NCBI RefSeq assembly: GCF_003260195.1
Contig: NZ_QEIH01000006.1
Span: 62,001-126,000, forward strand
Source of the DNA: Lutibacter citreus
GTDB lineage: Bacteria; Bacteroidota; Bacteroidia; Flavobacteriales; Flavobacteriaceae
Length of the DNA: 64,000 nucleotides
Reading direction: 5' to 3'
In this document: in pieces, positions 1-64,000 of the stretch
Layout of the letters: each line of letters opens with the position of its first letter
Position numbering within the stretch: the stretch's first letter is position 1
Notes under the pieces: generated by a model
Database searches by the model: none
The model's input: the letters and a program-made list of their open reading frames with translations, nothing else
Told to the model about the DNA's origin: nothing
Made by a program: the position numbers and the translations under genes

Positions 1-654
1 ATAAGTAATATTACACACGAATTTAAAACCCCAATTGCAACTATTTCAACGGTTCTTGAAGCAATGAAAAGTTTTAATGCATTAGAAGACAAATCAAAAT
101 CAGAAAAATACGTAGAAATGGCAACTGCACAGACTTCTAAATTAAATTTAATGGTTGAAAAACTATTAGAAACTGCCTCCTTAAAACATGAAGATTTAAA
201 ACTATCAAAAGACGTTATTATTGTTAATGAATTATTAGAAAGTATTGTTAAAAAATACCGAGTTTTAAACCCTGAAAAACAATTTAATTTCAGTAATAAG
301 AATGGAGACATTACTGTAAATGCTGATATCTTTCATTTTGAAAATGCCATTTCAAATATTATTGACAATGCCGTAAAATATGGCGGAAACAATATATATA
401 CAGAACAAAATAAAACTAACAATGGAGTAGAAATTTTAATTTGGGACAATGGAGAAGGAATTCCTAAAAACCAAAAAGATAAAGTTTTTGAGCAATTTTA
501 CAGAATCCCCAAAGGCAATACGCATAACGTAAAAGGCTTTGGAATTGGATTGTATTACACAAAAAAAATTATAAATCAACATAACGGAAAAATTTCAATA
601 ATCTACAATTCAAAAGGTGAAACCGTTTTTAAAATTGAATTACCAAATGAATAA
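1..654 (+). CDS. Sensor histidine kinase, C-terminal part (cut by window edge)
   Basis: The frame is open from base 1, so the 5' end lies outside the window; 217 residues are visible. The segment begins with the phospho-acceptor H-box, THEFKTP, in the first dozen residues. The ATP-binding domain follows with N-box NIIDNAVKYGG, G1 box DNGEGIP and G2 box GFGIGLYYTKK. This is the HisKA plus HATPase_c core of a membrane sensor kinase that autophosphorylates on histidine and passes the phosphate to a response regulator. Its stop codon overlaps the start of the downstream OmpR-type regulator by 8 bases, so the two are probably translationally coupled partners. The signal sensed cannot be deduced because the sensor part is missing. 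Confidence 0.93.
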   Translation: MSNITHEFKTPIATISTVLEAMKSFNALEDKSKSEKYVEMATAQTSKLNLMVEKLLETASLKHEDLKLSKDVIIVNELLESIVKKYRVLNPEKQFNFSNKNGDITVNADIFHFENAISNIIDNAVKYGGNNIYTEQNKTNNGVEILIWDNGEGIPKNQKDKVFEQFYRIPKGNTHNVKGFGIGLYYTKKIINQHNGKISIIYNSKGETVFKIELPNE

Positions 655-1330
655 CTCAATTAAAATATTATTAGCTGAAGATGAGCCTGCTTTAGGTCAA
701 ATTGTAAAGGAAAGTCTTGAAACTAGAAATTTTGAAGTATTACTTTGCGCAAATGGTGAAGAAGCATACAAAACTTATAAGGCTGAAAAACCTGAATTAT
801 TGGTATTAGATGTAATGATGCCAATTAAAGATGGTTTTACCTTAGCTAAAGAAATTCGCATGGAGGATCCTGATATTCCAATTATTTTTTTAACAGCAAA
901 ATCTCAAACAGAAGATGTTGTTGAAGGTTTTAATTTAGGAGGTAATGATTACCTTAAAAAACCTTTTAGTATGGAAGAGTTAATTGTTAGAATGAACGCT
1001 TTATTAAATCGAAAAAAGAATTACACAACTACTAATGAGCCAATTAAATTAGGCAATTACACTTTCCATTTCAAAAAACAAACATTAACTTTAAATGGTT
1101 CTATAGAAAAACTTACGCACCGTGAGGCCAATCTTTTATTTCATTTAATACAACATAAAAATCAAGTTTTAGACAGATCTTTTATTTTGAAGAAACTATG
1201 GGGTAATGATGATTTTTTTAATGCTAGAAGCATGGATGTATTTATTTCAAAACTTAGAAAAAAGCTAAATTCAGATGAATCTGTTCAAATTATCAATGTT
1301 AGAGGTTTTGGCTATAAGTTAATTTTTTAA
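647..1330 (+). CDS. OmpR/PhoB-family response regulator
   Basis: A 227-residue DNA-binding response regulator. Residues 4-120 form the receiver domain: acidic pocket near E11-D12, phospho-acceptor D55 in VLDVMMP, and the conserved lysine in YLKKPF. Residues of about 130-227 form the winged-helix DNA-binding domain ending in the typical INVRGFGYKL. I chose the ATG at 647 rather than an upstream GTG at 617, because the receiver fold starts directly after it and the ATG overlaps the kinase stop, the usual coupled arrangement. It is the likely partner of the kinase ending at 654. The target genes are not known. Confidence 0.93.
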   Translation: MNNSIKILLAEDEPALGQIVKESLETRNFEVLLCANGEEAYKTYKAEKPELLVLDVMMPIKDGFTLAKEIRMEDPDIPIIFLTAKSQTEDVVEGFNLGGNDYLKKPFSMEELIVRMNALLNRKKNYTTTNEPIKLGNYTFHFKKQTLTLNGSIEKLTHREANLLFHLIQHKNQVLDRSFILKKLWGNDDFFNARSMDVFISKLRKKLNSDESVQIINVRGFGYKLIF

Positions 1331-1405
1331 TGCTCTGAAATTGATTTCCGAATTCAAAAAAAATTTAATTAACTTTATCCCCTTATTATACTTTAAAAAT
1401 TGATT

Positions 1406-2020
1406 ATGCATGTAGCCATTGCTGGTAATATAGGAGCGGGTAAAACCACTTTAACCAAACTTTTAGCAAAACATTATAAGTGGGAACCGCACTTTGAATC
1501 GGTTGAGGGAAACCCTTATCTAGATGATTTTTATGCTGAAATGGAGCGTTGGTCATTTAATTTACAAGTGTACTTTTTAAACAGCAGGTTTAGACAGATA
1601 CTTGAAATTAGAGAAAGTGGAAAAAATATTATTCAAGATAGAACCATTTATGAAGATGCTCGAATTTTTGCACCAAACCTTCATGCTATGGGTTTAATGC
1701 CTAATAGAGACTATCAAAACTACGACTCTTTATTTGAATTGATGGAGCGTTTAGTTTCACCTCCAGACTTATTAATTTACTTAAGAGCTTCTATTTCTAC
1801 TTTGGTAGGACAAATTCATAAAAGAGGAAGAGATTACGAAAATTCAATTAGTATTGATTATTTAAGCAGATTAAATGAACGATACGAGGCATGGATAACT
1901 ACATATGATAAAGGAAACCTTTTAATTATTGATGTTGACAATTTAAATTTTGTTGACAACCAAGAAGATTTAGGATTTATAATTGATAAGATTGATGCTC
2001 AAATAAACGGATTATTTTAA
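1406..2020 (+). CDS. Deoxynucleoside kinase (dNK/dGK-dCK type)
   Basis: A 204-residue cytoplasmic kinase of the deoxynucleoside kinase family, which phosphorylates deoxynucleosides with ATP in nucleotide salvage. The Walker A motif AGNIGAGKTT sits at residues 6-15 and the DR motif in IIQDRTIYED near residue 80. The lid arginines lie in the stretch HKRGRDYE. The ATG at 1406 is preferred to an in-frame TTG six bases upstream, because the P-loop strand begins directly after it. The gene is followed by a strong stem-loop terminator shared with pckA. The exact nucleoside specificity cannot be read from the sequence. Confidence 0.88.
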   Translation: MHVAIAGNIGAGKTTLTKLLAKHYKWEPHFESVEGNPYLDDFYAEMERWSFNLQVYFLNSRFRQILEIRESGKNIIQDRTIYEDARIFAPNLHAMGLMPNRDYQNYDSLFELMERLVSPPDLLIYLRASISTLVGQIHKRGRDYENSISIDYLSRLNERYEAWITTYDKGNLLIIDVDNLNFVDNQEDLGFIIDKIDAQINGLF

Positions 2021-2042
2021 TCTTTTTTTTATTTTTTAAATA

Positions 2043-2073
2043 TAAAAAAAGCTCGCCAATGGCGAGCTTTTTA
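2043..2073. terminator. Bidirectional rho-independent terminator
   Basis: A perfect 7-bp GC-rich stem GCTCGCC/GGCGAGC (2051-2067) with a 3-nt loop AAT is flanked by an A-run on the left and a T-run on the right. It can therefore terminate both the plus-strand kinase gene ending at 2020 and the minus-strand pckA ending at 2099. Confidence 0.9.
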
Positions 2074-2098
2074 TTTAACTAAGATTAAATTTAGCTTA

Positions 2099-3718
2099 TT
2101 ATAATTGAGGTCCGGCAGCTACTAAAGCTTTTCCTTCTTCATTGTCAGTGTATTTTTCGAAGTTTTCGATAAATAATCCTGCTAATTTAGTTGCTTTTTT
2201 AGTCCAATCAGAAACATCTGTATAAGTATCTCTAGGATCTAAAATTTCAGTATGTACTCCTGGTAAAGAAGTTGGTACTTCTAAGTTGAAAATTGGAATG
2301 TTTTTAGTTTCCGCTTTTTCAATAGAACCATCTAAAATTGCATTGATAATTCCTCTTGTATCTTTAATAGAAATTCTTTTTCCTGATCCATTCCATCCAG
2401 TGTTTACTAAGTAAGCTTCAGCTCCGTTAGCTTCCATTCTTTTTACTAACTCTTGACCGTATTTAGTTGGGTGTAAAGTTAAGAAAGCAGCTCCGAAACA
2501 AGCAGAGAATGTTGGAGTTGGTTCAGTAATACCTCTTTCAGTACCTGCTAATTTAGCTGTAAATCCTGATAAGAAGTGATATTTAGTTTGTTCTGGAGTT
2601 AATTTAGAAACTGGAGGTAAAGTTCCAAATGCATCAGCAGATAAGAAAATTACTTTTTGTGCGTGACCTGCTTTAGAAGGTACTGCAATGTTTTCAATAT
2701 GGTTAATTGGGTAAGAAACACGAGTGTTTTGAGTTACAGAACCATCTGTAAAATCAATTTTACCATTAGCATCAACAGTTACGTTTTCTAAAAGTGCGTT
2801 ACGTTTAATTGCTCCAAAAATTTCTGGTTCAGCTTCACCATCTAAATCGATAGTTTTTGCGTAACATCCACCTTCAAAGTTAAATACACCTTCGTCATCC
2901 CATCCGTGCTCATCATCACCAATTAACTGACGACTTGCATCTGTAGATAAAGTAGTTTTACCAGTTCCTGATAAACCAAAGAAGATAGCTGTATCACCTT
3001 TTTTACCAACGTTAGCAGAACAGTGCATAGCAGCAACTCCTCTTAATGGTAAATAGTAGTTCATCATTGCGAACATACCTTTTTTCATTTCACCACCATA
3101 CCAAGATCCACCAATAACTTGTACTTTTTCAGTTAAGTTAAATAATACAAAGTTTTCAGAATGTAATCCGTTTTCTTTCCAGTTTGCATTAGTTACTTTT
3201 GAACCATTCATTACTACGAAATCTGGTTCTCCAAAGTTTTCTAATTCTTCAGCAGTTGGACGTAAAAACATATTTGTTACAAAATGTGCTTGCCATGCTA
3301 CTTCAACAACAAAACGTACTTTTAAACGTGTATCTTCGTTTGCACCACAAAATGCATCAACAACATATAATTTTTTATTAGATAATTCATCTGCAACTAA
3401 CGCTTTAAGCTCATTCCAAACAGCTTGAGTTGTAGGCTTGTTATCATTTGGTGCAGTTTTAGAATTCCACCATAATGTATCTTTAGTTACGTCATCTTTT
3501 ACAATAAATTTATCTTTAGGAGAACGTCCTGTAAATTTACCTGTCATTACATTAACAGCATCTAATTCTGTTAATTGTCCTTTTTCATAACCTTCTAATG
3601 AAGGATCCATTTCCGCGTCATATAATTCTTCATATGATGGGTTGTAAACTATTTCTTGAACATCTTTGATTCCTAAATTTTTTAGGCCTTTAACAACTGA
3701 ATCTCTTAATACTTGCAT
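2099..3718 (-). CDS. pckA: Phosphoenolpyruvate carboxykinase (ATP)
   Basis: A 539-residue ATP-dependent PEP carboxykinase, close to the usual family length. It interconverts oxaloacetate plus ATP with PEP, CO2 and ADP in the cytoplasm: gluconeogenesis, or CO2 fixation and succinate formation under fermentation. Visible motifs are R65 in TGRSPKDKF, the catalytic GEMKKG at 209-214, H232 in MHCSAN, the P-loop GLSGTGKTT at 248-256 and the metal-binding IGDDEHGW near 266-273. It is monocistronic with a terminator at 2043-2073 and a candidate promoter at 3763-3770. Nothing about it is odd for a flavobacterium. Confidence 0.98.
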
Positions 3719-3762
3719 ATTGTTGTGATTTTATTTATGTTTATTATGTTTAATTTCTTGAA

Positions 3763-3770
3763 CAAATTTA
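3763..3770 (-). promoter_or_regulatory. pckA: Candidate -7 box of pckA promoter
   Basis: The minus strand reads TAAATTTG, a match to the Bacteroidetes -7 element TAnnTTTG, 45 bases upstream of the pckA ATG. No clear -33 TTG lies at the expected spacing, so the promoter is incomplete or regulated. The remainder of the 3719-3963 gap holds no gene I can support. Confidence 0.4.
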
Positions 3771-3963
3771 CGCATAATTAGGAGTTGTTTTATATGACAT
3801 ATGTCAGTAAAAACGCACTATCTACTAAAACGTTTTCCGAAACTTAAACACTTAATAATCAAGGATTTAAGCATACTTGTTGAAAGTGAAATTTTCTCGA
3901 ATACGATTTCGAAAGATCCAATTAAAACTCATAAAAATGCTTATTCATTAAAATACTTAATAA

Positions 3964-4350
3964 TTAAACACCTTTATTTATAGTTTTTTCATTAAAAAAA
4001 GAAAAAGCTAGCAAAACCCAGCCCAAAATAAAAAGGAACCCTCCTAAAGGAGTAACAAACCAAATGTTTTTTGCTTCAATACCAAAAACAATGGCGTAAA
4101 TTGATCCTGAAAAGAAAAGAATACCAAACAAAAACAGCATACTTATATTTTTTTTCTGTTTTATTGTAAAAACATTATAGCTATTTACAAATAATAAGAC
4201 AAGTACATGATACATTTGATATCGAACAGCGGTATCAAAACTTTTTAATTCTTGCACATTTAAAATATCTTTTAAAGAATGCGCTCCAAAAGCACCTAAA
4301 ATCACTGTAATAGCACCTAAAAATGCTACTAAAACCAAAATCTTTTTCAT
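3964..4350 (-). CDS. DUF423 (YgdD-type) small inner-membrane protein
   Basis: A 128-residue protein with four hydrophobic segments (about 4-22, 48-62, 70-90 and 98-118). The N-terminal GAITVILGAFGAHSLK and the later AVRYQMYHVLVLL are hallmarks of the DUF423 family, found widely in bacteria as a small inner-membrane protein of unknown function. It is transcribed alone, converging loosely on the back of pckA and divergent from the DUF2007 gene. The ATG is followed at once by the first membrane segment, and a TATATTTG promoter element lies 20 bases upstream. No function beyond membrane location can be given. Confidence 0.88.
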   Translation of the reverse strand: MKKILVLVAFLGAITVILGAFGAHSLKDILNVQELKSFDTAVRYQMYHVLVLLFVNSYNVFTIKQKKNISMLFLFGILFFSGSIYAIVFGIEAKNIWFVTPLGGFLFILGWVLLAFSFFNEKTINKGV

Positions 4351-4369
4351 AATATATAATTTAAAACTA

Positions 4370-4377
4370 CAAATATA
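4370..4377 (-). promoter_or_regulatory. Candidate -7 box for the DUF423 gene
   Basis: The minus strand reads TATATTTG, an exact TAnnTTTG match, 20 bases before the start codon. The -33 TTG was not found at normal spacing. Confidence 0.4.
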
Positions 4378-4427
4378 TAATAGATTTTTATTCTAAAAAT
4401 TAGTATCTTTAAGTAAAATAAAAAATC

Positions 4428-4661
4428 ATGAAAAATCAATCAGAATCTTTAGTAACAGTTTTAACAGCTAGTTTAATTCATGAAATTCATATTGCAAAAG
4501 CTCTTTTAGCAAATAACAATATAACCAGTTATATTTTTGATGAAAATATTATGACTACAATAGGAACTGCCTATGTTGATGGTTATAAATTAGAAGTTGG
4601 AGTTGATGACTACGAAAAAGCAAAACAAATTTTAGAAGATGCAAAAAACGCAGAAGCGTAG
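4428..4661 (+). CDS. DUF2007-type putative signal-transducing protein
   Basis: A 77-residue cytoplasmic protein whose layout fits the DUF2007 domain: a short beta-alpha unit in which a helix (IHEIHIAKALLANNNI) is followed by a strand and then GYKLEVGVDDYEKAKQIL. Proteins of this type are common in Bacteroidetes, sometimes alone and sometimes fused to zinc ribbons. Their role is unknown and the 'signal transducing' name rests on fold comparison. It precedes the saccharopine-dehydrogenase-like gene by 59 bases on the same strand. The start is the only ATG that keeps the first strand. Confidence 0.8.
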   Translation: MKNQSESLVTVLTASLIHEIHIAKALLANNNITSYIFDENIMTTIGTAYVDGYKLEVGVDDYEKAKQILEDAKNAEA

Positions 4662-4720
4662 GATTTTAAATATACCTTATGAAATAATAAATATTTAATA
4701 TACTCTTAAACTTAATTAAG

Positions 4721-6091
4721 ATGCAAAATATTTTAATAATTGGTGCGGGAAAATCAACTGCATCATTAATAACCTATTTACTTAACAATGCAAAAAAACA
4801 CTGTTTTAAGGTTACAATTGGGGATCTTAACTTAGAATTAGCAAAAAAAATTATAAACAACCACCCTAACGGGGTAGCAATTTCATTAGATATTTTTAAT
4901 GAAATTGAATTAAATAAGGCAATCAAAAAAGCAAACGTTGTTATTTCAATGCTACCTGCACGTTTTCATATGATTGTAGCCGAAGTTTGCTTACAAAATA
5001 GCAAACATTTAGTTACAGCCTCCTACGTTTCAAAAGAAATGGAAGCTTTAAACACTAAAGTTGCTGAAAAAAACTTAATATTTTTAAATGAAATAGGCCT
5101 AGATCCCGGAATTGATCATATGAGCGCCAAACAAGTATTAGATTCAATAAAAGATAAAGGTGGTAAAATATTACTTTTTGAATCATTTACAGGAGGTTTA
5201 ATAGCTCCTGAAAGCGATAACAACCTTTGGAACTACAAATTTACCTGGAACCCTAGAAATGTTGTTTTAGCTGGACAAGGTGGAGCTTCAAAATTTATTC
5301 AGGAAGGAAAATATAAATATATACCATATCATAAACTATTTAGAAGAAGTGAAATACTTCATATTGATGGTTATGGGAAATTTGAAGCTTATGCAAACCG
5401 AGATTCTTTAAAATACAGAAGTATTTATGGCTTAAATAATATTTTAACCTTATACCGAGGCACAATTAGAAGGGTTGGATTCTCAAAAGCTTGGAATGTT
5501 TTTGTTCAATTAGGAATGACTGATGATAGTTATACCATTGAAGGCTCTGAAACTATGAGTTATCGAGATTTTACTAATTCATTTTTAGCCTATAACCCAA
5601 ATGATTCAGTTGAATTAAAATTAAGACATTACTTAAAAATTGACCAAGATGATATAATTTGGGAGAAACTTCTTGAATTGGATATTTTTAATGCAAATAA
5701 AAAAGTAGGTTTAATAAATGCTACTCCAGCACAAATATTAGAGAAAATTCTTAAAGATAGCTGGACATTGAAAAAAGATGATAAAGATATGATTTTGATG
5801 CAACATATTTTTGGGTATGAAATAAATGGAGAAAAAAAACAAATTGAAAGCAGCATGGTTTGCATTGGAGACAACCAAACTTATACTGCAATGGCTAAAT
5901 CTGTAGGATTGCCTGTTGCAATTGCCGCCCTAAAAATTTTAAATGGCGAAATAAAAGCTACGGGTGTTTTAATTCCTGTTTCAAAAGAAATTTACGAACC
6001 AATTTTATTAGAACTTACTAAATATGGAATATCATTTACTAATAAAGAAGTTCCTTATTTAGGGTATAATCCTGATGTTATAAATGGTTAA
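4721..6091 (+). CDS. Saccharopine dehydrogenase-family NAD(P)-dependent enzyme
   Basis: A 456-residue enzyme with an N-terminal Rossmann fold (IIGAGKSTASL at residues 6-16, the nucleotide-binding loop) and the motif NEIGLDPGIDHMSA near residue 125, typical of saccharopine dehydrogenase/LYS9-like proteins. The C-terminal two thirds form the catalytic domain. The family catalyses oxidative deamination of saccharopine in lysine metabolism, or the reverse type of reductive condensation. Many flavobacteria carry this gene without a full lysine degradation pathway nearby, and that is the case here, so the true substrate is open. Length and motifs are intact. Confidence 0.85.
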   Translation: MQNILIIGAGKSTASLITYLLNNAKKHCFKVTIGDLNLELAKKIINNHPNGVAISLDIFNEIELNKAIKKANVVISMLPARFHMIVAEVCLQNSKHLVTASYVSKEMEALNTKVAEKNLIFLNEIGLDPGIDHMSAKQVLDSIKDKGGKILLFESFTGGLIAPESDNNLWNYKFTWNPRNVVLAGQGGASKFIQEGKYKYIPYHKLFRRSEILHIDGYGKFEAYANRDSLKYRSIYGLNNILTLYRGTIRRVGFSKAWNVFVQLGMTDDSYTIEGSETMSYRDFTNSFLAYNPNDSVELKLRHYLKIDQDDIIWEKLLELDIFNANKKVGLINATPAQILEKILKDSWTLKKDDKDMILMQHIFGYEINGEKKQIESSMVCIGDNQTYTAMAKSVGLPVAIAALKILNGEIKATGVLIPVSKEIYEPILLELTKYGISFTNKEVPYLGYNPDVING

Positions 6092-6282
6092 AAAAAGTTC
6101 TTAGTAAAGGTTTATTAAATTTTAGTTTTAATAGTGAATAAACCAACTTTTTAAATGTAGAAGATTCCACATTTAAAACACTCATAACGAAAATGGAAAT
6201 CCAATTTTAAATTTAATTAGGTAAAATTTTTATTCTAATCTTATGGGTTTTAATCTCAAAAAAAATAAGGTATATTTATGTA

Positions 6283-6456
6283 ATGGAAAATTCATTGAAA
6301 AACAAAAAGACTGCATTATTAATTGGTAGTGTTATAGCAATTTTAATATGCCTTAGTCCATTTTTATTATATATACATAACTTAATTCCTGATCATTTAG
6401 AAAATTTTGAATCAATTTTTGGAACAATTAAAGGGGGCCAATTTGAGAATGCCTAA
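6283..6456 (+). CDS. Small membrane protein, N-terminal half of a gene split by an in-frame TAA
   Basis: A 57-residue reading frame starting at ATG 6283: a short basic N-terminus, one hydrophobic segment (TALLIGSVIAILICLSPFLL, residues 10-29), then a soluble stretch. It ends at TAA 6454-6456. The next gene continues in exactly the same frame with no other stop between them, and the combined product would be a three-segment membrane protein of about 160 residues. I read the two halves as one gene interrupted by a point nonsense mutation (or a base error), not as two independent genes. Function unknown. Confidence 0.55.
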   Translation: MENSLKNKKTALLIGSVIAILICLSPFLLYIHNLIPDHLENFESIFGTIKGGQFENA

Positions 6457-6468
6457 GTTATTGTTTTT

Positions 6469-6768
6469 ATGTTTTTTAATAAATTCGTACCTCTTTTTTT
6501 ATTATCTCTTTTATACATAACTAATAAAAACTGGTGGAGTAATGTTATTTTAGTACCAATTGCCACTTATGTATTTCAATTAATTTCTATTGTATCTAGT
6601 TCAGAATCTTCATTTGACGAAATTGAATTTATCTATATTTTTCCAATAACTATTATAATACTAACACCTATATATTTTATTAAAAAAAATTTAGAGATTT
6701 ACCTAAAAGCTTTGGATTTAAAAAATGAGATGAAAGAGCTGTTCAAAAAAAAAACTAAAAACCAATAA
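6469..6768 (+). CDS. Membrane protein, C-terminal half of the same split gene
   Basis: A 99-residue frame from ATG 6469; the frame is open back to the TAA at 6454-6456 and is the same frame as the preceding 57-codon ORF. It has two to three hydrophobic segments (FVPLFLLSLLYI, VILVPIATYVFQLISIV, FPITIIILTPIYFI) and a charged C-terminus. From its content it is the remainder of a small flavobacterial membrane protein whose N-terminus is encoded at 6283-6456. It ends five bases before the convergent methyltransferase gene. Function unknown. Whether it is expressed from internal ATG 6469 cannot be told from sequence. Confidence 0.6.
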   Translation: MFFNKFVPLFLLSLLYITNKNWWSNVILVPIATYVFQLISIVSSSESSFDEIEFIYIFPITIIILTPIYFIKKNLEIYLKALDLKNEMKELFKKKTKNQ

Positions 6769-6773
6769 AACAA

Positions 6774-7490
6774 CTACATTTTTAAATAAAAATCTTGAAC
6801 TAATTTTATATAATCTTCTGTATACACATGACGGTCTATTTCAATAACTAATTCATTTAATTCAATATCTTTTTCCAAATAAGACATTTGTAATAAACTA
6901 CGTTTAATTTTAGAGTTTTCACTTCCCTTAACTCTCGTGAGTTTATTTATAAATAATCCAAGTTTATTAGCTTTAGAAACAAAATCCTTTTCTTCATTAA
7001 AAGGAATAATAAAAGCACAGCTTCCATTTTTAGATAAAAGCTTTGAAACCCCAGTTAATAATTCGCTATAACTTAAACTCTCAGTATGTCTTGCCTGAGC
7101 CCTATTTTCATCCATTTCTTTATATGTAGAAGTATAAAATGGAGGATTTGAAATTATTAGATCATACTCATCATCAATCTCCTCTGCAAACTTTTGTAAA
7201 GACGCATGGTAACAAAACAGTCTATCTCCCCAATCACTTTGTTCAAAATTTTCAACAGTCTGTTCGTATGCTTCTTCATTTAATTCAATAGCATCAATAA
7301 CTTCTGCTCCACTTCTTTGAGCCGCCATTAAAGCAATAACCCCCGTTCCAGCTCCAATATCTAATATGCTAAAAGGGTTTGAATTTAAACTCACCCAAGA
7401 TCCTAATAATACACCATCGGTTCCAACTTTCATAGCTGTCTTATCCTGATGGATTGTAAATTGTTTAAATTGAAATGGTTTTTCTGACAT
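6774..7490 (-). CDS. trmN6: tRNA1(Val) A37 N6-methyltransferase (TrmN6/YfiC type)
   Basis: A 238-residue SAM-dependent methyltransferase. The SAM-binding motif DIGAGTG is at residues 44-50 and the amino-methylating NPPF motif at 115-118. The N-terminal FKQFTIHQDKTAMKVGTDG is typical of the YfiC/TrmN6 group, which methylates N6 of adenosine 37 in tRNA1(Val). I chose the ATG at 7490. The open frame runs further up to a TTG at 7571, but that 27-residue hydrophobic extension lacks an ATG and is not part of the family. The gene converges on the split membrane gene with a 5-base gap. Confidence 0.88.
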   Translation of the reverse strand: MSEKPFQFKQFTIHQDKTAMKVGTDGVLLGSWVSLNSNPFSILDIGAGTGVIALMAAQRSGAEVIDAIELNEEAYEQTVENFEQSDWGDRLFCYHASLQKFAEEIDDEYDLIISNPPFYTSTYKEMDENRAQARHTESLSYSELLTGVSKLLSKNGSCAFIIPFNEEKDFVSKANKLGLFINKLTRVKGSENSKIKRSLLQMSYLEKDIELNELVIEIDRHVYTEDYIKLVQDFYLKM

Positions 7491-7624
7491 TATTAATAAA
7501 TATGGAATTATTGTAAAAATAAAAAAACCTATAAACAATAAGTTAATAGGTTTAAATATTATTTTATGCAAAGACGAAGAAACAAAAAATATTTCAAACT
7601 TCCCTTATTTTATTAAATGCATTA

Positions 7625-8536
7625 CTATTCTGCTTTTGGAATATGACAATAACTTACAGGGTTTTTGGATTTCGCAAAATCATATCCATCTTTCCACCAT
7701 TTAGTCATTTGTTTTGGATTGAAGACTAGAGGATTATCAGTTAATTCAGTTGGAGAATAATAAAAATTAATATTTACCTCTCTATTCAAACCAACCAACT
7801 TACCTAGAACTATATCTTTACTACTATTTTGTTGATTTATAAATTCAAAAGTTCTAAACAACAATGAAAATGCATTATTAATTGGATCATGATTGATATT
7901 AACCTTTTCTTCTTCCAAAATAATAACATCAATCTCACTCGCTCCGTTTTTAATGGCATATAAAATGGGTACAAAATTCCCAAATCCTCCATCGGCATAT
8001 TGACAGTTGTTTTTAGTTAAAATACTCATAAATGGAATAAAATTACAAGAGGCCCAGGCCCAATCACAAAAATCATTATAATTCCATTGGTCTGAATGAA
8101 TATACTCAACCTTATCTTTTGTTAAGTTTGAAACAGTAAAAATAACTTTTTTATGAAGTTCATTAATTTCATTGAATTCTTCTTCTGTAATACTTTTTTT
8201 AATTAGTTTTCGTAAATTCTCACTTTCGCCAAAAGTTAAACAACCTTTAATAAAGGTTCTTAATGTATTAAAATGATTAATTTTTGTAACAAAACCATTC
8301 TTAGTTTTTCGAATTTTAAAAGGAGAAATATTGAAAATATCCCTTTGAGAAACTGAGGTATAAATTTGTTTAATTTTTTCAATTTTACCCAAAGCCAAAT
8401 GAGGCAGCAACAAACTACCCGTTGAAGACCCAACAAACATACCATAATCATTACAGCAATCATTTATAAGATATTCAGCAACACCGCCCGCAAAAGCACC
8501 TTTACTGCCACCTCCAGAAATAATTAATGCTTTCAT
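7625..8536 (-). CDS. Patatin-like phospholipase
   Basis: A 303-residue patatin-family acyl hydrolase. The oxyanion-hole glycine loop GGGSKGAFAGG is at residues 8-18, the nucleophile elbow GSSTG at 36-40 (Ser38), and the DGG motif with catalytic Asp182 at 182-184: a complete Ser-Asp dyad. Such proteins cleave acyl chains from lipids. There is no signal peptide, so it should act in the cytoplasm or on the inner leaflet. It lies between the FG-GAP protein gene and the tRNA methyltransferase on the same strand but is separated from both by 100-200 bases. The substrate is not predictable. Confidence 0.88.
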   Translation of the reverse strand: MKALIISGGGSKGAFAGGVAEYLINDCCNDYGMFVGSSTGSLLLPHLALGKIEKIKQIYTSVSQRDIFNISPFKIRKTKNGFVTKINHFNTLRTFIKGCLTFGESENLRKLIKKSITEEEFNEINELHKKVIFTVSNLTKDKVEYIHSDQWNYNDFCDWAWASCNFIPFMSILTKNNCQYADGGFGNFVPILYAIKNGASEIDVIILEEEKVNINHDPINNAFSLLFRTFEFINQQNSSKDIVLGKLVGLNREVNINFYYSPTELTDNPLVFNPKQMTKWWKDGYDFAKSKNPVSYCHIPKAE

Positions 8537-8744
8537 TTTTTTATTTTATTTTATTAGAATAGCCAAAGCATAAACCCTGAACTCTTTTTTTTTGTGAATT
8601 TATGATTTTATTTATAAATATCTACCCACCCAAATTATAGTAATATTCCCTACATATTTAGTATCCTTTTTATTAAACAATTAATAATTAGCTACATTTA
8701 ATGAAATAAACCATATTTTAAAGGACAGAACCAATCTATTACTA

Positions 8745-11700
8745 TTATTTAATTTTCACTGAATTGTTCTTAGAAATCAGTTTCAATTTTGAATTATTAA
8801 CACCAAACAAAAAACCTTGATTTCCTGATTTTCCCAACTTTATTGAAGCCGTTGATTTTACTTCACCCAATATCATAACTCCACTTTCAAATGCTGGTAC
8901 TGGAATGAAATCTCCTTTAGCATCTCCTAACAACACCAAACCGATTCCTGCATCATTCCGTATGGTTTCTACTCCAGAATTATATAAATTTCCGGCAACT
9001 AATAAATCTAAATATTGATCATTATTATAATCAAATACTTCAATAGAGTTAATTGATGATAACTGGGCTGATCTTGGTAACTGATGCATTACAAACTTTT
9101 GATTTCCTTTATTTTCAATCCAACAATTAGCAAAGGTATTTGCTTTATAATGAAATGATTTCATTAACATACCCTCTCCATAAATTTCAGCCATATCTGC
9201 ATTTGCAAATGCTTCGTATGTTTTAAACCGCTGTTGTATTGCGGGAACCTGTATTGATGAATATTCTCTACCTCTAACAGGAAGTCCATTATAACTTAAA
9301 ACAATATCCAAGTGATCATCTTCATCAAAATCATTTAAATAAATTTCGAATGGAGAAGTTTCACTTGCCTTATAATCATAATTGAGCCCCAGATTTCCAG
9401 CAATAAAATCTTTATCCCCGTCATTATCTATATCAACTTCCTTAAGGCTATACCACCATCCTTCTGTATTTTTCAATCCAACCTCATCCGTGATTTCAAC
9501 AAATTTCCCATCTTCATTTTCAAAGAAACGTATTGGCATCCATTCTCCTGTAATTATCAATTCAGGCAGATTGTCATTATTAAGATCACTCCACACTGCA
9601 GAGGTCACCAATCCTGCACTCATTAATTCAGGCGCTATTTCTTCTGTAACATCTTTATATCTTATTTCCTCATCTTTTCCTCCCTCATTACGGAGTATAT
9701 AACTCTTTGCTGGTAAAGGATAGATTCCTGGTGAAATTCTACCACAAACAAATAAATCTAAATCGCCATCTCCATCATAATCACCAGGGACTACTTGTGA
9801 CCCACTTGAAGAAATTAGGGGTAACGCACTATTAGATTTCACAAATCCATTTTGAGTATTTACATATAGTCTATCTTGATAATACTTATCTCCTCCTGTT
9901 AAATTGTTACCACCACTAACAACATACAAATCCAAATCATTGTCATTGTCAGCATCAAATAATAATACTCCTGTGTCTTCAAAATTTGAATCTTGTTCCC
10001 AGGGCCCTTTCATTTTAATAAATTCTCCAGATTCTAACTGAAGATACATAGCAGCAACAGCACCTTTAGCATTCCCTACAAAAAAGTCTTCATAACCATC
10101 ACCATTCACATCTCCAACTGTTAACGGCGGTCCTAATTTTGAATTCATGTGAGGTAGTAATGGCTCCCGTTCAAGATCATCAAAAACATCTTCAATATGC
10201 TCAAAATCAATGCCATAGCTAGTAGTAATATCTTTAAAGACAACCGGTGTTTTTGAATTATCTTGTGGTTTTACCTTAGCATCTTTATAAAATACTTTTA
10301 ATAATTGATTAGAATTTACGTTTTTTAATACCTGAACTTTTCCATCTGGCCATTGAACGTTTATATCAGATATGAGTTCAATATCTCCTAATCCAAAGTG
10401 AATTATAGGCTCAACACTAGATTGAAATCCTCTAGAAAGAGTTAATTCCTGTGTCTGTTCAATCCCATAAGATTTAATCGTAATTTTAGTTCCCAATCCC
10501 AAAGTGTTTTTTTCGGAACCAATTAATTTTATTTTCAAGTATCTATTTCCATATTTATTGGCTTCATTCTCAATAATTGATGCCGCTTCATCTATATTAT
10601 TTATAATAATATCAAGGTCTCCATCATTATCAAGGTCTCCATACGCAGCTCCATTTGAAAATCCTTCATCACCCAATCCCCATTCTTTGGTCACATTTGT
10701 AAATGACAAATTAGAATTATTCCTAAAAGCATAATTCGCAACAGGTTTGCTTGGGTAATCCGATAATTTTTTTCGTTTATTATTAAATGGGTTATCAATT
10801 TCCGAATGAATTATGTCATTATTATTTATATCCCTTTTTATACCATTTGTTATGAAAATATCTTTCCAGCCGTCATTATTCATATCCATAAATAAAGTAG
10901 ACCAACTCCAGTCAGTTGCATAAGTATCTGTAAACCTAGAAATTTCACTAAATATTGGAGTACCATTATCTGTTACACCATTATTTAATTGGAAACTATT
11001 AGTCATATATTGATAATGGAACCCCAATTCAACTCCTTCACTGAAGGATTTATATTTCATATTAGACAAGTTAAGAAGTGCTCTTTTGTAATCTTCAGGC
11101 ACCATATCAGTTTGGAACAAGTCTATCCAACCATCATTATTAAAATCCGAAGCATCTAAACCCATTCCAAAAAATGATGTATGACCAGTAGATTCTTTAA
11201 TTTTCTCACTGAATGTAGAATCTCCATTATTTATATATAAATAATCAGGAACATTAAAATCATTTGAGATATATAAATCTTTCCATCCATCGTTATTTAA
11301 GTCTGTTGCAACTACTCCAATTGCTAATCCAAAATTTTGTACACCTGCCTCCTTTGTAACATCCTGAAAAAAACCATTTCCATTATTCTTGTATAGATGA
11401 CCTGATAACTCTGGATCATTTTTTTTCATTTCATTATAATAAAATTTATTACCCATACTTAATGAAACCTGCGGATAATTACCAACAAAAAGATCTATTA
11501 ATTCATCATTATTATAATCAAAAAAAGTAGCTTGTATAGAAGGAGTACTATCTGCAATTCCATATTCTTCCGCTTTTTCAATAAATGTCAAATCTCCATT
11601 ATTAATATATAATTGATTTTTTGTATTTCCATCCATTCCAGAAACACATACATATATATCAATCCAGCCATCATTATTCACATCTGCCATTGTTACTCCT

Positions 11701-12065
11701 GTATACCAACGCTCATCACCAGTTATTCCTGCTGATAATCCAATATCTTCAAATTGCATTCCTCCTTTGTTGAGATACAATTTATTTTCAACCATATTAC
11801 CCGTAAAAAAAACATCTGATAAACCATCATTGTTTATATCTCCAATCGCAACTCCCCCACCCATATAAAAATAAGGGTCATTGAAATTGAAATTATCAGG
11901 TTCAATAATTTCATTGGAAAAATAGACTCCTGTTTTTTCAGTTTCTAGAGGCCTAAAATGACAATCGTTAAATTCGGCTATTTTATTTTCATTATTACAG
12001 GAAAAACAAAGTAAAACTGTAAAGATTAGAAAATTAAACTGAGTTATTTTTTTGATTTTTTTCAT
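8745..12065 (-). CDS. Large FG-GAP/VCBS and UnbV lipoprotein (CRTAC1-like)
   Basis: A 1106-residue putative surface or outer-membrane lipoprotein. A signal peptide ends at Cys23 (CFSC). It carries two FG-GAP/VCBS propeller-like blocks with many calcium-type DxNxDG loops (DINNDGLSD, DVNNDGWID, DYNNDQYLD). Between them is an UnbV/ASPIC segment near residues 505-590 (LKIKLIGSEKNTLGLGTKI ... HFGLGD ... INVQWPDGK). Proteins of this type often sit beside SusC/SusD pairs. They are thought to be calcium-dependent binding or scaffold proteins, but no activity is established. It starts 40 bases after the regulator gene, so it is probably cotranscribed with it. It is a paralogue of the protein at 17123-20422, with the same length and layout. 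Confidence 0.88.
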   Translation of the reverse strand: MKKIKKITQFNFLIFTVLLCFSCNNENKIAEFNDCHFRPLETEKTGVYFSNEIIEPDNFNFNDPYFYMGGGVAIGDINNDGLSDVFFTGNMVENKLYLNKGGMQFEDIGLSAGITGDERWYTGVTMADVNNDGWIDIYVCVSGMDGNTKNQLYINNGDLTFIEKAEEYGIADSTPSIQATFFDYNNDELIDLFVGNYPQVSLSMGNKFYYNEMKKNDPELSGHLYKNNGNGFFQDVTKEAGVQNFGLAIGVVATDLNNDGWKDLYISNDFNVPDYLYINNGDSTFSEKIKESTGHTSFFGMGLDASDFNNDGWIDLFQTDMVPEDYKRALLNLSNMKYKSFSEGVELGFHYQYMTNSFQLNNGVTDNGTPIFSEISRFTDTYATDWSWSTLFMDMNNDGWKDIFITNGIKRDINNNDIIHSEIDNPFNNKRKKLSDYPSKPVANYAFRNNSNLSFTNVTKEWGLGDEGFSNGAAYGDLDNDGDLDIIINNIDEAASIIENEANKYGNRYLKIKLIGSEKNTLGLGTKITIKSYGIEQTQELTLSRGFQSSVEPIIHFGLGDIELISDINVQWPDGKVQVLKNVNSNQLLKVFYKDAKVKPQDNSKTPVVFKDITTSYGIDFEHIEDVFDDLEREPLLPHMNSKLGPPLTVGDVNGDGYEDFFVGNAKGAVAAMYLQLESGEFIKMKGPWEQDSNFEDTGVLLFDADNDNDLDLYVVSGGNNLTGGDKYYQDRLYVNTQNGFVKSNSALPLISSSGSQVVPGDYDGDGDLDLFVCGRISPGIYPLPAKSYILRNEGGKDEEIRYKDVTEEIAPELMSAGLVTSAVWSDLNNDNLPELIITGEWMPIRFFENEDGKFVEITDEVGLKNTEGWWYSLKEVDIDNDGDKDFIAGNLGLNYDYKASETSPFEIYLNDFDEDDHLDIVLSYNGLPVRGREYSSIQVPAIQQRFKTYEAFANADMAEIYGEGMLMKSFHYKANTFANCWIENKGNQKFVMHQLPRSAQLSSINSIEVFDYNNDQYLDLLVAGNLYNSGVETIRNDAGIGLVLLGDAKGDFIPVPAFESGVMILGEVKSTASIKLGKSGNQGFLFGVNNSKLKLISKNNSVKIK

Positions 12066-12105
12066 ACGAATATTTTTTACCTGATCACTTAATAATAAAT
12101 TTGTT

Positions 12106-15100
12106 TTATTTTAAAGAATACTGTGATGGTGGTTTCCCAAACATTTTTCTAAAACATTTTCCAAAATAATTAGGATCCTTAAAACCTACTTGATAGCATA
12201 CCTCAGTGACACTAATTTGACCTTGCCCCAACAATTGCTCTGCTCTTTTAAGCCGTATCATCCTCATAAAATCATTAGGTCCTAAACCTGTTAATTTTTT
12301 TATTTTTCTAAAAAACGTAGATCTACTAATATTCATATCTGCAGCTAATTCATCTACCCAGTAGCTACTATTAGACATTTGTTTCTCCATTAATTCCATA
12401 ATGCTATCCAAAAATAGTTGATCAATAGAATTAAGTTCAATTTTATCTGGTTTTATAGTATCTTGTATCTTAAATCGCTTATAAATTAACTCTCTAGTCT
12501 CTAACAGCTTATCCACTCTAATTTTTAATAAATCCATTTTAAAAGGTTTTGGTAAATAGACCTCTGCACCAGATTCAATCCCATCAATTCTATGTTCTAC
12601 AGCACTCAGGGTAGTTAGCATTATTATAGGAATATGGCATGTTCTAATATTGCTCTTTAATTTTTTAGTTAATTCAATACCATCCATAATTGGCATTAAT
12701 ACATCTGTAATAATTAAATCTGGTATTTCCTTTTGAGCTATTTCATATCCCATTTTACCATTTTCTGCTGCCAATATTTCATAATTCTTAGCCAAACCTT
12801 CTTTAACAATTGTTAAAATATCTTCATTATCATCTATTATTAAAACAGTATTTTTATTTTTAGAAGTGTTCTCTTCTTCTAGTTTATTTTGATCTATAAG
12901 CGGAAATTCATCTTCTGATTTTATTATTTTTTCGTCTTCTCTAGAAACACCTAGCATTTCTTCTGCTGCCAAATGGGATTTACCCAATGGAATTTCTATA
13001 ATAAAGACTGATCCACTCCCTTCTTCAGAATTAACAGATATATTACCATAGTGTATCTCTACTAAGTCTTTTGCTATTGCTAATCCTACACCACTTCCTG
13101 ATTTTAAATTTTGATTTTGATAAACCTCTTGAACCTGATAAAACCTATGAAAAATATTTTCTAACTGACTAGAAGGTATACCCCTTCCATTATCTTTAAC
13201 TTCAATCCTAACTATTTCTTCAACTTTTGAATTTATATTGTTTCTCTTATTAAAATTAACAGACTTTTTTGAGGCCATTTTTGAAACCTTTATCACAATT
13301 TCACCTTTATTTTCTATACTTTTAAAAGCATTTGACAACAAATTATTTAATACTTTTTCTAATTTATCCCAATCAAACCAGGTAATTATTTCGTCATATT
13401 CACTTTCAAAAACTAATTTTATATGTTTTTTACTGGCCAATTCTTTAAATGAATAAGTGATTTTTTTAATGAAATTGATGATATTTCCCTCTGCGGTATT
13501 CAATTTTGTTTCACCTAATTCAATTTTTCTGAACTCCATAAGTTGATTAACCAATCGTAACAAATAATTAGCGTTTCTATAAATCATTTCAAATTTAGGT
13601 TTTAACTCTAAATTTTTTGAAACTGACGCCAATAATTCTTCAATAGGGTTAATTATTAATGTGATTGGGGTTTTAAAATCGTGTGAAATATTAGTGAAAA
13701 ATTGAAGTTTTAGGTCGTTTATTTTCTCTATTTCTTTTTCTCTAATTTGAGCCTCTCTATTTTTTCTTTTTATTAATAAAAAAGATCTTATTCCCCAAGC
13801 AATAAATAAACATATTAAACTATAAAATATATACGCCCATATACTAAACCAATAAGGTGGGATTATTTTAATTTTTAAAACTGCTTGTTTATCACTCCAA
13901 AGGCCATCGTTATTTGATGCCTTTACTTTAAAAAAATACTCCCCATGAGATAAATTAGTATAATGTGCAAAATTAGATCCTGTTGTATAATTCCAATCAT
14001 TATCCAGCCCTTCTAATTTATATTGAAATCTGTTTTTTTCTGGGGCTACAAAGTGCATTGCTGAAAAATCAATAGTAATAGAATTTTGAAAATGATCCAA
14101 AATAATATCATTTCTATTTTTAGAATCACATATTAATACTCTGTCCTTTTCGGATGCATAAGGGATTCCATTTATTTTTAATCCAGTTATATGAACAGAA
14201 GGAAGTATTTCATTATTCTTTAGTTCTTGTGGGTTAAAAATATTCAGTCCTCTCAGCCCTCCAAAAAACATATAACCACTATTGTTCTGATAGTATGCGC
14301 TTTTTCTAAAATTATGACTTTGTAAACCATCACTCGCATCATAGTTTTCAAATTTCTCGGTATTCTTATCAAAGCAAGAAATACCATCATCTGTACTTAG
14401 CCATAATCTCCCTAAATCATCTTCTAAAATTCCATATATCGCATTATTTGCTAATCCATCTTTTTGTCTAAAATGTTTAAAAATTGGTGTTTCCTCTATA
14501 TTTTCTGAAACAATCATTTTATTAAGCCCACCACCAAAAGTACCAATCCAAAAAACACCTTCCTTATCTTGATGAATGGAAAAAACTGAATTATGACTTA
14601 AAGAATTGGCTTTTGAATTGTTTTGTTGATAATTAATAAACGTATCTGATTCACCATTTTTTCCTTTAACCCTTAAATTAAGTCCTCCATCAAGAGTTCC
14701 AATCCATAAATTTTTATTGTTATCTTCATACATTACAGAGATAGCATTGGAAGATAAACATTTATAACCTGAATTATTTTTGCGGTAATGTGTTACTTTT
14801 GATTCTTCTGGAAATTGCGAATTTTTAGTTTTCTTCCATTTTACAAGTCCATCATTAAAAGAAGCAAACCAAAGATTTTCATCATCATCTACTAACATAT
14901 TATAAACTTCAGAAAGTTCGAATTTCTCATTGAAAAAAACTGATTTTTTTAGTTCTCCATTAAATCTCATCCTAGATATGTGATCTCTTTCAGCAATCCA
15001 ATAATCTCCTTCATATTTTATCATTGATAAAATAGCATTAGAGGTCTTTTTACCATTTATAAAATACTGTTCAATCTTGGGGTTTTTCAATTGATTATTT

Positions 15101-16287
15101 TTAAAGGACAATAAATTCAATCCATTTTCTGTGCCTACAAAAAATGTATTATTATCCCCTTCAGTAATTACATTAATTGCTCCATTACTTAAAGTATTGT
15201 TGGAAGTTGGAATAGATTCAACATGATGAATATTCTTTCTATTCAAATTAAATTTATGTAAACCGCCAGAGGATGAACCTACCCATAAAACAGACGAAGA
15301 ATCAACAATTAATTTTGTTACTCTATTATTATATAACGAGTATGGGTTTTGGGGATCATTTTTATACAATTTATAACTCCCAGTATTTGTGTTCAGCAGA
15401 GCCAATCCATAGTTAGATATCACAACCCAAATAAGCTCTTCATCTTGCTCCAAAAACATATTTGTATAAATCTCTTTCTCTAGCCTACTTGACCCAATTA
15501 AGTAATCTCTTTTTTTTGAATTTTTATCAATAAACCTATTTTCATTTAATTGAATACAGGACACTACATTTCCATAGGTACCTAACCAGAACCTATTTTT
15601 ATCGTCAATATGTATGGATACTATCTCTTTTGTTTGAAGTGGTGCTTTTTTAAAACTATAAATACCATCCTTTTTTATAACCTTGTATAATCCATTTTCA
15701 CTTCCAACCCAAAGATCATTAAACTTATCTTTAACAATAGCAGTAATATTACTACTCATTAAACCAAACTCAGCCCCTTTTATTTTATTAAAATGTAGTG
15801 TTCTTTTCTCTCTAAACACAAAGATTCCAGAAAACTCAGTACCAACCCAAATATTATTAGATTCATCAAAGTTAATTGTTGTAATATGATTATTGTTGGC
15901 TTCATTATAAATGCGTAAAAATTTCCCTGACTTTTTCTCATATTTACACAATCCATAAGTTGTCCCAATCAAAACATCCCCAAAGGGATCTAATTTTAAT
16001 ACTATAATGGAATTATCTATCAGAGAATTCTTATCATCAAATTTATTTGTGTGAAGTTTAAAGTTATTTCCATCATACTGGTACAAACCATTAGGAGTTC
16101 CAATCCAAATATAACCATCATTATCTTGTAAAATATCTTCTACACTATTTTGATTAAATCCTTTTTCGTCTAAAAAATGTTCAAATTTTAAATCCGGAAA
16201 TTGAGCATACAATGTTTGCATACCAATTATTATGAAACTAAATTGAATAATCTTTATGATGTTTTTTATTTTTAACTTAAAATTCAC
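12106..16287 (-). CDS. Hybrid two-component system regulator (propeller-kinase-receiver-AraC)
   Basis: A single-chain sensor and transcription factor of the HTCS class. From the proposed GTG start (16287) it has 1393 residues: a signal peptide ending TLYAQ, about a dozen two-component-regulator propeller repeats with WIGT/GLYKY motifs, a Y_Y_Y domain, one membrane segment, HisKA with H869 in NISHDFKTP, a HATPase domain (DNGRGIP), a receiver domain with D1195 in TDVLMPIMDG, and a C-terminal AraC-type helix-turn-helix. HTCS proteins bind oligosaccharides or other ligands in the periplasm and switch on nearby SusC/SusD operons. The GTG is preferred to an upstream TTG at 16368 because the TTG lies inside the promoter and because GTG opens a proper signal peptide. 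Confidence 0.92.
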   Translation of the reverse strand: MNFKLKIKNIIKIIQFSFIIIGMQTLYAQFPDLKFEHFLDEKGFNQNSVEDILQDNDGYIWIGTPNGLYQYDGNNFKLHTNKFDDKNSLIDNSIIVLKLDPFGDVLIGTTYGLCKYEKKSGKFLRIYNEANNNHITTINFDESNNIWVGTEFSGIFVFREKRTLHFNKIKGAEFGLMSSNITAIVKDKFNDLWVGSENGLYKVIKKDGIYSFKKAPLQTKEIVSIHIDDKNRFWLGTYGNVVSCIQLNENRFIDKNSKKRDYLIGSSRLEKEIYTNMFLEQDEELIWVVISNYGLALLNTNTGSYKLYKNDPQNPYSLYNNRVTKLIVDSSSVLWVGSSSGGLHKFNLNRKNIHHVESIPTSNNTLSNGAINVITEGDNNTFFVGTENGLNLLSFKNNQLKNPKIEQYFINGKKTSNAILSMIKYEGDYWIAERDHISRMRFNGELKKSVFFNEKFELSEVYNMLVDDDENLWFASFNDGLVKWKKTKNSQFPEESKVTHYRKNNSGYKCLSSNAISVMYEDNNKNLWIGTLDGGLNLRVKGKNGESDTFINYQQNNSKANSLSHNSVFSIHQDKEGVFWIGTFGGGLNKMIVSENIEETPIFKHFRQKDGLANNAIYGILEDDLGRLWLSTDDGISCFDKNTEKFENYDASDGLQSHNFRKSAYYQNNSGYMFFGGLRGLNIFNPQELKNNEILPSVHITGLKINGIPYASEKDRVLICDSKNRNDIILDHFQNSITIDFSAMHFVAPEKNRFQYKLEGLDNDWNYTTGSNFAHYTNLSHGEYFFKVKASNNDGLWSDKQAVLKIKIIPPYWFSIWAYIFYSLICLFIAWGIRSFLLIKRKNREAQIREKEIEKINDLKLQFFTNISHDFKTPITLIINPIEELLASVSKNLELKPKFEMIYRNANYLLRLVNQLMEFRKIELGETKLNTAEGNIINFIKKITYSFKELASKKHIKLVFESEYDEIITWFDWDKLEKVLNNLLSNAFKSIENKGEIVIKVSKMASKKSVNFNKRNNINSKVEEIVRIEVKDNGRGIPSSQLENIFHRFYQVQEVYQNQNLKSGSGVGLAIAKDLVEIHYGNISVNSEEGSGSVFIIEIPLGKSHLAAEEMLGVSREDEKIIKSEDEFPLIDQNKLEEENTSKNKNTVLIIDDNEDILTIVKEGLAKNYEILAAENGKMGYEIAQKEIPDLIITDVLMPIMDGIELTKKLKSNIRTCHIPIIMLTTLSAVEHRIDGIESGAEVYLPKPFKMDLLKIRVDKLLETRELIYKRFKIQDTIKPDKIELNSIDQLFLDSIMELMEKQMSNSSYWVDELAADMNISRSTFFRKIKKLTGLGPNDFMRMIRLKRAEQLLGQGQISVTEVCYQVGFKDPNYFGKCFRKMFGKPPSQYSLK

Positions 16288-16337
16288 AAATAAAATGGTC
16301 TTATAATTACTCAAATACTTTCCAATAAACAAAGAAT

Positions 16338-16368
16338 CAAATATAATATTACTCGTTAGATAATACAA
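16338..16368 (-). promoter_or_regulatory. Promoter of the HTCS regulator gene
   Basis: The minus strand has -33 TTG (16366-16368), a 20-base spacer and -7 TATATTTG (16338-16345), a full Bacteroidetes-type promoter. Transcription would start near 16334, about 45 bases before the GTG at 16287. It overlaps the region that a naive longest-ORF call would assign to the protein. Confidence 0.6.
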
Positions 16369-17122
16369 TAAACAATACTGTTTTAATTTATTTTCTCAAC
16401 TTGTAATTTAAACCTATATTTCTAGAACTTAATACAATTCTAACATTATAAAACCCAAGCTCTAATTATTATCTATAATATAAAAAACAGATAGCCCGAG
16501 TTTTTTCTAAACTATAATTTTCTTTTAAAAACTACTTTTTCCTTTAATAGGTGATGTTAGCTTTTAATTAGAAAGCAATAGTTTATAACGCCCTAACTTA
16601 AATCAATTATAGCATTTCTTTTACTTACTTTAAAAATAGCACATTTATTCTCTAATGAAAATTTAATTTCTTACCGTTTAGTGAACCCAAACCAGACTTA
16701 AAATAAACTTTATATTCTAATGACACTTTTTGTTTAGAAATGAAAAATCTCAAACCATATTTAAAACAATATGATTTGAGATTAATACAAACTAAACTTA
16801 AGTTTTATTTTATTCTAAAACACCAAAATGGGCAAAAATTAAATGAATACCTTTCTTATAACCGAAGATATTTTAACGCTTCTTAGCTTTTATTTTTATT
16901 TGAACATTATAAAGATAAAATATTTCAAGTTATTAACTTGGTTATCACTGGTCAACAACAAGTAATATTTAACCAAATGTTAGAAAAATAAAATTTCTGA
17001 TAGTGAACTTGTTACAAAATGACTAACAAAGAACTAAATACTATTGTTTTCTTACAATTCGTTTTTTATTAACTTTTTAAGTTAAACTAACTTAGTTATA
17101 TTAAAAAGAACAAGATGCAAAC
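16369..17122. other. 754-base gene-free region
   Basis: AT-rich spacer between the HTCS promoter and the end of the second large FG-GAP gene. No reading frame with coding character was seen on either strand. The one clear structure is the inverted repeat at 16746-16783, listed separately. Confidence 0.6.
16746..16783 (-). terminator. Long imperfect inverted repeat, possible terminator
   Basis: Arms of 16 bases (16746-16761 and 16768-16783) pair with one mismatch around a 6-base loop. On the minus strand the hairpin is followed by TTTTTCATTTC, so it could end transcripts from the FG-GAP gene that stops at 17123, about 340 bases upstream. It could also be an operator or an sRNA end. Confidence 0.45.
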
Positions 17123-20100
17123 TTATTTGTTAAATTGGATCAGTTTTAAGTATTCACTATTAATTGAAAATAAATAGGCATCCGTAGAATTATTATTTAT
17201 TTTAATAGGAGCTAACCCTCTTACATCTCCCTTTACAAACAAATTACTTTCAGAAGGTGTAACTACATTAAAAACCTTATTTCCAGTACCCGTTAATACA
17301 AGTCCTAGGCTAGCATCACCTCTTGGCGTTTCAACTTCGGATCCATAAATATTTCCAGCTAATAAAATATCTGGATATTCATCTCCATTATAATCAAAAA
17401 CCTCAAATTTATTTATAGCTGCTAATTGAGCTCTTTGTGGTAATTTATGCATTTTAAATATTCCATCTCCCTTATTTTCTATCCAATAATTTGCAAATGT
17501 ATTTGCGGAATAGTGCAATGATTTTTCTAACATTTGCTCCCCATATATTTCTTGTAAATCAGCATTCGCATAAGCTTCATAGGTTTTAAATCTAACTTTA
17601 ATTGCATGTACTTGTTGTGATGAACATTCCCTACCTCTTAATGGTAATTGTGTTCCTTCCTTCTTATAACTCAATACCACATCCATACTATTATTTTCGT
17701 CAAAATCATTAGCAAAAACTTCAAATGGCACCTTTTCACTTGCTTTGTATTTATAGTTTAAACCTAAATTTCCAGCTAAATAATCATTATCTCCATCTCC
17801 ATCCAAATCGGCCTTTTTTAAACTATACCACCAACCAGTACTTTTTTCAAAACCAAACTCTTCAGTTTTTTCCTTAAAACTTCCATTTGTGTTTTTAAAA
17901 AAACGAATTGGAGTCCATTCACCTGCAATTATTAAATCTAAAGTACCGTCGTTATTAAAATCGTCCCAAATTGCAGAAGTTATTAATCCTGCTTCATTTA
18001 ACTCTAGTAAAACTTGGTTAGTAACATCTACAAAACGTAAATCTAAATCTTTACCCCCATTATTCTTTAAAATAGAACTTTTAGCGGGGAAAGGATATTT
18101 TCCTGGAATTATTCTTCCTCCTACAAATAAATCAGTTAACCCATCTTTATCAAAATCCCCCGGACTAACCATTAAACCACTAAATATTATACTTGGTAAT
18201 ACTTTATCTCCTTTCACAAATCCATTTTGAGTATTGATATAAATTCTATCTTGAAAAAAACTTTCCTCTTTTCTCTTATCATTACCACCACTTACAACAT
18301 ACAAATCTAAATCATTGTCATTATCAAAATCAAACAGTAAAACTTCCATATCTTCATATTGAGCGTCTTGTTCCCAAGGCCCATTCATAATTGTAAATTT
18401 CCCTTCAATATTCTGTATATACATTGCTGCCGAACTTCCGGTAGCATTACCTACAAAAAAGTCTTCTAAACCATCTCCATTAACATCTCCAACGGTAACA
18501 CCCGAACCAAATTGAGAATTCTTATGAGGAAGTAAAGGCTCAAATTTAAAATCGTTATAACTATTTTCGGTATGTTTAAAATCAATCCCTTTTAACGTTG
18601 TAACATCCTCAAATTTATGAGTAATAACCTCTTTATATCTATTTACTTCTAACGCATTTTTATAGTTAACCTTTAACTCTTGATTTGAATTTACATTGCT
18701 AATTATTTGCTCTTCACCTTTTGGCCAAACAACTTTAACCTCATCAACTTTTGTAACATTATTTAAACCAAAATGAATTTTAGCGTCCACACTAGATTGA
18801 AACCCTCTAGTTAATGTTAATTCTTGTTTTTGAACTTCATCACCAGTTTTTATAACTATTTTAGTACCTAATCCTAATGGATTACTTTCTGACCCTATTA
18901 ATTTAATATCTAAATAATTTTTATTCGTAGTTTCAGTTTTATTTTCAAACACTGATGCTACATCTCCTAAATTGTTTATTACAATATCTAAATCACCATC
19001 ATTATCTAAATCGGCATATGATGCACCGGTTGAAAACCCTACATATTTTAAGTTCCATTCATCGTTTACTCTAGAGAAAGTAAAATCTCCGTTATTCTTA
19101 AACACGTAGTTATCAAGTGGTGTACTAGGATATTTCAAATAATCTAAATGATTCGTTTTCCCAAAAAAACTTTTTGAACTAAATTCATCATTTATGTCGT
19201 TATTGTTTACATCTCTCATCATACCGTTAGTAATGATTATATCCTTTAATCCATCATTATTAAAATCGGCAAATAAAGCTCCCCAACTCCAATCTGTTGC
19301 GTGAATTCCTGCTATACGCGCAATATTACTAAATATTGGTACATTGTTATAAGTACCATTATTTAGTTGTAAACTATTTTGCATATATTGGTAATGAAAA
19401 CCAAAATTTACACCTTCGTAAAATCTTTCAGGATTCATACTTGCCATATTGGTTTTAGATCTTTTATGAGTGGAAGGAGTCATTTCCATCTGAACAATAT
19501 CAATCAAACCATCATTGTTAAAATCGGCTGCATCAGACCCCATACCAAACATTGAAATTTGATTCGTTGCTTCTTTTACAGATTCTTTAAACGTACCGTC
19601 TCCATTATTTAAATAAATAAAATCTGGCACATTAAAATCATTTGAAACAAATAGATCTTGAAAACCATCATTATTTAAATCTGAAGCAACAACCCCTAAA
19701 GTCATTCCAAAATTCTGTACTCCAGCTTCTCGTGTAACATCTTTAAAAGTTCCATTTCCATTATTTTTAAATAAATGACCAGACTCATAATCTAAATTAT
19801 CATCCATTTTCACTCTATAGTACGCATTTCCCTGACTTACTTGAACATGTGGGTAATTTCCAACAAATAAATCTACAAATCCATCATTGTCATAATCAAA
19901 AAAGGTTGCTTGAATGGAAGCTGAACCATCTGCAATACCAAATTCCTCCGCTTTTTCAGTAAAAGTTCCATCGGTATTATTTATAAATAGTTGATTTTTA
20001 GAAGATCCAAATTTCCCTCCCGAACAAACATATATATCTATCCATCCATCATTATTTACATCGGCCATTGTTGTTCCTGTATACCACCTACTATCTCCTT

Positions 20101-20422
20101 GTGTACCTGATTTTTTTGTAATATCCTCAAACTTCATATCTCCTTTGTTCAGAAATAATTTATTAGGAGTCATATTACCCGTAAAATAAATATCAGAAAG
20201 ACCATCATTATTTATATCACCTATTGAAACCCCAGCACCCATATATAGGTAAGGAAACTTAAAATAATTTAAAGTATCATTCTCTACAATATTGTTAGAG
20301 AAATTAACACCTGATTGATCAGCATTTAAACTTATAAATGTAGTTGTATTATTTCCTTCTGTTTTCTTTGTTTCACAAGAAACGAAGGCTAAAATTATTA
20401 ATAGAAAATTAATTCTATACAT
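17123..20422 (-). CDS. Second large FG-GAP/VCBS and UnbV lipoprotein
   Basis: A 1099-residue paralogue of the protein at 8745-12065, with the same motif order throughout: lipobox Cys16 (FVSC), a first block of FG-GAP repeats, an UnbV/ASPIC segment near residues 500-580 (DIKLIGSESNPLGLGTKI ... RGFQSSVDAKIHFGLN), a second FG-GAP block, and a C-terminal region ending in LKLIQFNK. It is expected on the cell surface or the outer-membrane periplasmic face, binding calcium. It follows SusD by 82 bases but a strong terminator lies in that gap, so it is probably expressed at a lower level than SusC/SusD. Its partner role with SusCD is inferred from position only. Confidence 0.88.
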   Translation of the reverse strand: MYRINFLLIILAFVSCETKKTEGNNTTTFISLNADQSGVNFSNNIVENDTLNYFKFPYLYMGAGVSIGDINNDGLSDIYFTGNMTPNKLFLNKGDMKFEDITKKSGTQGDSRWYTGTTMADVNNDGWIDIYVCSGGKFGSSKNQLFINNTDGTFTEKAEEFGIADGSASIQATFFDYDNDGFVDLFVGNYPHVQVSQGNAYYRVKMDDNLDYESGHLFKNNGNGTFKDVTREAGVQNFGMTLGVVASDLNNDGFQDLFVSNDFNVPDFIYLNNGDGTFKESVKEATNQISMFGMGSDAADFNNDGLIDIVQMEMTPSTHKRSKTNMASMNPERFYEGVNFGFHYQYMQNSLQLNNGTYNNVPIFSNIARIAGIHATDWSWGALFADFNNDGLKDIIITNGMMRDVNNNDINDEFSSKSFFGKTNHLDYLKYPSTPLDNYVFKNNGDFTFSRVNDEWNLKYVGFSTGASYADLDNDGDLDIVINNLGDVASVFENKTETTNKNYLDIKLIGSESNPLGLGTKIVIKTGDEVQKQELTLTRGFQSSVDAKIHFGLNNVTKVDEVKVVWPKGEEQIISNVNSNQELKVNYKNALEVNRYKEVITHKFEDVTTLKGIDFKHTENSYNDFKFEPLLPHKNSQFGSGVTVGDVNGDGLEDFFVGNATGSSAAMYIQNIEGKFTIMNGPWEQDAQYEDMEVLLFDFDNDNDLDLYVVSGGNDKRKEESFFQDRIYINTQNGFVKGDKVLPSIIFSGLMVSPGDFDKDGLTDLFVGGRIIPGKYPFPAKSSILKNNGGKDLDLRFVDVTNQVLLELNEAGLITSAIWDDFNNDGTLDLIIAGEWTPIRFFKNTNGSFKEKTEEFGFEKSTGWWYSLKKADLDGDGDNDYLAGNLGLNYKYKASEKVPFEVFANDFDENNSMDVVLSYKKEGTQLPLRGRECSSQQVHAIKVRFKTYEAYANADLQEIYGEQMLEKSLHYSANTFANYWIENKGDGIFKMHKLPQRAQLAAINKFEVFDYNGDEYPDILLAGNIYGSEVETPRGDASLGLVLTGTGNKVFNVVTPSESNLFVKGDVRGLAPIKINNNSTDAYLFSINSEYLKLIQFNK

Positions 20423-20445
20423 GAGATTATTGTTTATGGGTAAAA

Positions 20446-20480
20446 ATAAAAAAAAGGAACCATGTAAAACATGGTTCCTT
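20446..20480 (-). terminator. Terminator or attenuator after susD
   Basis: A perfect 11-bp stem (AAGGAACCATG/CATGGTTCCTT, 20454-20480) with a 5-base loop is followed on the minus strand by a run of eight or more T. This is a textbook rho-independent terminator directly after susD and before the FG-GAP gene. Confidence 0.88.
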
Positions 20481-20504
20481 CAAAATATTAAAAAAAATTA
20501 ATTT

Positions 20505-22064
20505 TTAGTAACCAGGATTTGGTACAAAATTTGGGTTTGTATCCAACTCATTCTGTGGAATAGCGATATATTCTCTACCCGCTTTGTATGAACTTGTTCC
20601 TCCACTTTCAGATTTCAACTCAGGTTTGTTTACAATATATTCAACAACTTTACCCCAACGTAAAATATCAAAGTATCTTGTACGCTCTAAACTAAGCTCT
20701 TTAACTCTCTCATCTTCTATATCTTGCATAGTAATACTTGTAAAAGGTGGCATATCTACCCTTGCTCTTACTTGATTAATTGCATTTAAGGCAGCAGTAG
20801 TTGAACCATTTGTCATAAATTCTGCTTCTGCATACATTAATAAAACATCAGCATATCTTAATATTCTTAAGTTATTTCCTGAACCGTGCCATCCACCATC
20901 TTGAGAATTTGCACGTCCGTTAAATGCGTGATCTAAATGTTTATTTGCCCACACTAAGTCTCCACCAGGGAATACTTCTTGATATGTTTTATCTGTATAG
21001 GTTCTAGGAGATAATACATTACCTTGATAAGTAGTTGTCTCATCAGTATCAAAGAATAATGTTGTAAAAGTTCTTGGATCAATTTCTCCATTCACAGTTC
21101 TTTCATCTAAAAACTTATCTAACACCCATTGGTTAATTCTAGTACCATCTTGTCCTGTAAAACCTCTTGGTGCTAAATCTGCATGGAACCCTGCTCCCTT
21201 TCCAGAACCTGGTGCATCACTTCCCCAACCTTGGTTACCATCATTAATCATTTGAATTTCAAATAATGATTCAGAATTGTTCTCTTTAGTCTCAGTAAAG
21301 TTATCAGCATAATCAGCTGTTAAATTAAAACGACCATCCATTATAGTTGAAAATGCTTCTTTTGCACTATCGTAATCTTTTGTATATAAATATGCTTTTC
21401 CTAACATACCAATAGCACCACCAGAAGTAATTCTACCTTTTTGACCATCAGGCCAAGCATTAGGTAATAAATCTCCTGCCATTTTTAAATCTGAAATAAT
21501 TTGTACCCAAACCTCTTCTGGAGGTGTTTGTGTAATATCTCCAATAGGATCTGCAATCTCACTTATTGGCAATGTAATTAATGGCACATTTAACCAGCTC
21601 TGAACTAAACACATATAATTATATGCTCTAATAAAATAAGCTTCTCCAAGAATATTATTCTTGGCAGTTTCATCCATATCAATATTTGGCACATTAAATA
21701 AAACTTCATTTGCTCTACTCACTCCTTTATACATAGATGCCCAAACCCATTTGGTTCCATTTGAATTTGAAACTCCGTTGAATGAACCTAAAGCAGTTCT
21801 TTCAGACGTTCCGTAAGGATTAGTTACATCATCTCTATAATCTGATGCGAAAATTTCAAATCTAGAGTAATACCAAATATGTGTAAATGCACTATATGCA
21901 CCAATAATACCCTTTTCTGCATCAGACTGATCTAGCCAAAATAAGTCTGGCGTAAATGCATTTGGATTTGGTTGATCCAAAAGATCTTCTGCGCAATTAA
22001 CTGATAGTAATAAAATACCAGTCATTGCAATTATAGTTTTTAAATAATTATATTTTTTTCTCAT
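20505..22064 (-). CDS. SusD/RagB-family outer-membrane lipoprotein
   Basis: A 519-residue SusD-like surface lipoprotein. The signal peptide ends at Cys24 (SVNC). The N-terminal ALxxGxYxxL-like helix is seen as DQPNPNAFTPDLFW then AYSAFTHIWYY. TPR-like helices include AYFIRAYNYMCLVQSW, and the C-terminus has the family RARVDMPPFTS, ERTRYFDILRWG and IPQNELDTNP motifs. SusD proteins cap the SusC channel and bind the nutrient. The gene lies 20 bases after susC in the same operon. The ligand is not predictable: no glycoside hydrolase, lyase, sulfatase or peptidase gene is next to it. Confidence 0.95.
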   Translation of the reverse strand: MRKKYNYLKTIIAMTGILLLSVNCAEDLLDQPNPNAFTPDLFWLDQSDAEKGIIGAYSAFTHIWYYSRFEIFASDYRDDVTNPYGTSERTALGSFNGVSNSNGTKWVWASMYKGVSRANEVLFNVPNIDMDETAKNNILGEAYFIRAYNYMCLVQSWLNVPLITLPISEIADPIGDITQTPPEEVWVQIISDLKMAGDLLPNAWPDGQKGRITSGGAIGMLGKAYLYTKDYDSAKEAFSTIMDGRFNLTADYADNFTETKENNSESLFEIQMINDGNQGWGSDAPGSGKGAGFHADLAPRGFTGQDGTRINQWVLDKFLDERTVNGEIDPRTFTTLFFDTDETTTYQGNVLSPRTYTDKTYQEVFPGGDLVWANKHLDHAFNGRANSQDGGWHGSGNNLRILRYADVLLMYAEAEFMTNGSTTAALNAINQVRARVDMPPFTSITMQDIEDERVKELSLERTRYFDILRWGKVVEYIVNKPELKSESGGTSSYKAGREYIAIPQNELDTNPNFVPNPGY

Positions 22065-22084
22065 TTTTTAACTGTTTTTTATTA

Positions 22085-25000
22085 TTAAAATGACACTTGT
22101 AATCCTAATTGGTAAGTTCTTGGCACAGGATAAGACCCTTCATCTACACCAGAATTGAATATTTTTGTTGAGTTTCCTCTTCCTCCTCTTCCAATTTCAG
22201 GATAATAACCAGTATAATCTGTAATTGTAAATAAATTTGTTGCAGAAACATAGAATCTTACTTTAGCTATTTTTATTTTCTCCAACACATTTTCTGGTAA
22301 AGAATACCCAATTTGTGCATTTTTCAATCTTAAGTAAGATCCATTTTCTAAATAAAAATCTGACATTCTTCTGTTAAATCCAGGGTCACTCAAAGTGTTT
22401 CTTGGAATATTAGAAGAAGTATTTTCAGGTGTCCATGCATTTAATGCATCAGCCAAATAGTTTCCTTCCGTATCAAAATATCCTCTGTATTTAACTCCAT
22501 TTAATATCTTATTCCCAGATACACCGTTAAAGAATAAACTAATATCAAAATCTTTATAATCAGCAGAAACATTAATACCATACATAAAGTTTGGTGTTGG
22601 ATTTCCAATATAAGTTTGATCATCTACATCTACATCCCCATCTCCATCTAAATCTTTAAATCTTATGTCTCCAGCTTGTGGATTTGCTTGATCATTTGCT
22701 GCATCTGCCTCTGCATCTGTTTGATAAATTCCATCTCTTACATATCCAAAGAATGAAGAAATAGGCTCACCAATATCAGTTTTTGTTCCTAATAAACCAT
22801 TAGATGTAAATCCACCAGCAATTATTGGAGTTGCATTACCAAGAGCGGTAACTTCATTATTTATAATAGAAAAGTTAGCTGAAGCATTAAAATTAACTTC
22901 ACCAAATTGATCATTATATCCAGCTATAAATTCAAAACCTTTATTTTTAATACTTGCCGTGTTAAAAGGCACATCATTATCAAACCCTGTATATAAAGAT
23001 GGACGTAAAGCAACCAAAACATCTTCAGAGTTTTTAATAAAGTAATCCATTGTAACATTCAATTTATTATCTAAAGCCTCAAATTCAAGACCAATATCTG
23101 TAGTTTTTGTTGTTTCCCAAGTAATATTACTATTTACACCTTTTGTTATAGAGTAACCAGGATATCTAACTTGAGGATCACCAAGAACACTTTCACTATT
23201 TAAGTTTAATTCAGGATAAATAGCATAAATAGCAACGTTATCAGAACCTATCTCACCATAACTACCTCTTAATTTAATATCAGTAAGTGTTTCAAAATTT
23301 TCCATAAATTTCTCGTTACTTATATTCCAACCTAAAGCAGCTGAAGGGAATGTTCCCCATCTTAAATCTTCTTTAAACAATGAAGATCCATCACGACGTA
23401 TAGTAGCCGTTAATAAATATCTTTCATCATAGCTATAACTAACTCTTCCAAAATATGATTGAATCCCTTTAGTTAAATCTTCTGAAGGCATTTGAGTAAA
23501 ATCTGCTGCTGCTGATGCCACTCTAATATCGTTATTAGGAAAATCTCTAGCTACAACACCTAAATACCTAGTGTTAGAAACTTGCTCAGTATACCCAGCA
23601 ATTACATCTACTTTATGATCTCCAAATTCTTTTTTATAGTTTAATGTATTCTCAACTAATGTAGATAAGTAATTTGTATTTGTTTCCTTAAGTTCTGCAT
23701 AATCAGTATTACCTTCTGAAGCTTCATTAAACACATAAAGAGGTGTAAATGTGTAGTTATTATTGGCATAAGACTCTAAACCTAGGTTCAACTTATATGT
23801 TAATCCTTCAATAATCTCTAAAGATGCTCCAATATTTCCAATAATAGCATTTCTAGTTACAGTTCTATCTTCAATAGAAGCTAAACCTAAGGAGTTAATT
23901 GAACTACCAACACCGTAATAAGATGAAAATGATTCATCAGGAAAATCTGTAGCACTCCAATTTCCATCATCATCTTTTGTTCTTATCGTTGGAATCAATC
24001 CTCTTTCTTTATTAAAATAATTATTCGGATTGTTTTCTGTTCTTGTTAAACCTACAGCTGATTCTAATTTAAAAATACCTTTTTTTAATCCAGCATTAAA
24101 TCTTGCTGTAGTTCTTTTATAACTAGATTCCCTAACTATACCGTCTTGATCAAAATGATTTAAAGAAACACTATATGTTCCATTTTCACCACCTCCATAA
24201 AACCTAACATTCATATTTTTTACCTGTGCAGTTCTTAAAGATTCATTTTGAATATCACTTGTATATGCAGGATTAAATGCTGTGTCATTTGCCGGAGCTC
24301 TATCAATACCATCATTATCTCTTGCTCTATTAGAAATTGCAGCATATTGTTCTGCCGTTGCATAATCTATAGTGTTAATAACTTTTTGTATTCCATAACT
24401 CACATCTGCGTCAATTCCAATTTGTCCCTTAACACCTTTTTTAGTAGTTACTATAATAACACCATTTGCTGCTCTAGAACCGTAAATTGCACTTGCAGAA
24501 GCATCTTTTAAAACAGAAATAGATTCAATATCTCCTGGGTTAATAGAACTCATACTTCCTGTTAACATACCATCAATAACATATAACGGACCTGCATCAG
24601 AAAGAGTACCAGACCCTCTAATAGTTACAACAGGACCTCCTCCTGGAGTACCTCCTGGAGCTGTTACGCTAACACCTGCCATTCTACCTTGTAATGCCTC
24701 AGTAGCATTACTATAAGTATATTTTTCAATTTCCTTTGAGTCTACAACACCTACAGAACCTGTTACATCTGATTTAGATTGTATTCCGTAACCTACAATA
24801 ACAACCTCATCAAGACTATTAGCATCTTCAGCTAAAGAAACATTTATTGATTTTTCACCGTTAATACTTATACTTTTAGTTACAAACCCAATAAAACTAA
24901 ATACTAATTTTCCATTACTATCTGCAGTAATAGTATAGTTTCCGTTAAAATCAGTTTGCGTACCAATTGTGGTTCCCTCTAAAAGAACATTTGCCCCGGG

Positions 25001-25138
25001 CAATGGCTGATTTTGTCCGTCAGTCACAATACCAGTAATGGTAATGTTCTGTGCATTCATATGATGCACTGATAAAATTAATAAAAACAGCAACAATGTG
25101 CTTGTTTTTTTCAATTGCTTAAATAATGTTTTTTTCAT
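22085..25138 (-). CDS. SusC/RagA-family TonB-dependent receptor
   Basis: A 1017-residue outer-membrane TonB-dependent transporter. It has a signal peptide of about 29 residues, a carboxypeptidase-regulatory-like domain (GIVTDGQNQPLPGANVLLEG, about residues 36-55), the SusC plug start DEVVIVGYG followed by the plug (SVLKDASASAIYGSRAANGVIIV), and a 22-strand barrel ending in an aromatic QLGLQVSF terminus. It imports a ligand delivered by the SusD lipoprotein encoded 20 bases downstream, driven by TonB. It is transcribed away from the 11-gene redox operon, with 826 bases of regulatory DNA between them. Expression is likely under the HTCS at 12106-16287. Confidence 0.95.
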   Translation of the reverse strand: MKKTLFKQLKKTSTLLLFLLILSVHHMNAQNITITGIVTDGQNQPLPGANVLLEGTTIGTQTDFNGNYTITADSNGKLVFSFIGFVTKSISINGEKSINVSLAEDANSLDEVVIVGYGIQSKSDVTGSVGVVDSKEIEKYTYSNATEALQGRMAGVSVTAPGGTPGGGPVVTIRGSGTLSDAGPLYVIDGMLTGSMSSINPGDIESISVLKDASASAIYGSRAANGVIIVTTKKGVKGQIGIDADVSYGIQKVINTIDYATAEQYAAISNRARDNDGIDRAPANDTAFNPAYTSDIQNESLRTAQVKNMNVRFYGGGENGTYSVSLNHFDQDGIVRESSYKRTTARFNAGLKKGIFKLESAVGLTRTENNPNNYFNKERGLIPTIRTKDDDGNWSATDFPDESFSSYYGVGSSINSLGLASIEDRTVTRNAIIGNIGASLEIIEGLTYKLNLGLESYANNNYTFTPLYVFNEASEGNTDYAELKETNTNYLSTLVENTLNYKKEFGDHKVDVIAGYTEQVSNTRYLGVVARDFPNNDIRVASAAADFTQMPSEDLTKGIQSYFGRVSYSYDERYLLTATIRRDGSSLFKEDLRWGTFPSAALGWNISNEKFMENFETLTDIKLRGSYGEIGSDNVAIYAIYPELNLNSESVLGDPQVRYPGYSITKGVNSNITWETTKTTDIGLEFEALDNKLNVTMDYFIKNSEDVLVALRPSLYTGFDNDVPFNTASIKNKGFEFIAGYNDQFGEVNFNASANFSIINNEVTALGNATPIIAGGFTSNGLLGTKTDIGEPISSFFGYVRDGIYQTDAEADAANDQANPQAGDIRFKDLDGDGDVDVDDQTYIGNPTPNFMYGINVSADYKDFDISLFFNGVSGNKILNGVKYRGYFDTEGNYLADALNAWTPENTSSNIPRNTLSDPGFNRRMSDFYLENGSYLRLKNAQIGYSLPENVLEKIKIAKVRFYVSATNLFTITDYTGYYPEIGRGGRGNSTKIFNSGVDEGSYPVPRTYQLGLQVSF

Positions 25139-25351
25139 AAATATAATATTTGGTTAAAATAAAAATTTGACACCATAAATCTATTAATAATTAATTATTC
25201 AAAAAAAACATTCGGATCAAATGATGCAACAGATGATTTAGCACGGGTGAAATATGACCATTATAGGGTAATATCTGACTATTTCTAAAGTGACAGGATG
25301 TTTTTATCTTATTCTAATTTTAAACATGCACAAACTTTAAAAAAACTAGAA

Positions 25352-25359
25352 CAAACTTA
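25352..25359 (-). promoter_or_regulatory. Candidate -7 box for susC
   Basis: The minus strand reads TAAGTTTG (TAnnTTTG) 214 bases before the susC start. No -33 TTG is present at normal spacing, as expected for an activator-dependent promoter such as one served by an HTCS. Confidence 0.3.
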
Positions 25360-25695
25360 TACCTTCTAATTAAGTGCATTTTTCATACTATTCTTTTTTC
25401 TAATTATTATGAAATAGAAGCTCTAAATATTCTATTAGATATTACTAAATAAAACAAAATATTTCCACTTAAATAAATCAGATTGAATTCCCAAAGCACA
25501 AAACCTCAAATAGTGGCGAAAGAAAAAATCATTCAAATTTTAACAGTTTGAACACATCAAAAATTAGCAAATAGTTTAACAGATGATTATCAGTGCGCTA
25601 CACCTTTAAAACTTGTTATGAGATAAAAAAACACAATACCTTCACCTTAAAATATTTTTCAAAATACTGATTATCAATATAGTAGTTTAATAAAT

Positions 25696-25735
25696 TTTTA
25701 ATCATTATATGATTTAAATCATACAATGATTAAAA
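25696..25735. promoter_or_regulatory. 40-bp near-perfect palindrome, Crp/Fnr-like operator candidate
   Basis: Two 20-base arms meet with no spacer at 25715/25716 and pair at 19 of 20 positions (only 25707/25724 mismatch). The core ATGATTTAAATCAT resembles the Fnr/Crp-type site TTGAT-N4-ATCAA. The centre lies about 41 bases before the start site expected from the TATTTTTG box at 25745-25752, the position of a class II activator, and it covers the place where a -33 element would be. The binding protein is inferred, not known. Confidence 0.6.
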
Positions 25736-25744
25736 TCAATAATA

Positions 25745-25752
25745 TATTTTTG
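25745..25752 (+). promoter_or_regulatory. Candidate -7 box of the 11-gene operon
   Basis: The plus strand reads TATTTTTG, matching TAnnTTTG. There is no -33 TTG upstream; the palindrome occupies that position. Transcription would begin near 25756, leaving a leader of about 210 bases. Confidence 0.45.
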
Positions 25753-25964
25753 CTAAGTATTTATTATTTTTAGATTAATAAAAAAATGACTAGTAGTAGC
25801 TATAATTAGTCTAATTAAAAAACTCTCAAAAATATAATTAATCTAAGTATTAAGCTTTTTTAGAATAGTAAATATTAAAATAATAGAGGTTTTTATAAAA
25901 GAAAATAAAGAGTACTTTTTCTTTTATTATAATTAAAACAGCATAAAAATAGATTATTAATATA

Positions 25965-27665
25965 ATGCACATAAAAAATTATAATTTCAGATATTCAAAT
26001 AAATACAACTCTTATATTTTCCTTTTAATAATAGTAATTTTTACTGGGTGTAATTTAAATTCTAATTCTCCATCTAATTCAAATAATAAAACCGTTTACA
26101 CAATTCCAGAAGAAAATAATGAATTTTTTCAAGAGATTGGTCAAGAAATCGGATTGAATTTCACACATTCCATTGGCTCTAATGATATGAAAAATATTAT
26201 AGAATCAGTTGGAGGCGGAGCTGCTTTTCTTGATTTCGATCAAGATGGTTATATTGATATTTACACTTGTAATGGAATTTGGTTGGAAGGTTTTAGTAAA
26301 TGTGAAGAACCTGATAATTTACCTAAAAACCATTTATATAGAAATCTTCAAAACGGAACATTTGAAGATGTAACAGATAAAGCAGGAATTGATAATTCTA
26401 CATATAGCATGGGAGTTACAATTGGAGATTATAATAATGACGGTTATCCTGATATATTTTTGAGTAATTATGGCGTTAATTCATTATTTAAAAACAATGG
26501 TAATGGAACTTTTTCAGATGTAACCAAAAAATCTAATCTAGGTGTTGGAAAAGCATGCAGTGTAGGAGCTGTATGGTTAGATTTTAATAATGATGGTTTA
26601 TTAGACTTGTATGTTGGAAACTACTTAAGTTTTGACCCTGAATACAATTATTATTATGCTCCAGATGGATTTCCTGGTCCGTTAGCTTATGACAGTCAAC
26701 CAGATGTTTTGTTTCTTAATAATGGAGATGAAACTTTTTCAGATGTAACCAAAGAAATGGGAATTGTTGATATTGATGGTAGAGCAATGGGAGTTGGAGC
26801 TGCAGATTATAACGATGATGGATTTGTAGATATTTACGTAGCTAATGATCACACAGTAAATTACTTATGGCAAAATAATCAAGGAAAAGGATTTATTAAT
26901 AAGGGAACAATGTCTGGAACGGGATTTAGTCAGGCAGGTGAAGCCACTGTTAGTATGTCTGTAGATTTTGCTGATTATGATGGTGATGAATTATTAGACA
27001 TGTTTATTTCAGACGATAATTATTGCTCGTTATATAAAAATTTAGGAAATGGAATATTTAGCGATAAATCCTATGTTGCTGGAATTTCAGTTGCTTCAGG
27101 TCAATTTGTAGGTTGGTCTTCTTCTTTTCTAGATTATGATAATGATGCAGATGTTGATATTTTTAAAGCAAATGGAGAATTGAAACATTTATATGGACAG
27201 GAAGATCAAATTTTTGAAAATGTAGACCTAGGAAAATTTAATGATGTTTCTGTAAATTTAGGAGCGTATTTTAAAGAAGAAAATGTAGGCCGTGGTGCTT
27301 GTTTGGGAGATTACGATAATGATGGTGATATAGATATTTTTATAGTTAATTTAAATAGTGCAAGTACATTTTTAAGAAATAATAAAGGGAACAATAACAA
27401 CTGGATTACTTTAAACTTAATTGGCGAAACAAGCAATAGAGACGGAATTGGATCTAGAGTAAAAATTTCTTCAGGGGGTAAAATTCAAACCTCTCAGAAA
27501 AAAAGCACTTCTGGTTATCTTTCTCAAAACGACTCTAGATTACATTTTGGAATTTCTCAAAACGAAATTGTTGATTTTATTGAAATTAAATGGCCTTCTG
27601 GTAAAATTCAAACACTAGAGCAAATTAAGGCAAATCAGATTCTCACAATTAAAGAACCTAAATAA
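25965..27665 (+). CDS. FG-GAP/VCBS-UnbV lipoprotein (CRTAC1-like), first gene of operon
   Basis: A 566-residue lipoprotein. The signal peptide ends at Cys29 (FTGC). About seven FG-GAP/VCBS repeats with DxDxDG calcium loops (DFDQDGYID, DYNNDGYPD, DFNNDGLLD, DYNDDGFVD) fill residues 60-450. The UnbV/ASPIC domain is at about 475-560 (NWITLNLIGE ... GIGSRVKISSGG ... IEIKWPSGKIQTLE). It has the same architecture as the protein at 38929-40590 in the same operon. The next gene begins 6 bases downstream. Expected location is the outer membrane or periplasm. Its biochemical activity is unknown; the family is associated with binding or with being a scaffold. Confidence 0.88.
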   Translation: MHIKNYNFRYSNKYNSYIFLLIIVIFTGCNLNSNSPSNSNNKTVYTIPEENNEFFQEIGQEIGLNFTHSIGSNDMKNIIESVGGGAAFLDFDQDGYIDIYTCNGIWLEGFSKCEEPDNLPKNHLYRNLQNGTFEDVTDKAGIDNSTYSMGVTIGDYNNDGYPDIFLSNYGVNSLFKNNGNGTFSDVTKKSNLGVGKACSVGAVWLDFNNDGLLDLYVGNYLSFDPEYNYYYAPDGFPGPLAYDSQPDVLFLNNGDETFSDVTKEMGIVDIDGRAMGVGAADYNDDGFVDIYVANDHTVNYLWQNNQGKGFINKGTMSGTGFSQAGEATVSMSVDFADYDGDELLDMFISDDNYCSLYKNLGNGIFSDKSYVAGISVASGQFVGWSSSFLDYDNDADVDIFKANGELKHLYGQEDQIFENVDLGKFNDVSVNLGAYFKEENVGRGACLGDYDNDGDIDIFIVNLNSASTFLRNNKGNNNNWITLNLIGETSNRDGIGSRVKISSGGKIQTSQKKSTSGYLSQNDSRLHFGISQNEIVDFIEIKWPSGKIQTLEQIKANQILTIKEPK

Positions 27666-27671
27666 GTTTAA

Positions 27672-29099
27672 ATGTCTAGAATTAATATAAATACACAATT
27701 GTTTTATTCCATAAGTTTATTTCTGATTTTATTAATGTCTTCTTGTAGTAAAACTTCATTTGAAGGTGAAATTATATTCACACAAGTTAAAGGTGATTTA
27801 ACTGAAAGCAGTTTAAAAAATATAAATTGCAATAATTATTTCTCTAAATCTAGTATTGCTGCAATAAACCCAGTTAAAGGTAATGAAAGTTTGAAAATTC
27901 TTACGAAGGATTTTTACTCTGCTTGTGCGCCAAAAATTTCTTTTGACGGAGCTTTAATGATTTTTTCAGCTCAAAAAAATAAAGGTGACAAGTGGCAAAT
28001 TTGGCAATTAGATTTATCTAATTTAAAATTTCAACAATTAGTTTTTTCAGAACAAAATTGTATTGATCCAAATTATCTTCCAACTGGACAAATTGTATTT
28101 AGTAAATATGTTTTAAGTAATGCAGAAAACGGAGGCTATGCTCTTTTCACTTGTAATTTTGATGGTTCTGAACTGCATCAAATAACCTTCAATCCACATT
28201 CTTATTTTTCCAGTATTGTACTTAAGGATGGACGATTATTAGCAATTAGTAAGCAATATTTCCCTGAAGATAAAAAAGGAGTGTTAATGATATCTAGACC
28301 TGACGGAAGTAAGCAAGATGTTTTTTATAAAAGTTCAAATACATATAATTTAATAAGTATTGGTTGTGAAACTGATAAAGGTGAAATTTTATTTATTGAG
28401 CAAAATACTTCGACCGAAGAATATAGAATTGTTTCAGTAAATTATAGTAACCCGTTAAACACTAGGGTTGAATTATCTAAAACTATTAAAGGAAGTTTTC
28501 ATTTTGTGAATTCAAAAAATGATACTGAATTTGTTACATCATTTAAACCATCGTCTAATGACAGGTATGGAATTTATGAATATAATTCAATTAAAAACGC
28601 TATTGAAAAAGAGATTTATACAAATAGTGATTTTAATATTATTGATGTTGTATTAGTTGAAAAGAGAGAGCTCCCAAGAAAATTACCTAGTGAAATTAAT
28701 CTAAATAAGAACACCGCTTTAATGGTGTGTCAAAACGCTAATCTAACTGATATAGAGACAATTGAAAACACTGACAACTATAAATCAAATAAAATTGAAT
28801 TTATAGGTATTGATAAATCAATCGGTACAATTAATTTAGAAGATGATGGGTCATTTTATGTAAAAATGTTGGCTGATGTCCCGTTTAGAGTTCAAACTTT
28901 AAATAGTGAAGGAGATATTGTTAACGGACCAAGTAGTTGGATTTATTTGAGGCCGAATGAGAGAAGAGGTTGTGTTGGATGTCATGAAAATAAAGGGCTA
29001 GTTCCAGATAATATACAACCCCTTTCTGTTAGAAAATTTCCAATTGTGTTGCCTTCCCAAGAAAATAAAATTAATGCTAAAAAAGAATTAGTAAAATAG
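27672..29099 (+). CDS. Mono-haem lipoprotein with HzsA-like C-terminus
   Basis: A 475-residue lipoprotein (Cys25 in LMSSC). The first 300 residues look like a TolB-type beta-propeller (APKISFDGALMIFSAQ, QIWQLDLSN, LPTGQIVFSK). The C-terminal part, VRPNERRGCVGCHENK-like (here LRPNERRGCVGCHE), carries one c-type haem motif C434-C437-H438. It resembles the middle region of hydrazine-synthase alpha subunit-related proteins, a broad family of periplasmic cytochromes that is not limited to anammox bacteria. It is packed 6 bases after and 2 bases before its neighbours. It is probably an electron-transfer or redox-enzyme subunit working with the tri-haem protein encoded next. No hydrazine chemistry is implied. 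Confidence 0.75.
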   Translation: MSRININTQLFYSISLFLILLMSSCSKTSFEGEIIFTQVKGDLTESSLKNINCNNYFSKSSIAAINPVKGNESLKILTKDFYSACAPKISFDGALMIFSAQKNKGDKWQIWQLDLSNLKFQQLVFSEQNCIDPNYLPTGQIVFSKYVLSNAENGGYALFTCNFDGSELHQITFNPHSYFSSIVLKDGRLLAISKQYFPEDKKGVLMISRPDGSKQDVFYKSSNTYNLISIGCETDKGEILFIEQNTSTEEYRIVSVNYSNPLNTRVELSKTIKGSFHFVNSKNDTEFVTSFKPSSNDRYGIYEYNSIKNAIEKEIYTNSDFNIIDVVLVEKRELPRKLPSEINLNKNTALMVCQNANLTDIETIENTDNYKSNKIEFIGIDKSIGTINLEDDGSFYVKMLADVPFRVQTLNSEGDIVNGPSSWIYLRPNERRGCVGCHENKGLVPDNIQPLSVRKFPIVLPSQENKINAKKELVK

Positions 29100-29101
29100 C
29101 T

Positions 29102-31138
29102 ATGAAAAAAACTAGATTATTAATATTATTTGGAATTATACTTCTTCTTGTAGTTATAATTGCTTACCCTGGTAGAAAGTTAGCAAGAGCACATGTAAAT
29201 GAAAGAACTGCAGTAACCGATCATCCCCTTTTGTGTAGTTCATGCCATTTGTATACTTCTCAAAACAAATACGTTTCTAAATTTATTAATGAAGATTATT
29301 TGTCGCCTTTTAATCTTGATATAATGAATGATGGCGAAAAACTTCTTGTTGTGGCTCAAGATGCCAATGCGTTGTTAGTTGTTGATACAAAAAGTAAAAA
29401 GGTTTTAAAAAATATAAATGTTGGTATTCATCCTCATAGCGTTATAATTGGTAAGGAGGAGAAATTTTGTTATGTAAGTAATCAATGGTCGGATAATATT
29501 TCAGTTATACATCTTAAAACATTAGCTGTTGTTGATACTATTAAAACGGGAAATGGGCCATCGGGTTTATCAATAAGTAATTCAGGAGAATATTTATATG
29601 CGGTCAATACATTTGGTTCTGATGTATCGGTAATAGATTTAGTATCAAAAGAAGAGATAAAAAGAATTTCAACAGGAAGTGATCCAACTGGCATTGCTTT
29701 ATCTCCAAAGGGTAAAAATTTATATGTAACAAGCAGACGTGCTAAAATTGCTCCATATGGTGATCCCTTAATAAGTGAATTAACACTAATTAATGATAAT
29801 ACACAAAGATTAACAAAACAGATTAGTGTTCCATCTGCTTATTTAATGGAAAATATTGCATTTACACCATCGTCCGATTTAGCAATTATGACGTTAACTC
29901 GACCTAAAAATTTAGTACCAAGTATACAAGTTGAAGGTGGGTGGATGATGACTCACGGTATTGGAATTGTTGAGCAAAAAGAAGATGGTAAAATTATTCA
30001 ATTATTATTAGATGAACCAAATTCTTATTATCCCAACCCATTTGATATAGTTATAACTCCAGATGGTAAAAAGGCTTTCGTCTCAAGTTCAGGTGTGGAT
30101 TATATTTCTGTAATTTCAATGGATTCAATTAAAAATATTTTAGCCTCAACACCTGCCAAAAAGTTAAAATTGTACGCAAATACATTAGGAATTAGTAAGA
30201 GATTTGTTATAAAACGTATTAAAACAGGTGCAAATCCAAAAGGTCTTAAACTTTCTGCAGATGGAGAATTATTATATATAGCAGAGAATTTAGAAGATAA
30301 AATTGGAGTTATAAATACCAAAACATTAGAAAAAGAGCAATCTATTGATTTAGGTGGGCCAACTCGAATAACTGTAGCTCGTAAAGGAAGAAGACTTTTT
30401 AATAATGCAGGACACACTTTTCAAAATCAATATGCTTGCTATACATGTCATCCCGATAATCACGAGGATGGATTAGTATACAATATGGCAGGGAAAGATA
30501 TGGGGAGAAATGTAACAAATACACAGTCTTTACGCGAAATTAAAGGAACGGCACCATTCAAGTGGAATGGTAAAAATCAAACTGTTTATAAACAAGATGG
30601 AATCCGATTTTCAACGGTCCTTACAAGAACAGAACAATTTAGTTATGATGATTTAGATGCGATAACAGCTTATATAAAAACAGGAATTAAATACCCTCCT
30701 AATTTAATGAACAACCCTTCAGGGGAATTAACTGAATCTCAGTATAGAGGGAAAAAACTTTTTAATAGATCTATTGATAATTCAGGTAAAGAAATACCTG
30801 AAAATGGCAGATGTGTTACTTGTCATCCAGCACCATTTTACACAAATTTACAGTTGGCGGATGTTGGTACTTTATCAGAAAGTGATGATCCAATTTTATT
30901 TGACACACCTCATTTAAATAACATTTATTCTTCTGCTCCTTATTTACATGATGGACGTGCCGAGACACTGGAAGAAATTTGGACGCTTTACGGAGAAGAA
31001 GATGAACATGGCTATGTAAATGATATGACTAAAATCCAATTAAATGATTTGGTTGCATATCTAAAATCTTTAAGAGGACCCGAATATGAAAAAAGCAAAC
31101 CAGAAAGTTATGCTAATGTTCATTTAACTAATAAGTAA
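29102..31138 (+). CDS. Beta-propeller plus MauG/CcpA-like tri-haem cytochrome
   Basis: A 678-residue membrane-anchored periplasmic protein: N-terminal anchor (residues 5-22), then a first haem motif C45-C48-H49. A YVTN-type seven-bladed propeller follows over about residues 70-430 (VNVGIHPHSVIIG, TGNGPSGLSIS, STGSDPTGIALSP, KTGANPKGLKLS). A C-terminal di-haem peroxidase-like domain has C446-C449-H450 and C571-C574-H575 and the family phrase TPHLNNIYSSAPYLHDGRAETLEEI. MauG-like enzymes oxidise protein side chains or small molecules; CcpA types reduce peroxide. Which applies here is not decided by sequence. Being in an operon with a radical SAM gene makes a maturation role worth testing. Confidence 0.82.
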   Translation: MKKTRLLILFGIILLLVVIIAYPGRKLARAHVNERTAVTDHPLLCSSCHLYTSQNKYVSKFINEDYLSPFNLDIMNDGEKLLVVAQDANALLVVDTKSKKVLKNINVGIHPHSVIIGKEEKFCYVSNQWSDNISVIHLKTLAVVDTIKTGNGPSGLSISNSGEYLYAVNTFGSDVSVIDLVSKEEIKRISTGSDPTGIALSPKGKNLYVTSRRAKIAPYGDPLISELTLINDNTQRLTKQISVPSAYLMENIAFTPSSDLAIMTLTRPKNLVPSIQVEGGWMMTHGIGIVEQKEDGKIIQLLLDEPNSYYPNPFDIVITPDGKKAFVSSSGVDYISVISMDSIKNILASTPAKKLKLYANTLGISKRFVIKRIKTGANPKGLKLSADGELLYIAENLEDKIGVINTKTLEKEQSIDLGGPTRITVARKGRRLFNNAGHTFQNQYACYTCHPDNHEDGLVYNMAGKDMGRNVTNTQSLREIKGTAPFKWNGKNQTVYKQDGIRFSTVLTRTEQFSYDDLDAITAYIKTGIKYPPNLMNNPSGELTESQYRGKKLFNRSIDNSGKEIPENGRCVTCHPAPFYTNLQLADVGTLSESDDPILFDTPHLNNIYSSAPYLHDGRAETLEEIWTLYGEEDEHGYVNDMTKIQLNDLVAYLKSLRGPEYEKSKPESYANVHLTNK

Positions 31139-31149
31139 AGGTTAATATT

Positions 31150-32244
31150 ATGATATTTACACGATTTATAAAATATTTAAAAGTCACAGTTTTAACAATT
31201 GTTATTTTTTCTATTTGTTTTTTGAAGTTTGATTTAAATGCTCAAAATTCATCAATTCCAGTTTTTGGTAATTGGAAAAATTTCACTGTAAAAGATGGTC
31301 TTCCTAGTGATAAAACCTATTGTGTTCGTATAGATGGAGATCGTGTATTAGTAGGAACACATGATGGTTTAGCTGTATACGAGAATAACACATGGAAAAC
31401 CTATACTTCTGAAGATGGCCTTGCACATAACGGAGTTTTATCCATTGATGTTTGTAAATTAACTGGCGATGTTTGGATTGGTACTATGGGAGGATTAACA
31501 CGTTGGGTTTCTGGTAAATTTGAAAATTTTAATCAATTTAATAGCGGAATGCCAAATGATTTAATCTATTCTGTTATCTGTGATGAAAAATATGTTTGGG
31601 TTGCAACCGGAGGAGGCGCAGGACAATACAATACACACACTAAAAAATGGGAAATATTTACGGAAGAAAACGCTCCAATGCATGAACCTTGGACTTATGG
31701 CGTTTGTGCTGGAGACGATAATATTTATATTGCTGCTTGGGGTGGTGGAGTTATTGAATATGCAAAAAAAACAAAAAAATTTAGAGATCATGTAGATCCA
31801 GATGGGAATATGGAAATTGATCTTTTTCCAGACGATGGTGTTGTACATGATATAACAACAGGAACTTCTTGGGCAAATGGAAATTTATGGGTGGCAACTT
31901 ATTTTGGTTTGAGTAAATATGATGGTGTTCATTGGAAAGGTTATTTTGACCATGATAGTGGTTTAGCAAGTAATTTTATCAATTATGTTAAAGCAGAAGG
32001 TTCTGTAGCATATCTATGCACGGATAAAGGATTGAGTTGTACAGATGGCACAAATTGGGTAACCTATACTAAAAATAAAAATAACGTAAATGGAAAAGTT
32101 GTTTTTACCAAAGGAGAAAACATAAAAGAAATAACAATGTCACCTTCAATATCTCACAATTTCACTTTAGGTGTAGATATTAAAAAAGATGTTATTTGGG
32201 TTGCTACTTCAAAAGGGATAAGTAGAGGGGAATTAAAAAAGTAA
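31150..32244 (+). CDS. Free-standing secreted regulator-type beta-propeller
   Basis: A 364-residue secreted protein with a signal peptide ending LNAQ near residue 31, then repeats of the two-component-regulator propeller type (GLPSDKTYCVRIDGDRVLVG, DVWIGTMGGLTRW, YVWVATGGGAGQY, LWVATYFGLSKYDG). It resembles half of an HTCS sensor but has no membrane segment, kinase, receiver or DNA-binding part, so it ends in the periplasm. It may bind the same ligand as the HTCS or act as a structural partner of the cytochromes encoded just upstream (11 bases). I do not recognise a named function. Confidence 0.75.
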   Translation: MIFTRFIKYLKVTVLTIVIFSICFLKFDLNAQNSSIPVFGNWKNFTVKDGLPSDKTYCVRIDGDRVLVGTHDGLAVYENNTWKTYTSEDGLAHNGVLSIDVCKLTGDVWIGTMGGLTRWVSGKFENFNQFNSGMPNDLIYSVICDEKYVWVATGGGAGQYNTHTKKWEIFTEENAPMHEPWTYGVCAGDDNIYIAAWGGGVIEYAKKTKKFRDHVDPDGNMEIDLFPDDGVVHDITTGTSWANGNLWVATYFGLSKYDGVHWKGYFDHDSGLASNFINYVKAEGSVAYLCTDKGLSCTDGTNWVTYTKNKNNVNGKVVFTKGENIKEITMSPSISHNFTLGVDIKKDVIWVATSKGISRGELKK

Positions 32245-32303
32245 ATTTAGTTAAATAAGATTTCTAAATCTCAAAATTTAAATAATAACAAAACATTAGA
32301 ATT

Positions 32304-32900
32304 ATGAATGATATAGTAGATAAAAAAGATAGTAAAGAGATGTTAATTGATCTATCAAAACTTACTGATGGAGAAATTATTGAAATGAAAAAATTGGGAA
32401 TTTTAACCGAAGATCATAAAATTAGTGAGAATATATTCCCTTCAATTCATGACGAAAGACCACCTATTGAAAAGCATGTTGTTAATGTACCTCATACACT
32501 TAACGAAGCTTATAATTATGAAAAACCATCTTCATTTTCTAGAGCTTTACGTTTAGATTTAGGAGGCTATAAAGTGCTATTAATTTCTGGTACAGCAAGT
32601 GTTAATGATGAAGGGAAACCTGAACATATAGGAGATTTTAAAGCTCAATTATGGAGAACCTATGTTAATATTACCAATCTTCTTGAGGCTGAAGGAATGT
32701 CTTGGCATGATGTAGTTAGAACAACAAATTACCTTAGAGATATAGAAAGAGATTATGATGAATTCAATAAAATACGCACATCATTTTACCGTTGGTTAGG
32801 ATTGGATCCTTTACCAGCTGCTACGGGAATTCAAGTAAGATTATGTTGGGAAACCTTATTGGTTGAAATAGAAGTATACGCAATTTGCAAATCAAAATAA
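32304..32900 (+). CDS. Rid-family (YjgF/YER057c/UK114) protein with N-terminal extension
   Basis: A 198-residue cytoplasmic protein. Residues 1-70 are a charged extension not present in standard Rid proteins. Residues of about 72-195 match the Rid fold (LISGTASVNDEGKPEHIGDFKAQL, LLEAEGMSWHDVVRTTNYLRDI, VEIEVYAI). RidA enzymes hydrolyse reactive enamines or imines using an arginine in the PAR-S-C motif. Here the same place reads PAATGIQV, so that arginine appears to be missing while the following VEIEV strand is kept. It is therefore likely a non-deaminase Rid paralogue. The preceding gap of 59 bases is one of the two longest in the operon. Confidence 0.82.
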   Translation: MNDIVDKKDSKEMLIDLSKLTDGEIIEMKKLGILTEDHKISENIFPSIHDERPPIEKHVVNVPHTLNEAYNYEKPSSFSRALRLDLGGYKVLLISGTASVNDEGKPEHIGDFKAQLWRTYVNITNLLEAEGMSWHDVVRTTNYLRDIERDYDEFNKIRTSFYRWLGLDPLPAATGIQVRLCWETLLVEIEVYAICKSK

Positions 32901-32911
32901 ACTATTAAAGA

Positions 32912-34225
32912 ATGAAACGTCACTACTGGGTATTTGGAATTTTCATCTTATTTTTCATGTTTCAGGGTGAAAAAATAATTGGTCAAGAAAAAAAAGAAAA
33001 AAAGGTTATGTATGGGAATACACCAGATGATTTTTTCCCTTATAACAATTTTCAAAAGGCTTATAAATATCATTTTCTCGAGCCTGTTCAATTTTATGGA
33101 GCAGGTCGCGAGAAACTACCGCCAAAAGATATAAAAGAAGTTCGAATTGGTTTTTTAGGTCCTCTAGATGGTTCTCCTATTGTTCCTTTAGGGAAACAAA
33201 TGTTAAACGGAGCAACTTTAGCTATTTTAGAGGCAAACAGAAAAGATGGCTATAACGGTATTCCATATAAACTAATGATTCATAATGATGTTGGCTTATG
33301 GGGCGCTGCTGCCAATGAAGTTGTAAAAATGGATGGTGAAAAAGTATGGGTTTGGTTAGGTTCCATTGATGATACTGTATCTCATGTTGCTTTAAGAGCT
33401 ACATTAAAAATGGAAATAATGATGGTCTGCACAGGAGATCCAGATCCTACTTTTACAGAAACAAGTATTCCTTGGATGATTCGTGTTATAAGTGATGATA
33501 GACAAAGTGGTTATGCGTTAGCTTCGTATATTTTTAATAAAGAGAAGCATAAGCGTGTGGCTGTAATTAGAACTAATAGTCGTTATGGCCGCGTGGGTAT
33601 TATGGAGTATTCAGAAGTTGCTACTCGATTAGGGCACCCAATGATGATTGAGGAGCGATTTAATGAAGGTGAAGAAGACTTTAAAATGCAATTAGCAAAT
33701 ATCCAAAGATCAAAACCAGATGCTGTACTAATTTGGGGAAATGCAAAGGAATCAGCGCTTATAGTGAAACAAATTAGAGCAATGGGTATGGCATTACCAA
33801 TATTTGCTTCAGATAGAGTTGTAAGTGAAGAATTTTTAAAAATTGCAGGCTCAGATGCAGAAGGAATTGTATCTACTAGCCCTTATAATCCGGATGCTGA
33901 TAATCCAAAATTGAAAAAATTTAGAGCGGATTATATTAAACAATACAACCAAGAGCCAAATGCTTTTGCTGCTCATGCATATGATGGAATGAATCTGATT
34001 ATTAAAGCAATTCAAAAAGTTGGATTAAATAGAGTTTTAATAAGAGATGTACTAACAGATTTAGAAACTTTTCAAGGCTATGAAGGCGTTACAGGAAAGA
34101 TTATTTTAGATGGAAGTTGGAATGACATTGGAGATGTTTTTATAGCAAAAATGAAAAATGGAAAATTCAATTATTCTTCTACACCCAAAATGAAAAGACA
34201 TTCTAGTAAATCAGTTGGTTATTAA
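32912..34225 (+). CDS. Branched-chain amino-acid-type ABC substrate-binding protein, first copy
   Basis: A 437-residue periplasmic binding protein (Peripla_BP_6 / LivJ type). It has a signal peptide of about 25 residues, an insert of about 50 residues, then a type I binding fold (VRIGFLGPLDGSPIVPLGKQMLNGATLAI; VWVWLGSIDDT; RVAVIRTNSRYGRVG; FAAHAYDGMNLIIKAI). Such proteins bind amino acids, amides, urea or aromatic acids and hand them to an ABC importer, or act as free sensors. No ABC permease or ATPase gene is in the operon or elsewhere in the window. It may therefore deliver its ligand to a periplasmic enzyme such as the cytochromes. A paralogue follows 18 bases downstream. Confidence 0.85.
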   Translation: MKRHYWVFGIFILFFMFQGEKIIGQEKKEKKVMYGNTPDDFFPYNNFQKAYKYHFLEPVQFYGAGREKLPPKDIKEVRIGFLGPLDGSPIVPLGKQMLNGATLAILEANRKDGYNGIPYKLMIHNDVGLWGAAANEVVKMDGEKVWVWLGSIDDTVSHVALRATLKMEIMMVCTGDPDPTFTETSIPWMIRVISDDRQSGYALASYIFNKEKHKRVAVIRTNSRYGRVGIMEYSEVATRLGHPMMIEERFNEGEEDFKMQLANIQRSKPDAVLIWGNAKESALIVKQIRAMGMALPIFASDRVVSEEFLKIAGSDAEGIVSTSPYNPDADNPKLKKFRADYIKQYNQEPNAFAAHAYDGMNLIIKAIQKVGLNRVLIRDVLTDLETFQGYEGVTGKIILDGSWNDIGDVFIAKMKNGKFNYSSTPKMKRHSSKSVGY

Positions 34226-34243
34226 ATTGTATTATTAGTATTT

Positions 34244-35338
34244 ATGAATTCATTTAATTCTGTTTTTTTATTAAGAATAATAACATTTATTATTCTTTTA
34301 AATGTACCTAAACAAGTTGAGGGGCAAACCATAAATATTGGATTATTAATTAATGATGAGAGTCATATAAACGCGAAATATGCGGCAGAATTGGCCATTG
34401 AGCAAGCCAACTTAAAGCCTGGATTAAATGGTAACAAATTTAATTTGGTAACTCAATCAATGGAAGGTCCATGGGGTACTGGGGCTAAAAAGGCTGTTGA
34501 TTTAATTTTTCAAGATAATGTTTATGCTATTTTAGGATCTCATGATGGGCGCAATGCACATTTAGTTGAGCAGGTTACAGCCAAAACACGTACTATTTTT
34601 TTGTCGGCTTGGGCAACCGACCCTACCCTTTCAAAAGCTTTTGTGCCTTGGTATTTTAATAGTGTTTTTAATACTGAAAAACAGGCTACCTCTATAAGTA
34701 ATGAAATATATCAACATAGAAAACTGAAGAAAATTATTTCAATTTCAGATAATTCTTATGATTCAAATCAATTTTTAAATAGCTTTATTCAAATTTCAGA
34801 AAAGAAAGGTTTGCCAAAAATGGTTCAACTTTCATATGCCAACGCTTCTAATAATTTCAGTAATCTTTCTGAGCAATTAAAGAAAGTAGAATTTGATGGT
34901 ATTGTTATAGTTGGAAGCTCTTCAGATACTAATAAAATAGTAAATCACATTAGAAAACTTAAAATAAATAAACCTATTTTCAGCCCTTCATTATATTTTG
35001 GAGCTAATAAAACTATTTCTAAAGATTATGAAAATACAATTTCTATTGATGCCAATTTATCATCAAATTCAAAATGGATAAAGTTTAAGATAGCGTATTT
35101 TAAAAGGTTTAAAAAAGAACCTGGTTTGATAGAAGCCTATGCCTATGATGCAACCAATATTATTATTGAGGCAATTACAGAATCTGGCTTTAATAAGGAA
35201 GAAATACTGCATTCTTTAGCAATTATTAATCACAATGGTGTTACAGGGAATATTCAATTTGATCAAAATGGAAATCGCAAAGGTGAAGTCAATTTGTTAG
35301 AAGTTAAAAATGCTTTTATCACTAAAGTTGTACGGTAA
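34244..35338 (+). CDS. ABC-type substrate-binding protein, second copy
   Basis: A 364-residue periplasmic binding protein of the same Peripla_BP_6 fold as its upstream neighbour but strongly diverged. The signal peptide ends near VEGQ (residue 28). The lobe motifs are INIGLLINDESHINAKYAAELAIEQA, VYAILGSHDGRNAHLVEQV, GIVIVGSSSDTNKIVNHIR and EAYAYDATNIIIEAI. It lacks the 50-residue insert of the first copy. The two proteins may bind different ligands, or form a dimer as in Venus-flytrap receptors. No transporter partner is encoded nearby. Confidence 0.82.
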   Translation: MNSFNSVFLLRIITFIILLNVPKQVEGQTINIGLLINDESHINAKYAAELAIEQANLKPGLNGNKFNLVTQSMEGPWGTGAKKAVDLIFQDNVYAILGSHDGRNAHLVEQVTAKTRTIFLSAWATDPTLSKAFVPWYFNSVFNTEKQATSISNEIYQHRKLKKIISISDNSYDSNQFLNSFIQISEKKGLPKMVQLSYANASNNFSNLSEQLKKVEFDGIVIVGSSSDTNKIVNHIRKLKINKPIFSPSLYFGANKTISKDYENTISIDANLSSNSKWIKFKIAYFKRFKKEPGLIEAYAYDATNIIIEAITESGFNKEEILHSLAIINHNGVTGNIQFDQNGNRKGEVNLLEVKNAFITKVVR

Positions 35339-35368
35339 ATTACCTTTTTATTTCTTATTTTTGATTTT

Positions 35369-38300
35369 ATGAAAAAAATATTCATCACTTTTTTATTTAT
35401 TCTTATTTCAACTACTTTTTTTAGTTGTAAAAAAACTCAAAAAGACCCTAAGCAAGTTAAACTTGATTTAATGTCAGCTCAAACATTGGGGCTTGCTTAT
35501 CTTGAAGAATTTAATCTTGAATTAGCTAAAAATGAGTTTCTAAAAGTTATTGAACTTGCACCAAATAAAAAACGTGGCTATGCTAATCTGGGTTTAACCT
35601 ATTTGAGAATGGGGAATAATATTGAGGCTGAAAAACAATTATTAAAAGCAATTAAAATAGACCCTAAGGATGCAGACGTAAGGTTAATGCTTGCAACTGT
35701 TTACCAGATGAAGAACAACAATGAAAAGGCCAAGCAAGAACTTAAAAAAGCTCTTGAATTTGATCATTCTCACGTAAAAATACTATATAATTTATCGGAA
35801 TTATATTCATTAAACAATGATGAATCTTCTCGTAAAGAACGAAAATTATATATTCTTAAACTAGTTAAAAATGCCCCAGGAAATATAGTTCCAAAATTAG
35901 ACTTAACAACTATTTTTATTCAGGATGGTGAAACTGATGCTGCAATTAATCAACTAGAGATTATTCAAAAACAATTTCCAGAATTCCCAAAAGAAGCTGT
36001 TGAATTTTATGATAACACACTTCAGTTTTTGAAGAAAAAGGATAAAGAAAATGCTTTGGTGCAATTTACTATTTTTCAAAATTATTTAAAAGTTACATTT
36101 CCGTACCAGTCGGGTATAAAAGACTTAAAAGGACCTGGAGGATCATCTATAGGATTTCCTTTAATTACTTATAACCACGCCCCCTATCAGGTAGTAGAAA
36201 ATGAATCAATATTAGATGTAATTAAATTTGTTAAAATAACAGCACCAATAGGTTTAGAAATTGTTCCAGTTTTTAAAGATGAATCTAAAAATGAGACGTT
36301 AAATTCTACTCAGGTAGAAACAGCAGATTATGATGGTGACGGAGATTTTGATTTATATGTAAGTAGTTTTGATGCTTCAACTTCAACCTATAAACACTTT
36401 CTTTTTAATAATGACATGGTTCAGTTTAATGATGTTTCAGAACAAGTTGGAATTAATCATACCGGTGAAGATACTTTTGCCAAATTTGTAGATTATGACA
36501 ATGATGGTTTTCTAGATTTATATATTGTTCGAAAAAACGGAGATATCTTATACCGAAATGAAGGTAAAGGAGCATTCAAAAACGTTACAGATAAAGCAGG
36601 GATTGACACTAAAGGAGGAAACAAAGCTTTATTTTTTGATTATGACCATGACGGTGATTTAGATTTATTTAAAACAACTTCAAGTTTTAATATTGTATAT
36701 AGAAATAATGGAGATGGGACATTTAAAAACATTTCAAATACTATTAATTTTTCAGGAAAAGCTAATTCAAATTCAGTTGATGCTGCTTTTGGAGATTTTG
36801 ATGATGATGGTGATATTGATTTGTTGGTAATTAATTCTAATGAAAGTGCTTCACTGTTTTCAAATCAAAGAGAAGGTCGTTTTAAAAATTTAACAGATAA
36901 AAGTGGGATAAAGGATAATCTAAACTCAAGTAATGTTTCTGTTGGTGATTACAACAACGATGGATTTTTAGATTTATTTATTACCTCCTTAAAAGACGGG
37001 GGAACCTTATTCGAAAATAAAGGGGAAGGAAAATTTGAAAAGGTGAAAAAGTCTGGAAAAATGGAAAACTCCCTTAAAGGTGTTAAAGCATATGATTCTA
37101 AATTTTTTGATTTTGATAATGATGGTTTTCTAGATATTATTGTTGCTGGAGAATCTGAAATTACGGGTAAAAGAGGTCTACAATTATTTCATAATGATGG
37201 GAAAAATGAATTCTCAAATGTTTCTCATCTACTGCCTGAAGATACAAAATCCGCAAAACAACTTACGCTTTTAGACTACAATAACGATGGAGATTTAGAC
37301 TTAATAATAACAGGTTTAGATGGAGGTGTTTTTCTTTTGAGAAACGATGGAGGTAGTATTAACCATTATGTTAATGTGAAACTTGTTGGATTAAGAAACG
37401 GTAGTGCAAAAAACAACTATTTTGGAATAGGTGCTAAAGTTGAAATCAGAGCTGGAGATTTGTATCAAACTATGGTAGTTACAGATCCAAATGTGTATTT
37501 TGGTTTAGGTCATAGGGCTAAAGTTGATATTATTAGAATAACCTGGACAAATGGTGTTCCTCAAAATATGCTATTGCCAGATGCAGATCAAGCACTTATT
37601 GAATCTCAAGTATTAAAAGGTTCTTGTCCATTTTTATATACCTGGAATGGAAGTGAATATGTTTTTGTTAAAGATATTACGTGGCGAAGTGCATTAGGTA
37701 TGCCTCTTGGAATAATGGGTGGTACAACATTGCATGCATTTCCAGATGCTTCTGATGATTATATTAAAATCCCAGGTGAAATGCTTCAACCTAAAGATGA
37801 AATGTATTCTTTAAAAATCACTTCAGAATTGTGGGAAACTATTTATATGGACAAAGTTCAATTAGTTGCAGTTGATCATCCCGATTCAATTGATGTATTT
37901 ATTCCAGAACAATTTACACCCCCTCCTTTTCCAGGGTTAGATATTACACAAGTTTATAAAAAACACACACCAGTTTCTGCTAAAAATTTATATGGCAATG
38001 ATGTTCTTTCTTTTATAACTGAAAAAGATGATAAGTATTTGTCAGATTTTAAACTTGAAAAATATCAGGGATTAACTGAAATGCAAGAAATTATTTTGGA
38101 TCCAGGAAATTTAGACTTCAACAAGGAGGTTTTTATATTTTTAAATGGATGGATTTTTCCTTCAGATGCTAGTATTAATGTAGCACTATCACAAACAGAT
38201 AAATTAAAAGTATCTTTTCCTGTAATTCAAGTAGTAAATAAAAAAGGTAATTGGGAAACGGTAGATAAAAATCTTGGTTTTCCAATGGGTAAAGATAAAA

Positions 38301-38932
38301 CAGTAATAGCAGATCTTTCGGGGAAATTTCTATCAAACGACCATAGAATAAAAATTAAAACGAATATGGAAATATATTGGAATCAGATATTTTTCTCAAA
38401 TTCAAATCCAAATGTGCCAATGGAAATAACCGAGTTAAATCCAGACAATGCAGAAATACATTATAGAGGCTTTTCGCATAGTTATAAAAAAGGAGGTCGT
38501 TACGGTCCTCACTGGTTTGATTATTACGATGTAGATAAAACAAAAAAATGGCGTGATTTAACAGGTAACTATACCCGGTATGGTGATGTACTTCCGCTTT
38601 TAAAGGAATCGGATAATAAATATATTATTTCAAATGCAGGTGATGAAACATCGCTTAACTTTAGTGTGAGTAACTTTCCAAAGTTAAAAGTTGGTTGGAA
38701 AAGAGATTTTCTAATTCATAGCGTTGGTTGGGTAAAAGATGGAGATATTAATACTTCTTTTGGACAAACAGTACTTCCATTGCCTTTCCATGGAATGGAG
38801 TCTTATCCACCTTCAAAAAATGATATTTACCCTAATAATTCTAATCTTAAAGAGTACAATCAAGAATACAATACTAGGATCGTAAAAATGGATGATTATC
38901 GCAATTTAATAAAAAAGAATAAACAAGAATGA
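35369..38932 (+). CDS. TPR, FG-GAP, UnbV lipoprotein with extra C-terminal module
   Basis: A 1187-residue lipoprotein and the largest protein of the operon. Cys20 (FFSC) is the lipobox. TPR repeats span about 35-210 (GYANLGLTYLRMGNNIEAEKQ-type helices). FG-GAP repeats with DYDGDGDFD, DYDNDGFLD and DFDDDGDID loops fill about 300-660. An UnbV/ASPIC segment is at about 670-745. The last 440 residues, starting at GSCPFLYTWNGSEYVFV, form a separate tryptophan- and proline-rich module of unknown function, also found at the end of TPR/UnbV proteins in other phyla. It overlaps the next gene by 4 bases (ATGA). Likely extracytoplasmic; it may be the scaffold or the modified substrate of the system. Confidence 0.85.
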   Translation: MKKIFITFLFILISTTFFSCKKTQKDPKQVKLDLMSAQTLGLAYLEEFNLELAKNEFLKVIELAPNKKRGYANLGLTYLRMGNNIEAEKQLLKAIKIDPKDADVRLMLATVYQMKNNNEKAKQELKKALEFDHSHVKILYNLSELYSLNNDESSRKERKLYILKLVKNAPGNIVPKLDLTTIFIQDGETDAAINQLEIIQKQFPEFPKEAVEFYDNTLQFLKKKDKENALVQFTIFQNYLKVTFPYQSGIKDLKGPGGSSIGFPLITYNHAPYQVVENESILDVIKFVKITAPIGLEIVPVFKDESKNETLNSTQVETADYDGDGDFDLYVSSFDASTSTYKHFLFNNDMVQFNDVSEQVGINHTGEDTFAKFVDYDNDGFLDLYIVRKNGDILYRNEGKGAFKNVTDKAGIDTKGGNKALFFDYDHDGDLDLFKTTSSFNIVYRNNGDGTFKNISNTINFSGKANSNSVDAAFGDFDDDGDIDLLVINSNESASLFSNQREGRFKNLTDKSGIKDNLNSSNVSVGDYNNDGFLDLFITSLKDGGTLFENKGEGKFEKVKKSGKMENSLKGVKAYDSKFFDFDNDGFLDIIVAGESEITGKRGLQLFHNDGKNEFSNVSHLLPEDTKSAKQLTLLDYNNDGDLDLIITGLDGGVFLLRNDGGSINHYVNVKLVGLRNGSAKNNYFGIGAKVEIRAGDLYQTMVVTDPNVYFGLGHRAKVDIIRITWTNGVPQNMLLPDADQALIESQVLKGSCPFLYTWNGSEYVFVKDITWRSALGMPLGIMGGTTLHAFPDASDDYIKIPGEMLQPKDEMYSLKITSELWETIYMDKVQLVAVDHPDSIDVFIPEQFTPPPFPGLDITQVYKKHTPVSAKNLYGNDVLSFITEKDDKYLSDFKLEKYQGLTEMQEIILDPGNLDFNKEVFIFLNGWIFPSDASINVALSQTDKLKVSFPVIQVVNKKGNWETVDKNLGFPMGKDKTVIADLSGKFLSNDHRIKIKTNMEIYWNQIFFSNSNPNVPMEITELNPDNAEIHYRGFSHSYKKGGRYGPHWFDYYDVDKTKKWRDLTGNYTRYGDVLPLLKESDNKYIISNAGDETSLNFSVSNFPKLKVGWKRDFLIHSVGWVKDGDINTSFGQTVLPLPFHGMESYPPSKNDIYPNNSNLKEYNQEYNTRIVKMDDYRNLIKKNKQE

Positions 38933-40590
38933 GATTGAAAATAAAAGGAATTATTTGTATTACATTATTAATGAGCGTTTCAACAATTTTAATGGCTCAG
39001 AATAATAAAGTTGTTTTTACCAATGTAGCAAAAGAAGTAGGTGTTAATTTCAATTACACTTTTGGAGATAATAGTTATGAGAATATTTTAGAAAGTAGTG
39101 GCTCAGGTATAACTGTATTTGATTACAATAATGATGGCTTGATGGATATTTATATGATGAATGGAACGTATCTTGAAGGAATTTCAAAACCAGAGGGTAA
39201 AAAGTTTGAGGGTACTTCAAATAAATTGTATAAAAATAATGGCGATGGAACGTTTACTGAAGTTGCTCAAAAAGCGGGTGTTGATAATAAAAATTGGAGT
39301 ATGGCTGCAGGAGCTATAGATTTGGATAATGACGGTTTTCAAGATTTATACTTATTAAATTACGGACCAAATATTTTCTATCACAATAATGGAGATGGAA
39401 CTTTTAGTGATATTACAGCTTCTCTCGGGTTACAAGGACCTGATGACTTAAACGGGTTCACAAAATGGAGTATTGGAACTTCTTTTTGGGATTACAATAA
39501 AGATGGAAGAATGGATTTAATGGTTGGGAATTTTCTTGCCTTTGATCCCGAATATATATCTACCCAAACACCTGGAATGATGCCTCACCCATCTGAATAT
39601 AAAGGACAAGCATCAATGTTATACGAGCAACAAGCCAATGGGAAATTTAAAGATGTTACTGAAGAAAATGGGCTATTATTTCCAGATTCTAAATGCATGG
39701 GGTTAACTGTTTATGATTATGATAACGACAACGATTTAGATATTTTTCAGGCAAATGACCATCAAATGAATTTTTTGTTTAAAAATAATGACGGTGTTTT
39801 TAAAGAGGTTGGAATTGGAACTGGTATAGCTACAAATAGTAAAGGCCATATTACAGGTTCCATGCATGCAACTATTGGAGATGTAGATGGAGATGGGTTA
39901 ATTGATATTTTAGTTTCGGACTTAAAATATGGTGCATTGTATAAAAATCTTGGGAATGGCGTTTTTAAAGATATTACTGAATCAAGTGGAATTGCAACTC
40001 CAATGGCAGGTAAAGGAAGTTGGGGAACGGCTTTTTTGGATTTTGATAATGATGGAGATATAGATATTATTTCTGCAAATGGAACAGCTGAAGAATTAAT
40101 TTTACAGTACCCTCTTTTGTTAGAAAATGATGGGAAAGGAAATTTTAAAGATATTGGTCAAAACCACGGTTCTTATTTTTCAACAAAACGTTCTGGAAGA
40201 GGTTTGGCAATTTCAGATTACGATAATGATGGAGATTTAGATGTTATTATTTCTCATGTTGATTTAAAAGCTGATGCTGCCTTATTAAGAAATGATGGAG
40301 GAAATAAAAATAATTGGTTAGCTATTACATTGTTAGGTGAAAATGGTTTATCATCTGGCATAGCGGCTAAGGTTTCAATAGTTTCAGGAGGAAAAAAACA
40401 AGTTTCTGTTAATCAGTGGACAACTGGATATTTATCAAATAGTGAGCCTCGCTTACATTTTGGACTTGGAAATAAAAAAATTGTTAACAAGATTGAAATT
40501 GTTTGGCTAGATGGAAAAAAAGAAATGTTTGAGAATGTAAACGCTAATCAATTTATAACAATTAAAAAAGGAACTGGAATTATAAAATAA
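38929..40590 (+). CDS. FG-GAP/VCBS-UnbV secreted protein (CRTAC1-like)
   Basis: A 553-residue secreted protein with a type I signal peptide ending LMAQ (residue 24), FG-GAP repeats (DYNNDGLMD, DLDNDGFQD, DYNKDGRMD, DVDGDGLID, DFDNDGDID) and a C-terminal UnbV/ASPIC domain (NWLAITLLGENGLSSGIAAKV ... HFGLGNKK ... IEIVWLDGKKEMFE). It is the closest relative in this window of the protein at 25965-27665, but is not a lipoprotein. Its ATGA overlap with the TPR protein gene indicates coupled translation and so a shared complex is likely. Enzymatic activity is unknown. Confidence 0.87.
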   Translation: MRLKIKGIICITLLMSVSTILMAQNNKVVFTNVAKEVGVNFNYTFGDNSYENILESSGSGITVFDYNNDGLMDIYMMNGTYLEGISKPEGKKFEGTSNKLYKNNGDGTFTEVAQKAGVDNKNWSMAAGAIDLDNDGFQDLYLLNYGPNIFYHNNGDGTFSDITASLGLQGPDDLNGFTKWSIGTSFWDYNKDGRMDLMVGNFLAFDPEYISTQTPGMMPHPSEYKGQASMLYEQQANGKFKDVTEENGLLFPDSKCMGLTVYDYDNDNDLDIFQANDHQMNFLFKNNDGVFKEVGIGTGIATNSKGHITGSMHATIGDVDGDGLIDILVSDLKYGALYKNLGNGVFKDITESSGIATPMAGKGSWGTAFLDFDNDGDIDIISANGTAEELILQYPLLLENDGKGNFKDIGQNHGSYFSTKRSGRGLAISDYDNDGDLDVIISHVDLKADAALLRNDGGNKNNWLAITLLGENGLSSGIAAKVSIVSGGKKQVSVNQWTTGYLSNSEPRLHFGLGNKKIVNKIEIVWLDGKKEMFENVNANQFITIKKGTGIIK

Positions 40591-40638
40591 AATAGTATTT
40601 TTATCAATTCAGTAATTAAAAATATTAAATAAGTAATA

Positions 40639-41991
40639 ATGGATATAGAGCAAATAAGTAAAAATAATAGCATGTATGTGAGTAAGGTTATTGACCTTAC
40701 AAATCCTGAAAAGAATGTTATTTATAATATGACGCATGAAGAGGCCGTAAATATTGTGAAATCTGGAGATGTTGAAGCTGTTCGTAAAATAGATGGTCAG
40801 TTTTCACTTATATCTGTAGAAGAAAAAACAATTCGTATGGCAAGATCTATTGGGCGTCCAATTCGATATTTTATTGCCAAAAGAGCTGCTGGACCACAAT
40901 TAATTATTGCTGAACGAATAGATGTTATTTTTGATTATCTAAAAAAAGAAGGAATGGACGATCAATTTCACCCTTCTTATACACGTATGGCTCCTGCACA
41001 TTACATAACTAAAATAGAGTTATTAGGTTGTCCAGACCCAAACCCAATTTATACACGATTTTTTACTCCTGAACGAAACAAATATGCTCCAAATAGTATT
41101 AAACAAATTGGAGCGGATTATATAGGAGCCGTTTATAAAGAAATAAAAAAATGGCTACAATATAGAGCTACAGAAGGCCCTATTGGAGTTACTTTTTCTG
41201 CAGGTATTGATAGTGGTTCAGTTTTTTTATTAATGTATCATGCATTAAAAGAATTGGGTGAAAGTCCTTCAAGATTAAAAGCGTTTACACTTTCAATTGA
41301 TGGTGATGGTGCCGATTTAATGCAAGCACGAAAATTTTTACAAAAGTTAGATCTTGAATTGTTTTTAGAACCAATTGAGTTGGATTATAAGGCGTTAAAC
41401 TGGAAAGAGGCTATTTCTGTAGTGGAAGATTATAAACCATTAGATATTCAATCCGCAACAATGAATTTATCCTTATTACAAGGTGTTCGATCTCGTTATC
41501 CAGATTGGAAATATATAATTGATGGAGATGGTGGAGATGAAAACTTAAAAGACTATCCAATAGAAGATAATCCTGAATTAACAATTCGTAGTGTTCTAAA
41601 TAATTTAATGTTGTATCATGAAGGATGGGGAGTAGAATCTATAAAACATTCTTTAACATATTCAGGAGGTTTAAGTAGAGGTTACATGAGAACATTTTCA
41701 CCTGCAGATTTGTTAGGTTTTGAAGGTTTTAGTCCATATACGCTGCCAAATGTAATTGAAATTTCTGAAGGTGTACCATATATTGATATGACCGATTGGG
41801 ATCATAAAAAATTATATGACCTTAAAGGTCAAATTGTATTTGAGGGTGTAAAAGCCATTACCGGAATGGAAATGCCAATTTTTGAAAAAAGACGTTTTCA
41901 ACATGGAGTAGCATCAAAAGATAATTTTAATAAACATTTCCCTGAGAAAGAAATTACATACAGAAAAGAGTTCCTATCAAAGTATGAGTAA
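40639..41991 (+). CDS. Asparagine synthetase-like ATP-dependent ligase lacking glutaminase cysteine
   Basis: A 450-residue cytoplasmic enzyme. The N-terminal 140 residues keep the class-II amidotransferase fold (KIDGQFSLISVEEKTIRMARSI ... LIIAERIDVIF) but begin MDIEQ, with no cysteine at position 2, so glutamine hydrolysis should be absent. The synthetase domain has the PP-loop S187-A-G-I-D-S192 (usual form SGGxDS) and D295-GDGGDE-301. Like beta-lactam synthetase and related enzymes it probably adenylates a carboxylate and joins it to an amine that is not glutamine-derived ammonia. It overlaps the radical SAM gene by 8 bases, so both probably act on one substrate. The product is unknown. Confidence 0.82.
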   Translation: MDIEQISKNNSMYVSKVIDLTNPEKNVIYNMTHEEAVNIVKSGDVEAVRKIDGQFSLISVEEKTIRMARSIGRPIRYFIAKRAAGPQLIIAERIDVIFDYLKKEGMDDQFHPSYTRMAPAHYITKIELLGCPDPNPIYTRFFTPERNKYAPNSIKQIGADYIGAVYKEIKKWLQYRATEGPIGVTFSAGIDSGSVFLLMYHALKELGESPSRLKAFTLSIDGDGADLMQARKFLQKLDLELFLEPIELDYKALNWKEAISVVEDYKPLDIQSATMNLSLLQGVRSRYPDWKYIIDGDGGDENLKDYPIEDNPELTIRSVLNNLMLYHEGWGVESIKHSLTYSGGLSRGYMRTFSPADLLGFEGFSPYTLPNVIEISEGVPYIDMTDWDHKKLYDLKGQIVFEGVKAITGMEMPIFEKRRFQHGVASKDNFNKHFPEKEITYRKEFLSKYE

Positions 41992-42949
41992 AAATGAAAG
42001 AGCAGTAATAGACACAAAATGGATAGTTTCTCATCGTGGTAAAAAAAACCAGGTTAATCCATTAGTGCCCTATGCTTGGTTGGTTGAAAAAGAATTAACT
42101 TCTTCAGGAGAAATTGAAGATACAGCGATTATTTTTTTAACCAACCGAGAATGCCCTTTTCATTGTTTAATGTGTGATTTATGGAAAAACACAACAGATA
42201 ATCCAGTTCCTTTAGGAGCCATCCCTACTCAAATTGAATGGGCGCTCTCTAAAATGCCAAAGGCAAAACATATAAAACTTTATAATAGTGGTAATTTTTT
42301 TGATGAAGCTGCTATACCCCAAAAAGATTATCAAAAAATAGCTGATTTACTACAAAATTTTGAAACAGTTATTGTTGAAAGCCATACAAAATTAATCAAC
42401 CAAAAATGTTTACAGTTTAGAGATTTGTTAAAGCCAAAACTTGAAATTGCTATTGGATTAGAAACAGTTCATCCTGAAGTTTTGATGCAGTTAAATAAAC
42501 AAATGACCTTAAATAATTTTGCAACTGCTGTTCAATTTCTTACAAAGAACAATATTAAATCTAGGGCATTTATTCTTTTAAAACCTCCTTTCACTTCAGA
42601 GGAAGAAGGTATTTATTGGGCTAAAAAATCAATAAATTATGCTTTTAAAGTAGGTATTGATTGTTGTACAGTTATTCCTGTTAGAGCAGGGAATGGAGCT
42701 ATGGAGGTTTTATTAAAAAAAGGTGATTTTAGTTTACCAAAAATAGAATCCCTAGAGACAGTTCTAGAATATGGTATTAATCTCCAATCTGGTCGTGTTT
42801 TTGCCGATGTTTGGGATTTAGGTCTCTTTTCAGCCTGCCCAAAATGCATAGACCAAAGAACAAATCGATTAACCTCTATGAGTGAGACGCAAAAAATGAT
42901 TAAACCTATTATTTGTAATTGTAACAATCATAATAACATTAACTGTTAA
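41984..42949 (+). CDS. Radical SAM protein, last gene of operon
   Basis: A 321-residue radical SAM enzyme with the [4Fe-4S] motif C57-x3-C61-x2-C64 in RECPFHCLMCDLW. The SAM-binding region includes KLYNSGNFFDEAA and the barrel strands IAIGLETVHPEVL and SRAFILLKPPFTSEEEG. The fold resembles the Elp3/RaSEA-like branch. Five further cysteines lie at the C-terminus (285, 288, 311, 313 and 321) and could hold a second cluster or bind substrate. It is translationally coupled to the asparagine-synthetase-like gene. It is cytoplasmic by lack of a signal peptide. It could make a carbon-carbon or carbon-heteroatom bond on a small molecule or peptide; I cannot name the product. Confidence 0.83.
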   Translation: MSKNERAVIDTKWIVSHRGKKNQVNPLVPYAWLVEKELTSSGEIEDTAIIFLTNRECPFHCLMCDLWKNTTDNPVPLGAIPTQIEWALSKMPKAKHIKLYNSGNFFDEAAIPQKDYQKIADLLQNFETVIVESHTKLINQKCLQFRDLLKPKLEIAIGLETVHPEVLMQLNKQMTLNNFATAVQFLTKNNIKSRAFILLKPPFTSEEEGIYWAKKSINYAFKVGIDCCTVIPVRAGNGAMEVLLKKGDFSLPKIESLETVLEYGINLQSGRVFADVWDLGLFSACPKCIDQRTNRLTSMSETQKMIKPIICNCNNHNNINC

Positions 42950-43346
42950 TTTCTTCAATCTTCTCCTTTAAAAAATATTCAATTTCTAAACAAGTATGTA
43001 TAATTGGATCCCTTATAGATCGTAGAGTATTGGAATGAAATAGCGCTAAAAATTTAAAGGCGTATTATTATGTATTAAATTACTTGCCGTTTTTAACATT
43101 TTAACTATACTAATCTTTACATAAATATATTTAAAACCAGTAAACTTCTTTACTTATAAAATGATATTTTTAATTTCATTTTTAAAAATAATTTCTTCAT
43201 TACCAAATAATTCAAAAATGGTTAACTAAAAGAAAAATCCTTTTAAAATCATACTTTCTATTACCTATTGCAACAAATTTGCTATCAATTGCACTTTTCG
43301 TTTCAGCTAAATAATGGCTATAGTTGAAAATTAATAATTTTTTATT
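42939..43346 (-). pseudogene. Decayed minus-strand gene of unknown family
   Basis: Three pieces with coding-like composition lie end to end on the minus strand in different frames: 43212-43346 (contains AETKSAIDSKFVAIGNRKYD), 43046-43222 with one internal stop at 43154-43156 (contains TIFELFGNEEIIFKNEIKN), and 42939-43064 (contains FHSNTLRSIRDPIIHTCLE, ending EKIEEINS then a stop). Joined by two frameshifts they would encode roughly 135 residues. No start codon is visible and the 3' end overlaps the radical SAM gene by 11 bases. I do not recognise the family. The rest of the 42950-43407 gap holds nothing else. Confidence 0.4.
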
Positions 43347-43407
43347 TTAGAAGCATTCTATTTTACTGAAATAAGCAACCTTTAATGTGCATTGATGCAA
43401 CAAGGGC

Positions 43408-44268
43408 TTATTTTTTCTTAGTTCTTTTTACTTCATCATTAAAGAAATTTTTTAATTTTTCTTGACCAAATTGAGGAGCTTGCATATCCATCACCATTGT
43501 TGTCATAAAAAACTCAATAGGGCCATAAGTTTTTGAACTTGTAAATGATCGAACAAGCCAAAGTGTAAATTTTCGTATCCAATCTGGGAAGTGGATAATT
43601 TTAATTGGTTTTGAATAAGCTTTAAGTGCTAACTCAGCAATATCATTTTGAGAAAGCAAATCAGGCCCACCTATATTTATCTCTTTTTTTTCTTGACTTA
43701 TGGCATTAACAACCTCTTTAGCTAAGTCTTTTCCATGAATTGAGTTTAATTTTAATTTCCCATCTCCAAAAAGATAAACTTTTCCACCCTTTGCCATTTT
43801 TAGGAATTCTCCCATATCCGAGAAAAATCCATTTGGTCTAATAATGCAATAATCCAATCCAGAAGATTTTAAATAATCTCCTAATTTCTCTTTAGCCTCA
43901 CAAATTTTTAGATGTCTAAGTTGTTTACCATTTAAAACCGAAATGTAAATAAATTTTTTTGCTCCACTTTTTTTTGCTTCATCTATCAAATTTACATTTG
44001 CTTGATAATCAACATCCATATATGTTAATCCATCTTTTTGCCTTGTAATTCCAATTGAACTAATAACTACATCTATACCTTTGCATATTTCACTTAATGT
44101 TTTAGGTTTAGTTACTTGTGCTTCTAAAATTTCAAGGTTTGAAACATTAATTTTTATCTTTTCTTTATTGCGAACGACTATTTTAGTATCATAACCTCTT
44201 TCAATCAATTCTCGAGCTATGAATTTACCTAAATATCCTGTTGCTCCAGCTACTAATATTTTTTTCAT
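43408..44268 (-). CDS. Atypical short-chain dehydrogenase/NmrA-like NAD(P)-binding protein
   Basis: A 286-residue Rossmann-fold protein with the nucleotide-binding loop GATGYLGKFI at residues 7-16, a conserved arginine segment (IVVRNKEKI), ISSIGITRQ and YISVLNG motifs, and an atypical active site lacking the usual YxxxK. It belongs to the extended/atypical SDR group (NmrA- or SDR_a5-like), whose members reduce substrates or sense NADPH. The C-terminal part (FPDWIRKFTLWLVRSF) is membrane-peripheral in character. It is preceded on the same strand by remains of a Crp/Fnr regulator gene, with which it may once have formed a unit. Substrate unknown. Confidence 0.83.
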   Translation of the reverse strand: MKKILVAGATGYLGKFIARELIERGYDTKIVVRNKEKIKINVSNLEILEAQVTKPKTLSEICKGIDVVISSIGITRQKDGLTYMDVDYQANVNLIDEAKKSGAKKFIYISVLNGKQLRHLKICEAKEKLGDYLKSSGLDYCIIRPNGFFSDMGEFLKMAKGGKVYLFGDGKLKLNSIHGKDLAKEVVNAISQEKKEINIGGPDLLSQNDIAELALKAYSKPIKIIHFPDWIRKFTLWLVRSFTSSKTYGPIEFFMTTMVMDMQAPQFGQEKLKNFFNDEVKRTKKK

Positions 44269-44315
44269 CTTTATTATTTTTTATAAGACAAAATTATAGC
44301 TTACAGATCATTTTT

Positions 44316-44546
44316 TTACAAACAACAAAAACTCTTTTTATTGAATATTCGAGTTTTTATTCTGCTTAAAGTTTCTGGATATACACCTAAAAAAGATGCG
44401 ATATATCGCTTTGGTACTCTTTGGAATAGTTTTCCCTGAGTATTTAACAAATCAATGTATCGCTCTTCAGTTAATTTTGTTACAAACGAGTCTATTACCT
44501 TTTAACTTGTGATTAATTCATTTTCTGTTACAATTCTGGCAATCAC
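44316..44546 (-). pseudogene. Remnant of a Crp/Fnr-family regulator (C-terminal part)
   Basis: One minus-strand frame from 44546 to the stop at 44316-44318 reads VIARIVTENELITS, then an in-frame TAA (44502-44504), then KVIDSFVTKLTEERYIDLL and the helix-turn-helix RVPKRYIASFLGVYPETLS. That last part is the typical recognition helix of Bacteroidetes Crp/Fnr proteins (EERYxxLL ... RVPxRYIASxLGVxPETLSR). The nucleotide-binding half is absent: a second stop (44547-44549) closes the frame upstream and nothing recognisable precedes it. About 76 codons of a normal gene of about 190 remain. It is not expected to be functional. Confidence 0.75.
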
Positions 44547-44633
44547 CTAAAATTTGGAAAATTCTTTTAATAATATTTAAATTTTTGATTTTAATATAGA
44601 TTTTCCTCAGTTTTTAAAACGTTACTTAACTAC

Positions 44634-45101
44634 TCAATAATAAGGATCGTATTCGGTTGGTGGTGATACTACTTGATATTCCGATTGAAGAAAAGTAACA
44701 AGATCAATAAGTTCCTGAACAGTCATAACTTCATTGTAATTCTTCATCTTAGAAAAGTTATCTTCAGTAGAGTTTTTTTGATTGTATAACGCTGCTACTT
44801 TGTGAGAAGGATTAATTACTGAAGTTACCAAACCTCCATAGCTTTTTAGAGATGATACTTCACCTCCTAGATCTATTTTTAGATTATCTTTCCCGCCCTT
44901 CCATTCAATATTTGGAATACTATGACATTCATTACATGCCAACCTCTTATAGATTACTATTCCTTTATCAATGTCTCCTTTAGGCAATGCAAATTCACGT
45001 GCTTGCCTATTGCAACTGCTTATTAGTAAGCTCCCAAATAACAAGACAAACACCATTAAATAATTTTGAAAATTAATTAAAAATTTATTTCTTAAAGTCA
45101 T
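44634..45101 (-). CDS. Cytochrome c lipoprotein
   Basis: A 155-residue lipoprotein with Cys30 (ISSC) as lipid anchor and one c-type haem motif C56-NE-C59-H60. The distal part includes FSKMKNYNEVMTVQELIDLVTFL, where a methionine can be the sixth haem ligand and the final helix packs on the haem, a classical small class I cytochrome c. It should carry electrons at the outer face of a membrane. It is monocistronic; a candidate Fnr-like site lies at 45206-45219. The redox partner is not evident. Confidence 0.87.
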   Translation of the reverse strand: MTLRNKFLINFQNYLMVFVLLFGSLLISSCNRQAREFALPKGDIDKGIVIYKRLACNECHSIPNIEWKGGKDNLKIDLGGEVSSLKSYGGLVTSVINPSHKVAALYNQKNSTEDNFSKMKNYNEVMTVQELIDLVTFLQSEYQVVSPPTEYDPYY

Positions 45102-45711
45102 AACCGAATGTTTTAAATTAGTCTTTTAATGCACCTTTGTACATTTAACAAATTAAAGGTAGAGATTAAGAAAAATAAAGGAAATGATTATCATCAGTCT
45201 TGAAACTGATTTTTATCAAATTTTACGCAATCTCTGGATATGATTTATAATAGTGTTATTATCTTTTAATTTTTTATTTCTAAACTTTTTATTGGAACGC
45301 AATAAATTATCAAAGTTAGTACAATAGAATAATTGAGGTTTCTTAGATAGATATAAGAAGTTTTAAACTCTTTAAGCACAAATTCACTAAATACCTTTGT
45401 GTATTATTTATAAAGCCATAAAGTTTCTTTATGGAACTTATTAGCTGTATTTTCATTGTATTAATCAATTTATATTTTGAAGGAAATAATATTGTTCTCT
45501 ATTCCCGAAAACCTAGATTTGATTGCATGTGAAGTAACTACTTTCTTACTTTAAATAAGTCAGGTTTGTTGTTTTTTGATTGTGAAGCATTAATGCTGAA
45601 AAGGATCGAAAAAGTGTTTTTTATCTTCATAGTTGTCAACTTTTAAAGTTAAACTCTATAAAAGGCGAAAATCAAATCAATTATGAATATTTATGTTAAT
45701 TCTTAAAACAT
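45102..45711. other. 610-base region without a supported gene
   Basis: AT-rich spacer between the cytochrome gene and the tRNA-Ser terminator. It holds one Fnr-like site (45206-45219, listed), a TTAATTTG box at 45149-45156 that is one base off the -7 consensus for the cytochrome gene, and a small 8-bp hairpin at 45416-45434. Short coding-like snatches occur near 45480-45600 but none forms a frame I would defend. Confidence 0.5.
45206..45219. promoter_or_regulatory. Fnr-like inverted repeat upstream of cytochrome c gene
   Basis: CTGAT-TTTT-ATCAA differs by one base from the Fnr consensus TTGAT-N4-ATCAA. It is about 110 bases before the cytochrome start and about 65-68 bases before the start site implied by the weak -7 box at 45149-45156. 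A sequence TGATTATCA at 45185-45193 is close by. Confidence 0.4.
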
Positions 45712-45745
45712 AAAACCTAGTAAAATCAATATTTTACTAGGTTTT
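45712..45745 (-). terminator. Terminator after tRNA-Ser
   Basis: A perfect 15-bp stem (45712-45726 with 45731-45745) with the 4-base loop CAAT, followed on the minus strand by TTTTATGTTTT. It ends the rpsP-rimM-tRNA transcript 24 bases beyond the tRNA. Confidence 0.88.
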
Positions 45746-45768
45746 GATAAAATTTGTTTTCTTTTTAG

Positions 45769-45853
45769 CAGAGAGGAAGGGATTCGAACCCTCGATACGT
45801 TGCCGTATACACGCTTTCCAAGCGTGCGCCTTCGACCACTCGGCCACCTCTCT
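45769..45853 (-). tRNA. tRNA-Ser (anticodon GGA)
   Basis: 85 bases without an encoded CCA. The acceptor AGAGAGG (45847-45853) pairs with CCTCTCT (45770-45776), the discriminator base is G, the anticodon stem is CACGC/GCGTG and the loop TTGGAAA gives anticodon GGA. A long variable arm (TATACGGCAACGTATC region) is typical of serine tRNAs, and the T-loop has GGTTCGAATCC. It lies 5 bases after rimM and is probably processed from that transcript. It reads UCC and UCU codons. Confidence 0.97.
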
Positions 45854-45858
45854 AAAAT

Positions 45859-46389
45859 TTAATTATTAAGATATAAATCTATTAATCCGTCAGGAGTTTC
45901 AACTATAATCTTCTTATTTTCTCTATCAACTTTTTTAATAAAGTCATCAATCATAGGAATAAACACTTCCGTTCCATTGGCATTTATTTCAAATAGAGCT
46001 TGAGCCGAAGAATCATTTACGCCAGTAATAACACCAACATAGCCATGATTTACATCTTCAATATCAAAATTTATAATCTCGTGAAAATAAAATTTGTTAC
46101 CTTTTAACTTAGGTAAAAACTCTAAAGGTAAATACAATTCAGAACCTAAAATAGCATCTGCATCTGCTTCGCTATCTACATCCTCAAAACTAATTCTTAA
46201 TTGATTTCCTTTCTGAAGTAAACTTTCTTCAATAAAAAATGGAACCAGATCATTGCCTAAAGCAACAAATACCGATTCCAAATTTTTATAAAGTTCAGGT
46301 TCATCTGTATCCAATTTGGCTACAACCCCACCTTTAAAACTGTGTTTTCTTACGATTTTGCCTAAATAAAAACAATCTTCTTTATGCAT
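45859..46389 (-). CDS. rimM: 16S rRNA processing protein RimM
   Basis: A 176-residue ribosome maturation factor that binds S19 and helps assemble the 30S head. The N-terminal beta-barrel begins with YLGKIVRKHSFKGGVVAKLDTDEP, the family signature (usually GxxGxxG-K). The PRC-barrel part follows with NKFYFHEIINFDIEDV and a C-terminal FIPMIDDFIKKVD-IIVETPDGLIDL. It starts 16 bases after rpsP and is followed by the serine tRNA in one transcription unit, the standard order in Bacteroidetes. Confidence 0.96.
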   Translation of the reverse strand: MHKEDCFYLGKIVRKHSFKGGVVAKLDTDEPELYKNLESVFVALGNDLVPFFIEESLLQKGNQLRISFEDVDSEADADAILGSELYLPLEFLPKLKGNKFYFHEIINFDIEDVNHGYVGVITGVNDSSAQALFEINANGTEVFIPMIDDFIKKVDRENKKIIVETPDGLIDLYLNN

Positions 46390-46405
46390 TATCGAATGAA
46401 ATTAA

Positions 46406-46984
46406 TTAAGCTTCTTCGCTTGCAGCGTTTTGAGCATCGTCAATAGACTCTGGGCCTTTTTCTTCTACAGGTTCTGCATTTGCAGCAGCTGCAGCAGCTT
46501 TTGCGTCAGCCTCAGCCTTAATTGCTTCTTCTTCTATTTCTTTAGCAGCAGCAGCACGGTCTTCATTTACTTTCACTTCAGCTTCTAATGCTTTTGATTT
46601 TGCATCAGCTTTTGCTTTTGCTAAACCATCAACTTTATTAGCTACTTTTCCAGCTTTTTCATCTAACCAAGCTTGAAATTTTGCATCAGCTTGCTCTTCA
46701 GTTAAAGCACCTTTTCTTACACCACCTACTAAATGATTTTTTAGCATAGCTCCTTTATAAGATAAAATAGCTTTTGCAGTGTCAGTTGGTTGTGCTCCAT
46801 TTTGCAACCAATTTACGGCTCCATCAACATCTAAATCGATTGTTGCTGGATTTGTATTAGGGTTATAAGTCCCTATTTTTTCTAGGTATTTACCATCTCT
46901 TTTTGAACGTACATCTGCTGCAACGATCCAATAAAATGGTTTTCCTTTCTTACCGTGTCTTTGTAATCTAATTTTTACTGGCAT
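46406..46984 (-). CDS. rpsP: 30S ribosomal protein S16 with long acidic-alanine tail
   Basis: Residues 1-80 are S16 proper ([41 protein letters not shown], here with the usual basic start). The remaining 110 residues are an Ala-, Glu- and Lys-rich tail, making 192 residues in total against about 80-90 in most bacteria. Extended tails are common in Bacteroidetes S16 and are probably flexible. S16 stabilises the 5' domain of 16S rRNA. Promoter box TATATTTG at 47034-47041. A small hairpin lies between it and the ATG. Confidence 0.96.
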
Positions 46985-47033
46985 TCTTTTTTAATTTTTA
47001 AGGTTCTCGACCTTGGTTATAAATTTAAGTGCG

Positions 47034-47041
47034 CAAATATA
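47034..47041 (-). promoter_or_regulatory. rpsP: Candidate -7 box for rpsP operon
   Basis: The minus strand reads TATATTTG, 49 bases before the rpsP ATG. No -33 TTG is at normal spacing. In the leader between them a 5-bp hairpin (AAGGT/ACCTT near 47000-47014) is present. Confidence 0.4.
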
Positions 47042-47183
47042 GTGAGTTATTTTTAATATATTGAGCTTTAATGTATAAAAGTTTAGTTTTTAGGAGACTG
47101 TAGTTCATAGTTTGTAGTTGAGTTACAGAAGTTTAAGAAAAATCACTTCTTTCAACCTTTCACCTTTAAAACTATCTACCTAA

Positions 47184-47759
47184 TTATACCAATCCTGTAA
47201 ATCCTAAAAATGCTAAAGATAATAATCCGGCAACCAATAAATTAATTGGTACCCCTTTCATTCCTTTAGGAATATTAGCTAGCTCTAAATGCTCTCTAAT
47301 ACTTGCAAAAAGTATTAATGCTAAAGCAAAACCTATAGAATTTGAAACTGCAAAAAATACAGCTTTTAACAAACTACCGCCATCCAATCCTAGAGCTAAA
47401 ATAGCTACCCCTAAAACGGCACAGTTTGTTGTAATTAATGGTAAAAACACACCCAATGCTTGATATAACGGTGGACTTACTTTTTTTAGAATAATTTCAA
47501 CCATTTGAACTAAGGCTGCAATCACTAATATAAATGTTATGGTTCGTAAATAATCCAATCCGGCAGGTACTAAAATGTATTGATGTAATAAATAAGTTAC
47601 CATTGTAGCCAATGTCATTACAAATAATACTGCTCCAGACATTCCTACTGAAGTTGAAACTTTACTTGAAACTCCTAAAAACGGACAAATTCCTAAAAAT
47701 TGTGAAAGAACAATGTTGTTTACAAAAACCGCCGCTATTAAAATAATAATATAATCCAT
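47184..47759 (-). CDS. rnfA: Rnf electron transport complex subunit RnfA
   Basis: A 191-residue integral membrane protein with about six helices. RnfA/RnfE-type motifs are present: LSQFLGICPFLGVSS near residues 18-32 and LITTNCAVLGVAILAL near 108-123, whose cysteines bind an intramembrane iron-sulfur cluster shared with RnfE. It is part of the Rnf complex, which couples electron flow between reduced ferredoxin and NAD+ to Na+ or H+ movement across the inner membrane. It is the last gene of the seven-gene operon, 3 bases after rnfE. Close homology to NqrE is a reason for care, but the neighbours decide for Rnf. Confidence 0.93.
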   Translation of the reverse strand: MDYIIILIAAVFVNNIVLSQFLGICPFLGVSSKVSTSVGMSGAVLFVMTLATMVTYLLHQYILVPAGLDYLRTITFILVIAALVQMVEIILKKVSPPLYQALGVFLPLITTNCAVLGVAILALGLDGGSLLKAVFFAVSNSIGFALALILFASIREHLELANIPKGMKGVPINLLVAGLLSLAFLGFTGLV

Positions 47760-47762
47760 TTT

Positions 47763-48368
47763 CTAATTTGTTTTTGTTGTTAGTTTATTGAATAAAACGG
47801 TTAAATAAGCTAAGGCAATAAATGCCCCTGGAGGTAAAATAAATAAGATAAATGTATTTGCATCATCTGGCACAAATTTAAATCCAAAAATACTTCCGCT
47901 TCCTAATATTTCACGTGTTGCACCTAAAATTGTAAGAGCCAAAGTAAACCCTAACCCCATTCCTAAACCATCTATTAATGATGATATTGCGTTGTTTTTA
48001 GACGCAAAAGATTCTGCTCTACCTAAAATAATACAGTTTACCACAATTAGTGGAATAAAAATTCCTAACTGCTCATATAAAAATGGCACAAATGCTTCTA
48101 GAATCATTTCAACAATGGTTACAAACGATGCTATAATAATTATAAATGCTGGGATACGAACTTTACTAGGTATTTGTGTTTTCACTAACGAAACTACAAT
48201 GTTACTCATTATTAAAACAAACATTGTTGCAACTCCCATTCCCAATCCATTAGAAGCTGATGAAGTAACACCCAATGTTGGGCACATACCTAATAGCATT
48301 ACAAAAATTGGATTTTCTTTTACAATTCCCTTTAAGAAATTGTCTTTTTGATTTACTGTTTCTGCCAT
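47763..48368 (-). CDS. rnfE: Rnf complex subunit RnfE
   Basis: A 201-residue membrane protein with six helices. The paired cysteine motifs are MLLGMCPTLGVTSSA near residue 23 and LIVVNCIILGRAESFAS near 107, partners of the RnfA cysteines in the membrane Fe-S centre. The RAESFASKNN segment is the RnfE/NqrD family signature. It sits 2 bases downstream of rnfG and 3 bases upstream of rnfA. Length is a little below the usual 200-230. Confidence 0.93.
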   Translation of the reverse strand: MAETVNQKDNFLKGIVKENPIFVMLLGMCPTLGVTSSASNGLGMGVATMFVLIMSNIVVSLVKTQIPSKVRIPAFIIIIASFVTIVEMILEAFVPFLYEQLGIFIPLIVVNCIILGRAESFASKNNAISSLIDGLGMGLGFTLALTILGATREILGSGSIFGFKFVPDDANTFILFILPPGAFIALAYLTVLFNKLTTKTN

Positions 48369-48370
48369 AA

Positions 48371-48967
48371 CTAATCTTTTTTAGGTTGAGTAGTTGAACT
48401 TTCTTTCTCAAAAATATCATACGCCATTTGCGTTGCTTCACTAAAAGCTCTTGTTGAAATTGTTGCTCCAGTTAAAGCATCTACATCACCTTGATCCTTT
48501 GTTGGTTTTAATTTAAAAGTTGTAGGATTTTTATCTCTAAATTGTTGTAGAAATTTCTCTTCCTTCATTTTTGTTCCTAAACCTGGCGTTTCTTTTTGTT
48601 CCAAAACTTGAATATTTTGAATACTTCCATCTGGTTTAAAACCAACCATTAATCTCACCAATCCACTAAATCCTTTTTCAGAAGAACCAATAATAGCAGT
48701 CCCAACATTTTCATCTCCTTTTAAAGCTGAGTAAATCTCAACACTATCTTTAGCTAAATCAGATTTAATCATTTTTACATTCTCAACAGGATTGTTATCA
48801 AATTCTGGTAACACCAATTTTAATGCTTTAATTTTCTTGGCAATTTTCGCGTCTTTTATTGGCTGTACAGTTAAATCGTTTACAAAACCTAACGAAAATC
48901 CCGATATTATGGTAATCACAAATAATGATACCACCATATTTATAAATGTATCTTTCTTTTTACTCAT
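48371..48967 (-). CDS. rnfG: Rnf complex subunit RnfG (covalent FMN)
   Basis: A 198-residue protein with one N-terminal membrane helix (residues 10-28) and a periplasmic FMN-binding domain. The covalent flavin site is the (S/T)GAT motif TGAT at 166-169 within DVDALTGATIST, so Thr169 should carry FMN by a phosphoester bond made by ApbE (no apbE in this window). It lies 2 bases after rnfD and 2 before rnfE. Confidence 0.93.
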   Translation of the reverse strand: MSKKKDTFINMVVSLFVITIISGFSLGFVNDLTVQPIKDAKIAKKIKALKLVLPEFDNNPVENVKMIKSDLAKDSVEIYSALKGDENVGTAIIGSSEKGFSGLVRLMVGFKPDGSIQNIQVLEQKETPGLGTKMKEEKFLQQFRDKNPTTFKLKPTKDQGDVDALTGATISTRAFSEATQMAYDIFEKESSTTQPKKD

Positions 48968-48969
48968 AA

Positions 48970-49977
48970 TTACACAATTTTAACTTTAATTTTTGAACCA
49001 AACCTTCTTGGTTTAAAATAGGTATTAATTAAAGGTACAAAGGCATTCATTATTAAAATTGCAAATGAAACTCCTTCTGGGTATGCACCAAATAATCTTA
49101 TTATTACTGTTATAACTCCAATTCCAATTGCAAAAATTATCATTCCTTTTTTTGTCATTGGACTAGTTACTAAATCAGTTGCCATAAAAAACGCACCTAA
49201 TAAAGCTCCACCAGATAAAATATGAATTACCGGACTCGCATAATGCTCACCATCTACTAACCAAAAAATTCCAGTCATAACAGCCATTGTTACTAACATA
49301 GTAATAGGAATGTGCCAAGTAATTACTTTTCTAATTATTAAATAAATTCCTCCTATTAATAACGCTATTGCAGACATTTCTCCAATTGAACCGCCGGTAA
49401 TACCTAATAACATATCTATAGCTGAAGGAATTCTAGATCCAATTTCAGACATTGTTTCTCCAAACATTAAACCTTCTTTTATAACCCCCAAAGGAGTAGC
49501 TCCTGTAACTGCATCTGCTAAAGCAGTTTGATTTTCAACAGCTGTAGGCCATGTTGTCATTTGAACTGGAAATGAAATCAACAAGAAAACACGCCCAACC
49601 AAAGCCGGATTAAAAATATTAAATCCCAAACCTCCAAATGAAAGTTTACCAATTCCAATCGCCACTAAACTCCCCACTACAATCATCCAAATTGGGATGC
49701 CTGACGGCAAGTTAAATGCTAATAAAATTCCAGTAATTAACGCTGAACCATCTCCAACGGTGATTTCAGATTTTAATAAATATTTTTGAATTAAATATTC
49801 AAATACTAAACAAGATATTACTGCTGCCGCAGTAACAATTAATGCGCCAATTCCAAACACATATAGTGATACTAAAAATGCAGGAATTAAAGCGATAACC
49901 ACATCATACATCAGTTTTTTAGATGTTCTATCTGAATGTACGTGCGGTGAGGCCGATACTATAATAGGTTGACTCAT
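48970..49977 (-). CDS. rnfD: Rnf complex subunit RnfD (covalent FMN)
   Basis: A 335-residue membrane protein with ten or so helices. The flavinylation motif TGAT lies at residues 158-161 in AVTGATPLGV; Thr161 should bear FMN. I chose the ATG at 49977, which begins MSQPIIVSASPHVHSD as in the family and starts one base after the rnfC stop. The reading frame opens earlier (50010), but those 11 residues overlap rnfC and are not conserved in character. Confidence 0.94.
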   Translation of the reverse strand: MSQPIIVSASPHVHSDRTSKKLMYDVVIALIPAFLVSLYVFGIGALIVTAAAVISCLVFEYLIQKYLLKSEITVGDGSALITGILLAFNLPSGIPIWMIVVGSLVAIGIGKLSFGGLGFNIFNPALVGRVFLLISFPVQMTTWPTAVENQTALADAVTGATPLGVIKEGLMFGETMSEIGSRIPSAIDMLLGITGGSIGEMSAIALLIGGIYLIIRKVITWHIPITMLVTMAVMTGIFWLVDGEHYASPVIHILSGGALLGAFFMATDLVTSPMTKKGMIIFAIGIGVITVIIRLFGAYPEGVSFAILIMNAFVPLINTYFKPRRFGSKIKVKIV

Positions 49978-49978
49978 T

Positions 49979-51307
49979 TTAATTTTTAGAGGTTTGTAAT
50001 TTTTTAACAATATTTTTTCCGAAGCGGATATAATCTAACAAAGGCCTGTTAGAAGGGCATACATAACTACATGAACCACATTCTATACAAGTCATTATAT
50101 CTTCATTGGAAGCTTTTTCATACATTCCTTTTTCTGATAAATTCATTAACAAATGAGGTTCTAATCCCATAGGACAAACAGAAACGCACTCACCACAACG
50201 AATACAATTTTCAGACTTACCCCTACTTGCTTCATCTTCTGAAATAACCAAAATACCTGATGTTCCTTTAGTAACCGGTACATCTGTATTTTTAATGGCT
50301 TTCCCCATCATTGGTCCTCCATTTACTAATTTCCTAGTTCCTTCAGGTAAACCGCCAACTTCAGCAATTAAATCTTTAATTGGTGTTCCTATCTTAACCC
50401 AAAAGTTTGAAGGGGTTTCTAAATGTTTCCCTGTTACAGTAACAACACGTTCAGTTAAAGGTTTGGTATGTTGAATAGCTTCATAAATTGCGAAAATTGT
50501 TCCAACATTATGTACAATTACACCAACATCTAATGGCAAACCATTTTTTGGAACCTCTCTTCCTAAAATTGCTTTTACTAATTGCTTTTCTCCTCCTTGA
50601 GGATATTTTACTTGTAAAGCAGCAACTTGAATACCATCTTCTTTTTTAATAATATTTTTAAAAATACTAATGGCATCTTTTTTATTGTTTTCAATTCCAA
50701 TAACAGCTTTTTTCAAATGCAAAGCTTTCATTAAAATTTTAATTCCAACAACAATTTCTTCTGCCTTTTCTAACATTAACCTATGATCAGCCGTTAAATA
50801 AGGTTCACATTCAACACCATTAATAATAAGGCAATCTAATTTTGTCCCTTCCTTTACATTTAATTTTACTTGAGAAGGAAATGTCGCTCCACCTAAACCA
50901 ACAATACCAAAATCAGAAATTCGTTGAATAATTTCTTTTGGTTCTAGTTTAATTTCTTTAAGAAGAGGATATGTAACTTCTTCAAAATTTGCTTCATTTT
51001 TAGCATCAGTTCTTATAACAATACATTGTTTTTTATAACCACTTGTATCAATAATCTGATCTATTTTGGTTACAGTACCTGCAACTGGAGAATGTATATT
51101 GGATGAAACAAAACCGCCAGATTTTGCAATTATCTGACCAATTTCAACTTTATCTTTTCTATCAACTACAATTTCCGCAGGAATACCAATATGCTGTGCA
51201 ATTGGAACATTTACCACTTTTGGCACTGTCATACGTTTAATTCCAATGGATGAAGTAATTTTATTTTCTGGAGGATGAATACCTCCTTTTGGGAATGTTT
51301 TAAGCAT
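49979..51307 (-). CDS. rnfC: Rnf complex subunit RnfC (NADH/ferredoxin module)
   Basis: A 442-residue peripheral subunit with an N-terminal barrel-sandwich domain (GGIHPPENK start), an NADH/FMN-binding central domain (GIVGLGGATFPSQVKLN) and two [4Fe-4S] motifs: C368-C371-C374-C378 and C407-C410-C413-C417. It is the entry point of electrons to or from NAD(H). Its length is near the short form and lacks the long Ala-rich tail found in enterobacterial RnfC. It overlaps rnfB by 8 bases. Confidence 0.95.
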   Translation of the reverse strand: MLKTFPKGGIHPPENKITSSIGIKRMTVPKVVNVPIAQHIGIPAEIVVDRKDKVEIGQIIAKSGGFVSSNIHSPVAGTVTKIDQIIDTSGYKKQCIVIRTDAKNEANFEEVTYPLLKEIKLEPKEIIQRISDFGIVGLGGATFPSQVKLNVKEGTKLDCLIINGVECEPYLTADHRLMLEKAEEIVVGIKILMKALHLKKAVIGIENNKKDAISIFKNIIKKEDGIQVAALQVKYPQGGEKQLVKAILGREVPKNGLPLDVGVIVHNVGTIFAIYEAIQHTKPLTERVVTVTGKHLETPSNFWVKIGTPIKDLIAEVGGLPEGTRKLVNGGPMMGKAIKNTDVPVTKGTSGILVISEDEASRGKSENCIRCGECVSVCPMGLEPHLLMNLSEKGMYEKASNEDIMTCIECGSCSYVCPSNRPLLDYIRFGKNIVKKLQTSKN

Positions 51308-52283
51308 CCGTTTTAGGGTTTTCTAGTTTAACTTTAGCTACTATTTCTTTTTTTACAACAGCAACCTTTTCCACTTCAGTCTTTTCAGCTTTAACCTTTT
51401 CAGCTTCAACTTTTTCAACAGCCTTTTCAATAATTTTTTTTACAACAACTTTTTTAGGCTTTTTTTGCGGAAAATTTGTAGCAATAATAGAATGTGTTGG
51501 ACAAACATCTACACATTTTCTACAAAGAGTACAAAGATCTGCATCTATATAAGCCAAATTATTATGCATTGTAATTGCACCTTTAGTACAAACATCTTCA
51601 CATTTTGAACATCCAATACAAGCAACTTCACAAGATTTTTTAGCAATACCTCCTTTATCTTCATTTAAACAACCAACAAACACTTTTAAATCACGTTTGT
51701 TTTTTGGACGCATTTCAATTATATCTCTAGGACATGCTTTAACACAAGCACCACAAGAAGTACATTTATCAGTATCAATAACTGGCAGACCTGTCTTCTC
51801 ATCCATATACATGGCGTCAAAATCACAAACCGCAACACAATCACCGTCTCCTAAACATCCATATTGACAATCGGTTTCACCACTATAAACCATTGCTGAA
51901 ATAGCACAAGTTCTTGGCCCTTGATATTCTGTTGTCTTTGGCCTGACATCGCAAGCTCCTTGGCAACGCACTACTGCCACAGTTGGGGCTTTTTCTGCAA
52001 CTTCTTTTCCTAATAGTGCTGCTACTTGTTTCATAACATCATTTCCTCCTACAGGACAAAATAAATCTGAAATATCTTCAGTGTTTACCAATTTCTCAGC
52101 AAAAGATTTACATCCAGGAGAACCACAACCAGCACAATTTGCGCCAGGTAAAATTTCATCAACCTCTGCGATTAATGGATTTTCATACACATAAAACTTT
52201 TTTGAAACTATATACAACACAACTGCCGCAATAACCCCTAAAGAAGTTAACAACAATACACTATATAATACTGAATCTGTCAT
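51300..52283 (-). CDS. rnfB: Rnf complex subunit RnfB (ferredoxin-type)
   Basis: A 327-residue protein with one N-terminal helix, the [4Fe-4S] four-cysteine motif C50-AGCGSPGC58...C76, and several ferredoxin-like CxxCxxCxxxC clusters, giving about five or six clusters in all. It receives electrons from ferredoxin on the cytoplasmic side. The last 55 residues are a low-complexity Lys/Glu/Val tail (from KKPKKVVVKK), an unusual addition. The gene follows rseC by 2 bases and overlaps rnfC. Confidence 0.95.
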   Translation of the reverse strand: MTDSVLYSVLLLTSLGVIAAVVLYIVSKKFYVYENPLIAEVDEILPGANCAGCGSPGCKSFAEKLVNTEDISDLFCPVGGNDVMKQVAALLGKEVAEKAPTVAVVRCQGACDVRPKTTEYQGPRTCAISAMVYSGETDCQYGCLGDGDCVAVCDFDAMYMDEKTGLPVIDTDKCTSCGACVKACPRDIIEMRPKNKRDLKVFVGCLNEDKGGIAKKSCEVACIGCSKCEDVCTKGAITMHNNLAYIDADLCTLCRKCVDVCPTHSIIATNFPQKKPKKVVVKKIIEKAVEKVEAEKVKAEKTEVEKVAVVKKEIVAKVKLENPKTDA

Positions 52284-52285
52284 TC

Positions 52286-52735
52286 TTATTTAAATTTTAA
52301 TATTGAAACTTGAAATGCTTTTTTAAACCTATCTTTTAATAAGTAAAGCATAAAATAATACGGCACTAGAATAAAAAGAGATAATAAACCGGCAATCCAT
52401 TCTTTAACAAAAAAAGTAGCAGTTACCAAAACTACCATCATTAGGATAAAAGGAAAAACATATGCCCAAAACACTGCTTTTAAACCTAATTCTCGTTTTA
52501 ACATTACATTAACTGATTCATTTAATTGAAAAGATTGTAGTGAATTTGAAACTTCTATTTCTTTATCGTTTGAGTCTGACACTCCACAAGCAGACTGAGC
52601 CTTACAGCCTTCACAATCTACATTACCCTTCAACGAAATCGTTATCGCATTTTTCGAAATCTTAGATACTATTCCTTCGTGCTTAACTAAGTTTTTTGTT
52701 TTGTTTTTATAACTGTCTAAATCCAGCTGAGTCAT
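52286..52735 (-). CDS. rseC: RseC/MucC-family redox-associated membrane protein
   Basis: A 149-residue protein with an N-terminal cytoplasmic part bearing a cysteine cluster (VDCEGCKAQSACG near residues 39-51) and two membrane helices (about 84-105 and 111-128). This is the SoxR-reducing system/RseC family, which commonly heads rnf operons and probably modulates electron flow or reduces the SoxR cluster. It is the first gene of the operon; no clear TAnnTTTG box was found in the 267 bases before it. Confidence 0.9.
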   Translation of the reverse strand: MTQLDLDSYKNKTKNLVKHEGIVSKISKNAITISLKGNVDCEGCKAQSACGVSDSNDKEIEVSNSLQSFQLNESVNVMLKRELGLKAVFWAYVFPFILMMVVLVTATFFVKEWIAGLLSLFILVPYYFMLYLLKDRFKKAFQVSILKFK

Positions 52736-53002
52736 AATGAAATATCTACATTATTTTAATGAAGTAAAATTAAGTTATCTTTTGAGTAAAAAATATGACT
52801 ATTGTTAGGGTTTTATTTAAATATATTAGTATGAAACAATTGTTACTTAAAAATTTGAAACAACTTTAACTAATTAAGGTTATAAATTACCAATATAAAA
52901 CACCTAGATATTGTTAATAAAAAAACCACTTTTTAAAACGTCGAAAATTAATTAATCCATACTTTTAAAAATTAAATTTTATCCAAAATCTAACAGCTAT
53001 AT

Positions 53003-56000
53003 ATGTTTTTAATATTTGATACTGAAACTACTGGTTTACCTAAAAAGTGGAAGGCACCAATCACTGACACAGACAATTGGCCAAGATGTATTCAGATTGC
53101 TTGGCAATTACATGATAAATACGGGAAACTAATAGAGCATCAAGATTTTTTAATTAAACCTGATGGATTTAACATTCCATATGATGCTGAACAAATTCAT
53201 GGTATTTCAACTCAACTTGCAGAAGAACAAGGAGAAGATTTAGAAAAGGTTTTGTATTTATTTAACGAAGCTTTATCCAAAGCAACTTATGTTGTAGGCC
53301 AAAATGTTGGGTTTGATGTTAACATTATGGGCTGTGAATACTACAGAAATGACATTCAATCTGAAATGACAACTATACCTGTTTTAGATACCTGTACTGA
53401 AAAAACAGCTACTTTGTGTCAAATCCCAGGTGGTAGAGGTGGAAAATTTAAATTACCTACTTTAACTGAATTACATCTTCATTTATTTAATGCTCCTTTT
53501 GCTGAAGCGCATAATGCAACTGCAGATGTTGAAGCAACTACAAGATGCTTTTTAGAATTAATTAGATTAGGAAATTACACTCAAGAAGAAATTAATATTG
53601 AAGAAAATTTTCTTGAAAACTATAAAAAATTCAACACAGAACTTACCAAAATTATAGGTTTAAATCATTTAAATCTAAAAAAGGAAAGCTCTAAATTAAG
53701 AAAAAAAGAAAAGGAAGCGCCTAGTAAATCTAGTTCCGTAACAATTTCAAAAGAATTAGCTAAGGCCTCATTTGCCCACTTACATTGTCATTCTCAATTT
53801 TCTATTTTACAGTCTACATCTAGTATTCCAGTGCTTGTAAACTCAGCCATAAAAGGAGGTATGAATGCACTTGCCATTACAGATATTGGAAATATGATGA
53901 ATGCCTTTAATTTTGTACAAGCAGGTTTTAAACATTATACTGAAGCAGTTAATCACAATAAAAAAATAGATTTCACTAAAGACCTTAAAAAGCGTATTGC
54001 AAATGGTGAAGAATTAGATATTGAATATACTAAAGGAGATGAAATAGTAAAGTTTGATATTAAAAATGCTGAAAAAGAATATCAAGAAATAAGAAAAAGG
54101 ATTGAAAAAAAGGAAAATATTAATCTACAATATATTTCTATAAAAGAGGACGAGAAAGAAAAAGAACCTATTGATTTTGACTACGACCAAAAAGAATACA
54201 GAATACCTTTTAAATCAATTGCCGGTTCCGAGTTTAATGTTTGTGAAGACCATACTAACAAATCTCAAAAAGACAATGGTTACCAAATAGTAATGCTTGC
54301 TAAAAACAAAAATGGATATCTGAATTTAGCTAAAATGTCTTCTCAATCTCATACTCATGGTTTTTATTACGTTCCTAGAATTGACAAAAAAATTATAGAA
54401 CAACATAAAGAAGATGTTATGGTTCTTTCCGGGAATTTATTTGGAGAAATTCCTAGTAAAATATTAAATGTAGGTGAAGCTCAAGCTGAAGAAGCAGTAA
54501 TTTGGTGGAAAGAACAGTTTGGTGATGATTTTTATTTAGAATTAATGCGTCACGGACAAGAAAATGAAGACCATGTAAATGAGGTTTTAATTAAATTTTC
54601 AAAAAAGCATAATGTAAAATTAATTGCTACTAACAATACTTTTTATACTAAACAGGAAGAATCATATGCACATGACATTTTACTTTGTGTAAAAGACGGA
54701 GAAAAAACAGCCACACCAAAAGGTAGAGGAAGAGGCTTTAGATACGGTTTACCAAACGACCAATATTACTTCAAATCAGAAGATGAAATGAAGGAATTGT
54801 TTAAAGACATTCCCGAATCCATTATAAATATTCAAGAAATAATAGACAAGGTTGAAGTTTTTAAATTAAGTAGAAATGTTTTACTTCCTAAATTTGATAT
54901 TCCTAAACAGTTTATTGACCCTCAAGACGCAATTGATGGAGGTGTTAGAGGTGAAAACGCCTTCTTAAAACATTTAACTTTTGAAGGTGCTAAAATAAGA
55001 TATGGAGATGTTTTAGATGAAAGTACTATTGAACGATTAGATTTTGAGCTAGAAATTATTAAAAAAACTGGATATCCGGGTTACTTCTTAATTGTATGGG
55101 ATTTTATATTGGAAGCTCGAAAAATGGGAGTTTCCGTAGGCCCTGGTCGTGGTTCGGCTGCTGGTTCTGCGGTAGCGTATTGTTTATGGATTACAAATAT
55201 TGATCCTATTAAGTACGATTTACTTTTTGAGCGTTTCTTAAATCCCGATCGTGTATCAATGCCCGATATTGATATTGATTTTGATGATGAAGGAAGACAA
55301 CGAGTAATTAGTTTTGTAATTGAAAAATACGGAGCATCACAAGTAGCCCAAATTATTACTTACGGTAGTATGGCGGCCAAATCTTCAATAAGAGATACCG
55401 CAAGAGCTCTAGATTTACCTTTACATGAGGCCGATAAAATTGCTAAATTAATACCAGGTGTTAAATTGCAGCATATTTTTGGAGAAGATGCCAAAAGTAT
55501 AGGAAAAATAAAAGGTTTAAAAGCTGAAGATTTAGTTGGTGTAGAAGAATTAAGAAGACTTTCTGCTGGTAATGATTTGGAAGCTGAAACTATTAACCAA
55601 GCAAGAAATTTAGAAGGTTCTATTAGAAATACAGGAATTCATGCTTGTGGTGTAATTATTACTCCAGAACCTATTACAAACTTAGTCCCTGTCTCCGTCG
55701 CTAAGGATAGTGACATGTATGTAACTCAGTTTGATAATAATGTTGTTGAAACTGCTGGTTTATTAAAAATGGATTTCTTGGGGTTAAAAACATTAACCCT
55801 AATTAAAGATTCTATTAAAATTATAAAAGCCATTCATGGTATTGAATTAATCCCTGATGATTTTCCTTTAGACGATAAAGATACCTATGCATTATTCCAA
55901 AGAGGTGAAACTATTGGTATTTTCCAATATGAATCTCCTGGAATGCAAAAACATATGAAATCGTTGCAACCAACCGAATTTGCCGATTTAATTGCAATGA

Positions 56001-57589
56001 ATGCTTTGTACCGTCCAGGTCCAATGGAATATATTCCATCTTTTATTGATAGAAAACATGGGCGAGAAGAAATTGCCTATGATTTAGATGGTATGGAAGA
56101 ATACCTTAAGGAAACTTACGGTATTACAGTGTACCAAGAGCAAGTAATGCTACTTTCTCAAAAACTAGCTGGTTTCACTAAAGGTGAAGCCGATATGCTT
56201 CGTAAAGCAATGGGTAAAAAAATATTTGCCATGCTAGAAAAGCTAAAACCAAAATTTATTGATGGAGGTATTAAAAAAGGGCATGAAAAGAAAATATTAG
56301 AAAAAGTTTGGAAAGATTGGGAAGCTTTTGCTGCCTATGCCTTTAACAAATCACACTCAACATGTTACGCCTATATAGCGTATCAAACTGCTTATTTAAA
56401 AGCGCATTACCCTGCTGAATATATGGCCGCTGTGCTTTCAAATAACATGAACGATCTAAAGCAAGTTACCTTTTTTATGGAAGAATGTAAACGTTCAGGT
56501 ATTCCAGTTTTAGGACCAGATATAAATGAATCTTATTACAAATTTTCAGTTAATAAGGAAGGTGCAATACGTTTTGGAATGGGAGCTATTAAAGGTGTTG
56601 GAGGTGCTGCTGTAGATTCTTTAATTAATGAGCGAAAAGAAAATGGAAATTACACATCTATTTTTGATATCACTAAACGTGTAGATTTACGTGCTTGCAA
56701 TAAAAGAGCCTTTGATGGTCTTGTTATGGCCGGTGGTTTGGATTCTTTTCAAAATGTACATAGAGCTCAATATTATGCTACAGATGAAAAAGGAGTTACT
56801 TTTATTGAAAAAGCGATAAGATTTGGAAATAAATATCAAGAAAATAAAAACTCCGCTCAAATATCAATGTTTGGAGAAACTTCAGAAGTTCAATTCCCTG
56901 AGCCTGAAGTTCCTATAGCTGAAAAATGGGGTATGATGGAAGAGCTCACTAAAGAAAAAGAGCTGGTTGGTATTTATATTTCTGGCCATCCTTTAGACGA
57001 TTTTAAAAATGAAATAAAATATTTTTGCAATTCTTCTGTTTCTGTATTTAAAGAAGATCTAAATAAATATGTAGGATCAAACATAACATTTGCTGGAATA
57101 TTAACTGATGTTCAACATAGAGTATCACAAAACGGCAATGAATGGGCTTCTTTTACAGTGCAAGATTTTGGAGACAGTCATGAATTTAGAATATTTAAAG
57201 ATGCGTATTTAAATTTCAAACCATATCTTTATGAAAATGCATTCCGTCAAATTAAAGTAAATATTGCTCCAGGTTGGAGAAATAAGGACGGAAATATTGG
57301 AGAACCTAGAATTAATTTTACCGATATTCAAATTTTACAAGACGTATTAGAAAAACAAGCGAAAAAATTAACTTTACATCTTGATATTGCAAGAATTAGT
57401 GAAACATCAATATTTAAATTAAAGAAATTCCTTAAACAAAATGAAGGTTCTGTTCAAGTTGATTTTATAGTGTATGATTTAATAGAGAAAACAAAAATAA
57501 CAATGCCCAGTAGATCAACTAAAGTTAAAGTTACAAATGAATTTTTAAAGGATTTAAAAGAAATAAATCCAAGCTTCAAATTGAGTTAA
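53003..57589 (+). CDS. dnaE: DNA polymerase III alpha subunit with fused DEDDh exonuclease
   Basis: A 1528-residue replicative polymerase. Residues 1-190 are a DnaQ-type 3'-5' proofreading exonuclease with all metal residues visible: D6 and E8 (FDTETT), D105 (NVGFD), H170 and D175 (HNATADVEAT). The PHP domain begins near residue 255 (FAHLHCHSQFSILQST). The polymerase core has the carboxylates D755 and D757 in PDIDIDFDDEGR, and GPGRGSAAGSAVAYCLWI. The C-terminus has the OB-fold (IGSNITFAGILTDV-like) and the tau-binding tail. The exonuclease fused to DnaE replaces a separate DnaQ, a layout known from flavobacteria. It faces away from the rnf operon and is followed 7 bases later by PagL-like genes. 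Confidence 0.96.
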   Translation: MFLIFDTETTGLPKKWKAPITDTDNWPRCIQIAWQLHDKYGKLIEHQDFLIKPDGFNIPYDAEQIHGISTQLAEEQGEDLEKVLYLFNEALSKATYVVGQNVGFDVNIMGCEYYRNDIQSEMTTIPVLDTCTEKTATLCQIPGGRGGKFKLPTLTELHLHLFNAPFAEAHNATADVEATTRCFLELIRLGNYTQEEINIEENFLENYKKFNTELTKIIGLNHLNLKKESSKLRKKEKEAPSKSSSVTISKELAKASFAHLHCHSQFSILQSTSSIPVLVNSAIKGGMNALAITDIGNMMNAFNFVQAGFKHYTEAVNHNKKIDFTKDLKKRIANGEELDIEYTKGDEIVKFDIKNAEKEYQEIRKRIEKKENINLQYISIKEDEKEKEPIDFDYDQKEYRIPFKSIAGSEFNVCEDHTNKSQKDNGYQIVMLAKNKNGYLNLAKMSSQSHTHGFYYVPRIDKKIIEQHKEDVMVLSGNLFGEIPSKILNVGEAQAEEAVIWWKEQFGDDFYLELMRHGQENEDHVNEVLIKFSKKHNVKLIATNNTFYTKQEESYAHDILLCVKDGEKTATPKGRGRGFRYGLPNDQYYFKSEDEMKELFKDIPESIINIQEIIDKVEVFKLSRNVLLPKFDIPKQFIDPQDAIDGGVRGENAFLKHLTFEGAKIRYGDVLDESTIERLDFELEIIKKTGYPGYFLIVWDFILEARKMGVSVGPGRGSAAGSAVAYCLWITNIDPIKYDLLFERFLNPDRVSMPDIDIDFDDEGRQRVISFVIEKYGASQVAQIITYGSMAAKSSIRDTARALDLPLHEADKIAKLIPGVKLQHIFGEDAKSIGKIKGLKAEDLVGVEELRRLSAGNDLEAETINQARNLEGSIRNTGIHACGVIITPEPITNLVPVSVAKDSDMYVTQFDNNVVETAGLLKMDFLGLKTLTLIKDSIKIIKAIHGIELIPDDFPLDDKDTYALFQRGETIGIFQYESPGMQKHMKSLQPTEFADLIAMNALYRPGPMEYIPSFIDRKHGREEIAYDLDGMEEYLKETYGITVYQEQVMLLSQKLAGFTKGEADMLRKAMGKKIFAMLEKLKPKFIDGGIKKGHEKKILEKVWKDWEAFAAYAFNKSHSTCYAYIAYQTAYLKAHYPAEYMAAVLSNNMNDLKQVTFFMEECKRSGIPVLGPDINESYYKFSVNKEGAIRFGMGAIKGVGGAAVDSLINERKENGNYTSIFDITKRVDLRACNKRAFDGLVMAGGLDSFQNVHRAQYYATDEKGVTFIEKAIRFGNKYQENKNSAQISMFGETSEVQFPEPEVPIAEKWGMMEELTKEKELVGIYISGHPLDDFKNEIKYFCNSSVSVFKEDLNKYVGSNITFAGILTDVQHRVSQNGNEWASFTVQDFGDSHEFRIFKDAYLNFKPYLYENAFRQIKVNIAPGWRNKDGNIGEPRINFTDIQILQDVLEKQAKKLTLHLDIARISETSIFKLKKFLKQNEGSVQVDFIVYDLIEKTKITMPSRSTKVKVTNEFLKDLKEINPSFKLS

Positions 57590-57596
57590 GTTTTTT

Positions 57597-58697
57597 ATGA
57601 AGAAATTTCTATTTTTATTAATAACAATTGGTTATTATTTTGGCTATAGCCAAAATAACTCGAACTATTTTCAAGCTGATTATTTTTACGGTAATATTTT
57701 AAAACAAAATCCTGATGCGGCAGTTCTTTTACAAGGACATCCAACCGGATTTTTTATAAGTTATAATAAAAGATCATTTGGAGAGGAAAGCTGGCAGGAT
57801 TTATACAATTATCCAGATTTTGGGTATTCAGTAGGTTATCAGGATTATAAATCAGAAATATTAGGGAAACTTTATTCCATTTACGGACATTATAATTTTT
57901 ATTTTACAAATAGAAAATCTAAAAATCAATTAATTCTAAGAACAGGAATTGGATTGGCATATAATACCAATCCTTACAACAAAGTAACCAACAATAAAAA
58001 TACTGCTTTTGGTTCAAGCATAAATTCGAGCACTTATTTTAAATTGTATTTTCAAAGAGAGCGTATTCTTAATAATTTAGGATTAAATGCTGGTTTAACA
58101 TTTATTCATGCTTCAAATTCTAATATTAAATCTCCTAATTCAGGAATGAATGTTTGGGCAGCTACATTAGGTTTAAATTATGATTTAGACAATAATTCTC
58201 AAGGAAAATCATTCATACCTTCTTCTGAAGGAATGTATTTTAAAGAACCTATAAAATTTAATTTAGTGGTTCGTGGAGGTGTAAATGAAAGTGAAATTAT
58301 AGGAACTGGAGTAAAACCATTTTTTGTTTTTTCAGCTTATGCCGATAAACGATTAAATAGAAAATCTGCCATTCAATTTGGTGCAGATCTATACATATCG
58401 CCAATATTAAAAGATTATTATGAACTGAGCTTAACCATACCCCAAACCAATTTAAAAGAAACTTCAGATTTTTCAAGAATAGGAGTTTTTATTGGTCATG
58501 AGTTATTTATTAATAAAATTTCAATTGAAACACAATTAGGATTTTACGCTAAATACCCTTTTGAATATGGTGGAAGAGTTTATGAAACTCTTGGAATAAA
58601 AAGATACATTAATAATAAATGGTTTGCTGCTTTAAGGTTAAAAGCCCACGCTGCTGATGCTGAAACTGTTGAACTTGGAATCGGTGTAAGATTATAA
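57597..58697 (+). CDS. Outer-membrane acyloxyacyl hydrolase / PagL-like lipid A deacylase, copy 1
   Basis: A 366-residue outer-membrane beta-barrel with a signal peptide (ending FGYSQ, residue 19). The PagL-type active site is IHASN, with histidine and serine two residues apart. The region KVTNNKNTAFGSSINS and the aromatic final strand (LKAHAADAETVELGIGVRL) fit the Bacteroidetes acyloxyacyl hydrolase family, which removes the 3-O acyl chain of lipid A. It starts 7 bases after dnaE and is followed by a paralogue 9 bases downstream. Specificity was not determined. Confidence 0.82.
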   Translation: MKKFLFLLITIGYYFGYSQNNSNYFQADYFYGNILKQNPDAAVLLQGHPTGFFISYNKRSFGEESWQDLYNYPDFGYSVGYQDYKSEILGKLYSIYGHYNFYFTNRKSKNQLILRTGIGLAYNTNPYNKVTNNKNTAFGSSINSSTYFKLYFQRERILNNLGLNAGLTFIHASNSNIKSPNSGMNVWAATLGLNYDLDNNSQGKSFIPSSEGMYFKEPIKFNLVVRGGVNESEIIGTGVKPFFVFSAYADKRLNRKSAIQFGADLYISPILKDYYELSLTIPQTNLKETSDFSRIGVFIGHELFINKISIETQLGFYAKYPFEYGGRVYETLGIKRYINNKWFAALRLKAHAADAETVELGIGVRL

Positions 58698-58706
58698 TTG
58701 AAATTT

Positions 58707-59792
58707 ATGAAAAACCTACTTTTAATTGTTTCACTATTGCTTTCAACCATTTGTTTTTCACAAGCCAATAGTTTTCAAACCGACATCTTTTATGGAAGGC
58801 CTATTGAACATGATAAAAAATTAAAAGATGCGATTGATGGAAATTCATATGGAATTATGTTTAGTTTTAATTCTACACGATTAAAAAACAAAAAATTTAG
58901 TTCATTATATAATTCGCCCGAAAAAGGATTTTCATTTTTATATCAAAATTTCAATTCAGATGTGCTAGGAGAAGTGTTTGGAGCATATAGACACTTTAAT
59001 TATAAATTAACAAAAAACACCAGTAGTAAATTAGAATTAGCAACCGGATTTGGGATGGGCTATGCAACAAAATCATACAACGCTGTAACTAATAATAAAA
59101 ACCATGCAATTGGATCAAAACTTTTAGCTTCGGCATATTTAAAATTACAATTCTTTCAATTAATTAAAAAAGAACGATTAAGTTTAAATACAGGCGTAAG
59201 TTTAATTCATTTTTCAAATGTAGCATTCAAAAACCCTAACTTAGGAATCAATACCATAAATTTAAACTTAGGAATTAATTATTTACTTGAACCTATAAAA
59301 AAAGAACGTTTAAATCCTGAAATTGAAAATATAACCGTTGATAAAAAACTTTATTTTAATTTAATATTAAGAGGTGGCTATAATGAATCTTTAATAATAG
59401 ACAGTGGTTTATTCCCTTTTTACACCGTTTCATTTTATGGTAGTAAAGCAATAAATAAATACTCTACATTAACATTTGGAACAGATTATTTTAGATCAGA
59501 ATTTTTAAAAAATCATATTAAAAATATAAATATTGAAGAAGGTAAAACCTATAATGAAAACGATTACTCAAGAGTAGGTATTTTTGTAGGTCACGAATTA
59601 ATTCAAAATAATTTTTCATTTATTTCTCAAATTGGATATAATGTATATTATCCATTTCCTTATGTTAGAAGAATTTATGAACGTTTTGGGTTAAAATACA
59701 AATTGAGTAAACATTTGTTTTCTGAAATTTCAATGAAAATAAATTTATTTAGAGCGGAAGCTCTTGAAATTGGACTTGGTTACAAGTTTTAG
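58707..59792 (+). CDS. PagL-like outer-membrane acyl hydrolase, copy 2
   Basis: A 361-residue protein clearly related to the upstream one, with the same strand order and motifs TKSYNAVTNNKNHAIGSKL and SLIHFSN. The HxS pair is kept (IHFSN), so activity is plausible. The signal peptide ends TICFSQ. The ATG at 58707 is chosen over an in-frame TTG at 58698 because it begins the signal peptide. The two copies lie in tandem, presumably by duplication; sequence divergence suggests different acyl positions or conditions. Confidence 0.82.
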   Translation: MKNLLLIVSLLLSTICFSQANSFQTDIFYGRPIEHDKKLKDAIDGNSYGIMFSFNSTRLKNKKFSSLYNSPEKGFSFLYQNFNSDVLGEVFGAYRHFNYKLTKNTSSKLELATGFGMGYATKSYNAVTNNKNHAIGSKLLASAYLKLQFFQLIKKERLSLNTGVSLIHFSNVAFKNPNLGINTINLNLGINYLLEPIKKERLNPEIENITVDKKLYFNLILRGGYNESLIIDSGLFPFYTVSFYGSKAINKYSTLTFGTDYFRSEFLKNHIKNINIEEGKTYNENDYSRVGIFVGHELIQNNFSFISQIGYNVYYPFPYVRRIYERFGLKYKLSKHLFSEISMKINLFRAEALEIGLGYKF

Positions 59793-59807
59793 AGAAAAAT
59801 TAAAAAA

Positions 59808-60551
59808 ATGAAAAAATTAGTTTATATACTTTTTATTATAGGATTAATAAGTTGTAATAACGAAGATTCCGGTGATTGTTTTCAAACAGCTGGAAAAATA
59901 ATAAAACAAGAATTTGAAGTTCCAACATTTAATAAAATCCTAGTTGAACAAAGGGTAGAATTAATTATTAAAGAAGGCCCTGTTCAGAAAGTTATTGTTG
60001 AAACTGGTAAAAATTTACTACCTGATATTAACGTAGAAGTTACGGATGGAATAATAACGCTTACAAACAATAACACTTGTAATTTCCTTAGAGATTATGG
60101 ATTAACAAAAGTGTATATTACATCTCCTGATATAAATGAAATTAGAAACGGCTCTGAGCTAAACGTAACTTCAGACGGGCTTTTAACTTATCCATCATTA
60201 TATTTAAGATCAACAGGTGAAGGTCATAAATTTTTAGCTGTTGGAGATTGGCATTTAAACATTGAAAATAATAGTTTAACAATATTAAGTAATGGTATTG
60301 CTAATTTTTATATGAACGGAACAACCAATAATTTAAGAATTCTTTTTGCTGATGGAGACACCCGCTTTGAAGGTGAAAAATATATTGCTAAAAATGTTTC
60401 TATTTTTCAAGTGAGTTCAAATGATATTTTAGTTAACCCAACTGAAAGCCTAAAAGGAACCGTTCAATCAACTGGTAGTGTAATATCTTATAATAAACCA
60501 CCAATTGTTGAAGTGGATGTACAGAGTATTGGAAAATTAATTTTCAAGTAG
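59808..60551 (+). CDS. Head-GIN (DUF2807) domain lipoprotein
   Basis: A 247-residue lipoprotein with Cys16 (LISC) as anchor. The repeated beta pattern (FNKILVEQRVELIIKEG, VEVTDGIITLTNN, LRSTGEGHKF) is typical of the DUF2807/head-GIN domain, a right-handed parallel beta-helix-like fold that is very common in Bacteroidetes outer-membrane lipoproteins. Function is unknown; some are thought to bind matrix or envelope components. The 3' end overlaps the convergent gldA gene by 8 bases. Confidence 0.83.
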   Translation: MKKLVYILFIIGLISCNNEDSGDCFQTAGKIIKQEFEVPTFNKILVEQRVELIIKEGPVQKVIVETGKNLLPDINVEVTDGIITLTNNNTCNFLRDYGLTKVYITSPDINEIRNGSELNVTSDGLLTYPSLYLRSTGEGHKFLAVGDWHLNIENNSLTILSNGIANFYMNGTTNNLRILFADGDTRFEGEKYIAKNVSIFQVSSNDILVNPTESLKGTVQSTGSVISYNKPPIVEVDVQSIGKLIFK

Positions 60552-61437
60552 TTAATTCTCTAAATAAACTCTCTAAATTTTTGTTTTTAGCGTTTAATTT
60601 AAGAGTTTTCAATCCATTATCTTTCGCAAAATCAAAAACTGCAGATCTCATATCAACTTTAGTAGAAAATGTTAGTTCCCAAGTTGTATCATAACTATTA
60701 TTAGCTATTTTTAAATTGGGAATTTTTTCAATAAATTGTTTTTCAATTTTAAAATCAAATTCTACTTCTATCAATTGTTCTTGGTTTTCCTTTAAATCTT
60801 TTAATAGCTCATCTGCAATTATTTTACCTTTGTTAATTATAATTACCCTATCGCAAACAGCCTCTACCTCTTGCATTATATGCGTTGAAAAAAGTACTGT
60901 TTTCTCCTTCCCTATTTCTTTAATTAAATTTCTAATTTCTAGTAACTGATTTGGATCTAATCCTGTTGTAGGCTCATCTAATATTACCACATTAGGATTA
61001 TGTAAAAGTGAAGCTGCCAAGCCTACACGTTGTCTATATCCTTTTGAAAGCTGACTTATTTTCTTATGACTTTCATTAGTCAGCCCAACTTTATCTATAA
61101 TTTTTTCAATATTACTTTTAGGTATTTTATGAATCCTTGCATTGAACAACAAATATTCTTTAACATACATATCTAAATATAATGGATTATGTTCAGGCAA
61201 ATAACCAATGTTCTTTTGAGCTTCATTTTTTGATATATGTAAATTTAAATCATTTACAAAAACCTCTCCTTCTGAAGCTTGAATATAACCTGTTAAGATT
61301 TTCATCATTGTTGATTTACCAGCTCCATTTGGCCCCAAAAAACCAACTATTTCTCCCTCTTTTATAGAAAAACTTACATTATCCAGCGCTAATTGGCTTC
61401 CGTAACGTTTACTTATATTTTTTACTTCAATAGACAT
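60544..61437 (-). CDS. gldA: Gliding-motility ABC transporter ATP-binding protein GldA
   Basis: A 297-residue ATPase. Walker A GPNGAGKS is at 35-42, the Q-loop is in GYLPEHNPLYLDM, the ABC signature LSKGYRQR near 133-140, Walker B VVILDEPTTGLDP near 152-164 and the H-switch in FSTHIMQEV. It is the GldA type: a cytoplasmic ATPase that works with the GldF and GldG membrane proteins in flavobacterial gliding and type IX secretion-related functions. gldF and gldG are not adjacent, which is common for gldA. The symbol is by family resemblance; other related ABC-2 type ATPases exist. Confidence 0.78.
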   Translation of the reverse strand: MSIEVKNISKRYGSQLALDNVSFSIKEGEIVGFLGPNGAGKSTMMKILTGYIQASEGEVFVNDLNLHISKNEAQKNIGYLPEHNPLYLDMYVKEYLLFNARIHKIPKSNIEKIIDKVGLTNESHKKISQLSKGYRQRVGLAASLLHNPNVVILDEPTTGLDPNQLLEIRNLIKEIGKEKTVLFSTHIMQEVEAVCDRVIIINKGKIIADELLKDLKENQEQLIEVEFDFKIEKQFIEKIPNLKIANNSYDTTWELTFSTKVDMRSAVFDFAKDNGLKTLKLNAKNKNLESLFRELTT

Positions 61438-61527
61438 TTAACAAAAATACATTTTAATTATAATTTACTGTTACAAAATAACGTTGTACGCGTCATATAA
61501 TTTTAGGAACTTTGAAAAATAATAAAT

Positions 61528-61686
61528 ATGGGTTGTTTTAGAGTATTATTATGTATTATTTTCCCGCCTTTAGCAGTAATTGATAAAGGATGCGGGTCTA
61601 TTATTATTGTTTTTATTTTAACCTGTTTGGGTTGGATACCTGGAGTAATTGCAGCTTTAATAATAAATAACAATCCAGAAAACTAA
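61528..61686 (+). CDS. Pmp3/YqaE-family small membrane protein
   Basis: A 52-residue protein starting at ATG 61528, short enough to be missed by size cut-offs. It has two membrane segments (VLLCIIFPPLAVI and IIIVFILTCLGWIPGVIAALI), with the family phrases FPPLAV and LGWIPGVIAAL of the UPF0057/Pmp3 group. These proteins are found from bacteria to plants and yeast and are associated with membrane potential and salt stress. It ends 4 bases before lipB on the same strand, so they are probably cotranscribed. Confidence 0.85.
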   Translation: MGCFRVLLCIIFPPLAVIDKGCGSIIIVFILTCLGWIPGVIAALIINNNPEN

Positions 61687-61690
61687 TAAA

Positions 61691-62383
61691 ATGCAAAAAG
61701 TAAAATTAATTGATTTAGGTTTAAAAGACTATAAAGAAACTTGGGACTATCAAGAAGTTGTTTTTCAAAAAACTATTGATATAAAAGTTGATAACAGACA
61801 TAATAATTTAAACAACCCTACTTCAAATAATTTTATTTTTGTTGAACATCCTCACGTATACACACTAGGAAGAAGTGGAAATTTAAATAATTTATTATTA
61901 AATGAAGAACAACTTTCTCAAAAAGGAGCTACCTTTTATAAAATTAATAGAGGTGGTGATATTACATACCACGGTCCTGGGCAAATAGTGGGTTACCCTA
62001 TTTTAGATTTAGATAATTTTTTTACTGATATTCATAAATATCTTCGTTTTTTAGAAGAAGTTATTATAAAAACGTTGGACGAGTATGGCTTAAAAGCCAC
62101 TAGAAGCGAAGGTGAAACTGGCGTTTGGCTAGGTGTGGGCACTCCATTTGCTCGAAAAATTTGTGCTATGGGAGTTAGAACCAGCAGATGGGTTACAATG
62201 CATGGTTTTGCACTTAATGTTAACGTTAACTTAGGTTATTTTGATAATATTATTCCCTGCGGAATTAAAGGAAAAGCAGTTACTTCTTTAGAAGCAGAAT
62301 TAAATAGAAAGGTTCCTATGGAAGAAGTTAAAAGTAAAATTTTAAAACACTTTTCTGAAATATTTGAAGTAGAATTTATTTAA
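61691..62383 (+). CDS. lipB: Octanoyltransferase (lipoate biosynthesis)
   Basis: A 230-residue enzyme that moves the octanoyl group from acyl carrier protein to lipoyl domains. The active-site cysteine is C190 in IPCGIKGKAVTS and the catalytic lysine is K156 in RKICAMG. Other conserved motifs are HPHVYTLGRSG and RGGDITYHGPGQIVGYP. The thioester is formed on C190. lipA is not nearby. Confidence 0.95.
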   Translation: MQKVKLIDLGLKDYKETWDYQEVVFQKTIDIKVDNRHNNLNNPTSNNFIFVEHPHVYTLGRSGNLNNLLLNEEQLSQKGATFYKINRGGDITYHGPGQIVGYPILDLDNFFTDIHKYLRFLEEVIIKTLDEYGLKATRSEGETGVWLGVGTPFARKICAMGVRTSRWVTMHGFALNVNVNLGYFDNIIPCGIKGKAVTSLEAELNRKVPMEEVKSKILKHFSEIFEVEFI

Positions 62384-62461
62384 AATTTTTACTCTATATA
62401 GAATTATAAGTGATATAAATTGTCTTATTTTTTTTTAACTTTTATAATTAAAAAAACAAAA

Positions 62462-62499
62462 GGTGATTATTTAAATTTTAATTAAAGTAATCACCCAGC
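62462..62499. terminator. Stem-loop between lipB and the nucleoid-associated gene
   Basis: The 8-bp stem GGTGATTA/TAATCACC (62462-62469 and 62488-62495) with an AT-rich loop is followed on the minus strand by TTTTGTTTTTTT, so it suits the minus-strand gene ending at 62524. Plus-strand termination for lipB would be weaker. Confidence 0.6.
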
Positions 62500-62523
62500 T
62501 TTTTAAAACATCTAAATATCTAC

Positions 62524-63573
62524 TTAATCTTCTTCATTGAAGAAAACTTTGTAGAATTTCATTTTTTTATCTTCATCGTAACCTTTTTCTAAATATTCAC
62601 TTGATGCATCTGGAGCATCAATATCAAGTTTTATTTGAATATTTGTATCAAGTTTTATTTCGGTTTTCATTTTTGCTTTCTGCTTTTTCAATACTATATC
62701 AGAAATTGCAAACTGATTTCTTACCAAAACATCATTTATCTCTTCAAATTGTTTTTTATAATCGTCAAATAAAGGTTTTAAGTCTTCATTTTCTTCAAAA
62801 ACTTCTTCTTTAAAATCTTGAATATTTACATCTTCATTTTCTTTAAAGAAATCAACTGTTTTAGCTAAAAATTTAGATTTTTCTTGAGATCCATAATCTT
62901 CCTTAATCTCTTCAGAAAAATCTTTACACATTTCAATGTAATTTTGTGTATGCTGGTTATTATCATCAGCATATTTCACATTTAAAAAGTTTTTAATCCA
63001 GTATTGCGCGTCATAATTATTATTATCAACACTTAATACAACTCTTCCCTCTCCATCTGTAGAGTTAACAATTAAACAACCTTTATCTAGTTTTTTAGTG
63101 CTTATTCCTTGTTGCACAAATACATCTAAACTATCTTTTTCCATGAAAGTTTGAAAAAAGTTAATTTTATTTTCAATTTTAAAAATCCCAAGTGCTTGCG
63201 TTACCACATCTTTATATTCAACATCTTCAAACAAAGCTATAATTACATCTCCTGTTTTTATTTGCGCAGAATTAGATTGTTCATATAAATGATTCACAAT
63301 ATGCTTCGATACTTCAATAAACTCAGTATCATCAGTAAAAATTTCGGTTGAATAGTTATTTATTTCATTCAACTCAATATTAGCATGATGATTAAAACGA
63401 AAACTTTCAGCTACATTGGCAAATGGTTTAAGCAAAAATGGCTTCATTAACTCATAACTTTCTTCATCAAAAGTAATTACGTTTTCAGAAAAAATATTTG
63501 TTGCACTATTAAATTTATTTCCAACTTTATGGATAATAAATTTTGAAATTCCAGCTCTGGTTCTTTTAATCAT
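62524..63573 (-). CDS. Nucleoid-associated protein (NdpA/YejK family)
   Basis: A 349-residue cytoplasmic protein of the NA37/YejK type, beginning IKRTRAGISKFIIHKVGNK. Its acidic-rich body includes the lipophilic patch INFFQTFMEKD and CLIVNSTDGEGRVVLSVDNNNYDAQYWIKNFL. The family binds double-stranded DNA and associates with the nucleoid; in Bacteroidetes it is a conserved single gene of unknown exact role. It follows a TACATTTG promoter box at 63595-63602. Lys/Glu richness is normal for the family. Confidence 0.83.
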   Translation of the reverse strand: MIKRTRAGISKFIIHKVGNKFNSATNIFSENVITFDEESYELMKPFLLKPFANVAESFRFNHHANIELNEINNYSTEIFTDDTEFIEVSKHIVNHLYEQSNSAQIKTGDVIIALFEDVEYKDVVTQALGIFKIENKINFFQTFMEKDSLDVFVQQGISTKKLDKGCLIVNSTDGEGRVVLSVDNNNYDAQYWIKNFLNVKYADDNNQHTQNYIEMCKDFSEEIKEDYGSQEKSKFLAKTVDFFKENEDVNIQDFKEEVFEENEDLKPLFDDYKKQFEEINDVLVRNQFAISDIVLKKQKAKMKTEIKLDTNIQIKLDIDAPDASSEYLEKGYDEDKKMKFYKVFFNEED

Positions 63574-63594
63574 TGTTTACATTTTATAGGAACG

Positions 63595-63602
63595 CAAATG
63601 TA
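63595..63602 (-). promoter_or_regulatory. Candidate -7 box for the nucleoid-associated gene
   Basis: The minus strand reads TACATTTG, 21 bases before the start codon. No -33 element was found at normal spacing. Confidence 0.4.
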
Positions 63603-63699
63603 ATTTTAAAATATTAAAAAGTAAATGTTTATAATATAAAAAAACCGAGCTCAAAAGTTCAATTTTAAAAAGTGTATTTAATGTTCTAAAAAAAGATGT

Positions 63700-64000
63700 T
63701 TATTTTTTTAAATTAGTAAGTACAGAATAACCTATTAGTTTCCCTTTTTTATTAAAATTTTCATTTTTCACCATACCAATTCCTACTGAAAGCCATTGCT
63801 TGGATATCATAGTAGATTTAATACCCATTTTCATTTCAGTTTTATTTGTAATAACAACACAATCAAAAGTTCCGGCCGGTGTAGTTATGGTTTCTTTGCC
63901 TTCAACTTTTCTATCTATTATATTAATTGATGATTTCATTTTAATTGGAGTGATTATTATCTCCATATTAACTTTAGCATCAGGTAACTCCTGCCCTGCT
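63700..64000 (-). CDS. DUF3108-like (TapB-type) protein, partial, cut by window edge
   Basis: An open minus-strand frame runs to the window end, so the 5' end is outside. About 100 residues are visible. The content (IKMKSSINIIDRKVEGKETITTPAGTFDC, here with VVITNKTEMKMG and a C-terminal KKGKLIGYSVLTNL) fits the DUF3108/TapB-like family of secreted Bacteroidetes proteins, with ITTPAGTFDC as the typical phrase. Function unknown. Since the first residues shown are AGQELPDAKVNM, the frame continues upstream of the ATG at 63966, so that ATG is internal. Confidence 0.6.
   Translation of the reverse strand, partial: AGQELPDAKVNMEIIITPIKMKSSINIIDRKVEGKETITTPAGTFDCVVITNKTEMKMGIKSTMISKQWLSVGIGMVKNENFNKKGKLIGYSVLTNLKK

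Follow-up and report, generated by a model that had tools for sequence, protein, structure and literature searches.

A conserved operon in Lutibacter citreus encodes a hydrazine-synthase-like heme pair alongside UnbV proteins and an AsnB-like/radical SAM enzyme pair

The 11 plus-strand genes at 25965-42949 in the DNA analyzed here constitute a conserved operon encoding a hydrazine synthase (HZS)-like heme pair, three UnbV/FG-GAP proteins, two binding proteins, and a cytoplasmic set of enzymes. We propose, with a rough probability of 0.38, that the AsnB-like/radical SAM pair of this operon makes or installs a redox-active aromatic group that is used by the UnbV proteins, with the HZS-like complex serving as a periplasmic oxidase. 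New in the present work are the occurrence of an AsnB-like gene in 53 of 57 operon genomes, its tracking of the TPR-UnbV protein, and the association of the AsnB-like/radical SAM pair with a flavin monooxygenase outside the operon.

Results

The window, meaning the whole stretch of DNA under analysis, covers 64,000 nucleotides of Lutibacter citreus (Flavobacteriaceae; GCF_003260195.1, contig NZ_QEIH01000006.1, positions 62,001-126,000, forward strand). A Pfam scan of 20 proteins encoded between 4721 and 44268 bore out the gene content given by a sequence-only reading of this region. The 11 plus-strand genes are packed with intergenic gaps of -8 to +59 bp and belong to the families claimed for them. 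The minus strand carries a SusC-like TonB-dependent transporter (22085-25138), a SusD-like lipoprotein (20505-22064), the large FG-GAP/UnbV lipoprotein A (17123-20422), an HTCS hybrid two-component regulator (12106-16368) with Reg_prop, Y_Y_Y, HisKA, HATPase, receiver, and AraC domains, and the large FG-GAP/UnbV protein B (8745-12065). UnbV_ASPIC (PF07593) was detected five times across the region, in agreement with the five FG-GAP/UnbV proteins counted earlier, and the reported absence of carbohydrate enzymes was matched by zero CAZyme or sulfatase families among the 20 proteins. A simple pattern found lipobox-like signals in protein A, the SusD-like protein, UnbV1 (FTGC), the HZS-alpha-like protein, and the TPR-UnbV protein; protein B carries LCFSCN, which this pattern did not catch.

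The gene order of the operon recurs, with exceptions, in 58 loci as far as their contigs reach, and the operon was found across the Bacteroidota and in partial form in two Acidobacteria MAGs. Since the order recurs in relatives, the arrangement is not due to chance, and the 11 genes can be regarded as one unit, as had been claimed. The first gene encodes UnbV1, an FG-GAP/UnbV (CRTAC1-like) lipoprotein (25965-27665; FG-GAP_3 and UnbV_ASPIC) with matches in 41 of 42 loci that have enough upstream DNA. The free exported beta-propeller (31150-32244) and binding protein 1 (Peripla_BP_6; 32912-34225) were each matched in 42 of 42 loci. The propeller itself shows a weak PorZ_N match below the Pfam cut-off and a glycosylhydrolase match far below that of NCBIfam (24 of 175 bits). 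Among loci with 9 kb of downstream DNA, binding protein 2 (ANF_receptor/Peripla_BP_6; 34244-35338) was matched in 33 of 33 and the TPR-FG-GAP-UnbV lipoprotein (35369-38932) in 31 of 33. The unnamed C-terminal domain of the latter (37604-38929) gave no Pfam match above chance and no Foldseek match in the PDB at E 0.001. UnbV3, an exported FG-GAP/UnbV protein (38929-40590), was also matched in 31 of 33 loci, a count to which any UnbV protein can contribute. These data support the earlier picture, in which FG-GAP/UnbV proteins lie on the outside and the cytoplasm houses a biosynthetic branch.

Two c-type cytochromes had been recognized in the operon and are indeed present, but their relationship had been missed: by their sequence matches both are HZS homologs, one an alpha-like subunit and the other a fused beta-gamma subunit. 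The alpha-like lipoprotein (27672-29099) scores 62.5 bits against the PF18582 (HZS_alpha) cut-off of 26.6 and matches 5c2v_A (E 4.7e-15). It has no alphaII heme site, and exactly one CxxCH motif occurs in 48 of 49 full-length homologs, the window's protein included. The fusion protein (29102-31138) matches NF052342 (218 bits) and NF052340 (193 bits), both below the NCBIfam cut-off, as well as HZS beta (5c2v_B, E 1.1e-42) and HZS gamma (5c2v_C, E 3.5e-18). It consists of an N-terminal anchor with one CxxCH, a beta-type propeller, and a MauG/CCP-like diheme domain; three CxxCH motifs and W488 are found in 50 of 50 homologs, again including the window's. W488 is the tryptophan of the MauG/peroxidase family, and with it the protein possesses both hallmarks of MauG and the bacterial diheme cytochrome c peroxidases, namely two CxxCH motifs and the conserved tryptophan. 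The diheme domain departs from these enzymes in being fused to a propeller and in having an alpha-like subunit as its partner.

The anammox hydrazine synthase (5c2v) has homologous alpha, beta, and gamma parts, but the operon pair has lost active-site residues and one heme. In the alignment to 5c2v_C, W488 takes the position of gamma-His144 and no cysteine stands at that of gamma-Cys165 (numbering counted from PMC12758564), and no tyrosine equivalent to alpha-Tyr591 directly follows the CVGCH of the alpha-like protein. The NCBIfam hydrazine synthase equivalog cut-offs are missed by far (83 of 800 and 218 of 1250 bits). By its described features, the operon fits 'clade III' of the HZS homologs published in December 2025 (Hagglund et al. 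2025, PMC12758564). The sections on this clade report an FG-GAP gene upstream of alpha, then a beta-gamma fusion and two binding-protein genes; beta-gamma has one heme motif more, the alphaII heme is missing, a tryptophan stands in place of gamma-His144, and there is no alpha-Tyr591 equivalent. In these sections there is no mention of the free propeller, Rid, DAHP synthase, TPR-UnbV, AsnB-like, or radical SAM proteins, or of these occurring jointly. To call the system one of a new kind, as had been done, was too strong, since its HZS-like core was already in print.

Among the cytoplasmic enzymes, the Rid-family protein (PF01042; 32304-32900) has an N-terminal extension of about 60 residues and is matched in 33 of 42 loci. 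Its best matches among solved structures are RidA-type proteins, and it scores 23 bits (E 4.6e-5) with the FkbO/Hyg5 chorismatase model TIGR04444, far below cut-off. One locus (L050) carries a chorismatase-family gene between the radical SAM gene and UnbV1 (TIGR04444, 143 of 325 bits, below cut-off). A DAHP synthase is encoded inside the operon in 24 of 42 loci, in many relatives after binding protein 1, and also in both Acidobacteria loci; the one protein compared with curated cut-offs (P0012) exceeds them for NF006421 (444 vs 335 bits) and TIGR01361 (393 vs 268 bits). This enzyme hints at a shikimate-derived product, although the aromatic link is indirect because DAHP synthase is missing from 18 of 42 loci and from the window. 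The NCBIfam models nearest to the binding proteins, for branched-chain amino acids and urea and below cut-off, do not favor an aromatic ligand.

The AsnB-like amide synthetase (40639-41991; PF00733) has a predicted beta-lactam-synthetase-like fold. Its AlphaFold model (pTM 0.84, with residues 300-344 below pLDDT 50) best matches 1mbz_A over 370 residues (Z 23.5), with asparagine synthetase chains scoring less than about 1 Z apart from it. Beta-lactam synthetases combine an AsnB fold whose glutaminase is dead with an amine nucleophile of their own. The ATP-binding motifs are kept. The protein differs from the beta-lactam synthetase/AsnB family in falling below NCBIfam cut-offs and in lacking the glutaminase cysteine of glutamine-dependent asparagine synthetase: residue 2 is Asp, and an N-terminal Cys is not among the invariant columns of 28 sequences. 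The radical SAM protein (41984-42949) is related to RaSEA, the archaeosine synthase subunit (TIGR01210, 115 bits against a cut-off of 212). The cysteines of its CX3CX2C motif (C57/C61/C64) are invariant in 21 sequences, and its partner, unlike that of RaSEA, is AsnB-like.

In two operon sets that have one genome in common, the AsnB-like gene occurs in 33 of 34 genomes and in 21 of 24, respectively, against 24 of 395 Bacteroidota genomes. By coordinates it is co-oriented and no more than 14 kb away in 28 of 35 loci; the four operon genomes without it are Bacteroidales and Bacteroides MAGs (L063, L065) and two Acidobacteria (L072, L075). Across the phylum this gene tracks the TPR-UnbV protein, whose C-terminal domain is found in 24 of 24 genomes with AsnB and 17 of 371 without (Fisher 9e-28, uncorrected for kinship; co-occurrence counts ignore shared ancestry); 17 genomes have the domain without the AsnB/radical SAM pair. 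The radical SAM gene is present in 11 of 11 AsnB-positive genomes, nine of them sources of the search model, and in 0 of 26 AsnB-negative genomes. Outside the operon, the pair accompanies a flavin monooxygenase, found in 22 of 23 AsnB-positive genomes of the phylum sample (the window's excluded, and one being the source of the query), in 1 of 34 operon genomes, and in 0 of 4 in another count. An RnfD-like (UnbU-like) membrane protein was found in 15 of 23 vs 3 of 36 genomes; G553 and G608 are apparently one genome, which falls into both groups of the monooxygenase comparison and likewise of the RnfD-like one. HZS-like genes and the monooxygenase are both present in G311 and G553, and G522 has a beta-gamma piece plus the AsnB pair at a contig end; the two settings are therefore not strictly exclusive.

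The SusCD/HTCS arm and the operon had been read as one system, a claim that the gene-neighborhood comparison did not support, the two being separate in most relatives. Among 31 loci offering 9 kb or more of upstream DNA, 6 have SusC and 3 have SusD within about 10 kb (the SusD count is lowered by locus ends), and 1 has an HTCS match of at least 80 bits. SusC is thus probably a neighbor outside the operon's unit. SusCD and UnbV proteins are nevertheless linked as kinds, because one further locus (L077) shares the window's arrangement of divergent SusC, SusD-like, and large FG-GAP genes adjoining UnbV1, large FG-GAP proteins (>500 bits) lie near 14 of the 31 loci, 6 of 20 other loci have TPR-UnbV, UnbV, and UnbU-like genes followed by SusC-SusD, and weaker two-component matches lie close to UnbV1 in 7 of 58 loci. 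Of 20 stretches selected around UnbV genes, 11 also group SusC and SusD with a large FG-GAP gene, the kind to which protein A belongs, and 10 of these 11 come from genomes that lack a beta-gamma match.

Discussion

We propose that the Rid-like, AsnB-like, and radical SAM proteins, with DAHP synthase in many relatives, may make or install a shikimate-derived aromatic amide in the cytoplasm. The binding proteins would carry this compound in the periplasm, and the HZS-like complex could oxidize it to a redox-active form at its MauG-type diheme site. The UnbV and TPR-UnbV propellers would hold that form and use it as a redox cofactor, at the surface or in the periplasm. Elsewhere in the Bacteroidota, the HZS-like complex might be replaced by a flavin monooxygenase of the cytosol, often together with the RnfD-like protein. 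Counting against this proposal are the loci without DAHP synthase, the RidA-type best matches of the Rid protein, the models nearest to the binding proteins, the 17 genomes with the TPR-UnbV domain but not the pair, the four operon genomes without AsnB, and the overlap of the two settings.

MauG completes tryptophan tryptophylquinone. By analogy, the AsnB-like and radical SAM enzymes could modify a residue of the UnbV or TPR-UnbV protein itself, with the MauG-like diheme site completing a protein-derived cofactor in the periplasm; elsewhere, the flavin monooxygenase might perform an equivalent step in the cytoplasm in the manner of QhpG. The link between the enzyme pair and the TPR-UnbV protein and the retained tryptophan of the MauG/CCP-like gamma part speak for this reading, as do the sub-cut-off matches of the monooxygenase to the models for QhpG, LodB, and GoxB. 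However, the halogenase CmlS model scores about equal to QhpG, and DAHP synthase, the chorismatase-like gene, and the binding proteins are left unexplained, so we regard it as doubtful.

Unlikely, in our judgment, is the single nutrient system of the sequence-only reading, in which SusCD would import a nitrogenous or aromatic compound for the operon to oxidize and assimilate. The divergent neighbors in the window and in L077, the large FG-GAP proteins near other loci, the UnbV genes followed by SusCD, and the amino-acid and urea models nearest to the binding proteins are in line with it. Against this stand the scarcity of SusC, SusD, and HTCS near the operon, the SusCD-FG-GAP units that exist without it, and cytoplasmic enzymes that are synthetic, not catabolic. 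A polysaccharide utilization locus likewise resembles the window in the SusC, SusD, and HTCS genes adjoining the operon, and differs from it in that no CAZyme or sulfatase was among the proteins scanned and most operon loci do not have the arm beside them. In the proposal that we favor, the arm would instead be a general SusCD-FG-GAP uptake unit that adjoins the operon here.

Defense against peroxide or electrophiles, with the HZS-like complex as a periplasmic peroxidase, Rid as a detoxifying hydrolase, and the FG-GAP proteins as scaffolds, would be consistent with the CCP/MauG relation and the Rid family, but it leaves the AsnB-like and radical SAM enzymes, DAHP synthase, and the tight TPR-UnbV link unexplained and seems to us quite improbable. 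It is very improbable that the pair is a genuine N-N-bond-forming or hydrazine-type synthase in a bacterium other than the anammox ones, given the substituted or missing active-site residues, the lost alphaII heme, and the missed equivalog cut-offs, even though the HZS-like subunits are adjacent, alpha then beta-gamma, as in other homologs described in PMC12758564.

HZS-like complexes exist outside anammox bacteria, and the publications consulted give no substrate for them. The connection of the HZS-like core to the AsnB-like/radical SAM pair, the TPR-UnbV protein, and frequently DAHP synthase makes the substrate question testable in cultured strains such as Maribacter and Lutimonas, and provides the orphan UnbV/FG-GAP family with a candidate biosynthetic partner. 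This link also bears on the origin of hydrazine synthase: should the operon represent a new redox cofactor system, matured by either an HZS-like complex or a monooxygenase, then hydrazine synthase would have descended from such a cofactor-maturing oxidase, a scenario that we offer as a tentative possibility.

Conservation of the operon

All of the genes named in the sequence-only reading were recovered by gene calling and Pfam searches in the window, which occupies bases 62001-126000 of contig 32 in a 5.1-Mb genome of 35 contigs. Eleven plus-strand genes (25965-42949) are separated by intergenic gaps of -8 to +59 bp, and the anatomy of this operon is assigned with high confidence. A minus-strand arm (8745-25138) encodes SusC, SusD, two large FG-GAP/UnbV proteins and an HTCS regulator. 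About 4 kb downstream of the operon lies a Rnf-Nqr, NQR2/RnfD, RnfC-like and RnfB-like ferredoxin gene set (47184-52735, minus strand).

A profile built from four homologs of beta-gamma, a hydrazine synthase (HZS) beta-gamma-like fusion (29102-31138), identified 58 loci in named genomes; below, L-numbers denote loci and G-numbers genomes of the family and phylum samples. The carriers are Flavobacteriaceae (Maribacter, Lutimonas, Lutibacter metagenome-assembled genomes, MAGs), Bacteroidales, Prolixibacteraceae, one Balneolaceae MAG, two MAGs with a Chlorobiota label and two Acidobacteria MAGs. The cultured strains Maribacter polysiphoniae DSM 23514 and Lutimonas saemankumensis DP2N0-7 are among these carriers. 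The recurring order is UnbV1 (25965-27665 in the window), the HZS-alpha-like lipoprotein alpha (27672-29099), beta-gamma, a propeller, Rid (32304-32900), the periplasmic binding protein BP1 (32912-34225), in some relatives a DAHP synthase, the second binding protein BP2 (34244-35338), TPR-UnbV (35369-38932) and UnbV3 (38929-40590), with exceptions that include L045, L063, L066 and the Acidobacteria loci. The pair formed by an AsnB-like amide synthetase (AsnB, 40639-41991) and a radical SAM enzyme (41984-42949) comes after UnbV3, or upstream instead in L050, L051, L052, L054, L055 and L069. Where a locus held enough DNA, tblastn recovered UnbV1 in 41/42 loci, alpha in 40/42, the propeller and BP1 each in 42/42, Rid in 33/42, DAHP synthase in 24/42, BP2 in 33/33, and TPR-UnbV and UnbV3 each in 31/33, although some UnbV and binding-protein matches may be paralogs. 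The beta-gamma protein occurs in 5/199 genomes of a family sample (one distant, G135) and 5/395 of a phylum sample (one distant, G533).

Two loci, L063 and L045, have reduced operons without an alpha-like match, and AsnB is also missing from the L063 genome. The beta-gamma or DAHP synthase gene is broken into two frames in L065, L073, L075 and L077, possibly through MAG errors or decay.

Cytochromes homologous to hydrazine synthase

Alpha scored 62.5 bits against Pfam HZS_alpha (cut-off 26.6), and its sole PDB match is HZS alpha (E 4.7e-15). Beta-gamma scored 193, 87 and 218 bits against the NCBIfam models for HZS beta, HZS gamma and the beta-gamma fusion, each under its cut-off. In the PDB, beta-gamma finds its top-scoring match in the HZS beta subunit (E 1.1e-42, residues 62-406), and its residues 420-577 and 600-657 align with HZS gamma. 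Judged by sequence, the diheme part of beta-gamma looks like MauG/CCP; a passage of PMC12607021 states that HZS gamma is related to MauG/CCP.

The AsnB/radical SAM pair and its partners

AsnB was detected in 33/34 and 21/24 genomes of the loci (53/57 in total, since one genome is common to both sets), versus 24/395 across the phylum sample. In 28 of 35 loci (34 plus L043, same contig being inferred from coordinates and strand), it lies on the same strand as beta-gamma, 11.0-13.3 kb downstream or 5.4-6.9 kb upstream; in the other seven it is elsewhere or on a different contig (six) or missing (L063). All 24 AsnB-positive phylum genomes encode UnbV (187/395 overall) and the TPR-UnbV C-terminal domain (41/395 overall), three of the 24 having supplied sequences for the domain model. 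The radical SAM protein is present in 11/11 AsnB-positive and 0/26 AsnB-negative genomes, 17 of the latter being TPR-UnbV-positive; since nine of the 11 were sources of the radical SAM model, only the AsnB-negative result is informative. Fisher values for co-occurrence ignore kinship and group overlap and serve as a guide only. The pair travels with TPR-UnbV and is usually accompanied either by a flavin monooxygenase or by the HZS-like complex.

Outside the operon, a flavin monooxygenase/halogenase-like gene accompanies the pair in 18/20 loci, the remaining two stopping at or near a contig end, and a divergent gene separates AsnB from radical SAM in some non-operon loci. Genome-wide, the monooxygenase is found in 22/23 AsnB-positive phylum genomes versus 1/34 and 0/4 operon genomes, groups that overlap (G553 and G608 are apparently one genome; G311 and G522 also have beta-gamma matches). 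An RnfD-like gene is present in 15/23 AsnB-positive phylum genomes versus 3/36 and adjoins UnbV in the loci read. Both settings are united in one stretch (L157) of G311, from the genus of G553, which holds RnfD-like, TPR-UnbV, BP2, UnbV1, alpha, beta-gamma, propeller, Rid and BP1 genes. In Bacteroidota, L098-L117 contain a conserved AsnB-like/radical SAM/flavin monooxygenase triad, mostly without the HZS-like operon.

The TPR-UnbV C-terminal domain (37604-38929, plus strand; ~440 residues) is strongly conserved. Across 26 members, Pfam gave chance-level matches only; a search of PDB sequences gave none, and neither did a Foldseek search of the PDB at E 0.001, a weak test given a model with a mean pLDDT of 73.

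The extra gene that relatives carry between the binding proteins encodes DAHP synthase (P0012 is above curated cut-offs); in both Acidobacteria loci it is placed ahead of the first binding-protein gene. At L050:3649-4824, a gene of the chorismatase family (143 bits to TIGR04444; cut-off 325) lies between radical SAM and UnbV1, on a contig with no Rid gene. The AsnB-like protein has no glutaminase cysteine. Its predicted model (pTM 0.84; residues 300-344 poor) is best fitted by beta-lactam synthetase (Z 23.5, 370 residues, 4.0 A), with asparagine synthetases scoring within ~1 Z. The radical SAM protein resembles RaSEA, scoring 115 bits versus a cut-off of 212. Profiles of both enzymes gave no real match to solved structures.

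Proposed pathway

The explanation that we favor, tentatively and with a probability of roughly 0.4 for the mechanism as a whole, is a pathway for an aromatic group. The AsnB-like enzyme would activate a chorismate- or shikimate-derived acid, and the radical SAM enzyme would trim the activated aromatic acid ahead of export or attachment. The Peripla_BP_6 proteins, from a family of which some members have aromatic acids as ligands, might then bind the aromatic product; the MauG-type heme pair could oxidise the aromatic group, and the UnbV propellers could hold it once oxidised. Tryptophan-derived quinones are reached by two known routes, MauG and the monooxygenase QhpG, and since both lead to such quinones, a swap between heme complex and monooxygenase would be sensible. 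These same two routes keep alive the rival explanation that the genes serve protein modification.

The SusCD/HTCS arm

The sequence-only reading had joined the arm and the operon into one nutrient or cofactor system. The operon proved real and conserved, but the arm is absent from most relatives, and a single nutrient system is unlikely. Among 31 loci whose upstream DNA extends for 9 kb or more, 15 SusC and 17 SusD queries placed SusC within ~10 kb in six (L031, L036, L043, L044, L066, L077) and SusD in three (L043, L066, L077), counts that span both operon sides (the L066 match is downstream) and are bounded by locus ends; SusC is close to the locus end in L031, L036 and L044, so SusD may be missed there. 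HTCS reached at least 80 bits in 1/31 loci (L043), and weaker two-component matches occur in 7/58. Two relatives have the full operon without the arm: G025 (same family), which retains one divergent large FG-GAP gene, and G047 (same genus), which carries a distant SusCD pair. SusC, SusD and large FG-GAP matches coincide in 11 of 20 UnbV-gene stretches (three from the own genome, 17 from genomes picked off the phylum list), and 10 of these 11 come from genomes outside the five with a beta-gamma match, which marks the arm as a general unit.

Two further observations blur the separation: relatives of FGGAP_A, one of the arm's large FG-GAP/UnbV proteins, exceed 500 bits near 14/31 loci, and SusC-SusD directly follows UnbV and UnbU-like genes in 6/20 TPR-UnbV stretches. 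L077:1202-6214 is the only locus seen with a window-like layout, in which divergent SusC, SusD-like and large FG-GAP genes adjoin UnbV1. Despite this layout and the recurring large FG-GAP neighbours, the 31-locus counts argue against SusCD/HTCS as part of the operon's unit. No promoter motif common to the arm and the operon emerged: a scan of intergenic gaps with a Bacteroidota-type pattern had no hits, and promoter-like sites were at no more than shuffled level; 11-mers common to two AT-rich gaps were uninformative.

Paired weak HTCS matches directly adjoin UnbV1 in L031, L034, L044, L047 and L070 and lie one gene apart from it in L036 and L043; they are probably two-component systems and possibly regulators belonging to the operon. 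A row of TPR-UnbV, UnbV, RnfD-like (UnbU-like), SusC and SusD genes in L139, L140, L141, L143, L150 and L151 is an UnbV system that may have an electron carrier in the membrane. Enediyne clusters contain UnbV and an RnfD-like UnbU; our search for literature on UnbV/UnbU together with enediyne found nothing. The own genome also holds a second SusC-SusD-FG-GAP unit, after which comes one more SusC-SusD pair (L118, C1:368000-387900).

Relation to published hydrazine synthase homologs

Missing residues make hydrazine synthesis by the operon unlikely. The gamma-His144 position is occupied by W488 in the beta-gamma alignment, and the aligned window proteins have no equivalents of gamma-Cys165 and alpha-Tyr591 (numbering counted from PMC12758564). 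Exactly three CxxCH and W488 occur in each of 50 full-length beta-gamma homologs, and one CxxCH in 48/49 alpha homologs (window counted in both).

Clades I-IV of HZS homologs have been described (Hagglund et al. 2025, PMC12758564). As excerpted, that paper gives clade III an FG-GAP gene 5' of alpha, then beta-gamma and two substrate-binding protein genes, together with a single additional heme motif, a conserved Trp and a missing alphaII site; the excerpt names no function for the clade. In those described features that could be compared, the operon fits clade III. A passage of Suarez et al. 2023 (PMC10732223) suggests that HZS-like enzymes constitute a broader family that has other substrates. 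Judged by title, the papers found in a search on AsnB/radical SAM/halogenase in Bacteroidetes held nothing about such a gene set, and further titles offered nothing on point beyond PMC12758564 and PMC12607021. The core of the operon is a variant of published HZS homologs, and its new links point towards a cofactor or modification pathway.
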